Assembly (NCBI RefSeq): GCF_040954835.1
Contig: NC_090697.1
Coordinates: 4,538,501 to 4,602,500, forward strand
Source: Lepisosteus oculatus
Lineage: Eukaryota; Chordata; Actinopteri; Semionotiformes; Lepisosteidae
Length of the DNA: 64,000 bases
Direction: 5' to 3'
Below the pieces are notes generated by a model. That model searched no databases. It saw nothing but the letters and a program-made list of their open reading frames with translations, and was not told the origin of the DNA. Each line of letters begins with the position of its first letter. The stretch's first letter is position 1. Positions 1 to 64,000 of the stretch are shown here, piece by piece. Made by a program: the position numbers and the translations under genes.

Positions 1-83
1 TAAAAATATAGCCAAAAGGATCGTTTTTAAGGAACAGTTAATTCCAAGCTGAAAAGACAAGACTCAACGTGTCCTCTATTACT

Positions 84-155
84 CTTTAGCTCTATAGTTT
101 ACAGCTTGTCCATGGTCATTCATTATTAATATTATTAATAATATTGTAGCGCCCT
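84..155. repeat. fragment of the inverted repeat seen at 42.65-43.85 kb
   Basis: A stretch with the shared core ACAGCTTGTCC followed by GGTCATTCATTATTAATA recurs at about 42700-42745 and, in reverse complement, at about 43775-43815. Only this short block is recognisable here. The rest of 1-450 shows no coding potential or family I can name. Confidence 0.45.
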
Positions 156-454
156 CGCCGGGTTCCTTAGCAGATGTCTGATAATGTGCGCCATGGTGCA
201 GGTTGGGAACTGCTGTCGGGGGATGGACTGAGGGTCCGCAGGCTGGCCGCTAGCTGACCCAGGCTGTGTCAATAGTGTTCACAACAAGCTATAATAGTGG
301 ACTATTTTTATGTATTTGGCTACGTAAGAAACAAACCAAAAATAATTCCCTGATTGGGCTTTGAACCGCCTGGGTGCAGCATGTTACATTACAGTCCATG
401 AGCTTATATGTCCAATACCACTATAAGGACACCAACAGTTTTGTTTTATAAAAT

Positions 455-902
455 GCTGCTGGCACTCAGAGTCTGAGAATGTCCTGGACTCTGTGGAGCC
501 TCTTTTTTCTGGAGGGACTGGTCATTCATTGGTTGGAAGATTTGCGGGTATTCGAGACACTCGTGGGGTTACCCTGCCCTACCAGTACCTGATTGGCTGA
601 TCAAGGTGGAGGATGAGTAACAATGCTCTCCGACCTTAGGGTTGTAAACACCTTGGAATGAAACTCTCCTTTGGAATCCCCCAGACAGAAAGGCACCAGA
701 GATGACCATTCATTAGGGTGGCTGGAGAATCTCAGCCCTGGGAGTTGTTCCTTATCAGGAAGCTATCAGACTGAAAAACAACTTAAATCTGAACCACATG
801 GAATGGCCTCTGTGTCCCGCACCACTGAGATGAGGGAGAGAGAAACTGGCAAGGGAGCAGCAAACTGAATTCCTGTATTATTAATAAGCATTGCCGCTAC
901 AA
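455..902 (-). repeat. R3 repeat, partial copy (LTR-like)
   Basis: This matches 24690-25144 (same orientation) and 30556-30960 (opposite orientation) over several hundred bases. On the minus strand it begins TGTAGCGGCAATGC and carries the shared block CCAGTTTCTCTC. The family looks like the end of an LTR element (starts TG, AATAAA-like signals in longer copies), but I see no coding region to prove it. Treated as an old, partial copy. Confidence 0.5.
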
Positions 903-1041
903 GTGTACCAATAAAAGGGATGCACAAACCTATAAACAATTAATTGTGTGATACTGTATGACATGCAGAGTAATACCAAATGTGTCAGAACACAGTATTA
1001 TAACAATGTTTATTGTGTCCTTTTATATAATAGGCCTGATC

Positions 1042-1918
1042 AGCGATGATGACCAGTCCACTTACAGGGATGAAGTCGTACAGCTGCTGAGGTGGTGTCA
1101 TAGCAATAACCTGGACTTGAACGTGAACAAAACAAAAGAGCTAATAGTGGACTTTCGGAGACACAGGCCGCACACTCACAGCCCACTCAGTATTGATGGA
1201 ACAGAAGTGGAAACAGTCACCAGCTTTAGGTTTTTGGGAATTCACATTTCTAATGATCTAACCTGGACTGTGAACACGGACTCTATCTTGAAGAAGGCTC
1301 AGCAGTGCCTCTATTTCCTGAGGTGCCTCAAACGATGGGGGATGCCAGTACCTGTGTCGGTGAACTTCTACAGCTACACTGAGAGTGTCCTCACCAACTG
1401 TGTTTTACGCAACACCTCTTCTCAAGAGAGAAAGGTACCGCAGAGAATGTTGAATGTGGCCCAGATGACCATCGGCTGTTGTCTCACTGAGATTAAAGAG
1501 CTCTATGAGGACAACTGCCATGGTAGAATTCCATCACAGAGCACAGTCACCACCCCAGGCATGAGCTCTTCACCCCACTGCTTTCAGGCAAGAGAAACAA
1601 GAGCATACGGACACTTACCACCAGATTCTTCAATAGCTTCTACCCACAAGCAGTGAGATTGGCGAACACATTTGGCCATGCCCCTCGGACCACACCTACA
1701 CCCTCTACCTCATTATGGTTTCTTATTTATTGCATATATCTCCAGTCATTGTTTACACATCTGTATTGTTTACATTCAAACTGTTTACTTGTACATTGTC
1801 TACTGTTTGTTTGTATATTGTCTTGATTCGCTGTCTACACTTTGTGTTTTTACACTTGTTTTAACAATCGAGACATGTACTGGTTACATATGGCAATAAA
1901 GCTCAAGTTCAAGTTCTT
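1042..1918 (+). mobile_element. LINE 3' fragment, CR1/L2/Rex1 group
   Basis: The 5'-truncated copy encodes the C-terminal part of a reverse transcriptase. The open frame to 1656 contains NLDLNVNKTKELIVDFRR, SFRFLGIHISNDLTW and KKAQQCLYFLRCLKRWG, the thumb region motifs of this LINE group (compare 7150-7380). After the frame ends, a 3' untranslated part runs to AATAAAGCTC and a short tandem TTCAAG tail near 1905-1918. The copy has lost the catalytic FADD box and cannot be active. Confidence 0.85.
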
Positions 1919-3284
1919 AAGCACTTGGTTTTAGGTTTTCTCAACCACTATATGCAACCCTAATGAATGTGCGTGGCAAGTTTATAAAATAAGCGTCGAT
2001 GCTTTTCAGGTACAGTATGAGAAGCTTCTCTGTTCTTGCCATTCAGTTGGTAGAGGAGGTCATTTTTAATAATACATTAACAAGGTAGTCTCTTGAGTCT
2101 CCATTCCATTGATTTCCACAACCTGGGCATGGGAGTGAGATAAGGTGGGATCTTCAACTCGGTCGAAGTGGAAGCAAACGGTTATGTGTAGGGAAGAACT
2201 GTTCGGGTTTGTTTGTGTGGCCATCCCTTTCCCTAGCCTTTTCCCAGCCACACAGATTACCTTTTCATGTAGAAATGACCCTTTTTCCGCTCCCTTGAAT
2301 GCCATGATTTATTTTGCTAGCTCTCACATTTTGGGAAGAGGTGTCTTCAGTTATATAGCCCTGTGTCTGGAATATCTGTTGGATATGGGGAAAGTCTCTC
2401 CCTAGGATTAGATAGTGTGGCAAACCTTAGACTACTGTTTACTGAATAGTGAAAAGTTTGCCCTTGGAGTCGCAGCTTCAGGCATGTACTGTATGAGGAT
2501 GGGTCTTCTTATCTCCGTATGCGTAAGTGACAGATTAATTCTGTTCACAAATGCCTATACTGAGTCGAGGTTAAGGAGGACTGGTTCCATAAATGGGGTG
2601 TTTTTAAGTACCCGGGATTCTGACTTACACCCGATAAGGATTCTGAGGTATTACAGTCCATTATCTCTGTTCCCTGACTGGGCTCTCTTCTTGATCTTGA
2701 GAGAGGGAATAATGAGAATTCAGGCATTGTTATTCTACTCCAAACCATCCAGGGAATGAGAACCTTATCACCTCTTATCTCTGGTGCTCCCCCTTGGTGT
2801 GGAGTCCTTGACTCATTGTCGCTTCCTGGCAATTTTGAGTGATGTCATATTTAAGTCGTCTCGTTAGTCTCCACTGTGTAGCAGAACAATACTACTGCCT
2901 TTGACCACAGCAACATGTGAACTATAAATTCATGATTGTCAGTGATGGGAGCTTATATCATGTGTTTAATCACTGAACATGTTTTTAGTATGTTTTAGTT
3001 TTAATAGTTACACTAGAACATGGAGATCAGGGACTGAGCATCATCTCTTCCTCCTATAGTTTAGTTTAGAATAAAGTCATGGAACACAAAGTGAAGGTGT
3101 GGAGTCCTGACCAACACAGGTCAGGCTGGTCAGGGTGGGAACCAGAGACCACAGATCAGGAAGGGGAAACATGGGACAGCCACACGTACACTCACATAAC
3201 ATGTATACAAACCCTCGTCCTTCCCCCCGAGTCCCAGGAGTTAAAGATGTCCTTGATATTTCCCAGCTATCCTAGACAGGTTCC
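1919..3284. other. intergenic, no gene recognised
   Basis: Only short open frames occur and none resembles a known family. The part from about 2000 to 2900 has the look of an old, unclassified repeat (pyrimidine-rich, mixed TATTTAAG and AATA signals), but no terminal repeats or duplications could be found. Confidence 0.4.
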
Positions 3285-3760
3285 TGGAAGAGGTGTTAGT
3301 GGGGCCAGCAGGGGGCGCTCACCCTGCAGTCCATGTGGGTCCTAATGCCCCAATATAGTGACGGGGACACTATACTGTAAACAGGGCCTTCCTGTTTACT
3401 ATCATGTAAACAGAAATAAAACCAAGCTCCTGACTCTCTGTGGTCATTAAAAATCCCAGGGTGTTTCTTGAAAAGAGTAGGGTGTAGCCCCAGTGTCCTG
3501 GCCAAATTTCCCATTTGGCCTCCTAATAATCCCCATCTATGAACTGGCTTCATTACTCAGCTCTCCTCCCCACTGAGAGCTGGTGTGTGGGGAGCGTTCT
3601 GATGCACTATGGCTGCCGTCGCATCATCCAGGTGGGGCTGCACATTGGTGGTGGTGGAGGGGATCCCCATTATCTGTAAAGCGCTTTGAGTGGACTGTCC
3701 AGAAAAGCGCTACATAAGTGTAAGTAATTATTATTATTATTATCATTATTATTATTATCT
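3285..3760 (+). mobile_element. 5S-rRNA-derived SINE (SINE3/Deu type), head truncated
   Basis: The body begins GTTAGTGGGGCCAGCAGGGG and ends with the tail AAAGCGCTTTGAGTG, AGAAAAGCGCTACATAAG and a (TTA)n microsatellite at 3729-3757. Copies at 23048 and 25520 carry the same body preceded by a clear 5S rRNA-like head, which is missing here. The tail motif is shared with tail-only copies at 37622 and 56318. Confidence 0.85.
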
Positions 3761-4583
3761 ATCCTAACATGCTCTCCTGAGGCTGACATCACCAGCCCCA
3801 TGGCCTGTCCACTCAGAGCCCCATCACTGTCTGAGGAGAGCGCTACAATACTATCTCAGAGCTCAATTCTGTGCTTTGTACTATCAAGGGCCAAGACCTT
3901 GCTGTTGTTCTAACTGAAATGCAGTTCTCACTACAAGGGGCTCTGAATCAGAATTTTTGAATAAATCTGATATGAACAATATGTTAATGCACTGTGTAGG
4001 CCACAATAATAATATAGAATTATTAAAAAGCTGAAAAAGAAATCCAGGAGGGTTTGTATGAAGGTAGCAAAAACAAACAATAAAAACAAATGACAAACCC
4101 TAAAAGTGAAGTGGCTGCATAAGAAAAAAACTTTGGTTTTTCTGTTGACTCATCTTTTTTATCTTTTGACTTTTTTAAATGGAAAATCAATTAAATTGAC
4201 AAACAAAACATAGGGATATACAGTATGGTTTAAAGCATACGATATTTGTTGCCATGTTATTGAAAAGATATTGCTGCTCTTGAAAACTATAGCCAGATAC
4301 TATCTTGAACAAACTCCATAGGGATCTTATACAAGTTTTCAAACTCCTCAATGTCAGTGAGAATGTCCAATTTGTACAGTTATTAAAAGGCTTATTATTA
4401 ATAAATTATTAATATTTATTTCATAATATCTATTTTAGCTTTAAGTTCCATCGTGTTTATGATCTTTTTATGTTTAATCTCACTGCACTCTGAGGATTTG
4501 GGATGCACTCTATGCTCCACACATGGCTCCACCCCAGGACAACTGGTGTCATTAGAAAAACAGAACACTGATCCACGCTTACT

Positions 4584-4620
4584 AGCACCAGGAGGGGCCA
4601 GTAAGAATTTATATAAATGT
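4584..4620 (+). promoter_or_regulatory. TAAR promoter block of the 4767 pseudogene
   Basis: CACCAGGAGGGGCCAGTAAG is followed by TATATAAA at about 4610-4617, about 150 bp before the ATG. The same arrangement precedes all five intact TAARs in the window (16151, 28480-, 36770-, 50168, 58279), so it probably marks the core promoter. The transcription start would be expected about 25-30 bp after the TATA box. Confidence 0.65.
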
Positions 4621-5302
4621 CATACAAACATGAAATGTTTTACAGACGTTGGTAGAAGTCAAAGATGTCAGTGCTGTTCTAATTAGTATAGCCAGGATCT
4701 ATGTTTATTTAATATTTAAATTCTGGTATATTAAGTATAGATAAGTAAACATTATTATACATTTCAATGGAAGTAATAGAATTTGTACCAGTGCAGTATT
4801 GTTTTCAGACTTACAACTCATCCTGTATTAAGGAAGTCCGCTCTACAGCGTATGTAGTGATGTATATTTCTGCAGTGGTAGTGGTGATGTTGACAGTGTG
4901 TGGAAACCTGGTGGTGATCATCTCTATCTCTCACTTCAAGCAGCTACACACAACAACTAACTTCCTCCTGCTCTCTCTGGCTGTAACAGACTTACTATTA
5001 GGAATAATTGTGATGCCTTTCAAATTAATCGTGCTAATAGAAACATGTTGGTATTTTGGAGACATATTTCTCACAATTTTCACAACATTTTCATCTGCTC
5101 TCACTTCTGTTTCTGTTAACAATGTTGCATGCATATCGATTGATCGTTATTTTGCTGTTTGTTACCCTTTTGTTTATTCTGCTAAACTAATAACTAACAT
5201 AACATGGTCATTTATATTATTAAATTGGTTTTTATCACTGCTATACAATTTGGCTTTTGTTTATTTTAATAGAAATAGCAGTGCTGAACTCAACACTTGT
5301 CT

Positions 5303-6625
5303 ATCCAACGATCAGCTTGAATTCTTCCTGCACCATTTCACCAACTTCCACCCGTCCCTCAAATATACGGTTTACATTTCTTACACCACTCTTCCGTTTC
5401 TAGACATCCACTTGTCTATCAACTACCCCCGACTGTCCACTTCAGTTTATTACAAACCCACGGATTCACACAGCTACCTCCTGTACAGCTCATTTCACCC
5501 CAGCCACACTAAAAACTCTCTTCCTTTTTCACAGTTCCTTAGGTTACGACGATTATGCAGCGACGACATCGACTTCGAAAACCAAGCCCTCGAAATGTAC
5601 TCGTTTTTTATCAACAGAGGATACCCCAGCAGTGTGATTGACAGGGCCCTTGCCCGAGCCAAAAACACCCCCCGGACCATCAACCCGATCAGGAACTCCC
5701 GCCGTAACAACTGCATTCCTTTGGTGCTTCCTTACCACCCTAACACACTTCCTATCCCCAGGACCATTAACCAGAACTTTTCCATCCTACAGGATGATCC
5801 CTCCATTGGGGCCCTCTTTTCTGATCGCCCTATCATCTCATATCGCCGACCACCTAATCTGCGTAACCTCCTTGTCCACAGCTCCCTTGACCGCCCTCAG
5901 CAACCATCCACACCAGGCACTTTCCCTTGCAAAAGAGCTCGCTGTATCACCTGCAAGTACACAGCCACCACCACACTCATTCAAGGCCCCTCAGGACAAT
6001 TCCGGATCACCCAGACAGCATCTTGTACCTCCAGCAACCTTATTTACTGTATCTCTTGCAGTAAATGCCCAGCCATCTACATTGGGGAAACAGGAAGGAG
6101 ACTCGGAGACCGCTTCAGAGAACACGTCAGGGCTGTGAAGATTAAAGATCTCTCCAAGCCCATTGTTTCTCATTTCACCTCTGAAGGCCACGACCACTCT
6201 AATCTCTCCGTCTGTGTTCTCAAAGACGGTTTTCCGAACTCATACATCAGAAAGACCACCGAAACTAAAATTATTCTGCAGCTAGGATCACACATTCTCC
6301 CTTCCCTTAACGACAGATTACTGTTCTTTTAAATTTTCTCCATTCATTGGAAGTTTCATTTCACACCTCTCTGCACCCATTCTGACTTCACACCTCTTGA
6401 TTGGCCTCTCTTTCTGTCCCCTGCTCCCGCCTCTCACTCCTCCTCCCTCTCAACCTTTGTTCTCCCGCTAGTTTACCTTTGCCTACTGCCCTGTCTCTCT
6501 CACACCTGATGAAGGCTCCACGGCCGAAACGTTGTGTTCTCTTTCTTCTTTTTTTCAGCATGGAATAAACCTATTACTTGTTCCTTTGCAGCCTACGCAT
6601 GCTGACGCAGCTACCCACCTGAACT
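5303..6625 (+). mobile_element. Penelope-like element, 5'-truncated, with GIY-YIG domain
   Basis: The reading frame from 5303 to 6332 holds the C-terminal part of a PLE reverse transcriptase (FLDIHLSINYPRLSTSVYYK, KPTDSHSYLLYSSFHPSHTK, FLRLRRLCSDD), a linker, a Cys-rich CKYT...CISCSKCP segment, and a GIY-YIG endonuclease (AIYIGETGRRLGDRFREHVR, then EGHDHSNLSV). The 3' end carries the block GAAGGCTCCAC...GCCGAAACG and AATAAACC found again at 55430 and 60616. An 8-bp target duplication ACTTGTCT flanks it (5295-5302 and 6626-6633). The RT palm is missing, so the copy is dead on arrival. Confidence 0.92.
6506..6540 (+). other. hammerhead-ribozyme-like core in the PLE 3' region
   Basis: CTGATGA (6506-6512) is followed by a short GGC/GCC hairpin (6514-6516 with 6523-6525) and then GAAAC (6526-6530). 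This is the order of conserved boxes in a type I hammerhead, and PLEs are known to carry minimal hammerheads. One unpaired A after CTGATGA departs from the strict model. Related tails at 55430 and 60690 have mutated the CTGATGA box. Confidence 0.4.
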
Positions 6626-6813
6626 ACTTGTCTTGGAGACTGTTTGTTTGTAATTGATAAAATATGGGGAATGGTTGATTTAATATTTGTATTTATTCTG
6701 CCTTGTTCTATAATGGTTGCCCTCTATTTGAAGATTTTTGTAGTAGCTAGCAGACATGCAAAATTAATCAACTGTGTTACAGCAAAAAATAGTCCTACAA
6801 ATGAAAGAAAACA

Positions 6814-8139
6814 ATACCATCCAGCCCTTACTTCTAAGGAGGAAGCTGGAGGAGATGCAAGTCGATGCCTCCATGACCTCGTGGATCACTGACTACCTGA
6901 CGGGCAGACCACAGTCTGTGAGACTTCAGAACTGCGTGTCTGAACTGGTAGTGAGTAACACAGGGGCACCTCAAGGGACAGTTCTTTCTCCATTCCTCTT
7001 CACCCTCTATACTTCGGACTTTAAGTACAACTCAAAGTCATGCCACCTGCAAAAGTTCTCAGATGACTCTGCAATTGTGGGATGTATCAAGGGTGAGCAG
7101 GAGGAGGAGTACAGAGGACTGGTCAGCAGCTTTGTGGAGTGGTGTGGGGTGAACCACTTGGAACTGAATGTTACAAAGACAAAGGAACTGGTGGTAGATT
7201 TCAGGAGGAAAAAGGTCAAACCTACTCCTGTCTACATCCATGGGAGTGGCGTGGAGATGGTGGACTCGTACAAGTACCTGGGAGTGCACATCGACGATAG
7301 ACTGGAATGGTCTAAGAACATCGAGGCCATCTATAAGAACGGACAGAGCCGACTTTACTTCTTGAGGAGGCTCAGGTCCTTCAATGTGTGTAGTAAGATG
7401 CTACACATGTTTTATCAGTCGGTGGTAGCGAGTGCCATTTTCTACGCAGTGGTGTGCTGGGGCTCTGGGATTAGAGCAGTAGATTCCAAAAGGCTGAACA
7501 AGCTCATCAGGAGAGCGAGCTCTGTCATTGGGTCTGACCTGGACCCCTTGGAGGTAGTGGCTGAGAGGAGAATGATGTCCAAACTGGAGGCCATCATGGA
7601 CAACTTCTCCCATCCCCTCTATGACAGGCTTGCAGGAATGAAGAGCACGTTCAGCAATAGACTGATTCATCCACGGTGCGACAGGGAGCGCTACAGGAGG
7701 TCATTCTTGCCGTCTGCCATAAGACTGTACAACGCATCCACCTTGCGTCTTGGCAGAGGCAACAGCGACAGTGACCTGTTTCTGGACTAAACGCATATAC
7801 ACATATACTGCTACATCTGTTCTCTTTCTTTTTCTTTTTCTTTTTCCCGTTTACAACCACTTTTGTGCAATATATGCCAGGGACCTGTGCAATACATTTA
7901 TATTTATATTTATATCTATGGTTACATCTATATTTATATTCATACGTGTGATACGATTTTCTGTGTACTGTTCTGTTCTAGTTTGTTCTTGTGTGTCCAG
8001 ACTGTGAGTAACTCTTGTATTGTATTGTATGTATTGTACTATTAGTATATAATTCGTTACACTGTGGCTGTGTTGTGTGTGTTAAGCTGCTGTTGCACTG
8101 CAATTTCCCTCACGGGATCAATAAAGTATCTATCTATCT
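6814..8139 (+). mobile_element. LINE, CR1/L2/Rex1 group, 5'-truncated
   Basis: The open frame to 7790 begins at NTIQPLLLRRKLEEMQVDAS and includes TGAPQGTVLSPFLFTLYTSD, the catalytic box FSDDSAI, NVTKTKELVVDFRRKK, YKYLGVHIDDRLEWS and a C-terminal RYRRSFLPSAIRLYN block. The 3' UTR ends GGGATCAATAAAGTATC followed by (TATC)n at 8126-8139. A short direct repeat AAAACA at 6808-6813 and 8140-8145 is the likely target duplication. The same family is present on the minus strand at 19879-21262. Confidence 0.9.
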
Positions 8140-8446
8140 AAAACATAACCTTACTAAGACATCTGAAGGAAAAGCTGCTAAAACGTTAGGGATCATTGTT
8201 ATTGTTTTTCTCTTGTGTTTGGTGCCATACTATATCTGCACTCTTGTTTATGAAAAGGTGAATATTTCTTCTTCTTCTGTGGTTATTACTTTTCTGTGTT
8301 GGCTGATGTTATTTAATTCTTCTTTCAATCCCATTATTTATGCTCTGTTTTATTCCTGGTTTCAGAAATCAGTTAAATTAATTATAACACTGAAGATTTT
8401 TAACCAATCATCATCTTTGATCAACCTGTTTCCAGAAACCTTGTAA

Positions 8447-9390
8447 AACTAGTGACAGTATGTGACTGCAAGCCTCAAGTATGTAAATATCTTCATTTTC
8501 TTCACACATTTCATGGCATGGCGGTAAAACTGAAATTCCTCATTTTGAAAAAAAACATACACAAATTCTATTTTTCTATATTCTTGAAGATGAACTTTAA
8601 AGTTATCATTTCTGACATCTAATAATGTTCTACATACACAGCGAATGCTAAGGGAATTCTCGAAATGGAGGAAGATTTAATCCAGTATTCACACTGAGAT
8701 GGCTTTTTCAGCAAGGATGGGAAACTCCATTTCTTTGGGCCAGAGTACTGCAATTTGGGCAGTTGGTTTTGTATTAGCATCTAATCTGCAGAAAAGGGTT
8801 GTTCTTATCCAGGTACTGTAGTTTGTTCTTTCAAGAGATTTGACTGTGCTATTTTTCAGGAATGTATTCATTCTGCGAGGAATGCAGTTGCCCTCTAATG
8901 TTTTAGAACCTGATTCTGGAGAGCATGTCTTCAGAATCATGTGAAGCATATCAATAGACACGAGATCTGTGCTTTCAATTGTCTTACTTTAATTGACCAA
9001 TTTTTGTAAAAAGTGCCCCAAACTATGCTAAATCTGTGTAAATGCTGAAACGTATAGTTAAATGTAAAACTTTAAGCCAATTGTCTTATAGTTAAATATA
9101 AATATAAGTGTCTTCTTCAAATGTATCTAAAATTTGAATAGATTTCACTTCTTACATTCATGTTTCCATCTCCCTGCACCTAAAATTATAATTCTGTCTA
9201 TCGAAGTCAATATTCCGCTAGGAATCACTTTAAAATCAATAGAATAGTTCTTTTTTTTAATGTTATGTAAATACAGTATTTCATTTTGACTTGTATAAAT
9301 ATCTCTATTGTTCTACTTCTCAAAGAAGACTTATATATTTTTTTCTTACTGTAATGTATTATTTAATTAGAGGCCTGTGAATTCTTTATT
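8447..9390. other. 3' flank of the TAAR pseudogene (SD2)
   Basis: AT-rich non-coding sequence, alignable in patches to 59482-60320 downstream of the intact TAAR at 58462, for example GGAATGCAGTTGCCCT and the block ending CATGTGAA. I see no gene in it. Confidence 0.6.
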
Positions 9391-9394
9391 CTCT

Positions 9395-10165
9395 GACACA
9401 GCTTTGTTGAGAGCAGTTAAAATGCAGGCACACTTGGGTAAACAAACATTTATTAATGCCAAGACACAAACTACACTACACAAAACAAAGCACACAGCAC
9501 ACTAGTTACTCTATGTATAGTATTTACAGACAAGGCGTTTCAGAGGCCTAGCCTTCTGGTCAACCAGAAAAGCCCAGACTGCTACTAAGCATTAAACGTT
9601 TAATGCCTACAAAGGCCACAAACGAATAAGATGCCTTCTAACTAAATACAATGCAACTTGCAGCTAAATCTCTCTCTCTGCACCCCCCATGCCGCAAAAT
9701 CAATGGGAAACTATATCCTAATCCATAAAAATGCACCCTAACCAGGAAAGACGTTTCTGGTATATTTTACCCAGGAAACACAAGTTCAAATACTGTACTG
9801 AGCTCCAGTCAGGTTTGGTTTGGATGACCAAGAAGTAGGGGGTTCTTGTCTGGCGCAAGCTTCAAGTCCCAACTCCTCCGGACTCCTCTCTCTTCTTCTT
9901 CTTCCCTGCTTCCCTGCTTTCTTCATTTTGTCCTGTGCTCCAAATGTGATCTTAGATTGTGTTTCTGTACTCCTCTTTGATAATCATTCACCCATAACCT
10001 ACCTAGGTATACTAAGGTAAACTTTACAATTGTTTCTGCTCAAGAGACTCCCAAGAGCTCAGCACACATCCTCTCTGGCTTTGAAGCTAGAAGTGTTTAC
10101 TCTTCCCAGTGTTATAAACTTTGTCTAAAATCCATGAGACACTTCTCAGTCGCCTAAAATTGTAA
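9395..10165 (-). repeat. R2 repeat copy inserted in SD2 copy A
   Basis: The segment is absent from the SD2 paralogue (60320-60450). Its left part, read on the minus strand, matches 21869-22040 (GAAACGCCTTG, TAACTTGTGTGT, AATAAATATTTGTT, CAAGTGTGCCTG). Weaker relatives lie at 29440-29915 and 57640-58075. The AATAAA signal and position-specific ends suggest an LTR-type fossil, but no coding part is seen. Confidence 0.45.
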
Positions 10166-10309
10166 CAATATTTAAACTGTATTGTTTTCCATTCTGGACA
10201 TGCAAAATATTCAATTAGTTTTATTTTTATTTTCTATTAAATGAAGATAATCGTATTCATACCTTGGTTGTCAAATTCGGTATTGACTTAAGTTTTATGA
10301 GTCTTATTG

Positions 10310-10735
10310 TGTGATTTGTTTTTCAATATATAAGCTGTTCCCCAGTGGATCATCTGGTTCCAAGCATTTGGTTCTGTCAGACCCCAGCAGTATGTGCATG
10401 TGCAGAGGAAACTGCTGCAGAGGGTCCTGTGACTGGCCTGTGTGCAGCAGGACCTGTGGGCATCTAGATGGCCTCTCCACTATTTTGTACAACTACCCAG
10501 ACCCAGGAATTACTCTCAACGCCATCTCCCAGAAAACCACAGGACCACTAGAGGTTATCACTCCCAGTACCAAGGAAGAAGTCTGGAGTACCAGTGAGTC
10601 CTACAGGGCCACTACCTGCAAACTGTAATGGAAAGTTACTGAGAAAAAGTGTTTTATCCTAAAATTTTGTTTACGGGCAGAGCTGTGCTGCAGAAGCAGC
10701 TGGATACTTAGAACAAAGTGTGATAGCACCCAACT
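10310..10735. other. SD2-conserved distal block, function unknown
   Basis: It shares CCAGTGGATCA, CAGTATGTGCATGTGCAG, GTCCTGTGACTGGCCTGTGT and the block TTTACGGGCAGAGCTGTGCT with 62990-63640. Between these anchors the two copies differ a lot. Each copy has short open frames in both strands, but none is recognised, and no splice-site pattern is convincing. It could be a remnant of a non-TAAR gene or of an older repeat. Confidence 0.4.
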
Positions 10736-10739
10736 CGTC

Positions 10740-11070
10740 AAGGGCACGGGATGTTTTAATAATGTTTATCTCTGCTGCTTGAAGAAGGGAGTATGAGAAA
10801 CTGTATAACTGCTCTTCTTTGCTTTAAGTAGAAACCTATGAGGAATGGATAATTACTGCTTCGCCTGTCCTTGAAGTGTTGCATCAGCTTAAAAATGATA
10901 TAAAACAAGGGGCTCTCCCTGCTTGCTTTTGAATCAGCTTTCACTTCTCTGCACAGACCAGTGATTGCTTTTTCCCATATTGCAACATGAATAAAGACCT
11001 TACTGAGTGAATGAGAACACCTCTCCTGGCTCTTCTTTGATAAAATTCCACAACAAAACCCTTCACAAGC
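10740..11070 (+). repeat. possible solo LTR-like fossil
   Basis: A compact block with TATAAAACA near 10900, a poly(A) signal AATAAAG near 10990 and an end at CCACAACA resembles a stand-alone LTR. I found no second copy in the window and no coding sequence, so the call is weak. Confidence 0.25.
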
Positions 11071-12640
11071 CTTCAAGGACTCTCTCTGGTATCCACGCAA
11101 ACAAACACTTCGACAACATTAGATCTGGGACTCTTTTTGGGGACCACTGAGCTCATCCAAGCCGCCAAGTCCCAACCCAGCTGCCCTTGCAGATGCTCTG
11201 TCAGCAGCCACCCTGAAGGATGCAGCATTCTACATACAACCACTGCTGTCCTTCTCAAGGGCCTGTCTAGCTGTTTCACTGGGCCCTGAGTGACTGGTGG
11301 TTCAGAAAAGCATCTTCCTCCTTTCTCCCAACCTGAGGAATGCCTATTTCCCCACTGACCCCAGCTTGAGCACTGTGCTTTAATTTCTGGGGATGTGTGG
11401 GCTCCACCCTACAGTATGTGTAAAACTCTCTCTCGCCATAAGACAGCAGCGCCCAGCAATCTATCTCTCCCTGCGGCCTCATGCCCTCCGCTTGTCTTTA
11501 GTAGATGGGTCCTTACCAGAACTCTTCTCTAACATGGCCCCCATGAGAGGTACATCACTCTGTGCAGCCAAACAAGAGTATTCCTGCATATGACCCCACA
11601 TCCCCACAGCAACGTTGGCAGGATCTCATGGTTTAACAGCAAAATGGAGAACTCAGTTTCAACCAAGTGGACAACTAATACATTTCTCACCTTTATGTGA
11701 TATCACCTTAAGGACAGCACATACAAGGGTTAATTGCACAATGGACCGTGCAAAGAAATTTAAAATAGTCTTCTTTAGGTGTGAGGGCAGGAGTGGATCG
11801 CAGAAGGCATAATCAGCAAATTAGGAAAACAAAGAACAGGACAGGTGAGACGTTTTTTGTCCAGAGAGCGAGTGATCTAAAAAAGGAACAGCTGTTACGC
11901 CCAGGTTTTACGCTCTGTCTCTGCTGAATGAATAAAAGCATTTTATTAAAAACGCGTTTGCGTTTGTCTGGGTATTTACTTTGTAATCTGTGGTTTACAT
12001 CTACTGTATTGCTTTGAGATGCCACTTTTAAAGGTGATATGTAAAATAAAGTTTTTTATTATTGTTATAGAGAAACATGATCAGATTTTCCCTGGTTCAG
12101 AAAAAAGACGATTAAAATCTGTAATCTTTCCACTTGTATGTCATCGGAAAATACAAGAAGTTTCTGCTTTGTGTAAGGATGGTATCAAAAAGTAATCTAA
12201 GTGGTGAGAAAGCTGTGCTCCTCAAAGCGCTTTACAGGATAAAAACAATAACAGCAATAGTGTTAAGCTGGGCAAACGATTTTTTTATAGAAATACAAAA
12301 TGAGATATAATGATGTGTTCCAGCTAAGACATTAACGAGTACAAACCCCTCTCTGCGGGAGTGCTGGCTGTGACGAATTAAATCGGTTTCACAGGTATTC
12401 CACAGGTATTTTCAAAGTAGAAGGGGGCGAGATTTCCAGTGAAAGCCACCTCCCCCCTCCAAACCCAAGGAAGTACAGTACTTACTAGTTAAGAAAGCTA
12501 GGCTCCTCAATGAAATTGCTTTAACATGATAATGCGTTTGTGTAACAGTCCGGGCGTGGCAAGCTTCTTATGTCAATTCGACTCAATTGGAAGACAATGA
12601 ACATATTCTAGCCCTAAATGAATTAATAGCAAACATGGTT
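11071..12640. other. intergenic, no gene recognised
   Basis: Short frames only. SINE-like tail pieces occur near 12000-12060 (CTTTGAGATGCCAC, AAATAAAG) and 12215-12250 (CAAAGCGCTTTACAGGAT). Around 12060-12110 and 12540-12565 there is inverted similarity to 44710-44800, which links this stretch to the interior of the R1 family. Confidence 0.4.
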
Positions 12641-13693
12641 TACATAAAAGACATTTTTCCAAGAAAGTTTATAATCATACGATCTATAGTTGAAATCTGA
12701 GCCTAAGACAAAGATAACGATCTTGATCAGTTTAGAAATCTGTGTACGCTGTAAGGTTTTTACTTCTTAAACTTTTAAAATACATGTTTCGAATAGAAAA
12801 AAATCATCTTCCTGGTACAGTATGTATAGCAAACCAGCATGTCTTTTTTCTCCAATCAGAGGGGTTAGACGCTCAGTTAAAAACAAAGGAGATTGTCTGT
12901 TATAGTGGACATAAATACAAGAGTTCGCTGGCATTATATCCTAGAAGACACAGACCGGAACCAGACTGGGAGAATGCCTGCAGCATAAAGGAAATGCCTG
13001 ATGAACTAGGGATTGGACAGTTTCCAAGTGCTTGTACAATCGATGGAAATGTTCAAATAAATATGCAAAAGAAATAAACAAAATAATCATTTATTTCTTT
13101 ATCATATTGGCTAGCTAATGTCCTCTCTTTGCTAGTTAGTGGCTGTGTTTCTGCGTTGGGTAGCAACGGGTCACTGTTCTCAGGTGGAAGATGTAAACAG
13201 CTTAATTTTCGTGTTAAATAATTTTTTTAAATTAAAATTCATTCTATACAGCAATCGCATATTTGGATACCGTTTCATAAAACTTTCATGCTTAAAATGT
13301 TTAGGGAGAAATGGAAGACTGGTGTGTATTTTTTCTTTAAACTATCAAGACCAGCCATACACAGTACAGTTTATGTACATACAGTAATGTTTATGTTCCT
13401 AAATTAATATTGTTTATGACCTTCAGATGCGTTATACTCCTCTTCTTTATATGCTCAGCTACTAAAATTTCCCTTTAGTGGTAAAATTCCATATAAATAT
13501 TCAAAACTAGCGGATTAAAATGTGCACAGCAAAGACATTAAATGATTAAATCTTTTCACTACCAACCAATGCACCACGAGTGCCCCTGTCGGTCATTTTG
13601 GCCAGCCAATCACTTACCGCGGTGCCCTGCGGTGGCTTGTGGGTAGGTTACTGTACCGTGGGTTTGTACCGCGCATTTTGAATGGCTGCATCT
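12640..13693 (-). repeat. R1 repeat arm, reverse orientation
   Basis: The end reads AATGGCTGCATCT at 13681-13693 and is followed by TTA, the expected TA target with one changed base. The interior is the reverse complement of 17872-18565 and 51932-52613 (GACCAGCCATA, GCTAGTTAGTGGCTGTG, CCATCGATTGTAC in reverse) and continues further, matching 45100-45930. Open frames inside are repeat-derived. Confidence 0.75.
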
Positions 13694-14033
13694 TTATTTT
13701 TTCTTTAAAGTACCAAGACCAGCCATATGTTTGTATGTTTATGTTCCAAAATTAATATCGTTTATGGCCTTCACACGCGTTACAGTATGCTCCTATTCTT
13801 TTTATGCTCAGCTACTAAGATTTCCTTTCAGTGGTAAAATTCCACATAAATATTCAAAACTAAAACGGGCACAGTAAAGACATTTTAATCTTTCTACGAC
13901 CGACCAACGCACCACGAATGCCCCTGTCAGTCAACCAATCACGTACTGCGGTATTTTGCATCGTGGCGCGCGAAGCCATAGCCAATTACCTCTGGTACAT
14001 GTCTGTACCGCGCACTTTGAATGGCTGCATCTG
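13694..14033 (-). repeat. R1 repeat arm, reverse, shared by both SD1 copies
   Basis: The end TTTGAATGGCTGCATCTG at 14016-14033 is followed by TA. The counterpart in SD1 copy B ends at 48033. The arm includes the GC-richer subterminal part (CGTACTGCGG, CACGAATGCCCCTGTC). The R1 copy to its left appears to have inserted into this one. Confidence 0.7.
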
Positions 14034-14679
14034 TATACAGATTTTGTACGGTTTTTCATGATTAATCTTCTGTTGGTATTGTGGCAGAAGATGATTAATA
14101 TTGTGGTCAGATTTACTGAGAGGGGGCCTGCACACTGCTCTATAAGTGTCAGTAATGTTTCCAAAGCACTTATCGAGGACACATGTTGAGCCCGTCGGAC
14201 ATGTGATGTACTGTATTGCTGACGGGCAGGAAGGACATTGAAGAAGAAAAATAATAATTTTGTTTTGTCCATCACAATACAAACAAATAGTCAAATAGCA
14301 TAATAAGATAACTGGTGAAACACAAACAAACCGAAAGTGATGATGAACTGTAATCACCATTGCATAAAACAAAGTCGTTTTCAGTCTAGTTCATCCCAGC
14401 ACAAGAGCAGGCCTGCTCTTCTTTATCAACATTGGGTTACCAGTAGTGATGTACTCCACATCAGTACCTGCCATCTCCTGTTGACACTGCAGTGTGAACG
14501 TACAGATGAGTTCAGAATAGCGCTGCTCCTGCTGCTGTGAGGGGGGTGGTTTGTGGATGAAGTCCTGGCTCTCCATTACCTGGCAGTCCTTGTCTGGACA
14601 GGCTGAATGACCCTGATTTCTGTCTTTGTTGAGAGACAGAAACAAAACAAAGACATTAACAACAATATTAATTTAAGGA

Positions 14680-14745
14680 TCTAATATAATATATAGTATA
14701 TAATATATAATATATAATATATAATAACATATATATAATATAGAG
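14680..14745. repeat. AT-rich microsatellite
   Basis: Imperfect TAATATATAATATA repeats. The paralogous tract at 48680-48725 is shorter, so this array has changed in length since the SD1 duplication. Confidence 0.85.
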
Positions 14746-14789
14746 ATGTTTGTATTACCATATTCCACTTTCTTTGTAAACATCTGCAT

Positions 14790-15769
14790 CAATTTCTTTA
14801 ATTCATTCACTTTAAATCCACTTAATATGGAGTTTTACCACTTAAGGGAAGTTTTAGTTAGTTAGTGCTCAGTTAGTGCTAAGCATAAAAATAACAGGAG
14901 CATAAAGCATAAAGTCTCTGAACGTCATAAACAGTATTGATTTAGGAATATAAATATATTATATAAACTGTCTATGGTTGGTAGTGGTAGTTTAAATAAA
15001 AATATACAACAGTATCCCACTTTCTTCATTTTATGCATCAACGCTTTTCACTCTGTCACTTACTGTGGTTATTTTGGAAACATTTTGACATGCTCATTCA
15101 GACTATATTAAGTTTCTATGCTTTGTAAAAAGCTATAATGTTTTAAGGTACAGGTACAGGTATTATAGATAAATTATTATAGAAGTTTTACTTAAGTAAG
15201 TTTTACTTACTGTTTTACTCTCTCCATCTTTAGTATTCACCCATTTGCTCAGTCACAGCCTGTTTTCCATTCAGCAGGGAATAAACCTTTGCCCTTTTCC
15301 TTTGCACTCTATGCAACGAGAACAATGCTAACACTGAACCAAATTGTCACTCAGTTTGAACGACTTGTTTGGGCAAGATTTTCAATTTTCCAATGAATCA
15401 ATCATGACAGAAAAAGTAGTTAAAATAAGCACGTCAAAATGTTTCCAATATAATCACATGACCGAGTTATGTTTATGAAGAAAGTGGAATACCCTTCCAC
15501 AACCAGCTAAATAATATATTTATATTAATAATTTGAAATTGTTCATGACGTTCAGAAATTCATTTTTATTTTCAGCTACTTTCAAAATAAATTTTACAGT
15601 TTTGTTGTAGGAAGCTAAAGTTTACGCTAACATTAAATGCACAAGAAGGGCTACCTATTGATCGTCTTTGGTCAGTGAATCACAATGTTCGCTGTGGTAT
15701 GGTGAAGCAAAGCTCAGCCCCTGTAACACATTAATGAGTTTTAATGCACATTCTGAATGGCTCCATCTG
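14790..15769. repeat. old palindromic R1-type element
   Basis: The left part (about 14800-15130) is a diverged forward R1 arm (TTTTACCACTTAAGGGAAG, AGCATAAAAATAACAGGAGC, GGTAGTGGTAGTTTAAA). The right part (about 15440-15769) is a diverged reverse arm ending GAATGGCTCCATCTG, followed by TA. This gives the inverted-arm layout of a complete but old element. The same structure is in SD1 copy B, ending at 49796. Confidence 0.55.
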
Positions 15770-16150
15770 TATGTGTAAGAAGAGAAGTGCCTTGCCTGGT
15801 CTGTGCACTGGTGGTTTTAAGAGATAAAAAGAGCCTGTGTCAAAAGAAAAATGGTCCTAGCGCTTTTTTATAATTGCTAGGTGGTGTAAAAAAACAAAAG
15901 CAGTTCCTGCATATACTGCAGAGTTCACCTACTGTATCTGTGACAAATTCTATTGAAAAAGTAAAACTTTTAAAGTAAAGGTATTTGGATTGTCTTTTTT
16001 TTTTCTAAACATATCACAACGGTAGCTACTTCTCAGGATAATATTCAAATAAAGAAGAACAGCAGATTAGATCTCTAATGAAATCTCTTGGCTCTTCACC
16101 GCATCTTAATTAACCAAAAGAAATACACTGGTTCCCACAGGCAAGCTCAG

Positions 16151-16190
16151 TAACAGCAGGAGGGGCTACTAGAAATACTTTATAAATTGA
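16151..16190 (+). promoter_or_regulatory. TAAR promoter block
   Basis: ACAGCAGGAGGGGCTACTAG followed by CTTTATAAATT with the TATA box at about 16180, 153 bp upstream of the ATG at 16333. It is identical in layout to the block at 50168 and related to those of the other intact TAARs. Confidence 0.7.
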
Positions 16191-16332
16191 GAAGCAAAGA
16201 AGATACTAGCAAAACTTGAAAGATAAAACGAAAAAAGTAGCATTTTTAAGGAAGAGGAAGTGGAATTCTGATATCCTTTCAGCAAGATCTTTCCAAGATT
16301 TTTTTATTTAAGATTTTCTTTTTTCTCATATA

Positions 16333-17361
16333 ATGGATTTAAATGAAGTAGGTGGATATCAAATAGTGCAGTACTGCTTTGCTTCCGACAATACATCTTG
16401 CACAAAAGAAACTCGATCCACAGCTGTTTACGTAATTTTATATGTTTTCTTTATATCAGTGGTGATGCTGACAGTGTGTGGAAACCTGATGGTGATCATC
16501 TCTATCTCTCACTTCAAGCAGCTCCACACACCAACTAACCTCCTCCTGCTCTCTCTGGCTGTGGCAGACTTTCTAATAGGGCTGATTGTGATGCCTTTTG
16601 CAATGATCAGATATATAGAAACCTGCTGGTATTTTGGGAAGATATTTTGTATGATTTTCTTCTCAGTTCTCTTAATTCTTACAGTTGCTTCTCTTATTAA
16701 TGTTGTTTTCATAAGTATTGATCGATATGTTGCTGTGTGTGACCCACTGCGATATTCTAACAAAATAACAGTTAATGTCATGTGCCAATGTATAATATTT
16801 ATATGGTCATTCTCTGTACTTTACATGTTGATGATTATTATTGGTAATATTAATTTTGTAAACTCTGTAGGTGAAAATGTCTGTCTAGGAGAATGTGCTT
16901 TTGAAATCAGTGCACCCTGGGTGATAGTTGACAATATAGCTACTTTTATTTTGCCTTGCTCTGTTATGATAGCGCTATATATGAAAATATTTATTGTTGC
17001 CAAAAGGCACGCACAATTGATCAAAATGATAACTGAGCAACTGACCTATCAAAATGGAAGCAATGGTAAAGTTTCCAGAAGATCTGAAATTAAAGCAGCC
17101 AGAACATTAGGAATCGTAATGGCTATATTCCTCACATGTTACTTGCCATATTACATTGGCAGTCTAGTTCAAGGAGATTTTAGTTACTCTTCTTCAGTTA
17201 CTAGTTCATTAATATTTGTTGTCAATGTAAGCTCTGCAATTAACCCTATTATTTATGCTTTGTTTTATCCGTGGTTTCAAAAGTCAGTGAAAGAAATATT
17301 CAAATTCAGGATATGTGATGGAGCATCTGATCTAATTAATTTGTTCCCTGAAAATCACTGA
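16333..17361 (+). CDS. trace amine-associated receptor (TAAR), intact, 342 aa
   Basis: A single-exon class A GPCR that is expected to sit in the plasma membrane of olfactory sensory neurons and couple to G protein on binding amines. Visible landmarks: N-glycosylation site DNTS (residue 20), N1.50 in VCGNL (51), D2.50 in AVADF (79), TM3 cysteine C106, DRY at 130-132, W4.50 (158), P5.50 (208), P6.50 in CYLPYY (272), and the TAAR-type TM7 signature NPIIYALFYPWFQKS (304-318). Position 3.32 is Leu113, not the usual amine-binding Asp. Instead Asp200 sits at 5.42 (VIVDNIATFILP). The toggle position 6.48 is Tyr rather than Trp. The start follows the promoter block at 16151, and an AATAAA lies just after the stop. 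The closest relative is the gene at 50352 (about 93% identity by eye). The exact subfamily number needs a tree. Confidence 0.95.
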   Translation: MDLNEVGGYQIVQYCFASDNTSCTKETRSTAVYVILYVFFISVVMLTVCGNLMVIISISHFKQLHTPTNLLLLSLAVADFLIGLIVMPFAMIRYIETCWYFGKIFCMIFFSVLLILTVASLINVVFISIDRYVAVCDPLRYSNKITVNVMCQCIIFIWSFSVLYMLMIIIGNINFVNSVGENVCLGECAFEISAPWVIVDNIATFILPCSVMIALYMKIFIVAKRHAQLIKMITEQLTYQNGSNGKVSRRSEIKAARTLGIVMAIFLTCYLPYYIGSLVQGDFSYSSSVTSSLIFVVNVSSAINPIIYALFYPWFQKSVKEIFKFRICDGASDLINLFPENH

Positions 17362-17871
17362 TTTTTGCATAATAAACATTAGCATGTCTTATGTAAATGT
17401 ATTTGTTTATGTCCGTAATTCAGACATACTAACGAAGGTTAAAATATAAAGGAACTGGAAACAGCATTTTGCAAATGTGCATGTGGTTTTTCATGGAAAC
17501 ATGTTTTCTTCCAATGATATGTTCTTTCATTTTAATTGAATTAAATATATACATTAACTTGATAAATTAATTTTTATTTGGCTTTAGAATGTTAATGGAA
17601 GGCAAATGAATACATAAAATAATTTATTTGCCACATTGTTCACATTTTATTATTGAGTAATATTCTATATATTCTATATATTAATGTTTCTAGTAAATAT
17701 ACTCATCTGACTATATGTATTTAATCAACTTATCATTCATGCCTAACCATGAAGCACATGTGATTTTGACTATTGAAATACTAAATTAAAAAATTTTTAA
17801 AAAATACCTTCATATATAAATATATAAAAAATATTTCCCCACCTATCCACACAGAACAAAGCCATTAACTA
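17362..17871. other. 3' flank of the 16333 gene
   Basis: AT-rich non-coding DNA with an AATAAA at about 17371. The part around 17500-17600 (ATGTTTTCTTCCAATGATATG) also resembles the 3' flank of the pseudogene at 52614, which shows that gene and pseudogene arose by an older tandem duplication. Confidence 0.6.
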
Positions 17872-18565
17872 CAGATGCAGCCATTCAAAATGCACGGTAC
17901 AAACCCGTACTGCGGGCAACTACGCACTAGCCACTGCGCCGTAACACGGTAAGTGATTGGCTGGCCAAAATGACCAACAGGGGCACTCGTGGTGCATTGG
18001 TCAGTAGAGAAAAGATTTAATAATTTAATCTCTTTACTGTGCACATTTTAATCCGCTTAGTATTGAATATTTATATGAAATTTTACCACTAAAGGGAAAT
18101 TTTAGTAGCTGAGCATAAAAAGAAGAGGAGCATAACGCATCTGAAGGTCATAAATGATATCAATTTAGGAACATAAACATATTACTGTATGTAAACTGTA
18201 CTGTATATGGCTGGTCTTGGTAGTTTAAAGAAAAAATACACACCAGTCTTTCATTTCTCCCTAAACATTTTAAGCATTTAAGATTTATGAAATGGTCCGC
18301 AAATATGCGATTGCTGTATAGAATGAATTTTAATTAAAAAAAAATATTTAACAAGAAAATTAAGCTGTTTACGTTTCTCCGTCTGAGAATATAGTCACTC
18401 ATTGCTATGCAACGCAGAATCACAGCCACTAACTAGCAAAGAGAGGACATTAGCTAGCCAATATGATAAAGGAATACATTATTTTTTTGTTTATTTCTTT
18501 TGCACATTTATTTGAACATTTCCATCGATTGTACAAGCACTTGGAAACTGTCCAAACCCTAGTTC
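17872..18565 (+). repeat. R1 repeat arm inserted at the 5' end of a TAAR pseudogene
   Basis: It begins CAGATGCAGCCATTCAAAAT directly after TA (17870-17871) and contains the subterminal CACTCGTGGTGCATTGGTC, the block GAGCATAAAAAGAAGAGGAG and GGCTGGTCTTGGTAG. It ends close to CTAGTTC at 18559-18565, where TAAR sequence (GATAATACATCTTGCC) starts. The promoter and first codons of the receptor are gone. The same junction exists at 52613. Confidence 0.75.
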
Positions 18566-19430
18566 GTTTTCCATCTGATAATACATCTTGCCGAAAAGAA
18601 ACTCGATCTGCAGTTGTTAATGTAATTGTATATGTTTCAGACTTTCTAATAGGGCTGATTGTGATGCCTGTTGAGATGATTAGATATATAGAAACCTGTT
18701 GGTATTTTGGGAGGATATTTTGTATTATTTTCTATTCTGTTCTCTTCATTCTTTCAGTTGCTTCTCTTATTAATGTTGTTTTCATAAGTATTGATCGGTA
18801 TTTTGCTGTGTGTGAAACATTGCAATTTTATAATAAAATAACAGTTAATGTTATGTGCCTATATATAATATTCATTTGGTCATTCTCTGTATTTTATGTG
18901 TTGATGATTGTTACTTTTAATATTAATGTTATAAACTCTGCAGGTGCAAATGCCTGTCTAGGGGAATGTGTTTTTGAAATTAGTGCATCCTATAGTTGAT
19001 ATGTTAGCTACTTTTATTTTGCCTTGCTCTATTATGATAGCTCTCTATATGAAAATATTTATTGTTGCCAAAAGACACGCACATGTGATCAAAACTGTTA
19101 CTGAGCAACTGACATATCGAAATGGAAGCAACACTAAAGTTTCCAAAAGATCTGAAATAAAAGCAGCCAAAACCTTAGGAACTGTAGTGGCTGTATTCCT
19201 TCTGTGTTTCCTGCCCTATTATATTGGCAGTCTAGTTCAAGGAGATCTTAGTGTCTCTTCTTCAGTAACAAACTCATTAATTTTTATTATAAATACAAGC
19301 TCTGCAATGAATCCTATTATTTATGCTTTGTTTTATCCCTGGTTTCAAAAGTCAGTGAAAGAAATATTAAATTTCAGGGTATGTGTTTGAGCATCCAATC
19401 TAATCAATTTGTTCCCTGAAAATCAATGAA
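18566..19430 (+). pseudogene. TAAR pseudogene (SD1 copy A)
   Basis: The sequence aligns with the gene at 16333 from the DNTSC motif onward. The N terminus in the open frame (from 18463) is R1-derived. A 108-bp in-frame deletion removes TM1 and most of TM2: YVS is joined directly to DFLIGLIVMP, with the triplet CAG at both deletion ends in the paralogue. A 5-bp deletion near 18987, just before TM5, shifts the frame; the second frame (to 19390) covers TM5-TM7 with MNPIIYALFYPWFQ. The 5-bp lesion and the R1 junction are shared with 52614-53590, so the ancestor was already dead before SD1 duplicated it. Confidence 0.9.
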
Positions 19431-19560
19431 TTTTGCATGCATACTAAACTAAACATCACTTTGTTTCATGTAAATGTATTTCTTTGTATATAACCATTAT
19501 TCATACACGCTAAATAAAGTAAAAATAACATAGGAGCGGAAAAAGAGTTTTGCAAATGTA

Positions 19561-19878
19561 CAGATGCAGCCATTCAAAGTGCGCGGCACAGACACGTACT
19601 GGAGGTAATTGGCTACAGCCTCGTGCATTGTGACGCGCGATGACTTAAAATACCGCGGTACGTGATTGGTTGACCGACAGGGGCACTCGTGGTGCGTTGG
19701 TTGGTCGTAGAAAGATTTAAATGTCTTTACTGTGCCTGTTTTTGTATTGAATATTTATGTGGAATTTTACCACTGAAGGGAAATCTCAGTAGCTGAGCAT
19801 AAAAAGAATAGGAGCATACTGTAACACGTGTGAAGGCCATAAACGATATTAATTTTGGAACATAAACATACAGTATAT
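19561..19878 (+). repeat. R1 arm with a dated empty site
   Basis: It begins CAGATGCAGCCATTCAAAGT after TA at 19559-19560. The SD1 paralogue at 53711-53721 reads TTGCAAATGTA and continues into ordinary flank without the repeat, so this copy inserted after SD1. The arm stops at 19878 where a minus-strand LINE begins. Confidence 0.8.
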
Positions 19879-21262
19879 GGCCCTTGAGGTGCCCCTGTGT
19901 TACCCTGTGAGACCAAAGTCTCACAGTCTGTGGTCTGCCTGTCTGGTAGTCAGTGATCCACAAGGTCATGGAGGCATCGACTTGCATCTCCTCCAGCTTC
20001 CTCCTTAGAAGTAAGGGCTGGATGGTATTGAAGGCACTGGAGAAGTCGAAAAACATGATCCTTACAGTGTTGCAAGCCCTGTCCAGGTGTGAGTAGGCCC
20101 TTTGCAGCATGTAGATGATCGCATCCTCCACACCAACACTGGGCTGGTAGGCAAACTGTAGGGTGTCCAGTGATGAGCTGACCAGGGGTCTCAGGTGGGA
20201 TAAGACCAGCCTCTCCAGTGTCTTCATGACGTGAGAAGTCAGTGCAACTGGTCTGTAGTCGTTGAGGACAGAGGGGCGCCCTTTCTTTGGTGCCGGGACC
20301 AGGCATGATGTCTTCCAGAGCACCGGGACTTTCTCCAAGCGCAGGCTCAGGTTGAACAGTCGCTGGAGCACTCCGCTCAGCTGATCAGCACAGGCCCTCA
20401 GAACTCTGGGACAGATGTTATCTGGTCCTGTGGCCATACCCTGGTGCAGCCTCTTCAGCTCCTTCTTCACCTGGGCAGCCATGATGGTCAGCCTGGCCTG
20501 GGGGATGGTGCTCATAGTGCTTTCAGTGCTGCAGGTGTTAATGGCGGATGTGTTGGAGAGTGGCAGCTGTGGGGGATGGGTAGGTGAGTAGCTGTCGGGG
20601 GTTGTAGCTATAGGCGGCCATGTTTGTGGGGGGATGGAGGAGGTGTTGGGCAGTCGCAGCTGTGAAGGGTTAGGGAGCGTGTGGCTGTGGGGGGATGGGT
20701 GTTGAGCCACAGAGGACCCAGAATCAAACCTGTTAAAGAACTGGTTCAACTCGTTGGCCATCTCCAGATTCCCCTCTGTTGCACCCCCAGCCTGTTTGAA
20801 GCCAGAGATCTCTCTCATGCAGCTCCATACATCCCTCACCCTATTCCTTTGCAGCTTGTCCTCTACCTTCCTCCTGCAGGCGTCCTTGCTCTCTCTTAAC
20901 TTCTGCTTTAGCTCCCTCTGTACACGCTTGACCTCTTCCTTATCCCCCCTCCTAAAGGCTCTCTTCTTGTCATTCAGAAGAGCCTTCAGGTCGCTGGTGA
21001 TCCAGGGTTTGTTATTGGAAAAGCAGTGTACGTCTTTGGTGGGGATGGTGTTGTCTACGCAGAAGTTAATGTAGTCAGTGACACAGTCCACCATGCTGTC
21101 TATGTCATCCCCATGTGGTTCGCACAGCACATCCCAGTCGGTAGCCTCCAGAGCACCACGTAGATCCTCCATAGCCTCCTGAGACCATCTCCTCACAGTC
21201 CTCATGGTCGCAGGTTGGCGCTGGACAATAGGCGTGTATAGTGGTGATTGATATAAAGAATC
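19879..21262 (-). mobile_element. LINE, CR1/L2/Rex1 group, truncated at both ends
   Basis: On the minus strand a long open frame encodes RTVRRWSQEAMEDLRGALEA, TDWDVLCEPHGDDIDSM, NNKPWITSDLKALLNDKKRA, VRDVWSCMREISGF, then the RT start (GPDNICPRVLRACADQLSG, VPVLWKTSCLVPAPKKG, DYRPVALTSHVMKTLERL, QFAYQPSVGVEDA, MFFDFSSAFNTIQP) and ends at TGRPQTVRL. The FADD box, thumb and 3' UTR are missing, so unlike normal 5'-truncated LINEs this copy lacks its 3' end, pointing to a later deletion or recombination at 19878/19879. The overlap at NTIQPLLLRRKLEEMQVDAS shows the same family as 6814-8139. Confidence 0.9.
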
Positions 21263-21310
21263 CGAATAAAAGATAAGAGCTACATCATCGCACGACTTGT
21301 AGTGTCTCAA

Positions 21311-21868
21311 TAAGTAGATTGTTTTTTTTCCATTTTTTTGGAACTGTTTTAATTTGTTTATTCTTAAATTTGATAAATATATTGATTTTCTATTTCAAAG
21401 ACAAATAATCCAAAGTTCAACATATACAGTAAAAGAAATGAACTCATTTAATCCACTGTGACGTACTGTATAACACATTCCTGTATGAAGAGAAGCTGAT
21501 GATTTGCCAACAGAACATCAAGTAGAAAATTGAAAAATTACTTCACTAACTCAAGGGAGAACCTTTAACAGGCCCATAATGTTGTATCCTTTAATACACC
21601 TGACGATTTGGATAACATTTGCCTTTGGAATTCAGTTGTTTTCTCTCTCTCTCTGACTCCGCACAGGGTCATGCTGTACTTCCATTTATCTGTAGCAGTT
21701 AGAGATGCAGGACAATTTGAATTGCTTAAAGTTCTTTCTTTACTCAACCAGTGAAGTAATTTCACACTTCTCAAGTTAATCCATTGTGTATTTGGGTTGT
21801 TGGCACATCATGCTCTGCCCTTTACACAGGAGGGTGCTGTATGTCAGGGATGGATGAATTGGGTGATG
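21311..21868. other. intergenic, no gene recognised
   Basis: AT-rich, short frames only, with two TACAGTA/TACTGTA words (about 21425 and 21463). I see no family match. Confidence 0.4.
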
Positions 21869-22040
21869 CCGAGTAGCAGTCTGAGGTAGTTAGGCCTCTG
21901 AAACGCCTTGTTTGTAAATACTGTACATAGAGTAACTTGTGTGTTATATGTTTGTTTTGTGTGTAGTCTAGTTTGTGTCTTGTGTCATTGTAATAAATAT
22001 TTGTTTAACCAAGTGTGCCTGAATTATTACTCCTCTCAAC
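21869..22040 (+). repeat. R2 repeat, 3' end copy
   Basis: This is the clearest copy of the R2 end: GTTAGGCCTCTGAAACGCC, AGAGTAACTTGTGTGTTATA, the signal AATAAATATTTGTT and a final block ACTCCTCTCAACA. It matches 9395-9570 (reverse), 29500-29915 (split by a SINE) and, weakly, 57640-57720 (reverse). Confidence 0.55.
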
Positions 22041-23045
22041 AAGTTGGGGTTTATGAATACTTATTTTAATTATTGACTATACCATTCGGTCAACTCCTGA
22101 TTTTCACCAGTTTCGTAACCATATATTTTCTAAAAAATTCGAAAAAACCACGGGAGGGTGTCTAGACCTTATCGGATGATCCAGAACAATAGGCAATAGC
22201 CTATTATCTATTATCTATATAATGAATATAAATAAGTTCAACATAGGGGACACTTTTAACCTTAAATGTGAAACAAGTACAGGAGATCACAATAAACAAA
22301 TTAAGGAAAATTTGTTTAGGATGAAGGAAACACTTTACTCGGGGTAGTGGATAACCTGCGGACACCCCTGGCTGTGTTGCAATAAGCAGCTTCATGACTG
22401 TAACACATACACTGAATTTCTTTAAAACTTTTAAAACCAAAGATTGCAAACCACTTCACATATAAGAAGGTGCACAATTAATCCACTCCTGAAGTACAGA
22501 ACCCTGAAGTGTGATGGGGATATCAAGATGATAGCAGGGGAAGACTTCTCAAGAGTAGCAGCCCCAGGACACAGTAAACCAAGTAAGCAAGTGAGAAATG
22601 ACTTTTCTGGTTGAAGAGAGGAAGAACTTTAAGCAGGCCAGATCATTCTGCAGAAATTCATGCTGTACTGCATGTTGTGACACCATGGGGTTGATGGTGG
22701 AGGATGTGTTCCAAGTGGGTTCACAGGAATTGACATGCCCCTACAGCCTGTTGGGGAACTTTCGGCACTATTTTTCCCCTATTAAACATTATCTGCTCCG
22801 AGCTTAGTGTTTTATATGCTCCTTCATCATGGTACCTAAAACAAGGAACATAATATTTGATTTGCTTTTTCTCATTCCATCAGAGCTATTTTACTTATTA
22901 ACTATCTCTGAGCTCTCGGTTTGCAGATTCTCAGGCTCTGAGTCCCGTACAAATAATATGTCATCCTACATGTCATCATGGATCTCACACCTCTGTCCTT
23001 CACCTGTCTGACCTCCACTGTGTTACTCTTTGAGGATGACATTGC
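22041..23045. other. intergenic, no gene recognised
   Basis: Only short frames and no convincing repeat ends. Nothing in this stretch could be assigned to a family. Confidence 0.4.
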
Positions 23046-23047
23046 CA

Positions 23048-23240
23048 GCAGCCATATCACCCTTCAACTCACAACTGGCAGCCCACTGAAACTAAGCAGG
23101 TGTGAGACTGGTCAGTAACTGGATGGGAGACTTCTGGGAAAGCTAAGGCTGCTGCCGGAAGAGTTGTTAGTGGGGCCAGCAGGGGGTGCTCACCCTGTGG
23201 TCTGTGTGGGTCCTAAAGGGGACACTATACTGTAAAAAGG
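23048..23240 (+). mobile_element. 5S-rRNA-derived SINE, head and first body part
   Basis: The first 110 bases resemble vertebrate 5S rRNA: AACTAAGCAGGTGTGAG, CTGGTCAGTAACTGGATGGG and AGACTTCTGGGAAAGC correspond to the internal promoter region. The SINE body follows (GTTAGTGGGGCCAGCAGGGG). The copy breaks off before the tail. Confidence 0.9.
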
Positions 23241-23269
23241 TGCTGTCCTTTGTACTGTACTTCGCCATT

Positions 23270-23735
23270 TACCCACAGTTTTTAATTTGGGTATGTGCGA
23301 ACAGTAATCCTGGGGACAACATCTTCTGTGCATTTGCTGATATACTGTCGCTAGTAGCATATTCCAGGTTAATGTCGTTCCCGGCAGCTTCGCAAAAAAT
23401 CCACCAGTCAGTGGTAGCAAAGCAGTGACTTAGAATAGAGCCCGATTCCTCTGACCAGCGCTGAATTGTCCTTTTTAGCAGGCTTCTCCTGCTTGAGTTT
23501 CTACCTATAGGCAGGGAGTAGCAGGATGGAGGTCTGATCGGATTTGCTGAAAGGAGGTCGGGGGTCGTGCTTTGTATCCATCCTGGAAGGGAGTGTAAAC
23601 ATTGTCCAACGTGTTTGTTCTGCGTGATGGACAATTTATATGCTGATGCAGGTTTGACATGATTTTCTTCAGGTTCGCGCCATTGAAGTCCCCCACTGTG
23701 ATAAATGCGCCCTTGGGGGGCATACCTCTGGGATA
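23270..23735 (-). mobile_element. LINE endonuclease-domain fragment, CR1/L2/Rex1 group
   Basis: Minus-strand frames, with one or more frameshifts, give AFITVGDFNGANLKKIMSNL, a QHINCPSRRTNTLDNVYTPF segment, and QRWSEESGSILSHCFATTDW. These are the end of the apurinic endonuclease domain and the linker, matching the region just upstream of the part preserved at 21262. No RT is left. Confidence 0.8.
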
Positions 23736-25144
23736 CTTAGGATACACTGTGCTATAATGTTTAGCAAGGTATTGTAGGTGTTTTGTGCATTTACTGGGAC
23801 AATTATTAATTGTATCACTAAGTCACAAAATGATTCTTCGATGGATATTAGAAAACCAACTTTGCAGAACAACTTAGCAAAGCACACACACAGATACTAA
23901 TACATGAGAATACATTTATTAATACATAAAATGTGCATATAAACATAACAGATCTTGTAGTGAGGGTTAGCAGAATACAAAAGGTATATACTGTATTTAA
24001 TCACAAAGAGACACATACATTCAGTATACCATTCATTTATACCATTTCATTAATGAGCTTTGATTACAACTTCTACATTAGATACTCAAAAGTAACTACA
24101 TCACTCATATGGGACATCAACTGGGGTTGAGGTAGCAATTGATTTCTCGAGCTGTAATGCAGAATGTTGAATACTCATCCAATTTATGTGGATTCAAATC
24201 TCCTGCGGATACAAAGGAACAGCGACAGGCTGTTGCTGCGTCCAATCTGCGTCCTCTGGCCTGGTGCCAGGCAGTCCTGGTTCGGCGTGAGGTGTGGGAG
24301 AAGGAGGGAGATACTCCTGCTGCAGCGCACTAGCAGTGACTCTCTGAAGACTGGCTAGTTAGTCCTGGCTGCACTAGCAGAGATTGTGCACATGAAAAGT
24401 GACTGCGGGTCCAAGCAAGTCACACTCTTTAGATGGGAAGAAGACCGGTTCACTCCCGATGTAGCGCTAGTCCTGAATCCTGAGATTCAGCTGTCGACAA
24501 TTCCGACCGTAGTTCACTCGTTGATCAGGCGAGTGTTCGCAGTGGAGTACCGGCGGTTCACGAGGCTTGCTGCTGGGCTAACCTCAGGCGGATCCTTTGA
24601 TTCGAGTGGGTGACCCCCGGTCTCGACTCTTAGAACAAATTAAAATCCTGGCACTCGGACACACTGGGCCGTCACGTGATTGTCCGAGATGAGTCTGAGA
24701 ATGTCCTGGAGGGGCACCTTCTGGGCCCTATGCTGCCTGTTTTATCTGGAGGAACTACGGTCATTTATTTGTTGAAAGTCCTGCGGGCATTTGAGACCCA
24801 TATGGGGTTACCCTGCCCTGCCAGTTCCTGATTGGCTGATCAAGGTGGAGGATAAGTAACAATGTTCTCCGACATTAGGGATGTAAACAACCTGGGACAA
24901 GTCTCTCCTACGGAATCTCCCAGACAGTAAGGCACCAGAGATGACAATTCATCAGGGTGGCTGGAGAATCTCAGCCTTAGGAGTTGTTCCTTATCAGGAA
25001 ACTCTATCAGCTAGAAAAACACCTTAAATCTGAACCTAATGGAATGGCCTCTCTGTGTACAGCACCACTGAGATGAGGGAGAGAGGGACTGGCAAGGGAG
25101 CAGCAAACTTAATTCCTGTATTATAAATAAGCCTTGCCACTACA
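23736..25144 (-). repeat. R3 repeat, long copy (LTR-like)
   Basis: It matches 30556-31860 in opposite orientation across about 1.3 kb, including the block TCACAAAATGATT near 23830, the GAATACTCATCCAAT block near 24170 and the terminal block ending CTTGCCACTACA at 25144. The length, TG start on the minus strand and absence of coding sequence suggest a long LTR, treated here as a fossil. It looks broken by several changes relative to its partner. Confidence 0.55.
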
Positions 25145-25199
25145 GTATTAAAAAAATATTAAAAAAAAAATAAAAAAGTATTTTTTTTAAAAAAAAGAG

Positions 25200-25520
25200 C
25201 CAATGGGAAATTTGGCCAGGATACCAGGGTTACACCCTACTCTTTTCAAGAAACACCCGGGGAATTTGAATGACCACAGAGGATCAGGACCTCACTTTTA
25301 CATCTCATCTGAAAGACGGTGCCCGTTTACAGTATAGTGTCCCCGTCACTATACTGGAGCATTAGGACCCACTTGGGCCACAGGGTGAGCAGCCCCTGCT
25401 GGCCCCACTAACACCTCTTCCAGCAGCAACCTAGTTTTTCCCAGGAGGTCTCTCAGCCAGGTACTGACCAGGCTCACACCTGCTGAGCTTCAGTGGGCTG
25501 CCAGTTGAGAGACCCAGGCC
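25200..25520 (-). mobile_element. 5S-rRNA-derived SINE, minus strand, tail missing
   Basis: Read on the minus strand it has a 5S head (CTCAGCAGGTGTGAGCCTGG, TCAGTACCTGGCTGAGAGAC) at about 25520-25430 and then the body GTTAGTGGGGCCAGCAGGGG to the ATTTCCCATTGGC block. An A/T-rich simple stretch at 25145-25198 replaces the tail. Confidence 0.88.
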
Positions 25521-27259
25521 CACTTTAATAGGGCTGTTGTTGAAGTTAAGAGTTCATTTTAATGGTTCATTTTAACCCCAGACAGGGAATGTGACATTAT
25601 TGTTGAATGTGCTGTACTACATAACATTGCCACCCTGAGGTCCTCCCCTCAACCTGAACCCTGTATTCAAAAAGGTAGGAGAGCTGTGACAGACCATCAG
25701 GAATGAGCACATTATAGTTAAATGGTGACCTAATTTTTAGGATTTTTCTTCCTATTATAAGTAGGTCACATTTTACCTGGCTTAAGACTTTCTGCAACTT
25801 GGGGGAAAAAGCTTCACCCATATTATTTGATACACAACACAAAGTTGGGGAAAAACACAATGACCCAATAATGGAGGAATGCGTTCTTTATTGTGTTGAT
25901 GATTATGATATTCTTGTATTTTGTCTTGACCATTGTGATCCAGATCTTCCCATTGTGATCCAGCTAATGTATACATTACTGGATAAAAATAATATTATAC
26001 AACTACACAATGGCTTTAACTGGAGCTCCACTTCAGGGCCATAATAATGTAAGTTAAGTAATGCAATACGTGTGTGCTCATTCCATTTTTATAGTTTTGT
26101 CTAATTTGAGATATTTTACTGCATTTCATAAATAACTTTTGCTCTCAATTTATTAGTGATTCTTTGCCAGGCGTCTGCAGCAGTTATGGGCAACAGATTT
26201 TACCCCCTCATAGTTTTCCATAAGGAGCCATAATTCATATTCTCCGAATAAAGACATAATACATTCTTTGCTGTTTGCCTTGGTTTTGTTGGTGCAAAGG
26301 AGTCAAGGCTTGACACTCCTGCCTCCTGAGAGTGGCACATTTACTCTGATTGATAAACCCTGTGTGGCTTTAAACTGACAACTGAAACCCGAGTTTGCCG
26401 TTGTGATGCTGCAGCAAACCTGAAGTCAGTAATCTGGTTAATTCAATCTGGCTATCTAGAGAAAATCTTGAACAAGTTAAACCTGTTTCATGAGTCCATA
26501 GCTGTGTATTGTTAGACCACCAGCCTCCTTCAGCTGTGGTCTCATAACAACGCATGTTTCTCTCCAGAGTGATCTACATTCCTGACAATCACACCCTCTA
26601 TTATGTTGCAATACATTGTGTTTATTTTGTTCTTAAGTTTGACATTTTATATACTTTTAACTAAATACTGCATAAGTTTAACTCATTGTGTTAATATTCC
26701 CTCTTATATTTAATAAATATTCCCTCTTGTATTTGATAAGAGTGTTTGTCAGAAATTCATGATCAGAAAGCAAACTCTCCTGATGAGAGCTGCTCCTATC
26801 CTGGAAGTACAGAGTGAAGCAATTAAGTACAAATAAAATTGGGAGAATCTCTACAGTACACTTGAACTATAAATACAAATGTAACTAATCAATATTTTTT
26901 ACTATTTTTTAATTAAGTTAATACATTGTATGCAATCAAAAACAGAATACATTCCATAACAGTATACAGTAGATAAGAAAGCATCAAGTCATATCATCAT
27001 ACTGGTATAAATACTGATTTTTTTAGCAGAAATTCATTTATATAAGAAAGCCAAATATCCTGGTGAGAGCTGTTCCTATCATGGGATTGAAGGTGGATTG
27101 AGAGCACAAAAATTCTGCATCTAATGAATGTTACAATGAATGTCAAAACTGGTACAATTTCTGAAAAGAAATCTAATCAAGAAAAATATAGATCCTAAAA
27201 TGATACATTCATGCACCTTACAGTTCTAATGGAAAAGTACTGAGAGTAGCAGTACATAC
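25521..27259. other. 3' flank of the 27260 TAAR and intergenic DNA
   Basis: No gene recognised. Frames at 25597-26044 are short and show no family features. The 26600-27250 part is AT-rich and lies directly downstream of the minus-strand receptor. Confidence 0.4.
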
Positions 27260-28282
27260 CTACGAGTGCTCAGGAAATACGTTCAGCCTAGATGATGCTG
27301 TATTAAAAATCTGAAGTGTTAAAATTAGATTCACAGACTTTTGAAACCATGGGTAAATCAGAGCATAAATTATAGGATTGAGAGAAGAATTTAAATATAC
27401 TAACCAATTTAGAAAATTAACATCTACTGAAGAAGGAGATAAAAAATTATCAGCATTAACAAAACTTTTTACAAAATATTTACATAAATACAATACAAAA
27501 AAAACAATTACAGTTCCTACTGTTCTTGCAGCTTTTCTTTGAGATTTGGTAGAAAGTTCAGAATTATTTTTTTTAGAAACTGTTTGTCTCTTAACCAAAT
27601 CACCAATTTTAGCATGTCTTCTAGCCACAACAAAGATTTTTCCATATAATAATAATATCACAGAGCATGGCAGAATAAATACAGCAATTAAATCAGCTAT
27701 ACTCCAGGCTTCACTGATCCCAAACTTACATTCTCCAAGACATATATTTGTTTTTCCTGTACTGCTAATATTTCCATTAAAATAAATGAGTGCCAAATTG
27801 TATAGAACTGCAAACAGCCACACAAACACTATAAACAATCTTGTTGCTTTTACTGTTACTCTGGTGGAATAAAGTAAAGGGTCACACACAGCCAAATACC
27901 GGTCTATAGCTATACAAGCAACATTATAAAATGAAACAGAAAATATGATGTAACCAATTGTGTTGTAAAATATGCAGTTAATTGTATCAAAATACCAACA
28001 GGTCTCTATTAAAAGAATTAAGCAAAAGGGCAACACAGTCAGTCCAGTTAGAAAATCTGCCACAGCCAGAGAGAGCAGGAGGAGGTTAGTTGGTGTGTGG
28101 AGCTGCTTGAAGTGAGAAATAGAGATGATTACCACCAGGTTTCCACACACTGCCAGTAACACGACTGCTACTGCAGAAGTGTACATCACCACATAGGTGA
28201 CTGTAGATCGCACTTCTTTAATACAAGATGAGTTGTCAGCCTGAAAGCAATACTGTACTGCTTGAAATTGTGTTACTTCCAT
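27260..28282 (-). CDS. TAAR, intact, 340 aa, minus strand
   Basis: A single-exon olfactory amine-type GPCR. Landmarks: N-glycosylation DNSSC near residue 17, N1.50 in VCGNLV, D2.50 in AVADF, TM3 cysteine C103, DRY (127-129), W4.50 in FVWLF, P5.50 at 205, and NPIIYALIYPWFQKS in TM7. Position 3.32 is Gly110. Asp197 occupies 5.42 (SIADLIAVFILP). TM6 reads FFVLYLCKYFVKSF, so the almost universal Pro6.50 and Trp6.48 are both absent, while the frame is otherwise clean. It is the most diverged intact copy here and shares the MEV N terminus and the ICL3 style with the 58462 gene. It is transcribed opposite to the SD1 and SD2 genes and is preceded by its own promoter block at 28480-28444. Confidence 0.94.
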   Translation of the reverse strand: MEVTQFQAVQYCFQADNSSCIKEVRSTVTYVVMYTSAVAVVLLAVCGNLVVIISISHFKQLHTPTNLLLLSLAVADFLTGLTVLPFCLILLIETCWYFDTINCIFYNTIGYIIFSVSFYNVACIAIDRYLAVCDPLLYSTRVTVKATRLFIVFVWLFAVLYNLALIYFNGNISSTGKTNICLGECKFGISEAWSIADLIAVFILPCSVILLLYGKIFVVARRHAKIGDLVKRQTVSKKNNSELSTKSQRKAARTVGTVIVFFVLYLCKYFVKSFVNADNFLSPSSVDVNFLNWLVYLNSSLNPIIYALIYPWFQKSVNLILTLQIFNTASSRLNVFPEHS

Positions 28283-28443
28283 GAAATTGTAAAAATAAGA
28301 ATAACAAGCTTATCAATATTTAAGCACCTTAAAGAAAATTCATAAATATTGTATACAGCAAACATAGATGCAATGTATACTGATTAGAATAACATGAATG
28401 TCTTTGCCTTCCACTCAGTGTCTATCCTTTGAAGTTTGTATGA

Positions 28444-28480
28444 CATTTATATCGGTAGCTGTTGCCCCCTCCTGCTGCTA
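28444..28480 (-). promoter_or_regulatory. TAAR promoter block
   Basis: On the minus strand AGCAGCAGGAGGGGGCAAC is followed by ATATAAATGTC, about 165 bp before the ATG at 28282. The ATATAAATGTCATAC end is shared with the blocks of the 4767 and 58462 loci. Confidence 0.65.
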
Positions 28481-28594
28481 ATAAACCTTGATGACTCCTC
28501 TGTTTCTTTAATGACACCTGTTATCCTGGGGTTATGTGAGGAGCCTAGAGAACAGCCACATCCTCAGAGTAAACTAGGAGTAAACAGAAAAAGA

Positions 28595-29150
28595 CAAAAA
28601 CAAGGATGTCATGGTAGTGGAATGGTTAGCATTGGAGCTTTGCAGGACTGGAGCTCCTGATTCACTTTTGGACCGGGGCTGTGGAGTCTGTGCGGAGTTT
28701 GTATGTTCTCCCCATGTTAACTAGGTTTTTGCCACATGCTCCTGTTTCCTTCCATAGTCCAAAGACATACTGGTAGGTAAATCGGCACTGGTGTGAATGT
28801 GCTGGTGTCTTGTGATGGATGTTGTAATGTCCAGGGCACTTCCTGTCTTTTACCCATCCATTTTCTACCTGCTTAACCTAATACAGGGTCCGAGGGACAT
28901 CTTAGCCAACCCAGCAAGCACTGCGGGCAAGTCATTACACACCCTGGACTCACACCAGGGCCAATTTTCCCAGGAGCCAAATAACCTACAGTATTTTGTC
29001 TGTGGAAGGAAACTAGAGCAACTGGAGGAAACCCACAAACACAGTGAGGACATACTGTACATACTCCACAAATATAACATCCCAGGTCTAGAATTGAACT
29101 CAGGGCCCCAGTGCCACAAGGTAGCATGGTCAACCGTACAACTCTGAATT
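28595..29150. mobile_element. head-to-head pair of one tRNA-type SINE
   Basis: The plus-strand copy (28595-28860) has an A-box-like TGGTTAGCATTGG and the block GGAGTTTGTATGTTCTCCCC, CCAAAGACATACTGGTAGGT. The second copy (28861-29150) is the reverse complement of the same family (GGCCAATTTTCCCAGGAGCC, GGAGGAAACCCACAAACAC, ATTGAACTCAGGGCCCCAG). Together they form a large imperfect palindrome. Confidence 0.75.
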
Positions 29151-29439
29151 AATTTTATTTTTACCCTTTTTAGCCCTTTTTGTTCCTGGTTTTCTGTTCC
29201 TTTAGGCATGTGGCTGTGCTGTCCAGAGCCTCCAAGCTATTGAGTTCGGTAGAGAGGTCGGGACCCCGCTCTCTGCCTGGACTCTGCAGATGATTCCCTC
29301 AGGTCAGTCTCCAGTGAAGTCCACTGACCGCATACACTGTCCTCATCTCAGCTGGAGACCTCCAAAGAGTCCGGCTTCTGAATGTTGTGCTTCTTCGATT
29401 ACCAGCTCATCTCTTATTTTGGCCTAAGAAGGCATTTTT

Positions 29440-29915
29440 TTAGCGTTCAATCCTTAGAAGCAGTCTGGGGTTTTCTGGGTGATTAGGATGTTAGGATTCA
29501 GAAATGCCTTGTTTTTTACATACTGTAAATATAGTAACTTGTGTGTTGTATGTTTTGTTAAAATAAGATCAGATCACTTTATTGGCCATATAAAATTTCT
29601 TGTATTAGGAATTTTCTTTTTCCCATATCCCAACTTGCTCTCCATGAGACACACAGACAGGGAGAGAAGCTGGGGGTCAGAGCGCAGGGTCAGCCATTTA
29701 TATTGCACCCCTGGAGCAGCTGGGGTGAAGGGCCTTGCTCAGGGTCCCAACAGAGTAGGATTTCTCTGCCGGTCGCAGGATACAAACCAGCAACATTCTA
29801 GCCACAGGCACAGATCCTTATCCACAGAGTTATGTGTAGCATAGTGTTTGTCTTGTCAATATGAATTAACATTTGTTTAAACAAGTGTGTCTGGATTATT
29901 ACTATTTTCACCAAA
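29440..29915 (+). repeat. R2 repeat copy split by a SINE
   Basis: GAAATGCCTTGTTTTTTACA and AGTAACTTGTGTGTTGTATG on the left (to about 29560) and ACATTTGTTTAAACAAGTGT on the right (from about 29846) match the uninterrupted copy at 21869-22040. Confidence 0.5.
29564..29845 (-). mobile_element. tRNA-derived SINE, nested in R2
   Basis: On the minus strand the 5' end reads TGTGGATAAGGATCTGTGCC, then GCTGGTTTGTATCCTGCGAC (degenerate B box), then CCTGAGCAAGGCCCTTCACC and GCTCCAGGGGTGCAATATAA, a core typical of fish tRNA SINEs, and ends in CCAATAAAGTGATCTGATC. Its insertion splits the R2 repeat. Confidence 0.75.
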
Positions 29916-30555
29916 GCTATGCCAAAAAATAAATAATTCATATGCCTTTAATTATACTAACCACTTGGGTATATTCTGAGAAATCACTTACAAGTTGGAA
30001 GATCTGAATATTTTTTTTACTTATTGACTAAACCACTCAGTCAATTCCTGAAATTCACCATTTCATAATCCTGCATTTCTAACAGTCACAAATGCAGCCA
30101 TAAGGTACTGTACAATCTAGTTGTGAGTGTATTATTTTCACATAAAAAACTTTACCTAGCATTTCATAATAGTTCATAGGTGTTGTTAATTTTATTTTTT
30201 TAAACTGAAGAAGTCACCAAAGGTGTTTCTCATCGTAACATTTTTAAATAGACAGTTCAAAGGACTTGAAATATTTGATCCATCTTTTGAGCCAGGTATT
30301 TAAAAATTTTAGAAAGAGCAACTCCCTGCATTAAAAGACCAATACTGTATTATTTTATGCAGGGCAAATACAGAAACATTGAAAAGTACAAGAAAATTGC
30401 ATTATACAGTATGATTTGTTACAGTACTATGTACTAAATTGACCTTAGTAGTTAATATCTGCAAAACAAAATTAGAAACACTTCCATATCACACATACAG
30501 ACTTCAGTAGTATACAGACTTCAGTAGTATTTGAAAATATTTTTATCTGTTAACT
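29916..30555. other. intergenic, no gene recognised
   Basis: AT-rich, short frames, several TACAGTA/TACTGTA words between 30104 and 30425. No family match. Confidence 0.4.
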
Positions 30556-31860
30556 GTAGCGGCCAGGCTAATTAAAGTACAGGAATTAAGTTTGCTGCTC
30601 CCTCGCCAGTCCATCTCTCCATCATCTCAAGTGGTACTAGATACAGAGAGGCCATTCCATTTGGTTCACATTTAAGGTGTTTTTCTAGCTGATAGTGTGT
30701 CCTGATAAGAAACAACTCCCAAAGCTGAGACACATCAACTACCCTAACAAATGGTTATCTCTGGAGCCTTAAAGTCTGGGATTCCAAGGGAGAGTCTTAT
30801 TCAAAGTTGGTTTACAAATCTAAGGTCAGAGGGCATGGTTACTCATCGTCTGCCAATAGGAACTGGTAGGGCAGGTTAACCCCACGTGGGTCTTGAATGC
30901 CCATGAAACTTTCGACCAATGAACAACCGGTAGGTCCTCCAGGTAAAACAAGCAGTGCAGAGCCCCTCAGGGCACCTGCTGGACATTTCTCAGACAGAGC
31001 TCCTCCTGAACATCCTCAGACTCAGCTCTGAACCACTACATAACGGCCAGTGTGTCCGAGTGCAGGACTTTCCTTTTTTCCAAGAGTCGAGGACAGAGGT
31101 TGCCGGAGCGTATTCAAAGGATCCACCCGAGGTTAGCATCAGCAGCAAGCCTCGTGAACAGGTCTGAACTGTGGACAGCTGAATAAGTATTCAGAACTAG
31201 CGCTTCATCAGGAACTAACCGGTCTTCTTATTGACCTGCTGGGACCCGCAGTCACTTTTCTCCTGAGCACAACTTTGCTAGTTAAAGCCAACACTAACTA
31301 GCAAGTCTTCAGAGAGCAGCACATCACAAGAACTTCTCTCAAGCCGCACAGCACAGCTTGGCACAGAGCCAGAGAGCGCGGATTGGACAGCAACAAGCCC
31401 GCAACTGTTTCTTTGTGCCCGCAGGAGATCTGAATCCCCAGAGATTGGATGAGTATTCAACTTCACTGCATTACAGCTCGAGAATTCAATTGTTATCCCA
31501 ACTAGTTGATATCAATTTAATTCCTAAGAGTTATGTACTCGTTTCGAGTATCTAATGTAGAAATTTTAACCAAGTTCAATTACGAAACGGTCTAAATGAA
31601 TGATATACTGAACATATGTCCCTCTTGGTATTTGTAACTCTTTGTGATTGAATATATACCTCTTGTATTCTGCTAACCCTCACAATAAGATCTGTTATGT
31701 TTATATGCACATTTTATGTATAGATAAATGTATTACTACCCGTGTGTGTGCGTTGTTTGAGTTATCCCGCAAGGTTGGATTCTAATACCATCAGTCACAA
31801 TCATTTTGTGACTTGCTGATACAATTAATAGTTGTCCCAGTTAAGCACAAAATCTATATT
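30556..31860 (+). repeat. R3 repeat, long copy (LTR-like)
   Basis: It starts TGTAGCGGCCAGGC and matches 23736-25144 in reverse complement over almost its whole length. A stretch near 31850 (TTTACTGGTGCCTCG) after the shared part could be a primer-binding site, which would fit a long LTR on the plus strand, but this is only suggestive. No coding part remains. Confidence 0.55.
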
Positions 31861-31969
31861 TACCTATATTTACTGGTGCCTCGTGAGAGAATGCCTACAT
31901 AACTAAAGAAATGTTGAAGAGAATATCTTCCGTATTGTATTTGAATTGGAACATTTTTAAAATAATACA

Positions 31970-33490
31970 TCCACCTATACATGTTCTAACCACTTTATCC
32001 AGTACAGGGTCATGGGAGAGTGGGAGCAACATGAGCAAAGGCAGGGTACACCCTGTACGGAATGCAAATCCTTCACAGCGCACACAGACATAAACACACT
32101 CAAATCAAGGCCAATTTACCTAGAAGCTAGTGTCGCGTCCTACGCTGTCCTGGTCCTAGTTTCCCTGTTCTTTACTTGTCCCTCCGGTGTGTCTTTGTCT
32201 GGGGCTATATATTTCGGGGTCACCCTTTCCTCCTTGCTCAGCATTCTGATGTCTTGAGACCCACCTAGCACCAGGTCGTCTTCTCCACCGCCTTAGGGCA
32301 TAGGTTTCTACCCGACATCATCTGACCATCTGAGCCCGGGCTAACCCCCATTTTGCCACTACGCATAGGGTCTTTAGTGCTCTCCTGCCATTCCATGGCA
32401 TGCCTTTCCAACATCCGTGACAGAATCCTAAACCTTACTTTTGTTTTCCCGCATCGCTTTTTTTCAGTTCTCCTATTCTAATCGCGGGATGCCACCTCCC
32501 GACATCCGTGCCTGTGAGCGGGTCAGTCAGTGGTATGTCTTTCCGACATCTGCGTACGAATACCTGGCTTTCCTCGGGATGTCACTCCTGGCATCCGTGA
32601 TAGAATGTTGAACATGTTTTTTTTGTTGTTACTTTGTTTTTTTCTCTTGGTGTTTTGGTTTCTCACTTCCTGGTTTCTGTGTTCCCTGGTCTCTCCGACC
32701 CCTGTTTCTCTGGACTCTTGGTTCCTGTTGTGTGTGGTTTGTTGGCCTGATCTCCCAGGTTTATTTTTGTTGTGTGTGCTTTTGTATGTGTTTTTTGTCT
32801 TGCTCCCTGGAGCTCCGCCCGGCCCCCCCTTCATCTACTGAATAAAGGTTTTTACCCTGGAGAAGAGGGTAGCTCTCAGCCGTGGACTCCCAGAGGTTTC
32901 CTTTCAGTTAAATTATGAACTGAAAATTATTAAATTTAAAGTTTTTCCTCTCCCCAGTGCGGTGCAGTCCATTTGTTTTTTGGGCATCAGGAGCCGCCCG
33001 TGAAGAGGAGAGGGGTACTGTCAAGCCCTGTATAGCTAGAGGGCACTCCTACTCTGTCCTGTTCCTAGTTTCCCTGTGTTTTGCTTGTCCTTCTGGTGAG
33101 TCTTTGTTTGGGGCTATATATTTCAAGGTCACCCTTTCCTCCTTGCTCAGCATCGAGGTTCAGATGTCTTGAGGCCCATTTAGCACCAGGTCATCTTCTC
33201 CACGGCCTCAGGGCATAGGTTTCTACCCGACATCGTCTGAACATCTGAGCTCGGGCTAACCCCTGTTTTGCTGCTACGCATAGGCTCTCCTTTGCTCTCC
33301 TGCAATTCTACTGCATGCCCTTTCCGATATCCGTGACAGCTAGTTAACCCACCAGTAAGTCTTTGGACTTTTGGAGTACCTGGAGGAAACCCATCTGAAC
33401 ATGGGAGAACAAGCAAAGTTCACACAGATCACACCCCAGGAATTGAACTAAAACTAGTTGCACTAGTCATTTGACCACCAGAGAGTAAGG
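31970..33490 (-). mobile_element. tRNA-type SINE split by an LTR element
   Basis: Two halves of the SINE seen at 28861-29150 lie on either side of an insertion: 31970-32130 (TCCAGTACAGGGTCATGGG, AAGGCCAATTTACCTAGAAG) and 33339-33490 (ACCCACCAGTAAGTCTTTGG, GGAGGAAACCCATCTGAAC, GGAATTGAAC). The break carries a 5-bp duplication GCTAG on both sides (32126-32130 and 33339-33343). Confidence 0.8.
32131..33338 (+). mobile_element. short LTR element without coding interior
   Basis: Two direct repeats of about 290-320 bp (32131-32422 and 33019-33338), each beginning TGTC and ending GTGACA, enclose about 600 bp with no gag or pol reading frame. A purine-rich tract (about 33000-33015) lies immediately before the second repeat, and a 5-bp target duplication GCTAG flanks the whole. 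This is the build of a small non-autonomous (TRIM-like) LTR element, probably mobilised by a Ty3/gypsy-type relative. It looks whole at its ends. The two repeats differ by several substitutions and small length changes, so it is old. Confidence 0.75.
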
Positions 33491-35542
33491 GAATTTAAAC
33501 ATACCCTTAAAGAGAAATTCGTTTTTTACATGTGTATTTTCTTGCACATATTACATGTGTAAAGCCACTACAAAGTTTAGATTGATACTGTAATTAGATA
33601 CCCACTAGCAGCCTGCAGTACAGCTGACCTGTGAATAGCTCAGGAAACATTCACATGTGTTTTAGACTTTTAAATAGGGCTCCCTGTGAATGCCTTCTGC
33701 ATGTGCACTGGTGGCAACAGACAACTGGTAAAGCACTAGCACTGGCCAGGACCTGCAGAACATGTCACCACAGCCAGGCAGCACAGAGACTCGTGACGTA
33801 GATGCCAGGAAATTGCCCAGCTGGTTTTGTGGGAATTGGAGGTCCTCTGGTAATACAGCATCTGTGAATTATCAGTCTGTTCTATCCCGTACACCCTAGC
33901 AGACAAAGGGAACTTGTAGCTACTGCTTGCAATGGGGAAATACTAATATTAAGTGTAAATAGATGAAGGCAGGCTGCAAGAAAGGCAGTAATATTTGATG
34001 CATAGATACAGTACATGTGACTAGTACATCTCTGAATTTTTTCTTTGGTAACTTTCCTTACTCATTACATTACTTAGTTCATACAAACAAAACTGTTTCA
34101 TGTTGTTAATAGTAATATTATGCATGTGGTGCATCAAAAATGTAGTTTATGTGTCAATATGTTTGTTTCACATGCCTTATTGAAAACAACATTTTCCGCT
34201 GTTTTTTTCCTGTGTTTTAAATTCTTCCATCTTCCCTATTTTAGACTTCTTAAATGAATAAATGCCACTAACAAAATCAAAAAGTATTGTAAATATTTGT
34301 GTTTTGTCTTCGTCCCCTCATGTCATAGCTAGGAGTCAAAATCTATAATAAGGCCTTAGTGGGACCTGCAGAACAGCATGAATAAAAAGATAAGCCCATC
34401 TGTGTGAAAAAAAACAGTACATAACAATCAATTAAATTCATAGAACACATGTCCTTGTCTCTAGCAAATAGGAAAAACTAAATGGGATGTACTGCAATCA
34501 AGAGAAAATAACTACGTAAGAGTTTATGAAGTTCTAATCAGGAGATAAAAAGTCCTAAATGGGGGGGGAAAAAGTTCTAAGTATGACAGCAAATTTATTT
34601 TATTTAACTTGCTTTCGCTCCACAAGCAATGTTTAGTTACCAACAAATTACCACCAAACCATTCAATTTTGCAACACATTGTAGTCACTACAGCATGATA
34701 CTGTAGGAACAGAAGACAGGTTTGTGCTTTATACAAATTTCTTTTTAATCCACATTTATGCACATTTAAGTTTTATTTAAGGGAGAAAAAGATAATTTTT
34801 GGTAGTCTTCCAGCTTTTGTGACCTGACCATTGACTTTCTCTGGATTATATTTTTTATATCCAGGGCTTGTATCTGCTTGTGGCTCTCATGGTATTTTCT
34901 AGTTCTTTCTTTGGCAAGTCATACATTTACTTAGCAATTTTAAGTTTCTCCCTCCTGCAACACAATGTAAAGTCTTATTTTACTTTATTGTGACACATTT
35001 TGTTACAGCACCATCCCCCAAAAGTTAATTTAATTAACTTAATTGACAGGCCGCCTTGACTCAGACCAACCTTGACTCGCCCATAACAGGATTAGCAAGA
35101 GCTGTGTAGCTTCAATTGGCCTGAGCAAATGCTCCAAAGAGTGTCCATTGTCTATCTTTAAAGATGAGAGCAACTGTAATTAACCACTTGGTACAGTTGC
35201 ATACAAGCAAACCATTTTGAATATGCTGAAAAACAATTACTGAAACAACACCAGCCATAACACTGTAGATATTGGAGACAGATGCCAAGATACAAGAAAC
35301 AGTTAAAGTAAATCTGTTTCAAAAGGAATAATGCACAATTTTCAAAAGTAATGTGAGCCATGTTTCCTCAATTCTGCATGGAAATGTACTGTAGGCTAGA
35401 CCAAGAAACCTTCAAGTGGAATCTTAATATTCAAGAATACCATTACTCCACAAATTTTGAATGTATTTTAATGTTCTGAATAATTGTCAGAAAGAAGTAT
35501 AAATTACAATAAAAGGCATGAATTTTATATTGAAGGTAAAAT
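33491..35542. other. intergenic, no gene recognised
   Basis: AT-rich DNA downstream of the minus-strand TAAR at 35543. The open frames (for example 34524-34763 and 35158-35361) are short and lack family features. Confidence 0.4.
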
Positions 35543-36571
35543 TTAAAGGTTTTCTGGAAACAAAGTAATAAGTGTGGATGCTGGATCACATATCCTAAAT
35601 GTTAATATTTCTTTTGTTGACTTCTGAAACCAAGGGTAAAAGAAGGCATACAAAATTGGATTCATTGTAGAGTTAAAATAAACTAGAAAGAGAAGAGAAT
35701 CCATTACTATAGAATACGAAGAAAAATTAACGTTTCCTACAACCAGACTGGAAAGATAATATGGTATCCAACACAGAAAGTGCACACTAATTATAATGCC
35801 TAAAGTTTTGGCTGCTTTTCTTTCAGATCTTTTAGAAATTTTACTATTGCTTCCATCTCTACAGTTCTGTTGCCCAGGGACAGATCTGATGATTTGTGCG
35901 TGCCTTTTGGCAACAATAAATATTTTCATATACAGAACTATCATAACAGGGTAAGGCAAAATAAAGCAAATAAGCGTGTCAACTATCACCCAGGCTCCAC
36001 TCATTTCAAAAAAACAATCTCCACGACAGGTATTTCGGTTTTCAGACCTTTTAAAATTTATACTAAACATGATAGCCACATAACATACAGAGAATGACCA
36101 ACTTAATATTATACACATGCGCATGTTATTAAGTGTTATTTTATTGGAATACTGTAATGGGTCACACACAGCAAGATATCGATCAATACTTATTAACAGA
36201 ATATTACTAAGAGAAACAACAGAAAGTAAAGTTACAACTGCATAGAAAAAAACACAGAATGTTATCCCAAAATACCAACAGGTTTCTATATATCTGATCA
36301 TTTGCAAAGGCATCACAATCAGCCCTATTAGAAAGTCTGCCACAGCCAGAGAGAGCAGGAGGAAGTTAGTTGGTGTGTGGAGCTGCCTGAAGTGAGAGAT
36401 AGAAATGATCACCACCAGGTTCCCACACACTGTCAGCATCACCACTGATATAAAGAAAACATATAAAATTACATAAACAGCTGTGGATCGAGTTTCTTTT
36501 GGGCAAGATGTATTGTCAGATGAAAAACAGTAGTCCTGTATTTTATGTCCTCCGATTTCATTTAATTCCAT
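35543..36571 (-). CDS. TAAR, intact, 342 aa, minus strand
   Basis: A single-exon olfactory amine-type GPCR closely related to the 16333/50352 pair (same MELNEIGG-type N terminus and length). Landmarks: N-glycosylation DNTS at residue 20, N1.50 (51), D2.50 (79), C106, DRY (130-132), P5.50 (206), an intact CWxP motif (FLCWIPYYL) in TM6, and NPILYAFFYPWFQKS in TM7. It has Val113 at 3.32 and Asp198 at 5.42 (VIVDTLICFILP). Of the intact copies only this one keeps Trp6.48. Its promoter block lies at 36770-36734. Confidence 0.95.
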   Translation of the reverse strand: MELNEIGGHKIQDYCFSSDNTSCPKETRSTAVYVILYVFFISVVMLTVCGNLVVIISISHFRQLHTPTNFLLLSLAVADFLIGLIVMPLQMIRYIETCWYFGITFCVFFYAVVTLLSVVSLSNILLISIDRYLAVCDPLQYSNKITLNNMRMCIILSWSFSVCYVAIMFSINFKRSENRNTCRGDCFFEMSGAWVIVDTLICFILPYPVMIVLYMKIFIVAKRHAQIIRSVPGQQNCRDGSNSKISKRSERKAAKTLGIIISVHFLCWIPYYLSSLVVGNVNFSSYSIVMDSLLFLVYFNSTMNPILYAFFYPWFQKSTKEILTFRICDPASTLITLFPENL

Positions 36572-36733
36572 TTTCTGAGAACAAAGAATTAAAAAAACTG
36601 CAGCTCAAAAAACTGCTCTTAAATTTCCAGAACGAAATTCAGATCCACTCTATCTACTTTATTGAAAAGGGATATTAATCCTATTTATAGAATAAGATTC
36701 AAATTCGCTGCTGTCAGCTTTGCTGCCCCTTGG

Positions 36734-36770
36734 TTTATATTCAGTTTCTGGTAGCTCCTCCTGCTGCTGC
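36734..36770 (-). promoter_or_regulatory. TAAR promoter block
   Basis: On the minus strand GCAGCAGCAGGAGGAGCTAC is followed by CTGAATATAAACC, with the TATA box about 165 bp before the ATG at 36571. Confidence 0.65.
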
Positions 36771-36774
36771 TGTG

Positions 36775-37621
36775 CATTAATGGTGTGAAAAGCTCAGAAC
36801 AGATTAATTCCTTTGAGACCTTCTCAATAGAACTAGTCTGTCTTGTTACCCTTGATATTATATTTAGCAGTATGTATGCTTGTGTCAACATCATTAGTAA
36901 GCGTTCAATGTTTAAAATGAATTGAAGTGTCCCAACATTACTGTTAATCTTCAGCTCTGCGGCTGGACTACCAAGGAAATAAGGTATATTGAAAGTTATT
37001 AAATGTATCCACATAAAAGTCTAAAGTCCACTTGCACTATAAAGTCTGGATACTTAAAAAGTAGCCACCAGGTAAAGCTTTTTAGGGATAAAATATTGTG
37101 ACAGTGCGCTACAACAATGAAATTCTAACTGGTTTAATTTTAAACTCTCGTGAGTACTGTAAATAATTAGAGATTGGGATATTGCCTTTCCACAGATCTT
37201 TTATTATGAGCTGTGTCTCCTGATGAGGGTTGTAGCAACCCTGAACCTGACAACTGTATCCTCTGTCCAAAGGTTAGTGTGCTTGCTCCGGTTGGTCTGC
37301 AACCTTGTCACCATACAAGACTCCCTGTCAAGCACACAATACGGCTCAGATCTCTGATGTCATGACAGTGCTGGCGCCAGTGATCGGTCCTGCATGCACA
37401 CATGGACACCGCACCCCCCTGTGCTGTTAGAACATGCTCAGGTAGACTTTCACACCATGCGGCTAATTAATCTGCTATTTATTATTTCTTTATTAGTTCC
37501 ACTTGGCTTAAATACTTCCCCCTTCACTCAGGGCTCTGTCATTAGCTGAGCTACTGTGCTTTTGCTACCTCATGGTTTCTTTAGGCCTGTTTTCTTTTTG
37601 CACTTGCTTATTAATACTGAA
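36775..37621. other. intergenic, no gene recognised
   Basis: No gene or named repeat. The part near 37150-37420 is less AT-rich and may be an old repeat, but no second copy was found. Confidence 0.35.
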
Positions 37622-37745
37622 GCACTCTGGCTGCCATCACATCATCCAGGTGGGGCTGCACATTGGTGGTGGTGGAGGGAATCCCCATTATCTGTAAAGT
37701 GCTTTGAGTGGAGTGTCCAGAAAAGCGCTATATAAGCATAAGGAA
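37622..37745 (+). mobile_element. 5S-type SINE tail fragment
   Basis: It matches the last 120 bases of the SINE at 3285-3760 (CATCATCCAGGTGGGGCTGC, GGTGGTGGTGGAGGGAATCC, AAAAGCGCTATATAAGC). Confidence 0.85.
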
Positions 37746-38033
37746 ATCTGATAATTGATTCCCCTACCATTACTATCTACTGTACCTTTCAGTGGACCTT
37801 TTGAGTGCTCATCAGTCATCCCTACATTATTTCCATGAGCAAAAATCTTGAATTTACATAATATCCTGTAACGGTAATTCAAAATGATGAATTATGACTG
37901 CATACCTGCTCCATATGAAAAACTGTTGTTCCCAAGGAGTAAAAAAACACAAAAAAACAATGACAGAGAAGTAAAAATTATTCTTCTGGACCCCACAGAT
38001 GTTGAGCAACAAATTCCTGGAAACAAGTCAATA

Positions 38034-38260
38034 CAGATGCAGCCATTCAAAGTGCGCTGTACAAACCCGTACCATGGGCAAATCATTACGTCATAACGCG
38101 TCATACCGCGGTATGTGTTTGGTATGTGCTGGTCTTGGTAGTTTAAAGAAAAAATACACACCAGTATTCCATTTCTCCCTAAATAATTTAAGCATCAAAG
38201 TCTTACATGTGGTTATTTTGGAAACGTTTTTACGTGCTCCTTGCTCCTTCTGACCATGTT
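38034..38260 (+). repeat. R1 repeat arm
   Basis: It begins CAGATGCAGCCATTCAAAGT after TA (38032-38033), continues with GCTGGTCTTGGTAGTTTAAA and TTCCATTTCTCCCTAAAT, and lacks the middle section present in the 17872 copy. Confidence 0.75.
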
Positions 38261-38439
38261 ACTGTACTGTACGTTTATACAGTACTTTGTGAGAAAAGTG
38301 ATAGTTTTAAGCTTTTCTGCGAATACGCTCGATACCGGAGTAAAAAAGCATACTTTTAGAATTAATAGGGAATATAATATGGAATCGCGTATCTAAAGAA
38401 ATTAATAACGATATAATTACAGTATAGTCATATACTGTG

Positions 38440-38660
38440 CACACAGTTGTTTCACTGCTTGTCATGTGACTGTATGGTTTAAGTGCCTGACTTATAAGCG
38501 AGAGGTCGGCTGTTCAAATCTAGCTCTCGCCATGAGTTTTCTTTTAACAAACATTTCCTTGAAAAACTAAAATAGCAATATTATGGACACTCTATTGACT
38601 TTTTTATATTTCTAAATATCACAACATGTTCGAATCTAAGTCATTGATTAACAACAACGG
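38440..38660 (+). repeat. tRNA-like module within an R1-linked repeat
   Basis: GGTTTAAGTGCCTGAC, an anticodon-loop-like CTTATAA and GGCTGTTCAAATCTAGC follow the order D arm, anticodon arm, T arm of a tRNA, ending in CTCGCCA. No 5' acceptor strand pairs with it, so it is not a working tRNA gene. The downstream AACAAACATTTC and AAATATCACAACATG are shared with the reverse copy at 47060-47340. Confidence 0.5.
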
Positions 38661-38767
38661 ATAGTTTCAGACTGTTACCGATATCATTATCATCGATATG
38701 TGAAAAAAGTTAATCCTGTTTTTTTATGGTCTGTAGCTCAAATCCTGCTTAACTAAAAATTAGTTAA

Positions 38768-41700
38768 GTGTGCTGGCAGCTGTGTGACGCAGTGGTGGCC
38801 TGGCATGGTGCAGTGCGCTTGCAACTATGTGACACAGTGGTGGCCGGGCACGGTGCAGTGTGCTGGCAGCTGTGTGGTGTGAAGCAGTGGTGGCCAGGCA
38901 CGGTGAGGTGCGCTGGCAGCTGTGTGGTGTGACGCAGTGGTGGCCAGGCACGGTGAGGTGTGCTGGCAGCTGTGTGGTATGAAGCAGTGGTGGCCAGGCA
39001 CGGTGAGGTGTGCTAGCAGCTGTGTGGTATGAAGCAGTGGTGGCCGGGCACGGTGAGGTGTGCTGGCAGCTGTGTGGTGTGATGCAGTGGTGGCCAGGCA
39101 CGGTGAGGTGCGCTGGCAGCTGTGTGGTGTGACGCAGTGGTGGCCAGGCACGGTGAGGTGTGCTGGCAGCTGTGTGGTATGAAGCAGTGGTGGCCGGGCA
39201 CGGTGAGGTGTGCTGGCAGCTGTGTGGTATGAAGCAGTGGTGGCCGGGCACGGTGCAGTGTGCTGGCAGCTGTGTGGCATGAAGCAGTGGTGGCCGGGCA
39301 CGGTGCAGTGTGCTGGCAGCTGTGTGGTATGAAGCAGTGGTGGCCGGGCACGGTGAGGTGTGCTGGCAGCTGTGTGGTATGAAGCAGTGGTGGCCGGGCA
39401 CGGTGAGGTGTGCTGGCAGCTGTGTGGTATGAAGCAGTGGTGGCCGGGCACGGTGCAGTGTGCTGGCAGCTGTGTGGCATGAAGCAGTGGTGGCCGGGCA
39501 CGGTGCAGTGTGCTGGCAGCTGTGTGGTATGAAGCAGTGGTGGCCGGGCACGGTGAGGTGCGCTAGCAGCTGTGTGGTGTGACGCAGTGGTGGCCAGGCA
39601 CGGTGAGGTGCGCTGGCAGCTGTGTGATGCAGTGGTGGCCAGGCAAGGTGAGGTGCGCTGGCAGCTGTGTGGTATGAAGCAGTGGTGGCCGGGCACGGTG
39701 AGGTGCGCTAGCAGCTGTGTGGTATGAAGCAGTGGTGGCCAGGCACGGTGAGGTGCGCTGGCAGCTGTGTGGTGTGACGCAGTGGTGGCCAGGCACGGTG
39801 AGGTGCGCTAGCAGCTGTGTGGTATGAAGCAGTGGTGGCCGGGCACGGTGAGGTGTGCTGGCAGCTGTGTGGTGTGACGCAGTGGTGGCCAGGCACGGTG
39901 AGGTGCGCTGGCAGCTGTGTGGTATGAAGCAGTGGTGGCCGGGCACGGTGAGGTGCGCTGGCAGCTGTGTGGTATGAAGCAGTGGTGGCCGGGCACGGTG
40001 AGGTGCGCTGGCAGCTGTGTGGTATGAAGCAGTGGTGGCCAGGCACGGTGAGGTGCGCTGGCAGCTGTGTGGTATGAAGCAGTGGTGGCCGGGCACGGTG
40101 AGGTGCGCTAGCAGCTGTGTGGTGTGACGCAGTGGTGGCCAGGCACGGTGAGGTGCGCTGGCAGCTGTGTGGTGTGACGCAGTGGTGGCCAGGCACGGTG
40201 AGGTGCGCTAGCAGCTGTGTGGTATGAAGCAGTGGTGGCCAGGCACGGTGAGGTGCGCTGGCAGCTGTGTGGTGTGACGCAGTGGTGGCCAGGCACGGTG
40301 AGGTGCGCTAGCAGCTGTGTGGTATGAAGCAGTGGTGGCCGGGCACGGTGAGGTGTGCTGGCAGCTGTGTGGTGTGACGCAGTGGTGGCCAGGCACGGTG
40401 AGGTGCGCTGGCAGCTGTGTGGTATGAAGCAGTGGTGGCCGGGCACGGTGAGGTGCGCTGGCAGCTGTGTGGTATGAAGCAGTGGTGGCCGGGCACGGTG
40501 AGGTGCGCTGGCAGCTGTGTGGTATGAAGCAGTGGTGGCCGGGCACGGTGAGGTGCGCTGGCAGCTGTGTGGTATGAAGCAGTGGTGGCCGGGCACGGTG
40601 AGGTGCGCTGGCAGCTGTGTGACGCAGTGGTGGCCAGGCAGGGTGAGGTGCCCTGGCAGCTGTATGGTGTGATGCAGTGGTGGCCAGGCATGGTGAGGTG
40701 CGCTGGCAGCTGTGTGGTATGAAGCAGTGGTGGCCGGGCACCGTGAGGTGCGCTGGCAGCTGTGTGGTGTGACGCAGTGGTGGCCGGGCACGGTGAGGTG
40801 CGCTGGCAGCTGTGTGACGCAGTGGTGGCCGGGCACGGTGAGGTGCGCTGGCAGCTGTGTGACGCAGTGGTGGCCAGGCATGGTGCAGTGCGCTGGCAGC
40901 TGTGTGGTGTGACGCAGTGGTGGCCAGGCACGGTGAGGTGCGCTGGCAGCTGTGTGGTATGAAGCAGTGGTGGCCGGGCACGGTGAGGTGCGCTGGCAGC
41001 TGTGTGGTATGAAGCAGTGGTGGCCGGGCACGGTGAGGTGCGCTGGCAGCTGTGTGGTATGAAGCAGTGGTGGCCGGGCACGGTGAGGTGCGCTGGCAGC
41101 TGTGTGGTATGAAGCAGTGGTGGCCGGGCACGGTGAGGTGCGCTGGCAGCTGTGTGACGCAGTGGTGGCCAGGCAGGGTGAGGTGCCCTGGCAGCTGTAT
41201 GGTGTGATGCAGTGGTGGCCAGGCATGGTGAGGTGCGCTGGCAGCTGTGTGGTATGAAGCAGTGGTGGCCGGGCACCGTGAGGTGCGCTGGCAGCTGTGT
41301 GGTGTGACGCAGTGGTGGCCGGGCACGGTGAGTTGCGCTGGCAGCTGTGTGACGCAGTGGTGGCCGGGCACGGTGAGGTGCGCTGGCAGCTGTGTGACGC
41401 AGTGGTGGCCAGGCATGGTGCAGTGCGCTGGCAGCTGTGTGGTGTGACGCAGTGGTGGCCGGGCACGGTGAGGTGCGCTGGCAGCTGTGTGGTGTGACGC
41501 AGTGGTGGCCAGGCACGGTGAGGTGCGCTGGCAGCTGTGTGGTGTGACGCAGTGGTGGCCGGGCTCGGTGAGGTGCGCTGGCAGCTGTGTGACGCAGTGG
41601 TGGCCGGGCACGGTGAGGTGTTCTGGCAGCTGTGTGGTGTGACGCAGTGGTGGCCGGGCACGGTGAGGTGCACTGGCAGCTGTGTGGCATGAAGCAGTGG

Positions 41701-42605
41701 TGACCAGGCACGGTGAGGTGTGCTGGCAGCTGTGTGGTGTGACGCAGTGGTGGCCGGGCACGGTGAGGTGCGCTGGCAGCTGTGTGGTGTGACGCAGTGG
41801 TGGCCGGGCACGGTGAGGTGCGCTGGCCGCTGTGTGGTGTGACGCAGTGGTGGCCGGGCACGGTGAGGTGCGCTGGCAGCTGTGTGGCATGAAGCAGTGG
41901 TGACCAGGCACGGTGAGGTGTGCTGGCAGCTGTGTGGTGTGACGCAGTGGTGGCCGGGCACGGTGAGGTGCGCTGGCAGCTGTGTGATGCAGTGGTGGCC
42001 AGGCAAGGTGAGGTGCGCTGGCAGCTGTGTGGTGTGACGCAGTGGTGGCCGGGCATGGTGCAGTGCGCTGGCAGCTGTGTGGTATGAAGCAGTGGTGGCC
42101 GGGCACGGTGAGGTGCGCTGGCAGCTGTGTGGCATGAAGCAGTGGTGGCCAGGCACGGTGAGGTGCGCTGGCAGCTGTGTGGTATGAAGCAGTGGTGGCC
42201 AGGCACGGTGAGGTGCGCTGGCAGCTGTGTGGTATGAAGCAGTGGTGGCCAGGCACGGTGAGGTGCGCTGGCAGCTGTGTGGTATGAAGCAGTGGTGGCC
42301 AGGCACGGTGAGGTGCGCTGGCAGCTGTGTGGTGTGACGCAGTGGTGGCCAGGCACGGTGAGGTGCGCTGGCAGCTGTGTGGTATGAAGCAGTGGTGGCC
42401 AGGCACGGTGAGGTGCGCTGGCAGCTGTGTGGTGTGACGCAGTGGTGGCCAGGCACGGTGAGGTGCGCTGGCAGCTGTGTGGTGTGACGCAGTGGTGGCC
42501 AGGCACGGTGAGGTGCGCTGGCAGCTGTGTGGTGTGACGCAGTAGTGGCCAGGCACGGTGAAGTGCGCTGGCAGCTGTGTGACGCAGTGGTGGCCGGGCA
42601 CGGTG
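38768..42605. repeat. minisatellite, 50-bp unit, about 77 copies
   Basis: Tandem units of the form GTGACGCAGTGGTGGCC, (A/G)GGCACGGTGAGGTGCGC, TGGCAGCTGTGTG. Main variants are GTGTGACGC versus GTATGAAGC, C or T in GCGCTGG/GTGCTGG, and a 45-bp unit that lacks GGTGT. A larger duplication of about 535 bp is visible: the rare variant GCAGGGTGAGGTGCCCTGGC occurs at about 40637 and again at about 41172. Because 50 is not a multiple of 3 and the unit lacks stops in minus-strand frames, all three minus frames are open for up to 2.4 kb (40108-42680); these are not genes. Confidence 0.97.
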
Positions 42606-42611
42606 CGGTGC

Positions 42612-42645
42612 GGGAGTAGGGGTGTGTGCGGGTGGGTTTGTGGGG
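42612..42645 (+). other. potential G-quadruplex at the minisatellite edge
   Basis: Five G runs of 3-4 (42612-42614, 42619-42622, 42630-42632, 42634-42636, 42642-42645) are separated by loops of 4, 7, 1 and 5 bases, which meets the usual intramolecular quadruplex pattern on the plus strand. Confidence 0.6.
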
Positions 42646-42647
42646 AG

Positions 42648-43853
42648 TGTCAATGAATAAAATAATGTTGACCAGGGCAATACTTTGAGTTTACACCTAC
42701 AGCTTGTCCAAGGTCATTCATTATTAATACTATTAGTAATATCTTCGTTAAAGACTTTGATGGCGACAGCTCAAACATGAGAGGTTGAGCTTTATTAGCT
42801 CCACCTTGTGGAAATTCCGGATACTATTATTTTGCAAGCGGGGTATGCTGCGGTATAACACGGTGGGCGTGTCGCAGTTTACCGCATCATACCATATGCA
42901 AATTAGATTTTGTTAATAGTATCTGGAATCACCTTGTAAAACCGCCAGGTGGAGCTAATAAAGGTTAACCTCTCCTGTACAGCATTTGAGCTGTCACCAG
43001 AAAACGTCGGTTTCGAACCCCGATCACTGCTGAGGGACAATCTTTCGAATTGCGTATCAAAACAAAAATATAACGATATAATTATATCCACGTACTGTCT
43101 GGCGGAATAAACTGAAGAGGTTAGTTAATGCGACACAGAATTATTATTATCACCTCTTTTTACACTGAGAACAAATGAGAACATTCCACTCAGTGGGCGG
43201 TGCATTGTTATCTCAATCACCTGCTAATTCGTTTTACACCACTGAACGACAGGAGAATGTGACTGTACTGTATCTGTACAGAATGTGTGTTTCAATCAAT
43301 ACAGTAATTGATTAAAATCGCAATTGCGTGATTAAATAAATGCATTTTTTGATTCACAATCTGAAAATGAAAACCACGTCGAAGTCACCTTGAATTAAAA
43401 AAAAACGATTTTGGCACGCCTGTAGCATTTTCACGAAACCTCCTAGAGGTGTGAGAACACTTGCTTTGTGTATAAAGTACATTGTGAATGTTTTCACAGC
43501 CTTCACTTTGTCGTTTTTATGCCATTTTTTTACCACACACGAATATTCCTACAGATGCAGCCATTCAAAATGCGCGGCCGATACCGCATTATTTTGCGGT
43601 GCGCTTTACACAGTCTACCGCGAGTTATCGGTAAATACCGCTAGTTACCGTAAATTCTCCTATAATACCGCAAGCAAAATAATAGTATCCGGAATTTCCG
43701 CAAGGTGGAGCCAATAAAGCTCAACCTCTCATGTTTGAGGTGTCGCCATCAAAGTCTTTTACGAAGATATTACTAATAGTATTAATAATGAATGACCTTG
43801 GACAAGCTGTAAACTCAAAGTATTGCCCTGGTCCACATTATTTTTTTCATTGA
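42648..43853. repeat. inverted repeat, arms about 210 bp
   Basis: The left arm (42648-42870) and right arm (about 43640-43853) are reverse complements with few differences (CCAGGGCAATACTTTGAGTT, GGTCATTCATTATTAATACT, AAAGACTTTGATGGCGACA, GGATACTATTATTTTGC). The roughly 770 bp between them hold a second tRNA-like patch (TTTCGAACCCCGATCAC near 43011) and the start of an R1 arm (43552). The left arm abuts the minisatellite. Confidence 0.85.
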
Positions 43854-44420
43854 CCGTCTTTGTAAAAGTAACACCACAGCATTTCGCAATCACGCATTTG
43901 TTTCCAATCATGCAAAGTACAGTAATTTTTGAGAATCGATTCACCATGCCTTTCACATGCGCATAAAAGAGATTGATTTAGGAACATAAACATATTACCG
44001 TATGCAAACTGTATTGTTTACAGTATGTATATGTATATTTAATGTCTTAACTGTGCCCGTTTAAGTATTGAATATTTATATGGAATTTTACCACTGAAGG
44101 GAAATCTTAGTACCTGAGCATAAAAAGAATGGGAGCATACTGTAACCCGTGTGAAGGCCATAAATGATATTAATTTTGGAACATAAACATACAGTATATG
44201 GCTGGTCTCGGTACTTTAAAGAAAACATACACACCAGTATTCCATTTCTCCCTAAACATTTTAAGCATCGAAGTCTTTAACTAACGTGATACCGGAGTCA
44301 ACAAGCATACTTTTAGAATTTGATTAAAAGGGAATATAATATGGAATCGCGTTTCTAAAGAAATTAATAACGATTTAATTATATTCATGTTGCAAAAAAA
44401 CTGCAATGGACATAAAAACT
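43552..44420 (+). repeat. R1 repeat arm
   Basis: It begins CAGATGCAGCCATTCAAAAT after TA (43550-43551). After the inverted-repeat arm, R1 interior continues at about 43980-44400 (GGAATTTTACCACTGAAGGG, GGCTGGTCTCGGTAC, GATACCGGAGTCAACAAGC). A reverse arm ends at 48033, so 43552-48033 may be one large, internally rearranged element. Confidence 0.55.
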
Positions 44421-44889
44421 CCCTTGCTTTTAACAGAGCATTCCATTATTTCTAACTACGAAATTTATTTAAAATGCGACACTTATCATTCAACAAGAGC
44501 TCGAAATATCACAAGGATCCTCTAGAGCACAGCAAAGACTGTATTAAAAGAATCGCGTATCCAAAGAAATTAATAAGATATAATTATATTCGTGTACTGC
44601 GACAGGGCTGTGTAGGGCTGTTTCACCTCTCACTTCATGTGACTATTCAAAAGCCATTTAGCAAAGAGGGGATGAGAAGAGTGACAAACTAGTATACAGT
44701 ACAGTACTTTAGATCTTTTTTTCTGAACCGGGGAAAATCTGATCATGTTTCTCTATAACAATAATAAAAAACATTGCCACACCCGGACTGTTAAACCAAC
44801 GCATTAGCACGTCAAAGCCCATTGAGGAGCCGGGCGCAATAATTGTTTTGTCCCTTGATTTACTGATCTGCGTTAATTACAGAAATCTA

Positions 44890-45072
44890 GTTCCTGCTCT
44901 TTGCAGACGACCTGGTCCTGCTGTTGCCCACAGAACAGAGGCTGCGGCAGAACCTGGCACTGCTGGAGCAGCTCTGTCAGACCTGGGCGCTGACAATCAA
45001 TCTGGACAAGACCAGAGTTATGGTTTTCCAGAAAAAAAGCCAGACCTCCCTTAGTCTTCCTGATTATGAGTG
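44890..45072 (+). mobile_element. LINE reverse transcriptase fragment of a second family
   Basis: A frame starting at 44897 reads LFADDLVLLLPTEQRLRQNL, ALLEQLCQTWALTINLDKTR, VMVFQKKSQ and stops at the TGA at about 45070. The FADD catalytic box and the NLDKTRVMVF motif identify a LINE RT clearly different from the CR1/L2/Rex1 copies elsewhere in the window. It sits inside R1-like sequence. Confidence 0.8.
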
Positions 45073-45099
45073 AATAAAAGCATCTTATTAAAAACTCTT

Positions 45100-45930
45100 T
45101 GCGTTTGTTTCCAAGAAAGTTTATAATAATATGATCTATAGTTGAAATCTGAGCCTAAATAAAAAGAAAAAGCATTTTCAGAGAGCAATCACGCTCTGTT
45201 TATGTAGAAAAAGTGATTAGGTTTATGAGCAATCTAATTACTTATTCATTTAAAACGCTATATAAAATAAAGTTTATTATTAATTTGCTGGACAGAGCGG
45301 TGAACGTTATTATGGATAAGACAAAGATAACGATCTTGATCAGTTTCGAAATCTGTGTACGCTGTAAGGTTTTTACTTCTTAAACTTTTAAAATACACGT
45401 TTCGAATAGAAAGAAATCATCTTCCTGGTAAAGTATGTATAGCAAACCAGCACGTCTTTTTTCTCCAATCAGAGGGGTTAGACGCTCGGTTAAAAGCAAA
45501 AGAGATTGTCTGTTATAGTGGACATAAAAACAAGAGTTCGCTGGCATTACAGTATATCCTAGAAGACACAGACCGGGAGAATGCCTGCAGCGTAAAAGAA
45601 AATGCCTGATGAACTAGGAATTGGACAGTTTTCAAGTGCTTGTACAATTGATGGAAATGTTCAAATAAATGTGCAAAAGAAATAAACAAAATAATCATTT
45701 ATTTCTTTATCATATTGGCTAGCTAATGTCCTCTCTTTGCTAGTTAGTGGCTGTGTTTCTGCGTTGGGTAGCAACTGGTGACTGTTCTCAGGCGGAAGAT
45801 GTAAACAGCTTAATTTTCGTATTAAATAATTTTTTAAAATTAAAATTCATTCTATACAGCAATCGCATATTTGGGTACCGTTTCATAAAGCTTTCATGCT
45901 TAAAATGTTTAGGGAGAAATGGAAGACTGA
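45100..45930 (-). repeat. R1 interior, reverse orientation
   Basis: Near-identical to 12640-13320 (GATCTATAGTTGAAATCTGA, AATCAGAGGGGTTAGACGCT, GTTAGTGGCTGTGTTTCTGC). At 45550-45554 it has an extra CAGTA relative to 12936, see findings. The open frames at 45355 and 45747 are repeat-derived. Confidence 0.75.
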
Positions 45931-47059
45931 TAATGGAATGTAATGGAATGAATGATAAGTGTCGCAGTTTAAATAATTTTCGTAGTTAGAAATTATGAAA
46001 CATTCTGTTAAAAGCAAGGGAGTTTTTTTGTCCGTTGCAGTAAAAGAAAATGCCTGACAAAGTAGGGCTTGGACAGATTCCAAGTGCATTTTTGCAATTT
46101 ACGTTGCATTGTCCATTGTGATGCTGTAATACAGTTTAAAATAATTCAAAGTCTAAACTGTATCAGCTTTATTTATGGGTTGCATTTTAGAAGAAGTCAA
46201 AAACCGCACTTAAAATGCAATTTAGAGCTTTCTGGCAAAAGGAGACACCCAAATTAATAATGTAACATGCCACTGTTTGTGCATGAACAAAGTTATACTG
46301 CTATTTCCTTATACTGCAGATACGTGCTGAATCCCCGGCGGAACACATTCCATAAGAATCAGCGCTTTTATATATCGCCTTTAAAGGTGGCTTCTCAAAA
46401 CGCTTTACAGGATAAAAACAACAATAACAGCAACAACAACAATATTATATTTCATTGCACTTTGAAAACCAAGTAATAACTTAACTATATGTGCAAACGT
46501 TTTATGATATCTCACTGTTGTGAATGTCTGTGGAGTGTGTCTTATTAGCCTGTCTGACCTGGCTGTGCTCTCGCTCGCCCTCCCCCCCACTCTCCCTCAA
46601 TTCAATTCAATTCAAGGTGCTTTATTAGCATGACAGATGGGTACAATCAGTGTTGGGTATTTACTTTGCTTTGAGATTCCACTTTTAAAGATGATATATA
46701 AAATCAAGGCTTTAACTTGCTTTAACTCCGCAAGTCTGAGTTCTCGTGTCTGTCCTATCCAAACCCGAAAATATTACAATATGTATCTTTATAGCAGGTG
46801 GTGTACAACTTTTTAGCATAGATTACACTTTTATAAAATGTATTAAAAAATAAAAAGGATTACAATCTAATTTTTCCACGTTTGATCCCAAGATCCCAAG
46901 AAAAATAAATCTAAACGGGGAGAAAGTTATGCTGAAAGTTTAATAAGATACTTAGAAGACAAAGATAACAATTTATGTTGCATTTGTCTGATTGTGAATC
47001 AAAAAACACATATATTTAAACACGCGTTTACGATTTAAATCAAAACGCAATTTAAATCA
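45931..47059. other. R1-linked interior and intergenic DNA, no gene
   Basis: A diverged copy of the preceding R1 segment runs at 46010-46090 (AAAATGCCTGACAAAG, GGCTTGGACAGATTCCAAG). SINE/LINE tail pieces lie at 46365-46420 (CAAAACGCTTTACAGGAT) and 46590-46650 (minus strand, TAATAAAGCACCTTGAATTG). No gene recognised. Confidence 0.45.
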
Positions 47060-47340
47060 ATATAAATGTTTATATTGTAACGCATAGGTGACTATTCATT
47101 GTTATTAAAATGACTTAAATTCGATCATGTTGTGATATTTAGAAATATAAATTTGTTTGGTGCGAGTGAGGTTTTATTTAATCTCTGACCAAGGGAAACG
47201 TTTCATTTTTTCAAAGAAATGTTTGTTAAAAAAAGAAGTCATGGCTCCAGTGGGATCGATCACAGACCGTGTGATACAGGAGTCAGGAACCTAACCCACA
47301 GCACCAGGTCACATGCAGAGTGCTGAAAAAGCACTACAGA
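47060..47340 (-). repeat. tRNA-like module, reverse copy
   Basis: On the minus strand: GACCTGGTGCTGTGGGTTAG, GTTCCTGACTCCTGTATCAC, TCTGTGATCGATCCCACTGG, AGCCATGAC, followed by TTTTAACAAACATTTCTTTG and TAAATATCACAACATGATCG. The arm order is that of a tRNA with a good B box (GATCGATCCC). The shared downstream part ties it to 38440-38660. It is a SINE-like or captured tRNA fragment, not a tRNA gene. Confidence 0.5.
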
Positions 47341-47399
47341 AACATTATCAACAGACAATGTACAGCGTGTACTATTCTTGTGTTGCGGTACATGAATAT

Positions 47400-48033
47400 A
47401 ATTATATTGAGATAACAATGCACCGCCCACTGAGTGGAATGTTCTCATTTGTTCTCAAGTGTAAAAAGAGGTGATAATTCTTAAAAATTCCGTGTCGCAT
47501 TAACTAACCTCTTCAGTTTATTCCGTCAGACAGTACATGGATATAATTATATCGTTATTAATTTCTTTAGATACGCGATTCCATATTATATTCCCTTTTA
47601 ATCAAATTCTAAAAGTATGCTTGTTGACTCCGGTATCTCATTAGTTAAAGACTTCGATGCTTAAAATGTTTAGGGGAAATGGAATACTGGTGTGTATTTT
47701 TTTCTTTAAAGTACCAAGACCAGCCATATACTGTATGTTTATGTTCCAAAATTAATATCATTTATGGCCTTCACACGCGTTACAGTATGCTCCTATTCTT
47801 TTTATGCTCAGCTACTAAGATTTCCTTTCAGTGGTAAAATTCCACATAAATATTCAAAACTAAAACGGGCACAGTAAAGACATTTTAATCTTTCTACGAC
47901 CGACCAACGCACCACGAATGCCCCTGTCAGTCAACCAATCACGTACTGCGGTATTTTGCATCGTGGCGCGCGAAGCCATAGCCAATTACCTCCGGTACAT
48001 GTCTGTACCGCGCACTTTGAATGGCTGCATCTG
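47400..48033 (-). repeat. R1 repeat arm, reverse orientation
   Basis: It ends ATGGCTGCATCTG followed by TA (48034-48035) and is the reverse complement of 43060-43200 and 43980-44400 in its left part (AACAATGCACCGCCCACTGA, TTGACTCCGGTATCTC). The right part, from about 47690, belongs to SD1. Confidence 0.75.
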
Positions 48034-49353
48034 TATACAGATTTTGTACAGTTTTTCATGATTAATCTTCTGTTGGTATTGTGGCAGAAGATGATTAATA
48101 TTGTGGTCAGATTTACTGAGAGGAGGCCTGCACACTGCTTTATAAGGGTCAGTAATGTTTCCAAAGCACTTATCGAGGACACATGTTGAGCCCGTCGGAC
48201 ATGTGATGTACTGTAATGCTGACGGGTAGGAAGGACATTGAAGAAGAAAAATAATAATGTTGTTTTGTCCATCACTATACAAACAAATAGTCAAATAGCA
48301 TAATAAGATAACTGGTGAAACACAAACAAACCGAAAGTGATGATGAACTGTAATCACCATTGCATAAAACAAAGTCGTTTTCAGTCTAGTTCATCCCAGC
48401 ACAAGAGCAGGCCTGGTCTTCTTTATCAACATTGGGTTACCAGGAGTGATGTACCCCACATCAGTACCTGCCATCTCCTGTTGACACTGCAGTGTGAACG
48501 TACAGATGAGTTCAGAATAGCGCTGCTCCTGCTGCTGTGAGGGGGGTGGTTTGTGGATGAAGTCCTGGCTCTCCATTACTTGGCAGTCCTTGTCTGGACA
48601 GGCTGAATGACCCTGATTTCTTTCTTTGTTGAGAGACAGAAACAAAACAAAGACATTAACAACAAAATTAATTTAAGGATCTAATATAATATATAATATA
48701 TAATATATAATAACATATAATATAATATAGAGATGTTTGTATTACCATATTCCACTTTCTTTGTAAACATCTGCATCAATTTCTTTAATTCATTCACTTT
48801 AAATCCACTTAATATGGAGTTTTACCACTAAAGGGAAGTTTCAGTTAGTTAGTGCTCAGTTAGTGCTAAGCATAAAAATAACAGGAGCATAAAGCATAAA
48901 CTCTCTGAACGTCATAAACAGTTTTGATTTAGGAATATAAATATATTATATAAACTGTCTATGGTTGGTAGTGGTAGTTTAAATAAAAATATACAACAGT
49001 ATCCAACTTTTTCATTTTATGCATCAACGCTTTTCACTCGGTCACTTACTGTGGTTATTTTAGAAAAGTTTTGACATGCTCATTCAGACTATATTAAGTT
49101 TCTATGCTTTGTAAAAAGCTCTAATGTTTTAAGGTACAGGTACAGGTATTATAGATAAATTATTATAGAAGTTTTACTTAAGTAAGTTTTACTTACTGTT
49201 TTACTCTCTCCATCTTTAGTATTCACCCATTTGCTCAGTCACAGCCTCTTTTCCATTCAGCAGGGAATAAACCTTTTCCCTTTTCCTTTGTAGTCTATGC
49301 AACGAGAACAATGCTAACACTGAACCAAATTGTCACTCAGTTTGACCGACTTG

Positions 49354-49400
49354 TATCCAGCACCACTGAGATGAGGGAGAGAGACTGGCAAGGGAGCAGC
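49354..49400 (+). other. 47-bp patch of R3 sequence inserted in SD1 copy B
   Basis: The insert ATCCAGCACCACTGAGATG, GGGAGAGAGACTGGCAAGGG, AGCAGC is nearly identical to the R3 interior at 818-866 and 25063-25109. Copy A reads straight through (about 15371). It has neither R3 ends nor a visible target duplication. Confidence 0.8.
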
Positions 49401-50167
49401 AAGATTTTCAATTTTCCAATGAAACAATCATGACAGAAAAAGTAGTTAAAATAAGCACGTCAAAATGTTTCCAATATAATCACATGACCGAGTTATGTTT
49501 ATGAAGAAAGTGGAATACCCTTCCACAACCAGCTAAATAAATATATTTATATTAATAATTTGAAATTGTTCATGACGTTCAGAAATTCATTTTTATTTTC
49601 AGCTACTTTCAGAATAAATTTTACAGTTTTGTTGTAGGAAGCTAAAGTTTACGCTAACATTAAATGCACAAGAAGGGCTACCTATTGATCGTCTTTGGTC
49701 AGTGAATCACGATGTTCGCTGTGGGATGGTGAAGCAAAGCTCAGCCCCTGTAACACATTAATGAGATTTAATGCACATTCTGAATGGCTCCATCTGTATG
49801 TAGAAGAAGAGAAGTGCCTTGCCTGGTCTGTGGGTGCACTGGTGGTTTTAAGAGATAAAAACAGCCTGTGTCAAAAGAAAAATGGTCCTAGCACTTTTTT
49901 ATAATTGCTAGGTGGTGTAAAAAAACAAAAGTAGTTCCTGCATATACTGCAGAGTTCACCTACTGTATCTGTGACAAATTCTATTGAAAAAGTAAAACTT
50001 TTAAAGTAAAGGTATTTTCGTCTTTTTTTTTTCTAAACATATCACAACGGTAGCTACTTCTCAGGATAATATCCAAATAAAGAAGAACTGCAGATGAAAT
50101 CTCTTGGCTCTTCACCGCATCTTAATTAACCAAAAGAAATACACTGGTCCCACACGCAAGCTCAGTA

Positions 50168-50204
50168 ACAGCAGGAGGGGCTACTAGAAATACTTTATAA
50201 ATTG
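50168..50204 (+). promoter_or_regulatory. TAAR promoter block
   Basis: Same sequence as the block at 16151 (ACAGCAGGAGGGGCTACTAG, CTTTATAAATT), about 155 bp before the ATG at 50352. Confidence 0.7.
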
Positions 50205-50351
50205 AGAAGCAAAGAAGATACTAGCAAAACTTGAAAGATAAAACTAAAAAAGTAGCATTTTTAAGGAAGAGGAAGTGGAATTCTGATATCCCTTCAGCAA
50301 GATCTTTCCAAGATTTTTTTTTTTATTTAAGATTTTATTTTTTCTCATATA

Positions 50352-51380
50352 ATGGATTTAAATGAAATAGGGGGACATCAAATAGTGCAGTACTGCTTTG
50401 CTTCCGACAATACATCTTGCACAAAAGAAACTCGATCCACAGCTGTTTACATAATTTTATATGTTTTCTTTATATCAGTGGTGATGCTGACAGTGTGTGG
50501 AAACCTGGTGGTGATCATCTCTATCTCTCACTTCAAGCAGCTCCACACACCAACTAACCTCCTCCTGCTCTCTCTGGCTGTGGCAGACTTTCTAATAGGG
50601 CTGATTGTGATGCCTTTGGCAATGATCAGATATATAGAAACCTGCTGGTATTTTGGGAGGATATTTTGTATGATTTTCTATTCTGTTCTCTTAATTCTTA
50701 CAGTTGCTTCTCTTATTAATGTTGTTTTCATAAGTATTGATCGATATGTTGCTGTGTGTGACCCATTGCAATATTATAATAAAATAACAGTTACTGTCAT
50801 GTGCCAATGTATAATATTTATGTGGTCATTCTCTGTACTTTACATGTTGATGATTATTATTGGTAATATTAATTTTGTAAACTCTGTAGGTGAAAATGTC
50901 TGTCTGGGAGAATGTGTTCTTGAAATCAGTGCGCCCTGGGTGATAGTTGACATGATAGCTACTTTGATTTTGCCTTGCTCTGTTATGATAGCTCTCTATA
51001 TGAAAATATTTATTGTTGCCAAAAGGCACGCACAATTGATCAAAATGATAACTGAGCAACTGACCTATCAAAATGGAAGCAATGGTAAAGTTTCCAGAAG
51101 ATCTGAAATTAAAGCAGCCAAAACATTAGGAATCGTAATGGCTATATTCCTCACATGTTACTTGCCATATTACATTGGCAGTCTAGTTCAAGGAGATTTC
51201 AGTGACTCTTCTTCAGTTACTAATTCATTAATATTTATTATCAATGTAAGCTCTGCAATTAACCCTATTATTTATGCTTTGTTTTATCCGTGGTTTCAAA
51301 AGTCAGTGAAAGAAATATTACAATTCAGGATATGTGATGGAGCATCTGATCTAATTAATTTGTTCCCTGAAAATCACTGA
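50352..51380 (+). CDS. TAAR, intact, 342 aa (SD1 copy B)
   Basis: Paralogue of the gene at 16333, with the same length, start context and landmarks: DNTS glycosylation site, N51 (1.50), D79 (2.50), C106, Leu113 at 3.32, DRY 130-132, Asp200 at 5.42 (VIVDMIATLILP), P208, CYLPYY in TM6, NPIIYALFYPWFQKS in TM7. About two dozen residues differ, several of them in TM2-TM5 (MPFAM to MPLAM, FFS to FYS, CAFEIS to CVLEIS, DNIATF to DMIATL), close to the expected ligand pocket. Both copies keep clean frames, so both are probably functional. It is followed by an AATAAA at about 51390. Confidence 0.95.
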   Translation: MDLNEIGGHQIVQYCFASDNTSCTKETRSTAVYIILYVFFISVVMLTVCGNLVVIISISHFKQLHTPTNLLLLSLAVADFLIGLIVMPLAMIRYIETCWYFGRIFCMIFYSVLLILTVASLINVVFISIDRYVAVCDPLQYYNKITVTVMCQCIIFMWSFSVLYMLMIIIGNINFVNSVGENVCLGECVLEISAPWVIVDMIATLILPCSVMIALYMKIFIVAKRHAQLIKMITEQLTYQNGSNGKVSRRSEIKAAKTLGIVMAIFLTCYLPYYIGSLVQGDFSDSSSVTNSLIFIINVSSAINPIIYALFYPWFQKSVKEILQFRICDGASDLINLFPENH

Positions 51381-51931
51381 TTTTTGCATAATAAACATTA
51401 GCATGTCTTATGTAAATGTATTTGTTTATGTCCATTATTCAGACATACTAACGAAGGTTAAAATATATAGGAACTGGAAACAGCATTTTGCAAATGTGCA
51501 TGTAGTTTTCCATGGAAACATGTTTTCTTCCAATGATATGTTCATTTTAATTTAATTAAATATATACATTAACTTGATAAGTTAATTTTTACTTGGCTTT
51601 AGAATGTTAATGGAAGGCAGATAAATACATAAAATAATGTATTTGCCACACTGTTCACATTTTATTATTGAGTAATATTCTATATATTAATGTTTCTAGT
51701 AAAAATACTCATCTGACTATATGTATTTAATCAACTTATCATTCATGCCTAACCATGAAGCACATGTGACTTTGACTTTTGAAATACTAAATCAATGTGG
51801 AATTATTAAATCTCATTAGATCTGATAGGTGACGGTGAAGCCTGTGTAACTTAAGAAAAAAAATACCTTCATATATAAATATATAAAAAAAAATTTCCCC
51901 ACCTATCCACACAGAACAAAGCCATTAACTA

Positions 51932-52613
51932 CAGATACAGCCATTCAAAATGCACAGTACAAACCCGTACTGCGGGCAACTACGCACGAGCCACTGCGCC
52001 TTACCGCGGTATGTGATTGGCTGGCCAAAATGACCGACAGGGGCACTCGTGGTGCATTGGTCGGTAGTGAAAAGATTTAATCATTTAATCTCTTTACTGT
52101 GCACATTTTAATCCGCTTAGTATTGAATATTTATATGAAATTTTACCACTAAAGGGAAATTTTAGTAGCTGAGCATAAAAAGAAGAGGAGCATAACGCAT
52201 CTGAAGGTCATAAACGATATCAATTTAGGAACATAAACATATTACTGTATGTAAACTGTACTGTATATGGCTGGTCTTGGTAGTTTAAAGAAAAAATACA
52301 CACCAGTCTTCCATTTCTCCCTAAACATTTTAAGTTTTATGAAATGGTCCCCAAATATGCGATTGCTGTATAGAATGAGTTTTAATTTAAAAAAAATATT
52401 AAACAAGAAAATTAAGCTGTTTACATTCCTCTGCCTGAGAATATAGTCACTCATTGCTACGCAACGCAGAAACACAGCCACTAACTATCAAAGAGAGGAC
52501 ATTAGCTAGCCAATATGATAAAGGAATACATTTTTTTTTTGTTTATTTCTTTTGCACATTTATTTGAACATTTCCATCGATTGTACAAGCACTTAGAAAC
52601 TTTCCAATCCCTA
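51932..52613 (+). repeat. R1 repeat arm at the 5' end of a TAAR pseudogene
   Basis: It begins CAGATACAGCCATTCAAAAT after TA and is the SD1 counterpart of 17872-18565, with the same junction into TAAR sequence. The insertion therefore predates SD1. Confidence 0.75.
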
Positions 52614-53590
52614 GTTCATTTTCCATCTGATAATACATCTTGCCGAAAAGAAACTCGATCTGCAGTTGTTAATGTAATTGTGTATGTTTCAGTGTTGATA
52701 CTGACAGTGTGTGGAAACCTGATGGTGATCATCTCTATCTCTCACTTCAAGCAGCTTCACACACCAACTAACCTCCTCCTGCTCTCTCTGGCTGTGGCAG
52801 ACTTTCTAATAGGGCTGATTGTGATGCCATTCGTAATGATCAGATATATAGAAACCTGTTGGTATTTTGGGAGGATATTTTGTATGATTTTCTATTCTGT
52901 TCTCTTCATTCTTTCAGTTGCTTCTCTTATTAATGTTGTTTTCATAAGTATTGATCGGTATTTTGCTGTGTGTGACCCATTGCAATATTATAATAAAATA
53001 ACAGTTAATGTTATGTGCCTATACAGTATATAATATTCATTTGGTCATTCTCTGTATTTTATGTGTTGATGATTGTTACTTGTAATATTAATGTTATAAA
53101 CTCTGCAGGTGCAAATGCCTGTCTAGGAGAATGTGTTTTTGAAATTAATGCATCCTATAGTTGATATGTTAGCTACTTTTATTTTGCCTTGCTCTATTAT
53201 GATAGCTCTCTATATGAAAATATTTATTGTTGCCAAAAGACACGCACATGTGATCAAAACTGTTACTGAGCAACTGACATATCGAAATGGAAGCAACACT
53301 AAAGCTTCCAAAAGATCTGAAATAAAAGCAGCCAAAACCTTAGGAACTGTAGTGGCTGTATTCCTTCTGTGTTTCCTGCCCTATTATATTGGCAGTCTAG
53401 TTCAAGGAGATCTTAGTGTCTCTTCTTCAGTAACAAACTCATTAATTTTTGTTATAAATACAAGCTCTGCAGTGAATCCTATTATTGATGTTTTGTTTTA
53501 CCCCTGGTTTCAAAAGTCAGTGAAAGAAATATTAAAATTCAGGATATGTTATTGAGCATCCAATCTAATCAATCCGTTCCCTGAAAATCA
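52614..53590 (+). pseudogene. TAAR pseudogene (SD1 copy B)
   Basis: It retains TM1-TM4 in the first frame (VLILTVCGNLMVII, SLAVADFLIGLIVMP, SIDRYFAVCDPLQYYNK), which is R1-derived before codon 36. A 5-bp CAGTA insertion at 53024-53028 breaks the frame in TM4; the paralogue at 18860 lacks it. The 5-bp deletion before TM5 near 53150 is shared with the pseudogene at 18566. The last frame (to 53555) has NPIIDVLFYPWFQ, with the conserved Tyr7.53 changed to Asp. No promoter block is left. Confidence 0.9.
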
Positions 53591-53721
53591 ATGAATTTTG
53601 CATGCATACTAAATGTCACTTTGTTTCATGTAAATGTATTTCTTTGTTTATGACCATTATTCATACATGCTAAATAAAGTGAAAATAATATATGAACCAG
53701 AAAAAGAGTTTTGCAAATGTA

Positions 53722-54959
53722 ATGGAATAATGTTTTCTTCTAATGGTATGTTCTTTCATTTTCATTTAATTAAATATCCTAAATATCATTATAAATTTTC
53801 ATTTGGTTTTAGAATTTTAAGGGAAGGCCAATTAAATCATAAAATAATTCATTTGTCATGATGTTCACACTTTATTTATTAATATTCTCTGTAAACCATT
53901 AATTTTATGATTAATTCCTATGTCGATCTTACTCTTGATAAAATCAGTTTTATCACTATATATATTTGTAGAAAATATATTCAACTGGTAGATTTTATTA
54001 AACTTAACATTTATGCCAAACCATGAAGCACGTGTAACTGACTGCTGAAGTACTAAATCTCATTGATGTTGACAGGTGATTTAAACTGTGAAATGTCAAG
54101 CCTTGTGTAACCTAAGAAAGAAAAATACCTTAACATATAAATATAAAGATATTTTCCCCATCTATCAACACAGAACAATGCCATTCCATGTGTTGGGGGC
54201 TGCAGTGTTGCTCGCTGTCTGGGGTCTTCACAGCCAGTAATTTCAAGGCAAATGGAGGTTGTCAGGACAGAACAACATCTAGGTGACTAGGAGTTTCTCC
54301 CATCAAAAGGGAGATGTAGGAGATGCAAAATTATACTAGAGGGTGCTTTTTCTGCAGGATTTCACTTGTAGTGATCAGTGACAAGCAGTGCATTGCACCA
54401 CTGTTATACATACAACAACTGGTTCCTTACCTGCCGGTCTTACTGTCGGTCATCTTGACAGGGCCCGTTGTAATGAGATGCCCCATGTTCTCAATTTTAA
54501 ATTCACTTCTCAAGATGTCACACTTCCCTGTTACATCCCAAAAATACATAGCATTACATCTTTGAAACTAATGCACAAAATCCTCATTTCAGTGGCACAA
54601 ATCTTCACAAATACATGAAACAGAAGCTGAAGGAAGTCACAGCCCTAAATAATTTTTTTTACCCCTGAAACGAAAGGAGCACAGAAGTTATTTTGACAGT
54701 AACTACGAAGCAGCACAAATGCAGCACAGCAGACACTGGCTTTGCTTTCCTCCACCTGGGCCGATGTCTTGGACAAAGAAAGGTAAAGTCCTGATATTAG
54801 TTATCATTGTCATGCGACAGTGGTAGAGACAAATGTTCTGAATTTTCAAAATATTTCTTTCTAGAATTTAATTAACATTGATTCTGGGACAGTACCACCA
54901 GTTTATATTACTTTAAAACTATGCATATGTATATACAAGTATACGCAAGTTAAAAAAAT
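53722..54959. other. 3' flank of the pseudogene and intergenic DNA
   Basis: The first 150 bases resemble the 3' flank of the gene at 16333 (about 17500-17620). After that no gene or repeat is recognised. Confidence 0.45.
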
Positions 54960-54989
54960 AGCCTCTTTTGACTGAGAGCTCACAAGCAG

Positions 54990-55050
54990 GTGAGCTCTGC
55001 TTTCATCAATTCCCCTACGGGATTAATAAAGTATTATCTATCTATCTCAG
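54990..55050 (+). mobile_element. LINE 3' tail fragment
   Basis: CAATTCCCCTACGGGATTAA, TAAAGTATTATCTATCTATC matches the 3' end of the LINE at 6814-8139 (CACGGGATCAATAAAGTATC). Confidence 0.75.
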
Positions 55051-55429
55051 GCAGTGATGAGGTGGGAAACACCACAGCAAAAGAAAAAGAAAAGACACAA
55101 AAAATATACAAAAAAATATTCATATCAGCGGAAGTGTTCCAGAGGAGGTTTTTGATTTGGGAGATGGATGGCCCAGTCATCCTGGATGGAGGAGACAGAA
55201 CACCTCAGGGATGTTTCCAGGTGTTGGTTTGCTCTCTCAGTTTGACCATTTGTCTCAGGATGACACCCTGAAGACAGGTCATTCTGAATGCCCAGTTTAT
55301 TGCAAAACGCTCACCAGAACCTAGGAATGAATTGGAGGCCCTGATCAGAAACTATGGAAGCAGGAAGCCTGTGGAGTCTTAATACCTCTTGGGTGCAAAA
55401 TATCCATATTCAGGTGTGACAAACCTCAA

Positions 55430-55537
55430 GAAGGCTCCACAGCCGAAACGTTGTGTTTCTGTTCTTCTCTTTTCAGCATGGAATAAACCTTTACTCGTTC
55501 CTTTGCAGCCTACGCATGCTGACGCAGCTCCCTACTA
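55430..55537 (+). mobile_element. PLE 3' end fragment
   Basis: AAGGCTCCACAGCCGAAACG, TTTCAGCATGGAATAAACC, GCAGCCTACGCATGCTGACG matches the 3' part of the PLE at 6510-6612. Confidence 0.88.
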
Positions 55538-57059
55538 GAAGTAAATATAATGTTTCATTGTAGTGTCATGGAAAATGAACTTAATAGAAAATGGATCTTA
55601 AGATGGCGCAGTTCCATGGTGACGTCTCGCGTGTAGCTCTCAAATGAATCCATTACTAAACAATGCTTGCAGTTTCTAATTTTGGCTTGTGGCTCTAAAT
55701 ACATGAAGAAACTACATTACCCAATACCCCAGACATTAAGTAATGCATGGGTGATGCAGTGGTAGAATTCTTGGCCGCTAGACAGGAACCCTGGGCTCCT
55801 GGCCATTGTGCAAGCTGTAGTTGCCTTGGCAAATTAACCCCATTCAGGATAATAAAGACTGTCTTTAAAATAAATATATTAAATAAAATGTATACTACAT
55901 ATTGACATTTTTGTTCATTATTAAAACCACAGCTTGTTAAATATTAAATTAATATTAATGAATATAGTAATAACTAAATAATAAACTTAATCACCAACCA
56001 AAATTGCAATTGGTTTAAATAATAAAATACAATTTATCAGAATTTAATTTAATTTAAAACAATCTTTGATTCATAGTAGTTTTTAATAAGTAAAATATAT
56101 AAATTGTGGGATTCAAAAGCATGTCCTTACAGTGAAAAGCAGGGCGCATAAACTTTTTGCATTGATGGAGAAGTAGCAAATGTGAGAATCCTGCCATAGG
56201 AGGAGAATTTTTTTTACAAAATTACAAAATGACTATACAGTAGGTGTAAGCAAGTTCATAATGCGAGAATTACTATTCCTACAGTACGTACAGTATGCAA
56301 AACACCTGACCATATAATAAGAATAATAATAATTGCTTACACTTATATAGTGCTTTTCTGGACACTCCACTCAAAGCACTTTACAGGTAATGGGGATCCC
56401 CTCCACCACCACCAATGTGCAGCATCCACCTGGATATAAAGCTTTCAGTGCTTTCTTTGTGTATATCCTAATCGCAGTGGGGGTGTGTGTGGGAAGGTTT
56501 AAGCTGCAATTGAATTTGTATTCTTCACACCACACAGCAGCCACAAATAAATAAAAATTAAACTTTTTTTTTCTTCTGATCATAAATGTAAAAAATTGTC
56601 ATGTTTCACTTCCCTGTGTAACAATCATGATGTTTCCGAAATATGAAGCTTAATGTTTTTTAAATTTGCTACCAATACATTTATGAGCACGGTTAACAAT
56701 ATTAATTTATTGATATAAATATATGTATTTAGCTAGTTGTATCAGGGTATTAATTTTATATATCACAGTATTTAAATGTTCAATTCAAATTCATGTTCTC
56801 ATAGAGGGGTATGTCAAATGTTTCCAAAACATCCGCTTGTGATATTTTAGCTGCTTAGTTACACTATTCCAAATTAATATTACTATCAAATGGTATTAAA
56901 TCAGTACAACTTTCTTTTACAATAACACCAAGTTGTGTTCTTACTAGGTATTCTTATAAAACGATAAAACGTTATAACTTTTTATGAAGTACAGTACATA
57001 AACTTTATAATGTTAGAATAAGCGCGTTAAAACCATAACACACTGTAAGTCACCAAGTT
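55538..57059. other. intergenic with a SINE tail at 56318-56437 (minus strand)
   Basis: The SINE tail (GCTTTTCTGGACACTCCAC, AAAGCACTTTACAGG, GGATCCCCTCCACCACCAC) is the reverse complement of the 5S-type SINE tail at 3640-3740. The rest is AT-rich with no gene recognised. Confidence 0.6.
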
Positions 57060-57628
57060 AAAAATATTTATAGAGAAGGTAGAATACTGTTGTGTACTTT
57101 TTTATATTTAGCTACCACTGCCATCTACTGTGTGTACATTAGGTATGTATTATGTTATACTACTGTTTTTATTCTCAGCTACCAAAATGTACCTTTAGAT
57201 TTTTTCTATGTGGATGTGAACTTGAAAGAGGCACATCACATTCACAAACTACAGTATAGTAATAAACTATTTTTATATATCCAACTGAACAAACCTGCTT
57301 GCATAAAATATACCTACTGTTTAATCAGTTTAATATTTAACATGCTGTAATACACAGTTTAAAATGATTAAACGTCTAAACAGTATACAACTTCAATTCT
57401 GTAATTGGAAAAAGATTCTCCCTCAGCAATGACCGCGATTTGAAACCAGGCATTTTCTGGTGACAGCCCAAATGCTCCACGCCAAATTAAGCTTTCGCTG
57501 TTCTACCTGGTGGTTTTACAAAGTAGCACAGCCCAACAACTGAGTATTTAAAAAAACTACGTTACACCGCAGACATTGAACTGCAAACTACTGCACTATC
57601 CCCTGCGCATTCTGAATGGCTGGATCTG
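57060..57628 (-). repeat. old R1 copy, reverse orientation
   Basis: It ends GCATTCTGAATGGCTGGATCTG followed by TA at 57629-57630 in weakened form. The interior has TTCTCAGCTACCAAAATG and a tRNA-like patch at 57415-57540 that is the reverse complement of 42940-43045 (TCCCTCAGCAATGACCGCG, TTTTCTGGTGACAGCCCAAA, CCTGGTGGTTTTACAAAG). Confidence 0.55.
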
Positions 57629-57639
57629 TACAACACACA

Positions 57640-58075
57640 AGTTACACTATGTACAAACTTTCACACAGGTGTCCCAGAGGCCTAACATCCTAACTACTAA
57701 AAAAAACAGACTGTTACCAAGAGTTCAAACTCTTGTACAATGACTACAAGAGCCAAAATAAGAGAAGCTGGCTTCTGACCTAAATAGAATACGACCTGCA
57801 GTTAAATCTCTCTCTGAACCCAGAAGCCACCAAATGAATGAATCTCCCTATTCTAAAAATATATCTTCTTACTGGGAAAAGCCATTTGTAACTGGTAGAT
57901 TCTTTGATTCTTTATACAGGAAATCAGAGTTCCCTAAAACCACAGAATAGCAAGCTCTCTTAACAAGGTTTAAATACTTAGATCCACTACATCTCACCAA
58001 ACATCCCCTTGATTTGAAGCTGTTGACACAAACATGGTTCCCCATTGTATCTATAGGTTCACTTCATAACACATA
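57640..58075 (-). repeat. diverged R2 copy
   Basis: ACACACAAGTTACACTATGT, CCAGAGGCCTAACATCCTAA and GCAGTTAAATCTCTCTCTG match the R2 copy at 9500-9680 at low identity. Confidence 0.4.
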
Positions 58076-58278
58076 ATTATCTTTTTCCTTCATTAATTCA
58101 GATACCCTATTTAATGTATTTTATAATATATGGTTTAGCGTAAAGTTCCATCTTGTTTATAGTCTTTTTATGTTTAATCTCACTGCACTCTGAGGATGTG
58201 GGCTGCACTCTAGGCTCCACACATAACCCCAGGACAACAGGTGTCATTAGAAAAACAGAACACTCATCCACGCTTACT

Positions 58279-58314
58279 AGCACCAGGAGGGGCCAGTAAG
58301 AATTTATATAAATG
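58279..58314 (+). promoter_or_regulatory. TAAR promoter block
   Basis: AGCACCAGGAGGGGCCAGTA then TTTATATAAATG, TATA box at about 58305-58312, about 150 bp before the ATG. A second conserved block (58160-58225, TTTAATCTCACTGCACTCTG) lies upstream and is shared with 4462-4525. Confidence 0.7.
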
Positions 58315-58461
58315 TCATACTAACATGAAATGTTTTACAGACGCTGGTAGAAGTCAAAGATATCAGTGCTGTTCTAATTATTATAGACAGAGTCTATGTT
58401 TTTTTAATATCTGAATTATGATATTTTAAGTATACATAAGTAAACATTATTATACATTTCA

Positions 58462-59481
58462 ATGGAAGTTACAGAATTTGAACCAGTGCAGTATTGTTTT
58501 CAGACTTACAACTCATCCTGTACTAAGGAAGTGCGATCTCCAGCTGTGTATGTAGTGATGTATATTTCTGCAGTGGCAGTGATGATGCTGACAGTGTGTG
58601 GAAACCTGGTGGTGATCATCTCTATCTCTCACTTCAAGCAGCTCCACACACCAACTAACTTCCTCGTGCTCTCTCTGGCTGTAGCAGACTTACTAATAGG
58701 AATAATTGTGATGCCTTTCCAATTAATCGTGCTAATAGAAACATGTTGGTATTTTGGAGACATATTTTGCATTATTTACAAAACATTTCACTCTGTGCTC
58801 ACTTCTGTTTCTGTTAATAATGTTGCATGCATATCGATTGATCGTTATTTTGCTGTTTGTTACCCCTTCATTTATTCTACTAAACTAATAACTAACATAA
58901 CATGGTCAATTATTTTATTTAATTGGTTTTTTTCACTGCTATACAATTTGGCTCTTGTTTATTTTAATGGAAATATTAGTAGTGCTGAACTCAATACTTG
59001 TCTAGGAGACTGTTTGTTTGTAATGAGTGAAATATGGGGAATAGTAGATTTAATAATTGTATTTATCCTGCCTTGTTCTGTAATGGTTGCCCTCTATGTG
59101 AACATTTTTGTAGTAGCTAGAAGACATGCAAAATTAATCAACTGTGTTACAGCACACGATAATTCTGCAAATGAAAAAAAAAGTAAACTAACTACAACGT
59201 CTGAAAGAAAAGCTGCTAAAACATTAGGGATTGTAGTTTTTGTTTTTCTCTTGTGTTTGGTGCCATATTATATCTGCAGTATTGTTTATGAAAAAGTTAA
59301 TATTTCTTCTTCTTCTGTAGTTATTAATTTTCTGTGTTGGCTGATGTTTTTTAATTCTTCTATCAATCCCATTATTTATGCTCTGTTTTACTCCTGGTTT
59401 CAGAAATCAGTTAAATTAATTGTAACATTGAAGATTTTTAACACAGCATCATCTTTGATCAACCTGTTTCCAGAAAAATAG
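58462..59481 (+). CDS. TAAR, intact, 339 aa
   Basis: A single-exon olfactory amine-type GPCR and the intact member of the SD2 pair. Landmarks: YNSSC glycosylation site (residue 17), N1.50 in VCGNLV, D2.50 in AVADL, TM3 cysteine C103, His110 at 3.32, DRY (127-129), Asp196 at 5.42 (GIVDLIIVFILP), P204, FLLCLVPYYIC in TM6 (Trp6.48 replaced by Leu, Pro6.50 kept), and NPIIYALFYSWFQKS in TM7. The start at 58462 matches that of the other MEV-type receptors and follows the promoter block. The locus at 4767 is its broken paralogue. Confidence 0.95.
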   Translation: MEVTEFEPVQYCFQTYNSSCTKEVRSPAVYVVMYISAVAVMMLTVCGNLVVIISISHFKQLHTPTNFLVLSLAVADLLIGIIVMPFQLIVLIETCWYFGDIFCIIYKTFHSVLTSVSVNNVACISIDRYFAVCYPFIYSTKLITNITWSIILFNWFFSLLYNLALVYFNGNISSAELNTCLGDCLFVMSEIWGIVDLIIVFILPCSVMVALYVNIFVVARRHAKLINCVTAHDNSANEKKSKLTTTSERKAAKTLGIVVFVFLLCLVPYYICSIVYEKVNISSSSVVINFLCWLMFFNSSINPIIYALFYSWFQKSVKLIVTLKIFNTASSLINLFPEK

Positions 59482-60612
59482 CAACTTAATCTGTGGCCGA
59501 AAACCTCAAGTACTGTATATGAATTTTCTTGCTCCAGAAAACACACCAGCTATTTTTGCTGTTGTTGATTTAGTGGATTTTTTATCATTTGATTGTATTT
59601 TAGATATTCATCATACATCCCACGGCACTGTGGTAAAACCAAAATTATTCATATTGTAAAAAACATACTCAAACGTTATTTTTCTATATTCTGGAAAAGA
59701 AAGTTTCAAATAATCATTTCTGACATCTAATAATGTTATAAATGTGCAGCAAATGCTAAGAGAATTCTCCGAATGGAGGAAGAGAGCTGAAGTTTTAAAC
59801 AGAAAATTGAAACAGCTGAGTATAGTAACATGATGTGTCTCCGTGTTATGCAGTATTTTCACAATGAGATGGCTTTTTACAGCAAGATGAGACACTCCAT
59901 AGGCCAGAGTACTGCAGGTCTGCCAGTTGTTTTAGTATTAACATCTATTTCTGATCTGATTGTTTTTTAAGGTAATTTGACTGTAATATATTTTAGAGAG
60001 GTATTTGTTCTGCAAGGAATGCAGTTGCCCTTTAATGTTTTAGAAATTGACTCTGGAGAACAGGTCTTCAAAATCATGTGAACTATATTAATAGTCACGA
60101 GATCTGCCTTTTCAATTGTCTTTTTTTATTATTCTGTTTATTGAAGTCAATATTCCACTAGGAATCACATTGCAAACAATAGTTATTTGGGGTGATGGAG
60201 TTTGCAGTTTTATTTAAAAACAAATGTTATGTACTGCAGTACTTCATTTTCAGCTGTGTAAATATCACAAGTTCTACTTCTCAAAACCTCTGTTTTGTTT
60301 ACTTACTGTAATATCTGTTATTCAATATTAAAAATCAATGTGCTCAAAAACAATGCTGTAAAGTAACCAAGTCAATAAAATGTTTATAAAAGGAAATGTT
60401 TGATTGTTATTTTACCAGATTTCAAAGGTACTGCGGTAATAATGTAGGAGCTGTAATATTTTTAATAGGCTTTGTATTAAGGTGTTGTCTTCCTTTCTGT
60501 TCATGCAAAATATTCAATTAGGTTTGTTTTTATTTTCTATTAAATGAAAAAAAAAAGTATTTATTTATACCATGGTTGTGAAATTCAGTGATGACTATTT
60601 GTCTTGTGTAAT
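59482..60612. other. 3' flank of the 58462 gene (SD2)
   Basis: AT-rich non-coding DNA alignable to 8447-9385 and 10165-10317. At 59513-59517 an extra CTGTA is present relative to 8479. No gene recognised. Confidence 0.55.
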
Positions 60613-60615
60613 TTG

Positions 60616-60728
60616 TTGCAAAGCAACAAGTAATAGGTTTATTCAATGCTGAAACGAGAAGAAAGAAAAACTTTTCGGCCGTGGAGCATTCTTCAGGTGT
60701 GTGACGCAGCTATCCACCTGAACTTTGT
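60616..60728. mobile_element. PLE 3' end with internal inversion
   Basis: 60616-60703 is the reverse complement of the PLE tail (AATAGGTTTATTCAATGCTG, CTTTTCGGCCGTGGAGC). The last 25 bases (GTGACGCAGCTATCCACCTG) are in forward orientation and correspond to 6604-6621. The SD2 paralogue lacks the insertion. Confidence 0.8.
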
Positions 60729-61131
60729 TTTTTTCTCAATATACAGTGGTGTGAAAAAGTGTTTGCCCCCTTCCTGATTTCTTATTTTTTTGCATGTTTG
60801 TCACACTGAAATGTTTCAGATCATCAAACAAATTGAAATATTAGACAAAGATAACACAAGTAAACACAAAATGCAGTTTTTAAATGAAAGTTTTTATTAT
60901 TAAGGGGAAAAAAAATCCAAACCTACATGGCCCTGTGTGAAAAAGTGATTGCCCCCCCTGTTAAAACAGAAATCAACTGTGGTTTATCACATCTTTGGAA
61001 AGCTGAGTTCAATTCCTCTAGCCACACCCAGGCCTGATTACTGCCACACCTGTTCTCAATCAAGAAATCACTTAAATAGGACCTGCCTGACAAAGTGAAG
61101 TAGACCAAAAGATCCTCAAAAGCTAGACATC

Positions 61132-62763
61132 ATGCTGCGATCTAAACAAATTCAGGAACAAATGAGAAACAGAGTAATTGAGATTTATCAGTCAGGAAAA
61201 GGTTATAAAGCCATTTCTAAAGCTCTGGGACTCCAGCGAACCACAGTGAGAGCCATTATCCACAAATGGCGAAAACATGGAACAGTGGTGAACCTTCCCA
61301 GGAGTGGCCGGCCGACCAAAATTACCCCAAGAGTGCAGCGACGGCTCATCCAAGAGGTCAGAAAAAAACCCACAACAACATCCACAGAACTGCAGGCTTC
61401 ACTTGCCTCAGTTAAGGTCAGTTTTAATGACTCCACCATAAGAAAGAGAATGGGCAAAAATGGCCTGCATGACAGAGTTCCAAGACGAAAACCACTGCTG
61501 AGCAAAAAGAACATAAAGGCTCGTCTCAGTTTTGCCAGAAAACTTCTTGATAATCCCCAAGACTTTTGGGGAAAATACTCTGTGGACTGACGAGACAAAA
61601 GTTTTTTTTGGAAGGTGTGTGTCCCATTACATCTGGCATAAAAGTAACTGTCATGATTATAGTCCCCCCTCCTTAAGGGTGCTCCAGCCCTTTCACTCTA
61701 GACTTTATTCGGTGCACCTGTTTCCCATTCCCAGCCCACCTTAAAAGCCAGGCGCTGACGCTCTTCCGGGCTCTGCAGCTGATTTCCATATCGTGCGAGT
61801 CTGGGACCTGGAAGCACCTGGTCCCGTTAAGGTTTTAATCTCGGTTCCCGTTCCTGTTCCCTGTCCGCCGGTTCCGACCCAGCCGTCGTGTTTTAATTTC
61901 TTTGTTCTGATGGATCTCCTGGTTTTGGACTTACTCATGTGTTTTTGGATACTCTAAGGACTTCTCTCTCGGATTGTTCGCCTCGGCCACACCTCCCCCG
62001 TGCACCAGCGCACCTTGGACACGCCCCCCTGTCTTCAGCCCCGTATTCCTGCATGACGTTTCCCCAGTGTTTCCCCACTCCGTCGGACTGTGTCGTCCGC
62101 ATAGGGCCCGGAAAGAACTGTTCGTTACAGAATGCAGAGCCCGGATGAGCGTCAGCGCCTGGTGTTTAAGGTGGGCTGGGAATGGGAAACAGGTGCACCG
62201 AATAAAGTCTAGAGTGAAAGGGCTGGAGCACCCTTAAGGAGGGGGGACTATAATCGTGACAGTAACAGCATTTCGGAAAAGGAACATCATACCAACAGAA
62301 TAATATGATGGTGGTAGTGTGATGATCTGGGGCTGTTTTGCTGCTTCAGGACATGGAAGACTTGCTGTAGTAAATGGAACCATGAATTCTGCTGTCTACC
62401 AAAAAATCCTGAAGGAGAATGTCAGGCCATCTGTTCGTGACCTCAAGCTGAAGAGCACTTGGGTTCTGCAGCAGGACAATGATCCAAAACACACCAGCAA
62501 GTCCACCTCTGAATGGCTTAAGAAAAACAAAATGAAGACTTTGGAGTGGCCTAGTCAAAGTCCTGACCTGAATCCGATTGAGATGGTGTGGCATGACCTT
62601 AAAAAGCGGTTAAGGCTCGAAAACCCTCCAATTTGGCTGAATTACAACAATTCTTCAAAGATGAGTGGGCCAAAATTCCTCCACAGCGCTGTAAAAGACT
62701 CATTGCCAGTTATCGCAAACGCTTGATTGCAGTTGTTGCTGCTAAGGTTGGCCCAACCAGTTA
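61132..62763 (+). pseudogene. Tc1 transposase, interrupted
   Basis: The N-terminal part has the paired-type helix-turn-helix (YKAISKALGLQRTTVRAII, HKWRKHGTVVNLPRSGRPTK). The catalytic triad is DD34E: first Asp in LWTDETKV (about 61578-61600, reached only after a 1-base frameshift near 61570), second Asp in QQDNDPKHTSK (about 62474), Glu in SPDLNPIEMVWHDL (about 62580). A 613-bp insertion splits the gene between the first two, and the C terminus is in a different frame (RLIASYRKRLIA-type end near 62700). The protein cannot be made from this copy. Confidence 0.93.
61649..62261. mobile_element. 613-bp fold-back insert in the Tc1 transposase
   Basis: Inverted terminal repeats of about 130 bp (61649-61780 and 62127-62261; ends TGTCATGATTATAGTC and GACTATAATCGTGACA) enclose about 350 bp without a gene. 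A 5-bp duplication GTAAC flanks it (61644-61648 and 62262-62266). TG...CA ends with a 5-bp duplication are typical of LTR-type integration, so it may be a rearranged LTR fossil. The long inverted arms would also fit a fold-back DNA element. Confidence 0.75.
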
Positions 62764-62983
62764 TTAGGTTTAGGGGGCAGTCACTTTTTCACACAGGGCC
62801 ATGTAGGTTTGGATTTTTTTTCCCTTAATAATAACTTTCATTTAAAAACTGCATTTTGTGTTTACCTGTGTTGTCTTTGTCTAATATTACAATTTGTTTG
62901 ATGATCTGAAACATTTCAGTGTGACAAACATGCAAAAAAATAAGAAATCAGGAAGGGGGCAAAGACTTTTTCACACCACTGTA

Positions 62984-63700
62984 TAACATGCTCTCCAGTG
63001 GATCAACTGTGTCTGGTTCGCGCATTATCTTGGACTGTCTCTATAACAGCATGAGGGAACGCTCTCAGGAGAGAGCTAGCCTGGCACACAGCACATTCCT
63101 TCACCTGTGGCAGAACACCCAAACCCAATCGCACAACCCAACAGGGCCCCCGATTCCTCCGATCATAGTATCTCTTCTGCTAGACCTCAGCAGTGTATGC
63201 ATGTGCAGTGGGAACAGCTGCAGGAGGTCCTGTGACTGGCCTGTGTGGAGGTCTGCACCATCTTGGACACTCTGAGTGACCTCTGACTTACCCTGACTTA
63301 CAAACACCATCCTATGAAGTGAAGGACCAGGATGCCTGCCCACCAGGCGGAGGTGGGAGAGCAGAAGGGAATGGAGTCTCCTCACAGAGCAATGGCGGCG
63401 GCAGGTGGAAGAGTGCGGTTTTGCTGGTCGACACCAGCAGCAAAACCACGCTTTCCTTCTGCTCTTCCATCTCTGTCCACTGGTGCTACGTCCCACTTCA
63501 GCATGAGATGACTGTAAGACTCAAAGACAGCATGTAATGGAAAGTTACTATGAAAGTGTTTTATCCTAAAAATGTTGTTTACGGGCAGAGCTGTGCTGCA
63601 GAAGCAGCTGGATACTTACCACAAGTACTTGGAAGTGATCATACAGCAGAGAAGAACCTGAGATGGGACAAATGCTGTGACACCATTTATAAAAAAAAGG
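62984..63700. other. SD2-conserved distal block, function unknown
   Basis: Counterpart of 10330-10735. It has about 190 bp more between CCAGTGGATCA and GACCTCAGCAGTG than copy A. Short frames on both strands are partly conserved in peptide (HTGQSQDxLQxFPLHMHxLL on the minus strand), but I do not recognise a protein. Confidence 0.4.
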
Positions 63701-63917
63701 TTAATAGAGACTCTTTTGTCTTAAGAAACTGGGCTCTTTTAGGGTAGAAAAACTTACTTTACTATATTAAAATTATTCTACAAGTCATTTATTAAAAGCA
63801 TCCTAACATACTGTTTCACTTGTTGGTTTGATAACAACAGCACCATTAATTGCAATAGGTTGTGAAAATTGCCATATAGCCATCATGACTGCTCATCCCA
63901 TAAAGGTTCAATGGGAA

Positions 63918-64000
63918 TTCAATTCAAGCTTTATTATCCTCTGGGGGAAATACTGTATGTTTTACAGCACAGTCCAATACAACAATACAACAAGGAAGAC
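63918..64000 (-). mobile_element. LINE 3' tail, runs off the window
   Basis: AATTCAATTCAAGCTTTATT followed by ATCCTCTGGGGGAAATAC is the reverse complement of a CR1/L2-group 3' end (AATAAAGC then GAATTGAATT). The element continues beyond 64000. Confidence 0.6.

Follow-up and report, generated by a model that had tools for sequence, protein, structure and literature searches.

The described system closest to the one reported here is Sleeping Beauty, a DD34E element of the Tc1 group whose excision leaves TACAGTA or TACTGTA, a gain of 5 bp at a TA. Its published target preference, ATATATAT, is close to the flank palindrome described below, and an overhang and end-joining mechanism has been published for it. 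Its footprints were recovered after induced transposition in three mouse leukaemias, each sample giving about 100 to 200 candidates, whereas in the one fish assembly considered here the excess of such words is 0.7 to 0.8 million; more than 300,000 such words have been reported in the mouse genome. The TA-targeting fish elements ZB (a zebrafish Tc1) and Passer (pogo group) leave footprints of 0 to 3 bp and 0 to 4 bp, respectively, in plasmid assays in cultured cells, and the accessible parts of those papers report no genome-wide scar census. In rice (O. sativa versus O. glaberrima), DNA-transposon excisions, including those of mariner-type elements, have likewise been read by sequence comparison: 8 of 94 excisions across all superfamilies were perfect, i.e., left only the two target copies; for mariner, insertions exceeded excisions by 2.6–2.8 to 1. 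Here, the canonical CWG footprint accounts for 88 among 100 listed five-bp insertions, and recognizable Tc1 copies are fewer than the excess words; this contrast is only indicative because the measures differ. These comparisons draw on the accessible parts of PMC4378557, PMC7913693, PMC3271037, PMC7827188, PMC9976928, PMC4423477, and PMC8151067. The footprint chemistry is already known; in the literature searched (titles and the beginnings of abstracts, with most subscription journals outside its coverage), we found no description of the present scale and no genome-wide census of these scars.

Results

TACAGTA and TACTGTA exceed other TANNNTA words

The window, the whole 64,000-base stretch of Lepisosteus oculatus DNA that was analyzed, contains 34 TACAGTA and 42 TACTGTA words. 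The total of 76 agrees with the original prediction of about 70 such words against 8 to 12 expected; base composition gives 6.0 + 6.3, or about 12. Counted jointly with its complement, the word is expected 10.6, 13.7, 16.5, and 21.1 times under Markov models of orders 1 to 4; the order-5 expectation is high, 56.3, because the six-letter parts already hold most of TACAGTA. The two words are the top TANNNTA pair in the window, followed by TAAAATA (55) and TATAATA (52). In 19 ten-kb stretches sampled outside the window (190 kb), 151 words were found where orders 2, 3, and 4 expect 33.4, 39.4, and 51.6, and TACAGTA ranks first by order-3 z-score among the 7,564 seven-mers with an expectation above 5. 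It stands 4.52-fold over the order-2 expectation in these stretches, and the best other TANNNTA word 1.85-fold.

The 1.2-Gb genome holds 1,015,667 TACAGTA/TACTGTA words versus 234,904 occurrences of the reversed-word control, which supports the earlier proposal of a genome littered with footprints of past cut-and-paste events. The comparison of TANNNTA words with a Markov background, suggested for the whole genome, gave a CAG/CTG-specific excess in the window and the 190-kb sample, and a specificity for CAG and CTG was also found at the SINE-like insertion site described below; genome-wide, the comparison is with the reversed word only. Within the window, the 190-kb sample, and the reversed-word control, the excess was neither matched by other TANNNTA words nor, apparently, confined to repeat consensus sequences. 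The genomic excess is about 0.7 to 0.8 million words, part of which is inherited within repeats, and scars are estimated to make up about two thirds to four fifths of all such words, depending on the background model. Words one mismatch away show a modest excess (transitions 349 versus 301, transversions 623 versus 563), too rough for dating by scar decay.

Nine pairs of words lie no more than 12 bp apart; when TAs were drawn at random 200 times, the number of such pairs averaged 3.2 and reached 9 at most. This signal of nested scars is suggestive only, because following bases are common to some copies of TACAGTATACAGTA, and some of the eight TACAGTATACAGTA loci retrieved agree with one another in the bases that follow.

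Table 1. Coordinates of words, repeats, and elements discussed in the text (window numbering)
Feature	Coordinates	Strand	Basis or remark
All 76 TACAGTA/TACTGTA words	952..63957	.	window count
SINE-like repeat copy	3284..3760	+	test bed
Further SINE-like repeat copies	near 25202-25423, 37617-37756, 56314-56435
Putative excision scar TACAGTA	45548..45554	.	exact 5-bp difference in a closely matching alignment; empty TA at 12935-12936
Plain TA matching the 45548 scar	12935..12936	.	paralogue alignment
Putative excision scar TACAGTA in a seven-transmembrane receptor pseudogene	53022..53028	.	alignment, frame shift, 7tm_1
Plain TA matching the 53022 scar in the paralogous copy of the gene	18862..18863	.	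paralogue alignment
TACAGTA versus TA in the homologous L013 stretch	38418..38424	.	weak, 75% identity alignment; match at 38420
TACTGTA versus TA in other R1 repeat copies	44138..44144	.	homologous scarred site also at 19817
TACTGTA, proposed third paralogue case	59511..59517	.	unconfirmed; alignment to 8400-8560 unclean there
Tc1 element, ends TACAGTGGTG...	60742..62983	+	about 215-bp TIRs 96% alike, TA at both ends
Stretch between R1 ends, 28-bp inverted repeat TACAGATGCAGCCATTCAAAATGCGCGG	43550..48035	.	TA at each boundary

Two paralogue pairs differ by exactly five bases at a TA

Two of the three paralogue differences originally proposed were recovered as exact TA versus TACAGTA in the alignments: CAGTA at 45550-45554 is missing at 12936, and CAGTA at 53024-53028 is missing at about 18863. 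The open reading frame at 52506-53033 ends just beyond the second of these scars, and from 53009 a frame 2 out of register with it is open. The third, CTGTA at 59513-59517 against 8479, yielded no clean 5-bp difference and was rejected as a clean case because the alignment breaks down at that point. At the site homologous to the R1 repeat word at 44138, position 9006 of stretch L013 carries a one-base derivative.

The proposed search for 5-bp CAGTA/CTGTA indels gave, beside the two exact pairs and the failed third, 29 five-bp indel loci outside a minisatellite, of which eight are TA to TA-CWG-TA, one is another TANNNTA, and 20 have a non-TA form. Several of the eight are at sites shared by homologous repeats, or in a locus that had been selected by the motif, and 5-bp indels are rarer in the alignments than those of 1 and 4 bp. 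A gain of exactly 5 bp over a single-TA allele was found at paralogues, at indel loci, and at the SINE-like site.

Insertions recur in a SINE-like repeat

The repeat that we label SINE-like has a site, GCGCTATA|TA, at which 206 copies genome-wide carry a 5-bp insertion; the reversed control gave 0. Among the 100 insertion copies listed, 88 have exact CAG or CTG scars at either of two TAs, the four forms numbering 39, 25, 17, and 7; ten of the rest are one mismatch off a scar and two are two mismatches off. Of the 206, 20 were retrieved and 13 were testable for kinship. Nine of these are closest to a copy with the other form or to an unscarred copy, and four to a copy with the same form, all CAG. 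As far as these 13 go, the scarred copies do not appear to be a single lineage, and the scars look independent at many sites in both the CAG and the CTG form.

One alternative is that the words are pieces of repeat consensus, SINE-like or R1, multiplied by copying. At another site of the SINE-like repeat this does apply: TACTGTA stands there in about 89 among the 100 copies listed (our count), none of them empty, and a pattern for it matches 6,246 times genome-wide. R1 repeats likewise share TACAGTATGCTCC and similar contexts, and some flanks recur five- and four-fold in the sample. However, those 6,246 matches are less than 1% of the 1,015,667 words, although the pattern would miss diverged copies; flank combinations are distinct in 221 of 227 sites; and the tested site gained its insertion in two positions and in both forms, the insertion being missing from the copies initially aligned. 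Copying of a consensus is real at one SINE-like site and in some R1 copies and is apparently too small for the total, and we consider it very unlikely as the general source.

Scar flanks form a target palindrome

The flanks of the 227 sites follow the palindrome A-Y-R-[scar]-Y-R-T, with A at −3 at a frequency of 0.47, Y at −2, R at −1, Y at +1, R at +2, and T at +3 at 0.56. A score of at least 5 of 6 is reached by 60 of 227 scar words versus 100 of 1,284 other TANNNTA words (Fisher p = 6e-14); mildly palindromic flanks also occur at a few other TANNNTA words (TACTATA 0.194, n = 31).

These flanks bear on two further explanations. The words could be the ends of resident miniature elements starting CAGTA... 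instead of empty scars, and Tc1-type elements do start TACAG. Against this, both flanks vary from site to site with a symmetrical preference, and a search of 278 kb for inverted TACAG...CTGTA pairs gave 11, several of which were repeats paired by chance. At the SINE-like site and in the two paralogue pairs, the flanks resume directly after the five bases and no element lies between them, which rules out this explanation for the paired cases, and with the differing flanks leaves it a negligible share of probability overall. Alternatively, an ordinary mutational bias or slippage might favor TACAGTA without a transposon; small indels occur often, and other forms prevail among the 5-bp indel loci in the alignments. 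Such a bias is hard to reconcile with a fold excess over the order-2 expectation well above that of any other TANNNTA word, with the target palindrome, or with listed insertions at the SINE-like site that fall overwhelmingly into four footprint forms where chance would give 4 in 1,024, and it is exceedingly improbable.

Candidate source elements

The original prediction that both the Tc1 copy and the R1 ends begin with CAG was correct, and TA bounds both. The terminal inverted repeats of the Sleeping Beauty group are about 200 to 250 bp long. Sample stretch L020 contains, at 1685-3311, a Sleeping Beauty-related element with TACAG...CTGTA ends and 223-bp terminal inverted repeats that are 98% alike. 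Its open frame carries the Pfam domains HTH_Tnp_Tc3_2 and DDE_3 and matches the SB100X transposase (E = 4e-86), with a DD34E spacing of 34 residues from the second D to the E (counted by eye); a Pfam scan of the element translated across its stops, each written as X, returned no family. The window's own CAG-ended, TA-bounded Tc1 element is broken by an insert at 61658-62252. The genome resembles the Sleeping Beauty system in its transposase and in its CAG-ended elements, as well as in its footprints and target palindrome.

The scars might instead come mainly from the R1 family, whose 28-bp CAG ends (CAGATGCAGCCATTC...) perhaps place it in the pogo group. All 11 R1 ends found in 278 kb begin TA|CAG, at least three pairs of them being mutual copies by local duplication, and the pogo-group element Passer is described, in the accessible part of its report, as duplicating TA, having 28-bp ends in three fish, and leaving footprints of 0 to 4 bp. 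Yet ten of the 11 ends lie within the window and one in the 190-kb sample, so that R1 looks locally enriched. Tc1 transposase copies occur in four of the 19 sample stretches, and the palindrome matches the one published for Sleeping Beauty. A mainly R1 origin is unlikely, though less so than the explanations above.

Discussion

The CAG/CTG excess, the two paralogue pairs, the CWG insertions recurring in a repeat, the palindrome, and the presence of CAG-ended elements support the original prediction that these words are Tc1/mariner excision footprints. Judged from sequence, most TACAGTA/TACTGTA words are, with a probability of about 0.94, footprints of CAG...CTG-ended, TA-duplicating cut-and-paste elements of the Sleeping Beauty/Tc1 type, possibly with R1. 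By analogy with published Sleeping Beauty work, insertion of an element would duplicate the TA, and the transposase would later cut at each end, three bases into the element, so that both flanks keep a 3′ CAG overhang. The overhangs would pair with one central A:A mismatch and be sealed by end-joining, and resolution of the mismatch to A or T would give TA-CAG-TA or TA-CTG-TA, i.e., the original site plus five bases. The family behind a given scar may be of the Tc1/Sleeping Beauty type or may be R1, whose ends also read CAG.

The 0.7 to 0.8 million excess words, minus those copied within repeats, would then be a tally of past germline excisions. Five recognizable Tc1 copies lie in 254 kb that contain about 187 excess words, which would imply many moves per surviving element. 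The ratio, about 37 scars per recognizable Tc1 copy in this DNA, would suggest that the elements persisted mainly by moving and not by multiplying. We lean, with some reserve, toward regarding the words as a countable record of transposition, of about 0.7 to 0.8 million intact scars at about 1% of TA dinucleotides, in which most of the history is invisible to element annotation and could be dated and mapped by its scars.

Every scar is a 5-bp frameshift, and one lies in a receptor pseudogene of the window; the five intact receptor frames there are poorer in the words (2 of 76 words versus 442 of 4,653 TAs, one-sided p = 0.02). Repeat annotation tallies surviving elements and misses their jumps. 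If most TACWGTA words are scars, excision history would be measurable from one assembly: how many events there were, which targets were preferred, how old the events are as judged from decay, how the breaks were repaired, and what damage genes suffered. The high share of canonical scars would bear on how such breaks are joined in the germline, and the ratio of scars to elements would bear on a long-standing question, whether a cut-and-paste element gains copies on moving.

Two seven-base words are over-represented in the window and genome-wide

The window, in which a cluster of intact and broken 7tm_1 seven-transmembrane receptor genes lies with reverse-transcriptase frames and a Tc1 element, contains 34 copies of TACAGTA and 42 of TACTGTA, here called scar words. 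For both together, 12.3 are expected from base composition, 10.6 to 21.1 from Markov backgrounds of orders 1 to 4, and 56.3 at order 5, where the component words already hold most of the scar word. The original prediction, which had counted about 70 words against 8 to 12 expected and read them as Tc1/mariner excision footprints that may litter the genome, is right in substance: the excess is joined by palindromic flanks, two exact paralogue differences and a test on a dispersed repeat. Genome-wide, the words number 504,236 and 511,431 (1,015,667 in all), against 117,259 and 117,645 (234,904) for the reversed words.

Nineteen ten-kb stretches from ten contigs (190 kb), placed by hand at round positions with content not a criterion, hold 151 scar words (0 to 19 per stretch), where backgrounds of orders 2, 3 and 4 predict 33.4, 39.4 and 51.6. 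Of the 7,564 seven-mers expected more than 5 times in this sample, the scar word has the highest z-score at order 3, and the runner-up TANNNTA word is 1.85-fold over order 2; the anticipated excess of just these words over other TANNNTA words is present in this sample. The mouse genome is near 2.7 Gb. Both words occur there at more than 300,000 places according to excerpts of PMC4378557, that is, about 0.11 per kb at that genome size, compared with 0.85 per kb in Lepisosteus oculatus.

The units of a minisatellite-like array dominate the repeated words of the window and yield spurious 5-bp indels between one another, and the array was masked in several counts. In L024, another locus of the genome, the matches listed in a tandem array lie 7 bp apart. 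The sequence TACAGTATACAGTA occurs 3,362 times genome-wide, against 42 for its reversed control; some copies in loci L001-L008 have their following bases in common, so that perhaps only part of the 3,362 are double hits.

Coordinates of the features discussed
Feature	Location	Length	Description
Window	C2:4538501-4602500		genome of 1.2 Gb, 813 contigs
Tc1-type element	L020 (another locus)	1,627 bp	bounded by TACAGTGCCTTGCGAAAG...; 223-bp inverted repeats, 98% alike
Tc1 element, a relative	window 60742-62983		carries nested insert
Nested insert	window 61658-62252		closely matching inverted arms; lies in Tc1 transposase gene
R1 ends	window 14033, 15769, 17872, 19561, 38034, 43552, 48033, 49796, 51932, 57628; L013:6666		terminal repeats
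Minisatellite-like array	window 38700-42700		units with ACCACTG...CACACAGC
SINE-like repeat copy	window 3284-3760		contains GACACTATACTGTAAACAGG
Scar word and paralogous TA	window 45548-45554; 12935-12936		
Scar word and paralogous TA	window 53022-53028; 18862-18863		
Disputed scar word and paralogous site	window 59511-59517; ~8479		
Scar words in intact receptor frames	window 28251, 36150		
Tandem array	L024 from ~3191	7-bp unit	unit contains TACAGAC

Flanks of the scar words show a probable target-site palindrome

The 227 scar words of window and sample lie in diverse surroundings: 221 of their 10+10-base flanks are distinct, and six 6+6-base contexts recur, the most frequent (five times) belonging to the SINE-like repeat described below. 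The flanks nevertheless have preferences, on the left A (0.47) at -3, T (0.38) or C (0.23) at -2 and A (0.40) or G (0.24) at -1, and on the right T (0.44) or C (0.26) at +1, A (0.38) or G (0.27) at +2 and T (0.56) at +3. This is the palindrome AYR-TA-YRT with the scar occupying the place of TA; the Sleeping Beauty consensus around TA is given as ATATATAT in the portion of PMC3271037 available. With the minisatellite masked, 5 or 6 of the 6 positions fit at 60 of 227 scar sites; the figure is 100 of 1,284 for the remaining TANNNTA words (p = 6e-14) and a fraction of 0.06 for all TAs. Among other TANNNTA words with at least 15 sites, the best is TACTATA (0.194 of 31 sites), one transition away from the scar word. 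An insertion-site preference is thus still visible around words that contain no element.

Exact five-base gains at paralogous sites

Two of three proposed paralogue cases held on alignment, the 45548 and 53022 words each being an exact 5-bp gain over TA in a close paralogous stretch; the third, at 59511, shows no clean 5-bp difference. Indels were taken from alignments within the window and with other loci (at least 75% identity and 80 bp, a match at 11 of the 15 bases flanking either side, minisatellite excluded). Of 29 five-bp loci, eight change TA to TA-CWG-TA, a single one gives a different TANNNTA, and the remaining 20 are of other kinds. Other indel lengths are more frequent: 97 loci differ by 1 bp, 45 by 4 bp and 30 by 2 bp, against 29 by 5 bp and 25 by 11 bp. 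Since some of the eight lie at homologous repeat sites and one is in L005, a locus itself picked by motif, the independent events are fewer than eight.

The 53022 scar lies inside a receptor pseudogene: the frame at 52506-53033 terminates shortly after it, and from 53009 onwards the frame shifted by two is open. A further break follows in the same pseudogene and the unscarred paralogue is also truncated (178 residues), so the scar need not be the first lesion. Two scar words fall within five intact receptor frames, which contain 442 of the 4,653 TAs in the window (one-sided p = 0.02).

Probable independent scarring of a dispersed repeat

A repeat about 480 bp long, dispersed in the genome and ending in GCGCTATATAAGTGT, which we label SINE-like from its build, was aligned in 17 copies or fragments from the window and other loci. 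A genome-wide search for GCGCTATA, any five bases and TAAGTGT matched 206 copies; the reversed control matched none. Among the 100 matches listed, the inserts include TACTG (39), TACAG (25), CTGTA (17) and CAGTA (7), so that 88 have an exact scar word at either of two TAs, where chance allows 4 of 1,024 forms; ten others are one mismatch off and two are two mismatches off. The downstream TA, which by reading fits the palindrome at 5/6 positions against 4/6 upstream, holds 64 of these 88. On the repeat's strand CTG outnumbers CAG (56 versus 32 of the 88 among the matches listed), possibly a bias of repair or context.

Twenty copies from contigs C1 and C2, all scarred at the second TA (11 CTG, 9 CAG), have flanks that differ by eye. 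In thirteen of them, 150 bp or more of the repeat can be compared, and in seven none; the nearest relative is an unscarred copy or one with the other scar form for nine of the 13, and a same-form CAG copy for four. None of the six comparable CTG copies is nearest to another CTG copy. At another site of the repeat, GACACTATACTGTAAACAGG, TACTGTA is present in about 89 of the 100 matches listed (none of these empty; 6,246 matches genome-wide). Being inherited, it must be discounted; it is perhaps a scar in a founding copy that was then multiplied.

Candidate source elements and the probable scale of excision

The Tc1-type element at L020 has a 301-residue open frame with a putative start, in which HTH_Tnp_Tc3_2 and DDE_3 are recognised. 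The frame also matches SB100X, a Sleeping Beauty transposase (E = 4e-86), and its DD34E spacing was counted by eye. Transposase remnants occur in the window and in 4 of the 19 sample stretches. As available in part, PMC7827188 describes Sleeping Beauty as cutting three nucleotides inside the element, leaving three-base 3' overhangs that end-joining converts into footprints of the same sequence as the overhangs. Cleavage three nucleotides within a CAG-ended element would likewise give three-base 3' overhangs, and their joining would give TA-CAG-TA or TA-CTG-TA; we infer both steps for this genome, in which their products are observed.

The R1 family could be an additional source. Its ends are terminal repeats (about 28 bp; CAGATGCAGCCATTCAAAATGCGCGG or a variant of it) that begin with CAG after TA; TA precedes in 11 of 11 places (10 in the window, some duplicates of one another) and the sequence beyond differs, which looks like a TA-targeting family with only its ends in common. 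CAG at the R1 ends agrees with the original prediction, which had also ascribed it to the Tc1 copy; the L020 element is itself bounded by TA.

Genome-wide, scar words exceed reversed words by 780,763. In window and sample, 227 words stand against about 40 expected, so that about 80% of them are excess, a share that drops to about two thirds with an order-4 background; this gives 0.7-0.8 million excess words, part of them copied within repeats. The 187 excess words correspond to about 1% of 16,748 TAs (half of 33,496 oriented sites) and, for the five Tc1 copies recognisable in these 254 kb, to about 37 each; five is a small number, and the ratio misses short, old or other elements. Decay by itself should shift this ratio in the opposite direction, since a scar of seven bases would be lost sooner than an element of a kilobase. 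Most simply, then, each element moved many times and its numbers rose little on balance. For rice, by contrast, mariner insertions are given as exceeding excisions 2.6-2.8 to 1, and 8 of 94 excisions were perfect in that study's sense, leaving two target copies (PMC4423477, excerpts); the measures are unlike and the contrast is indicative only.

This kind of scar is already known; the literature searched, whose coverage is without most subscription journals, yielded no genome-wide census of such scars. Of interest are the number of scars, their canonical form in 88 of 100 matches listed, and their ratio to resident elements.
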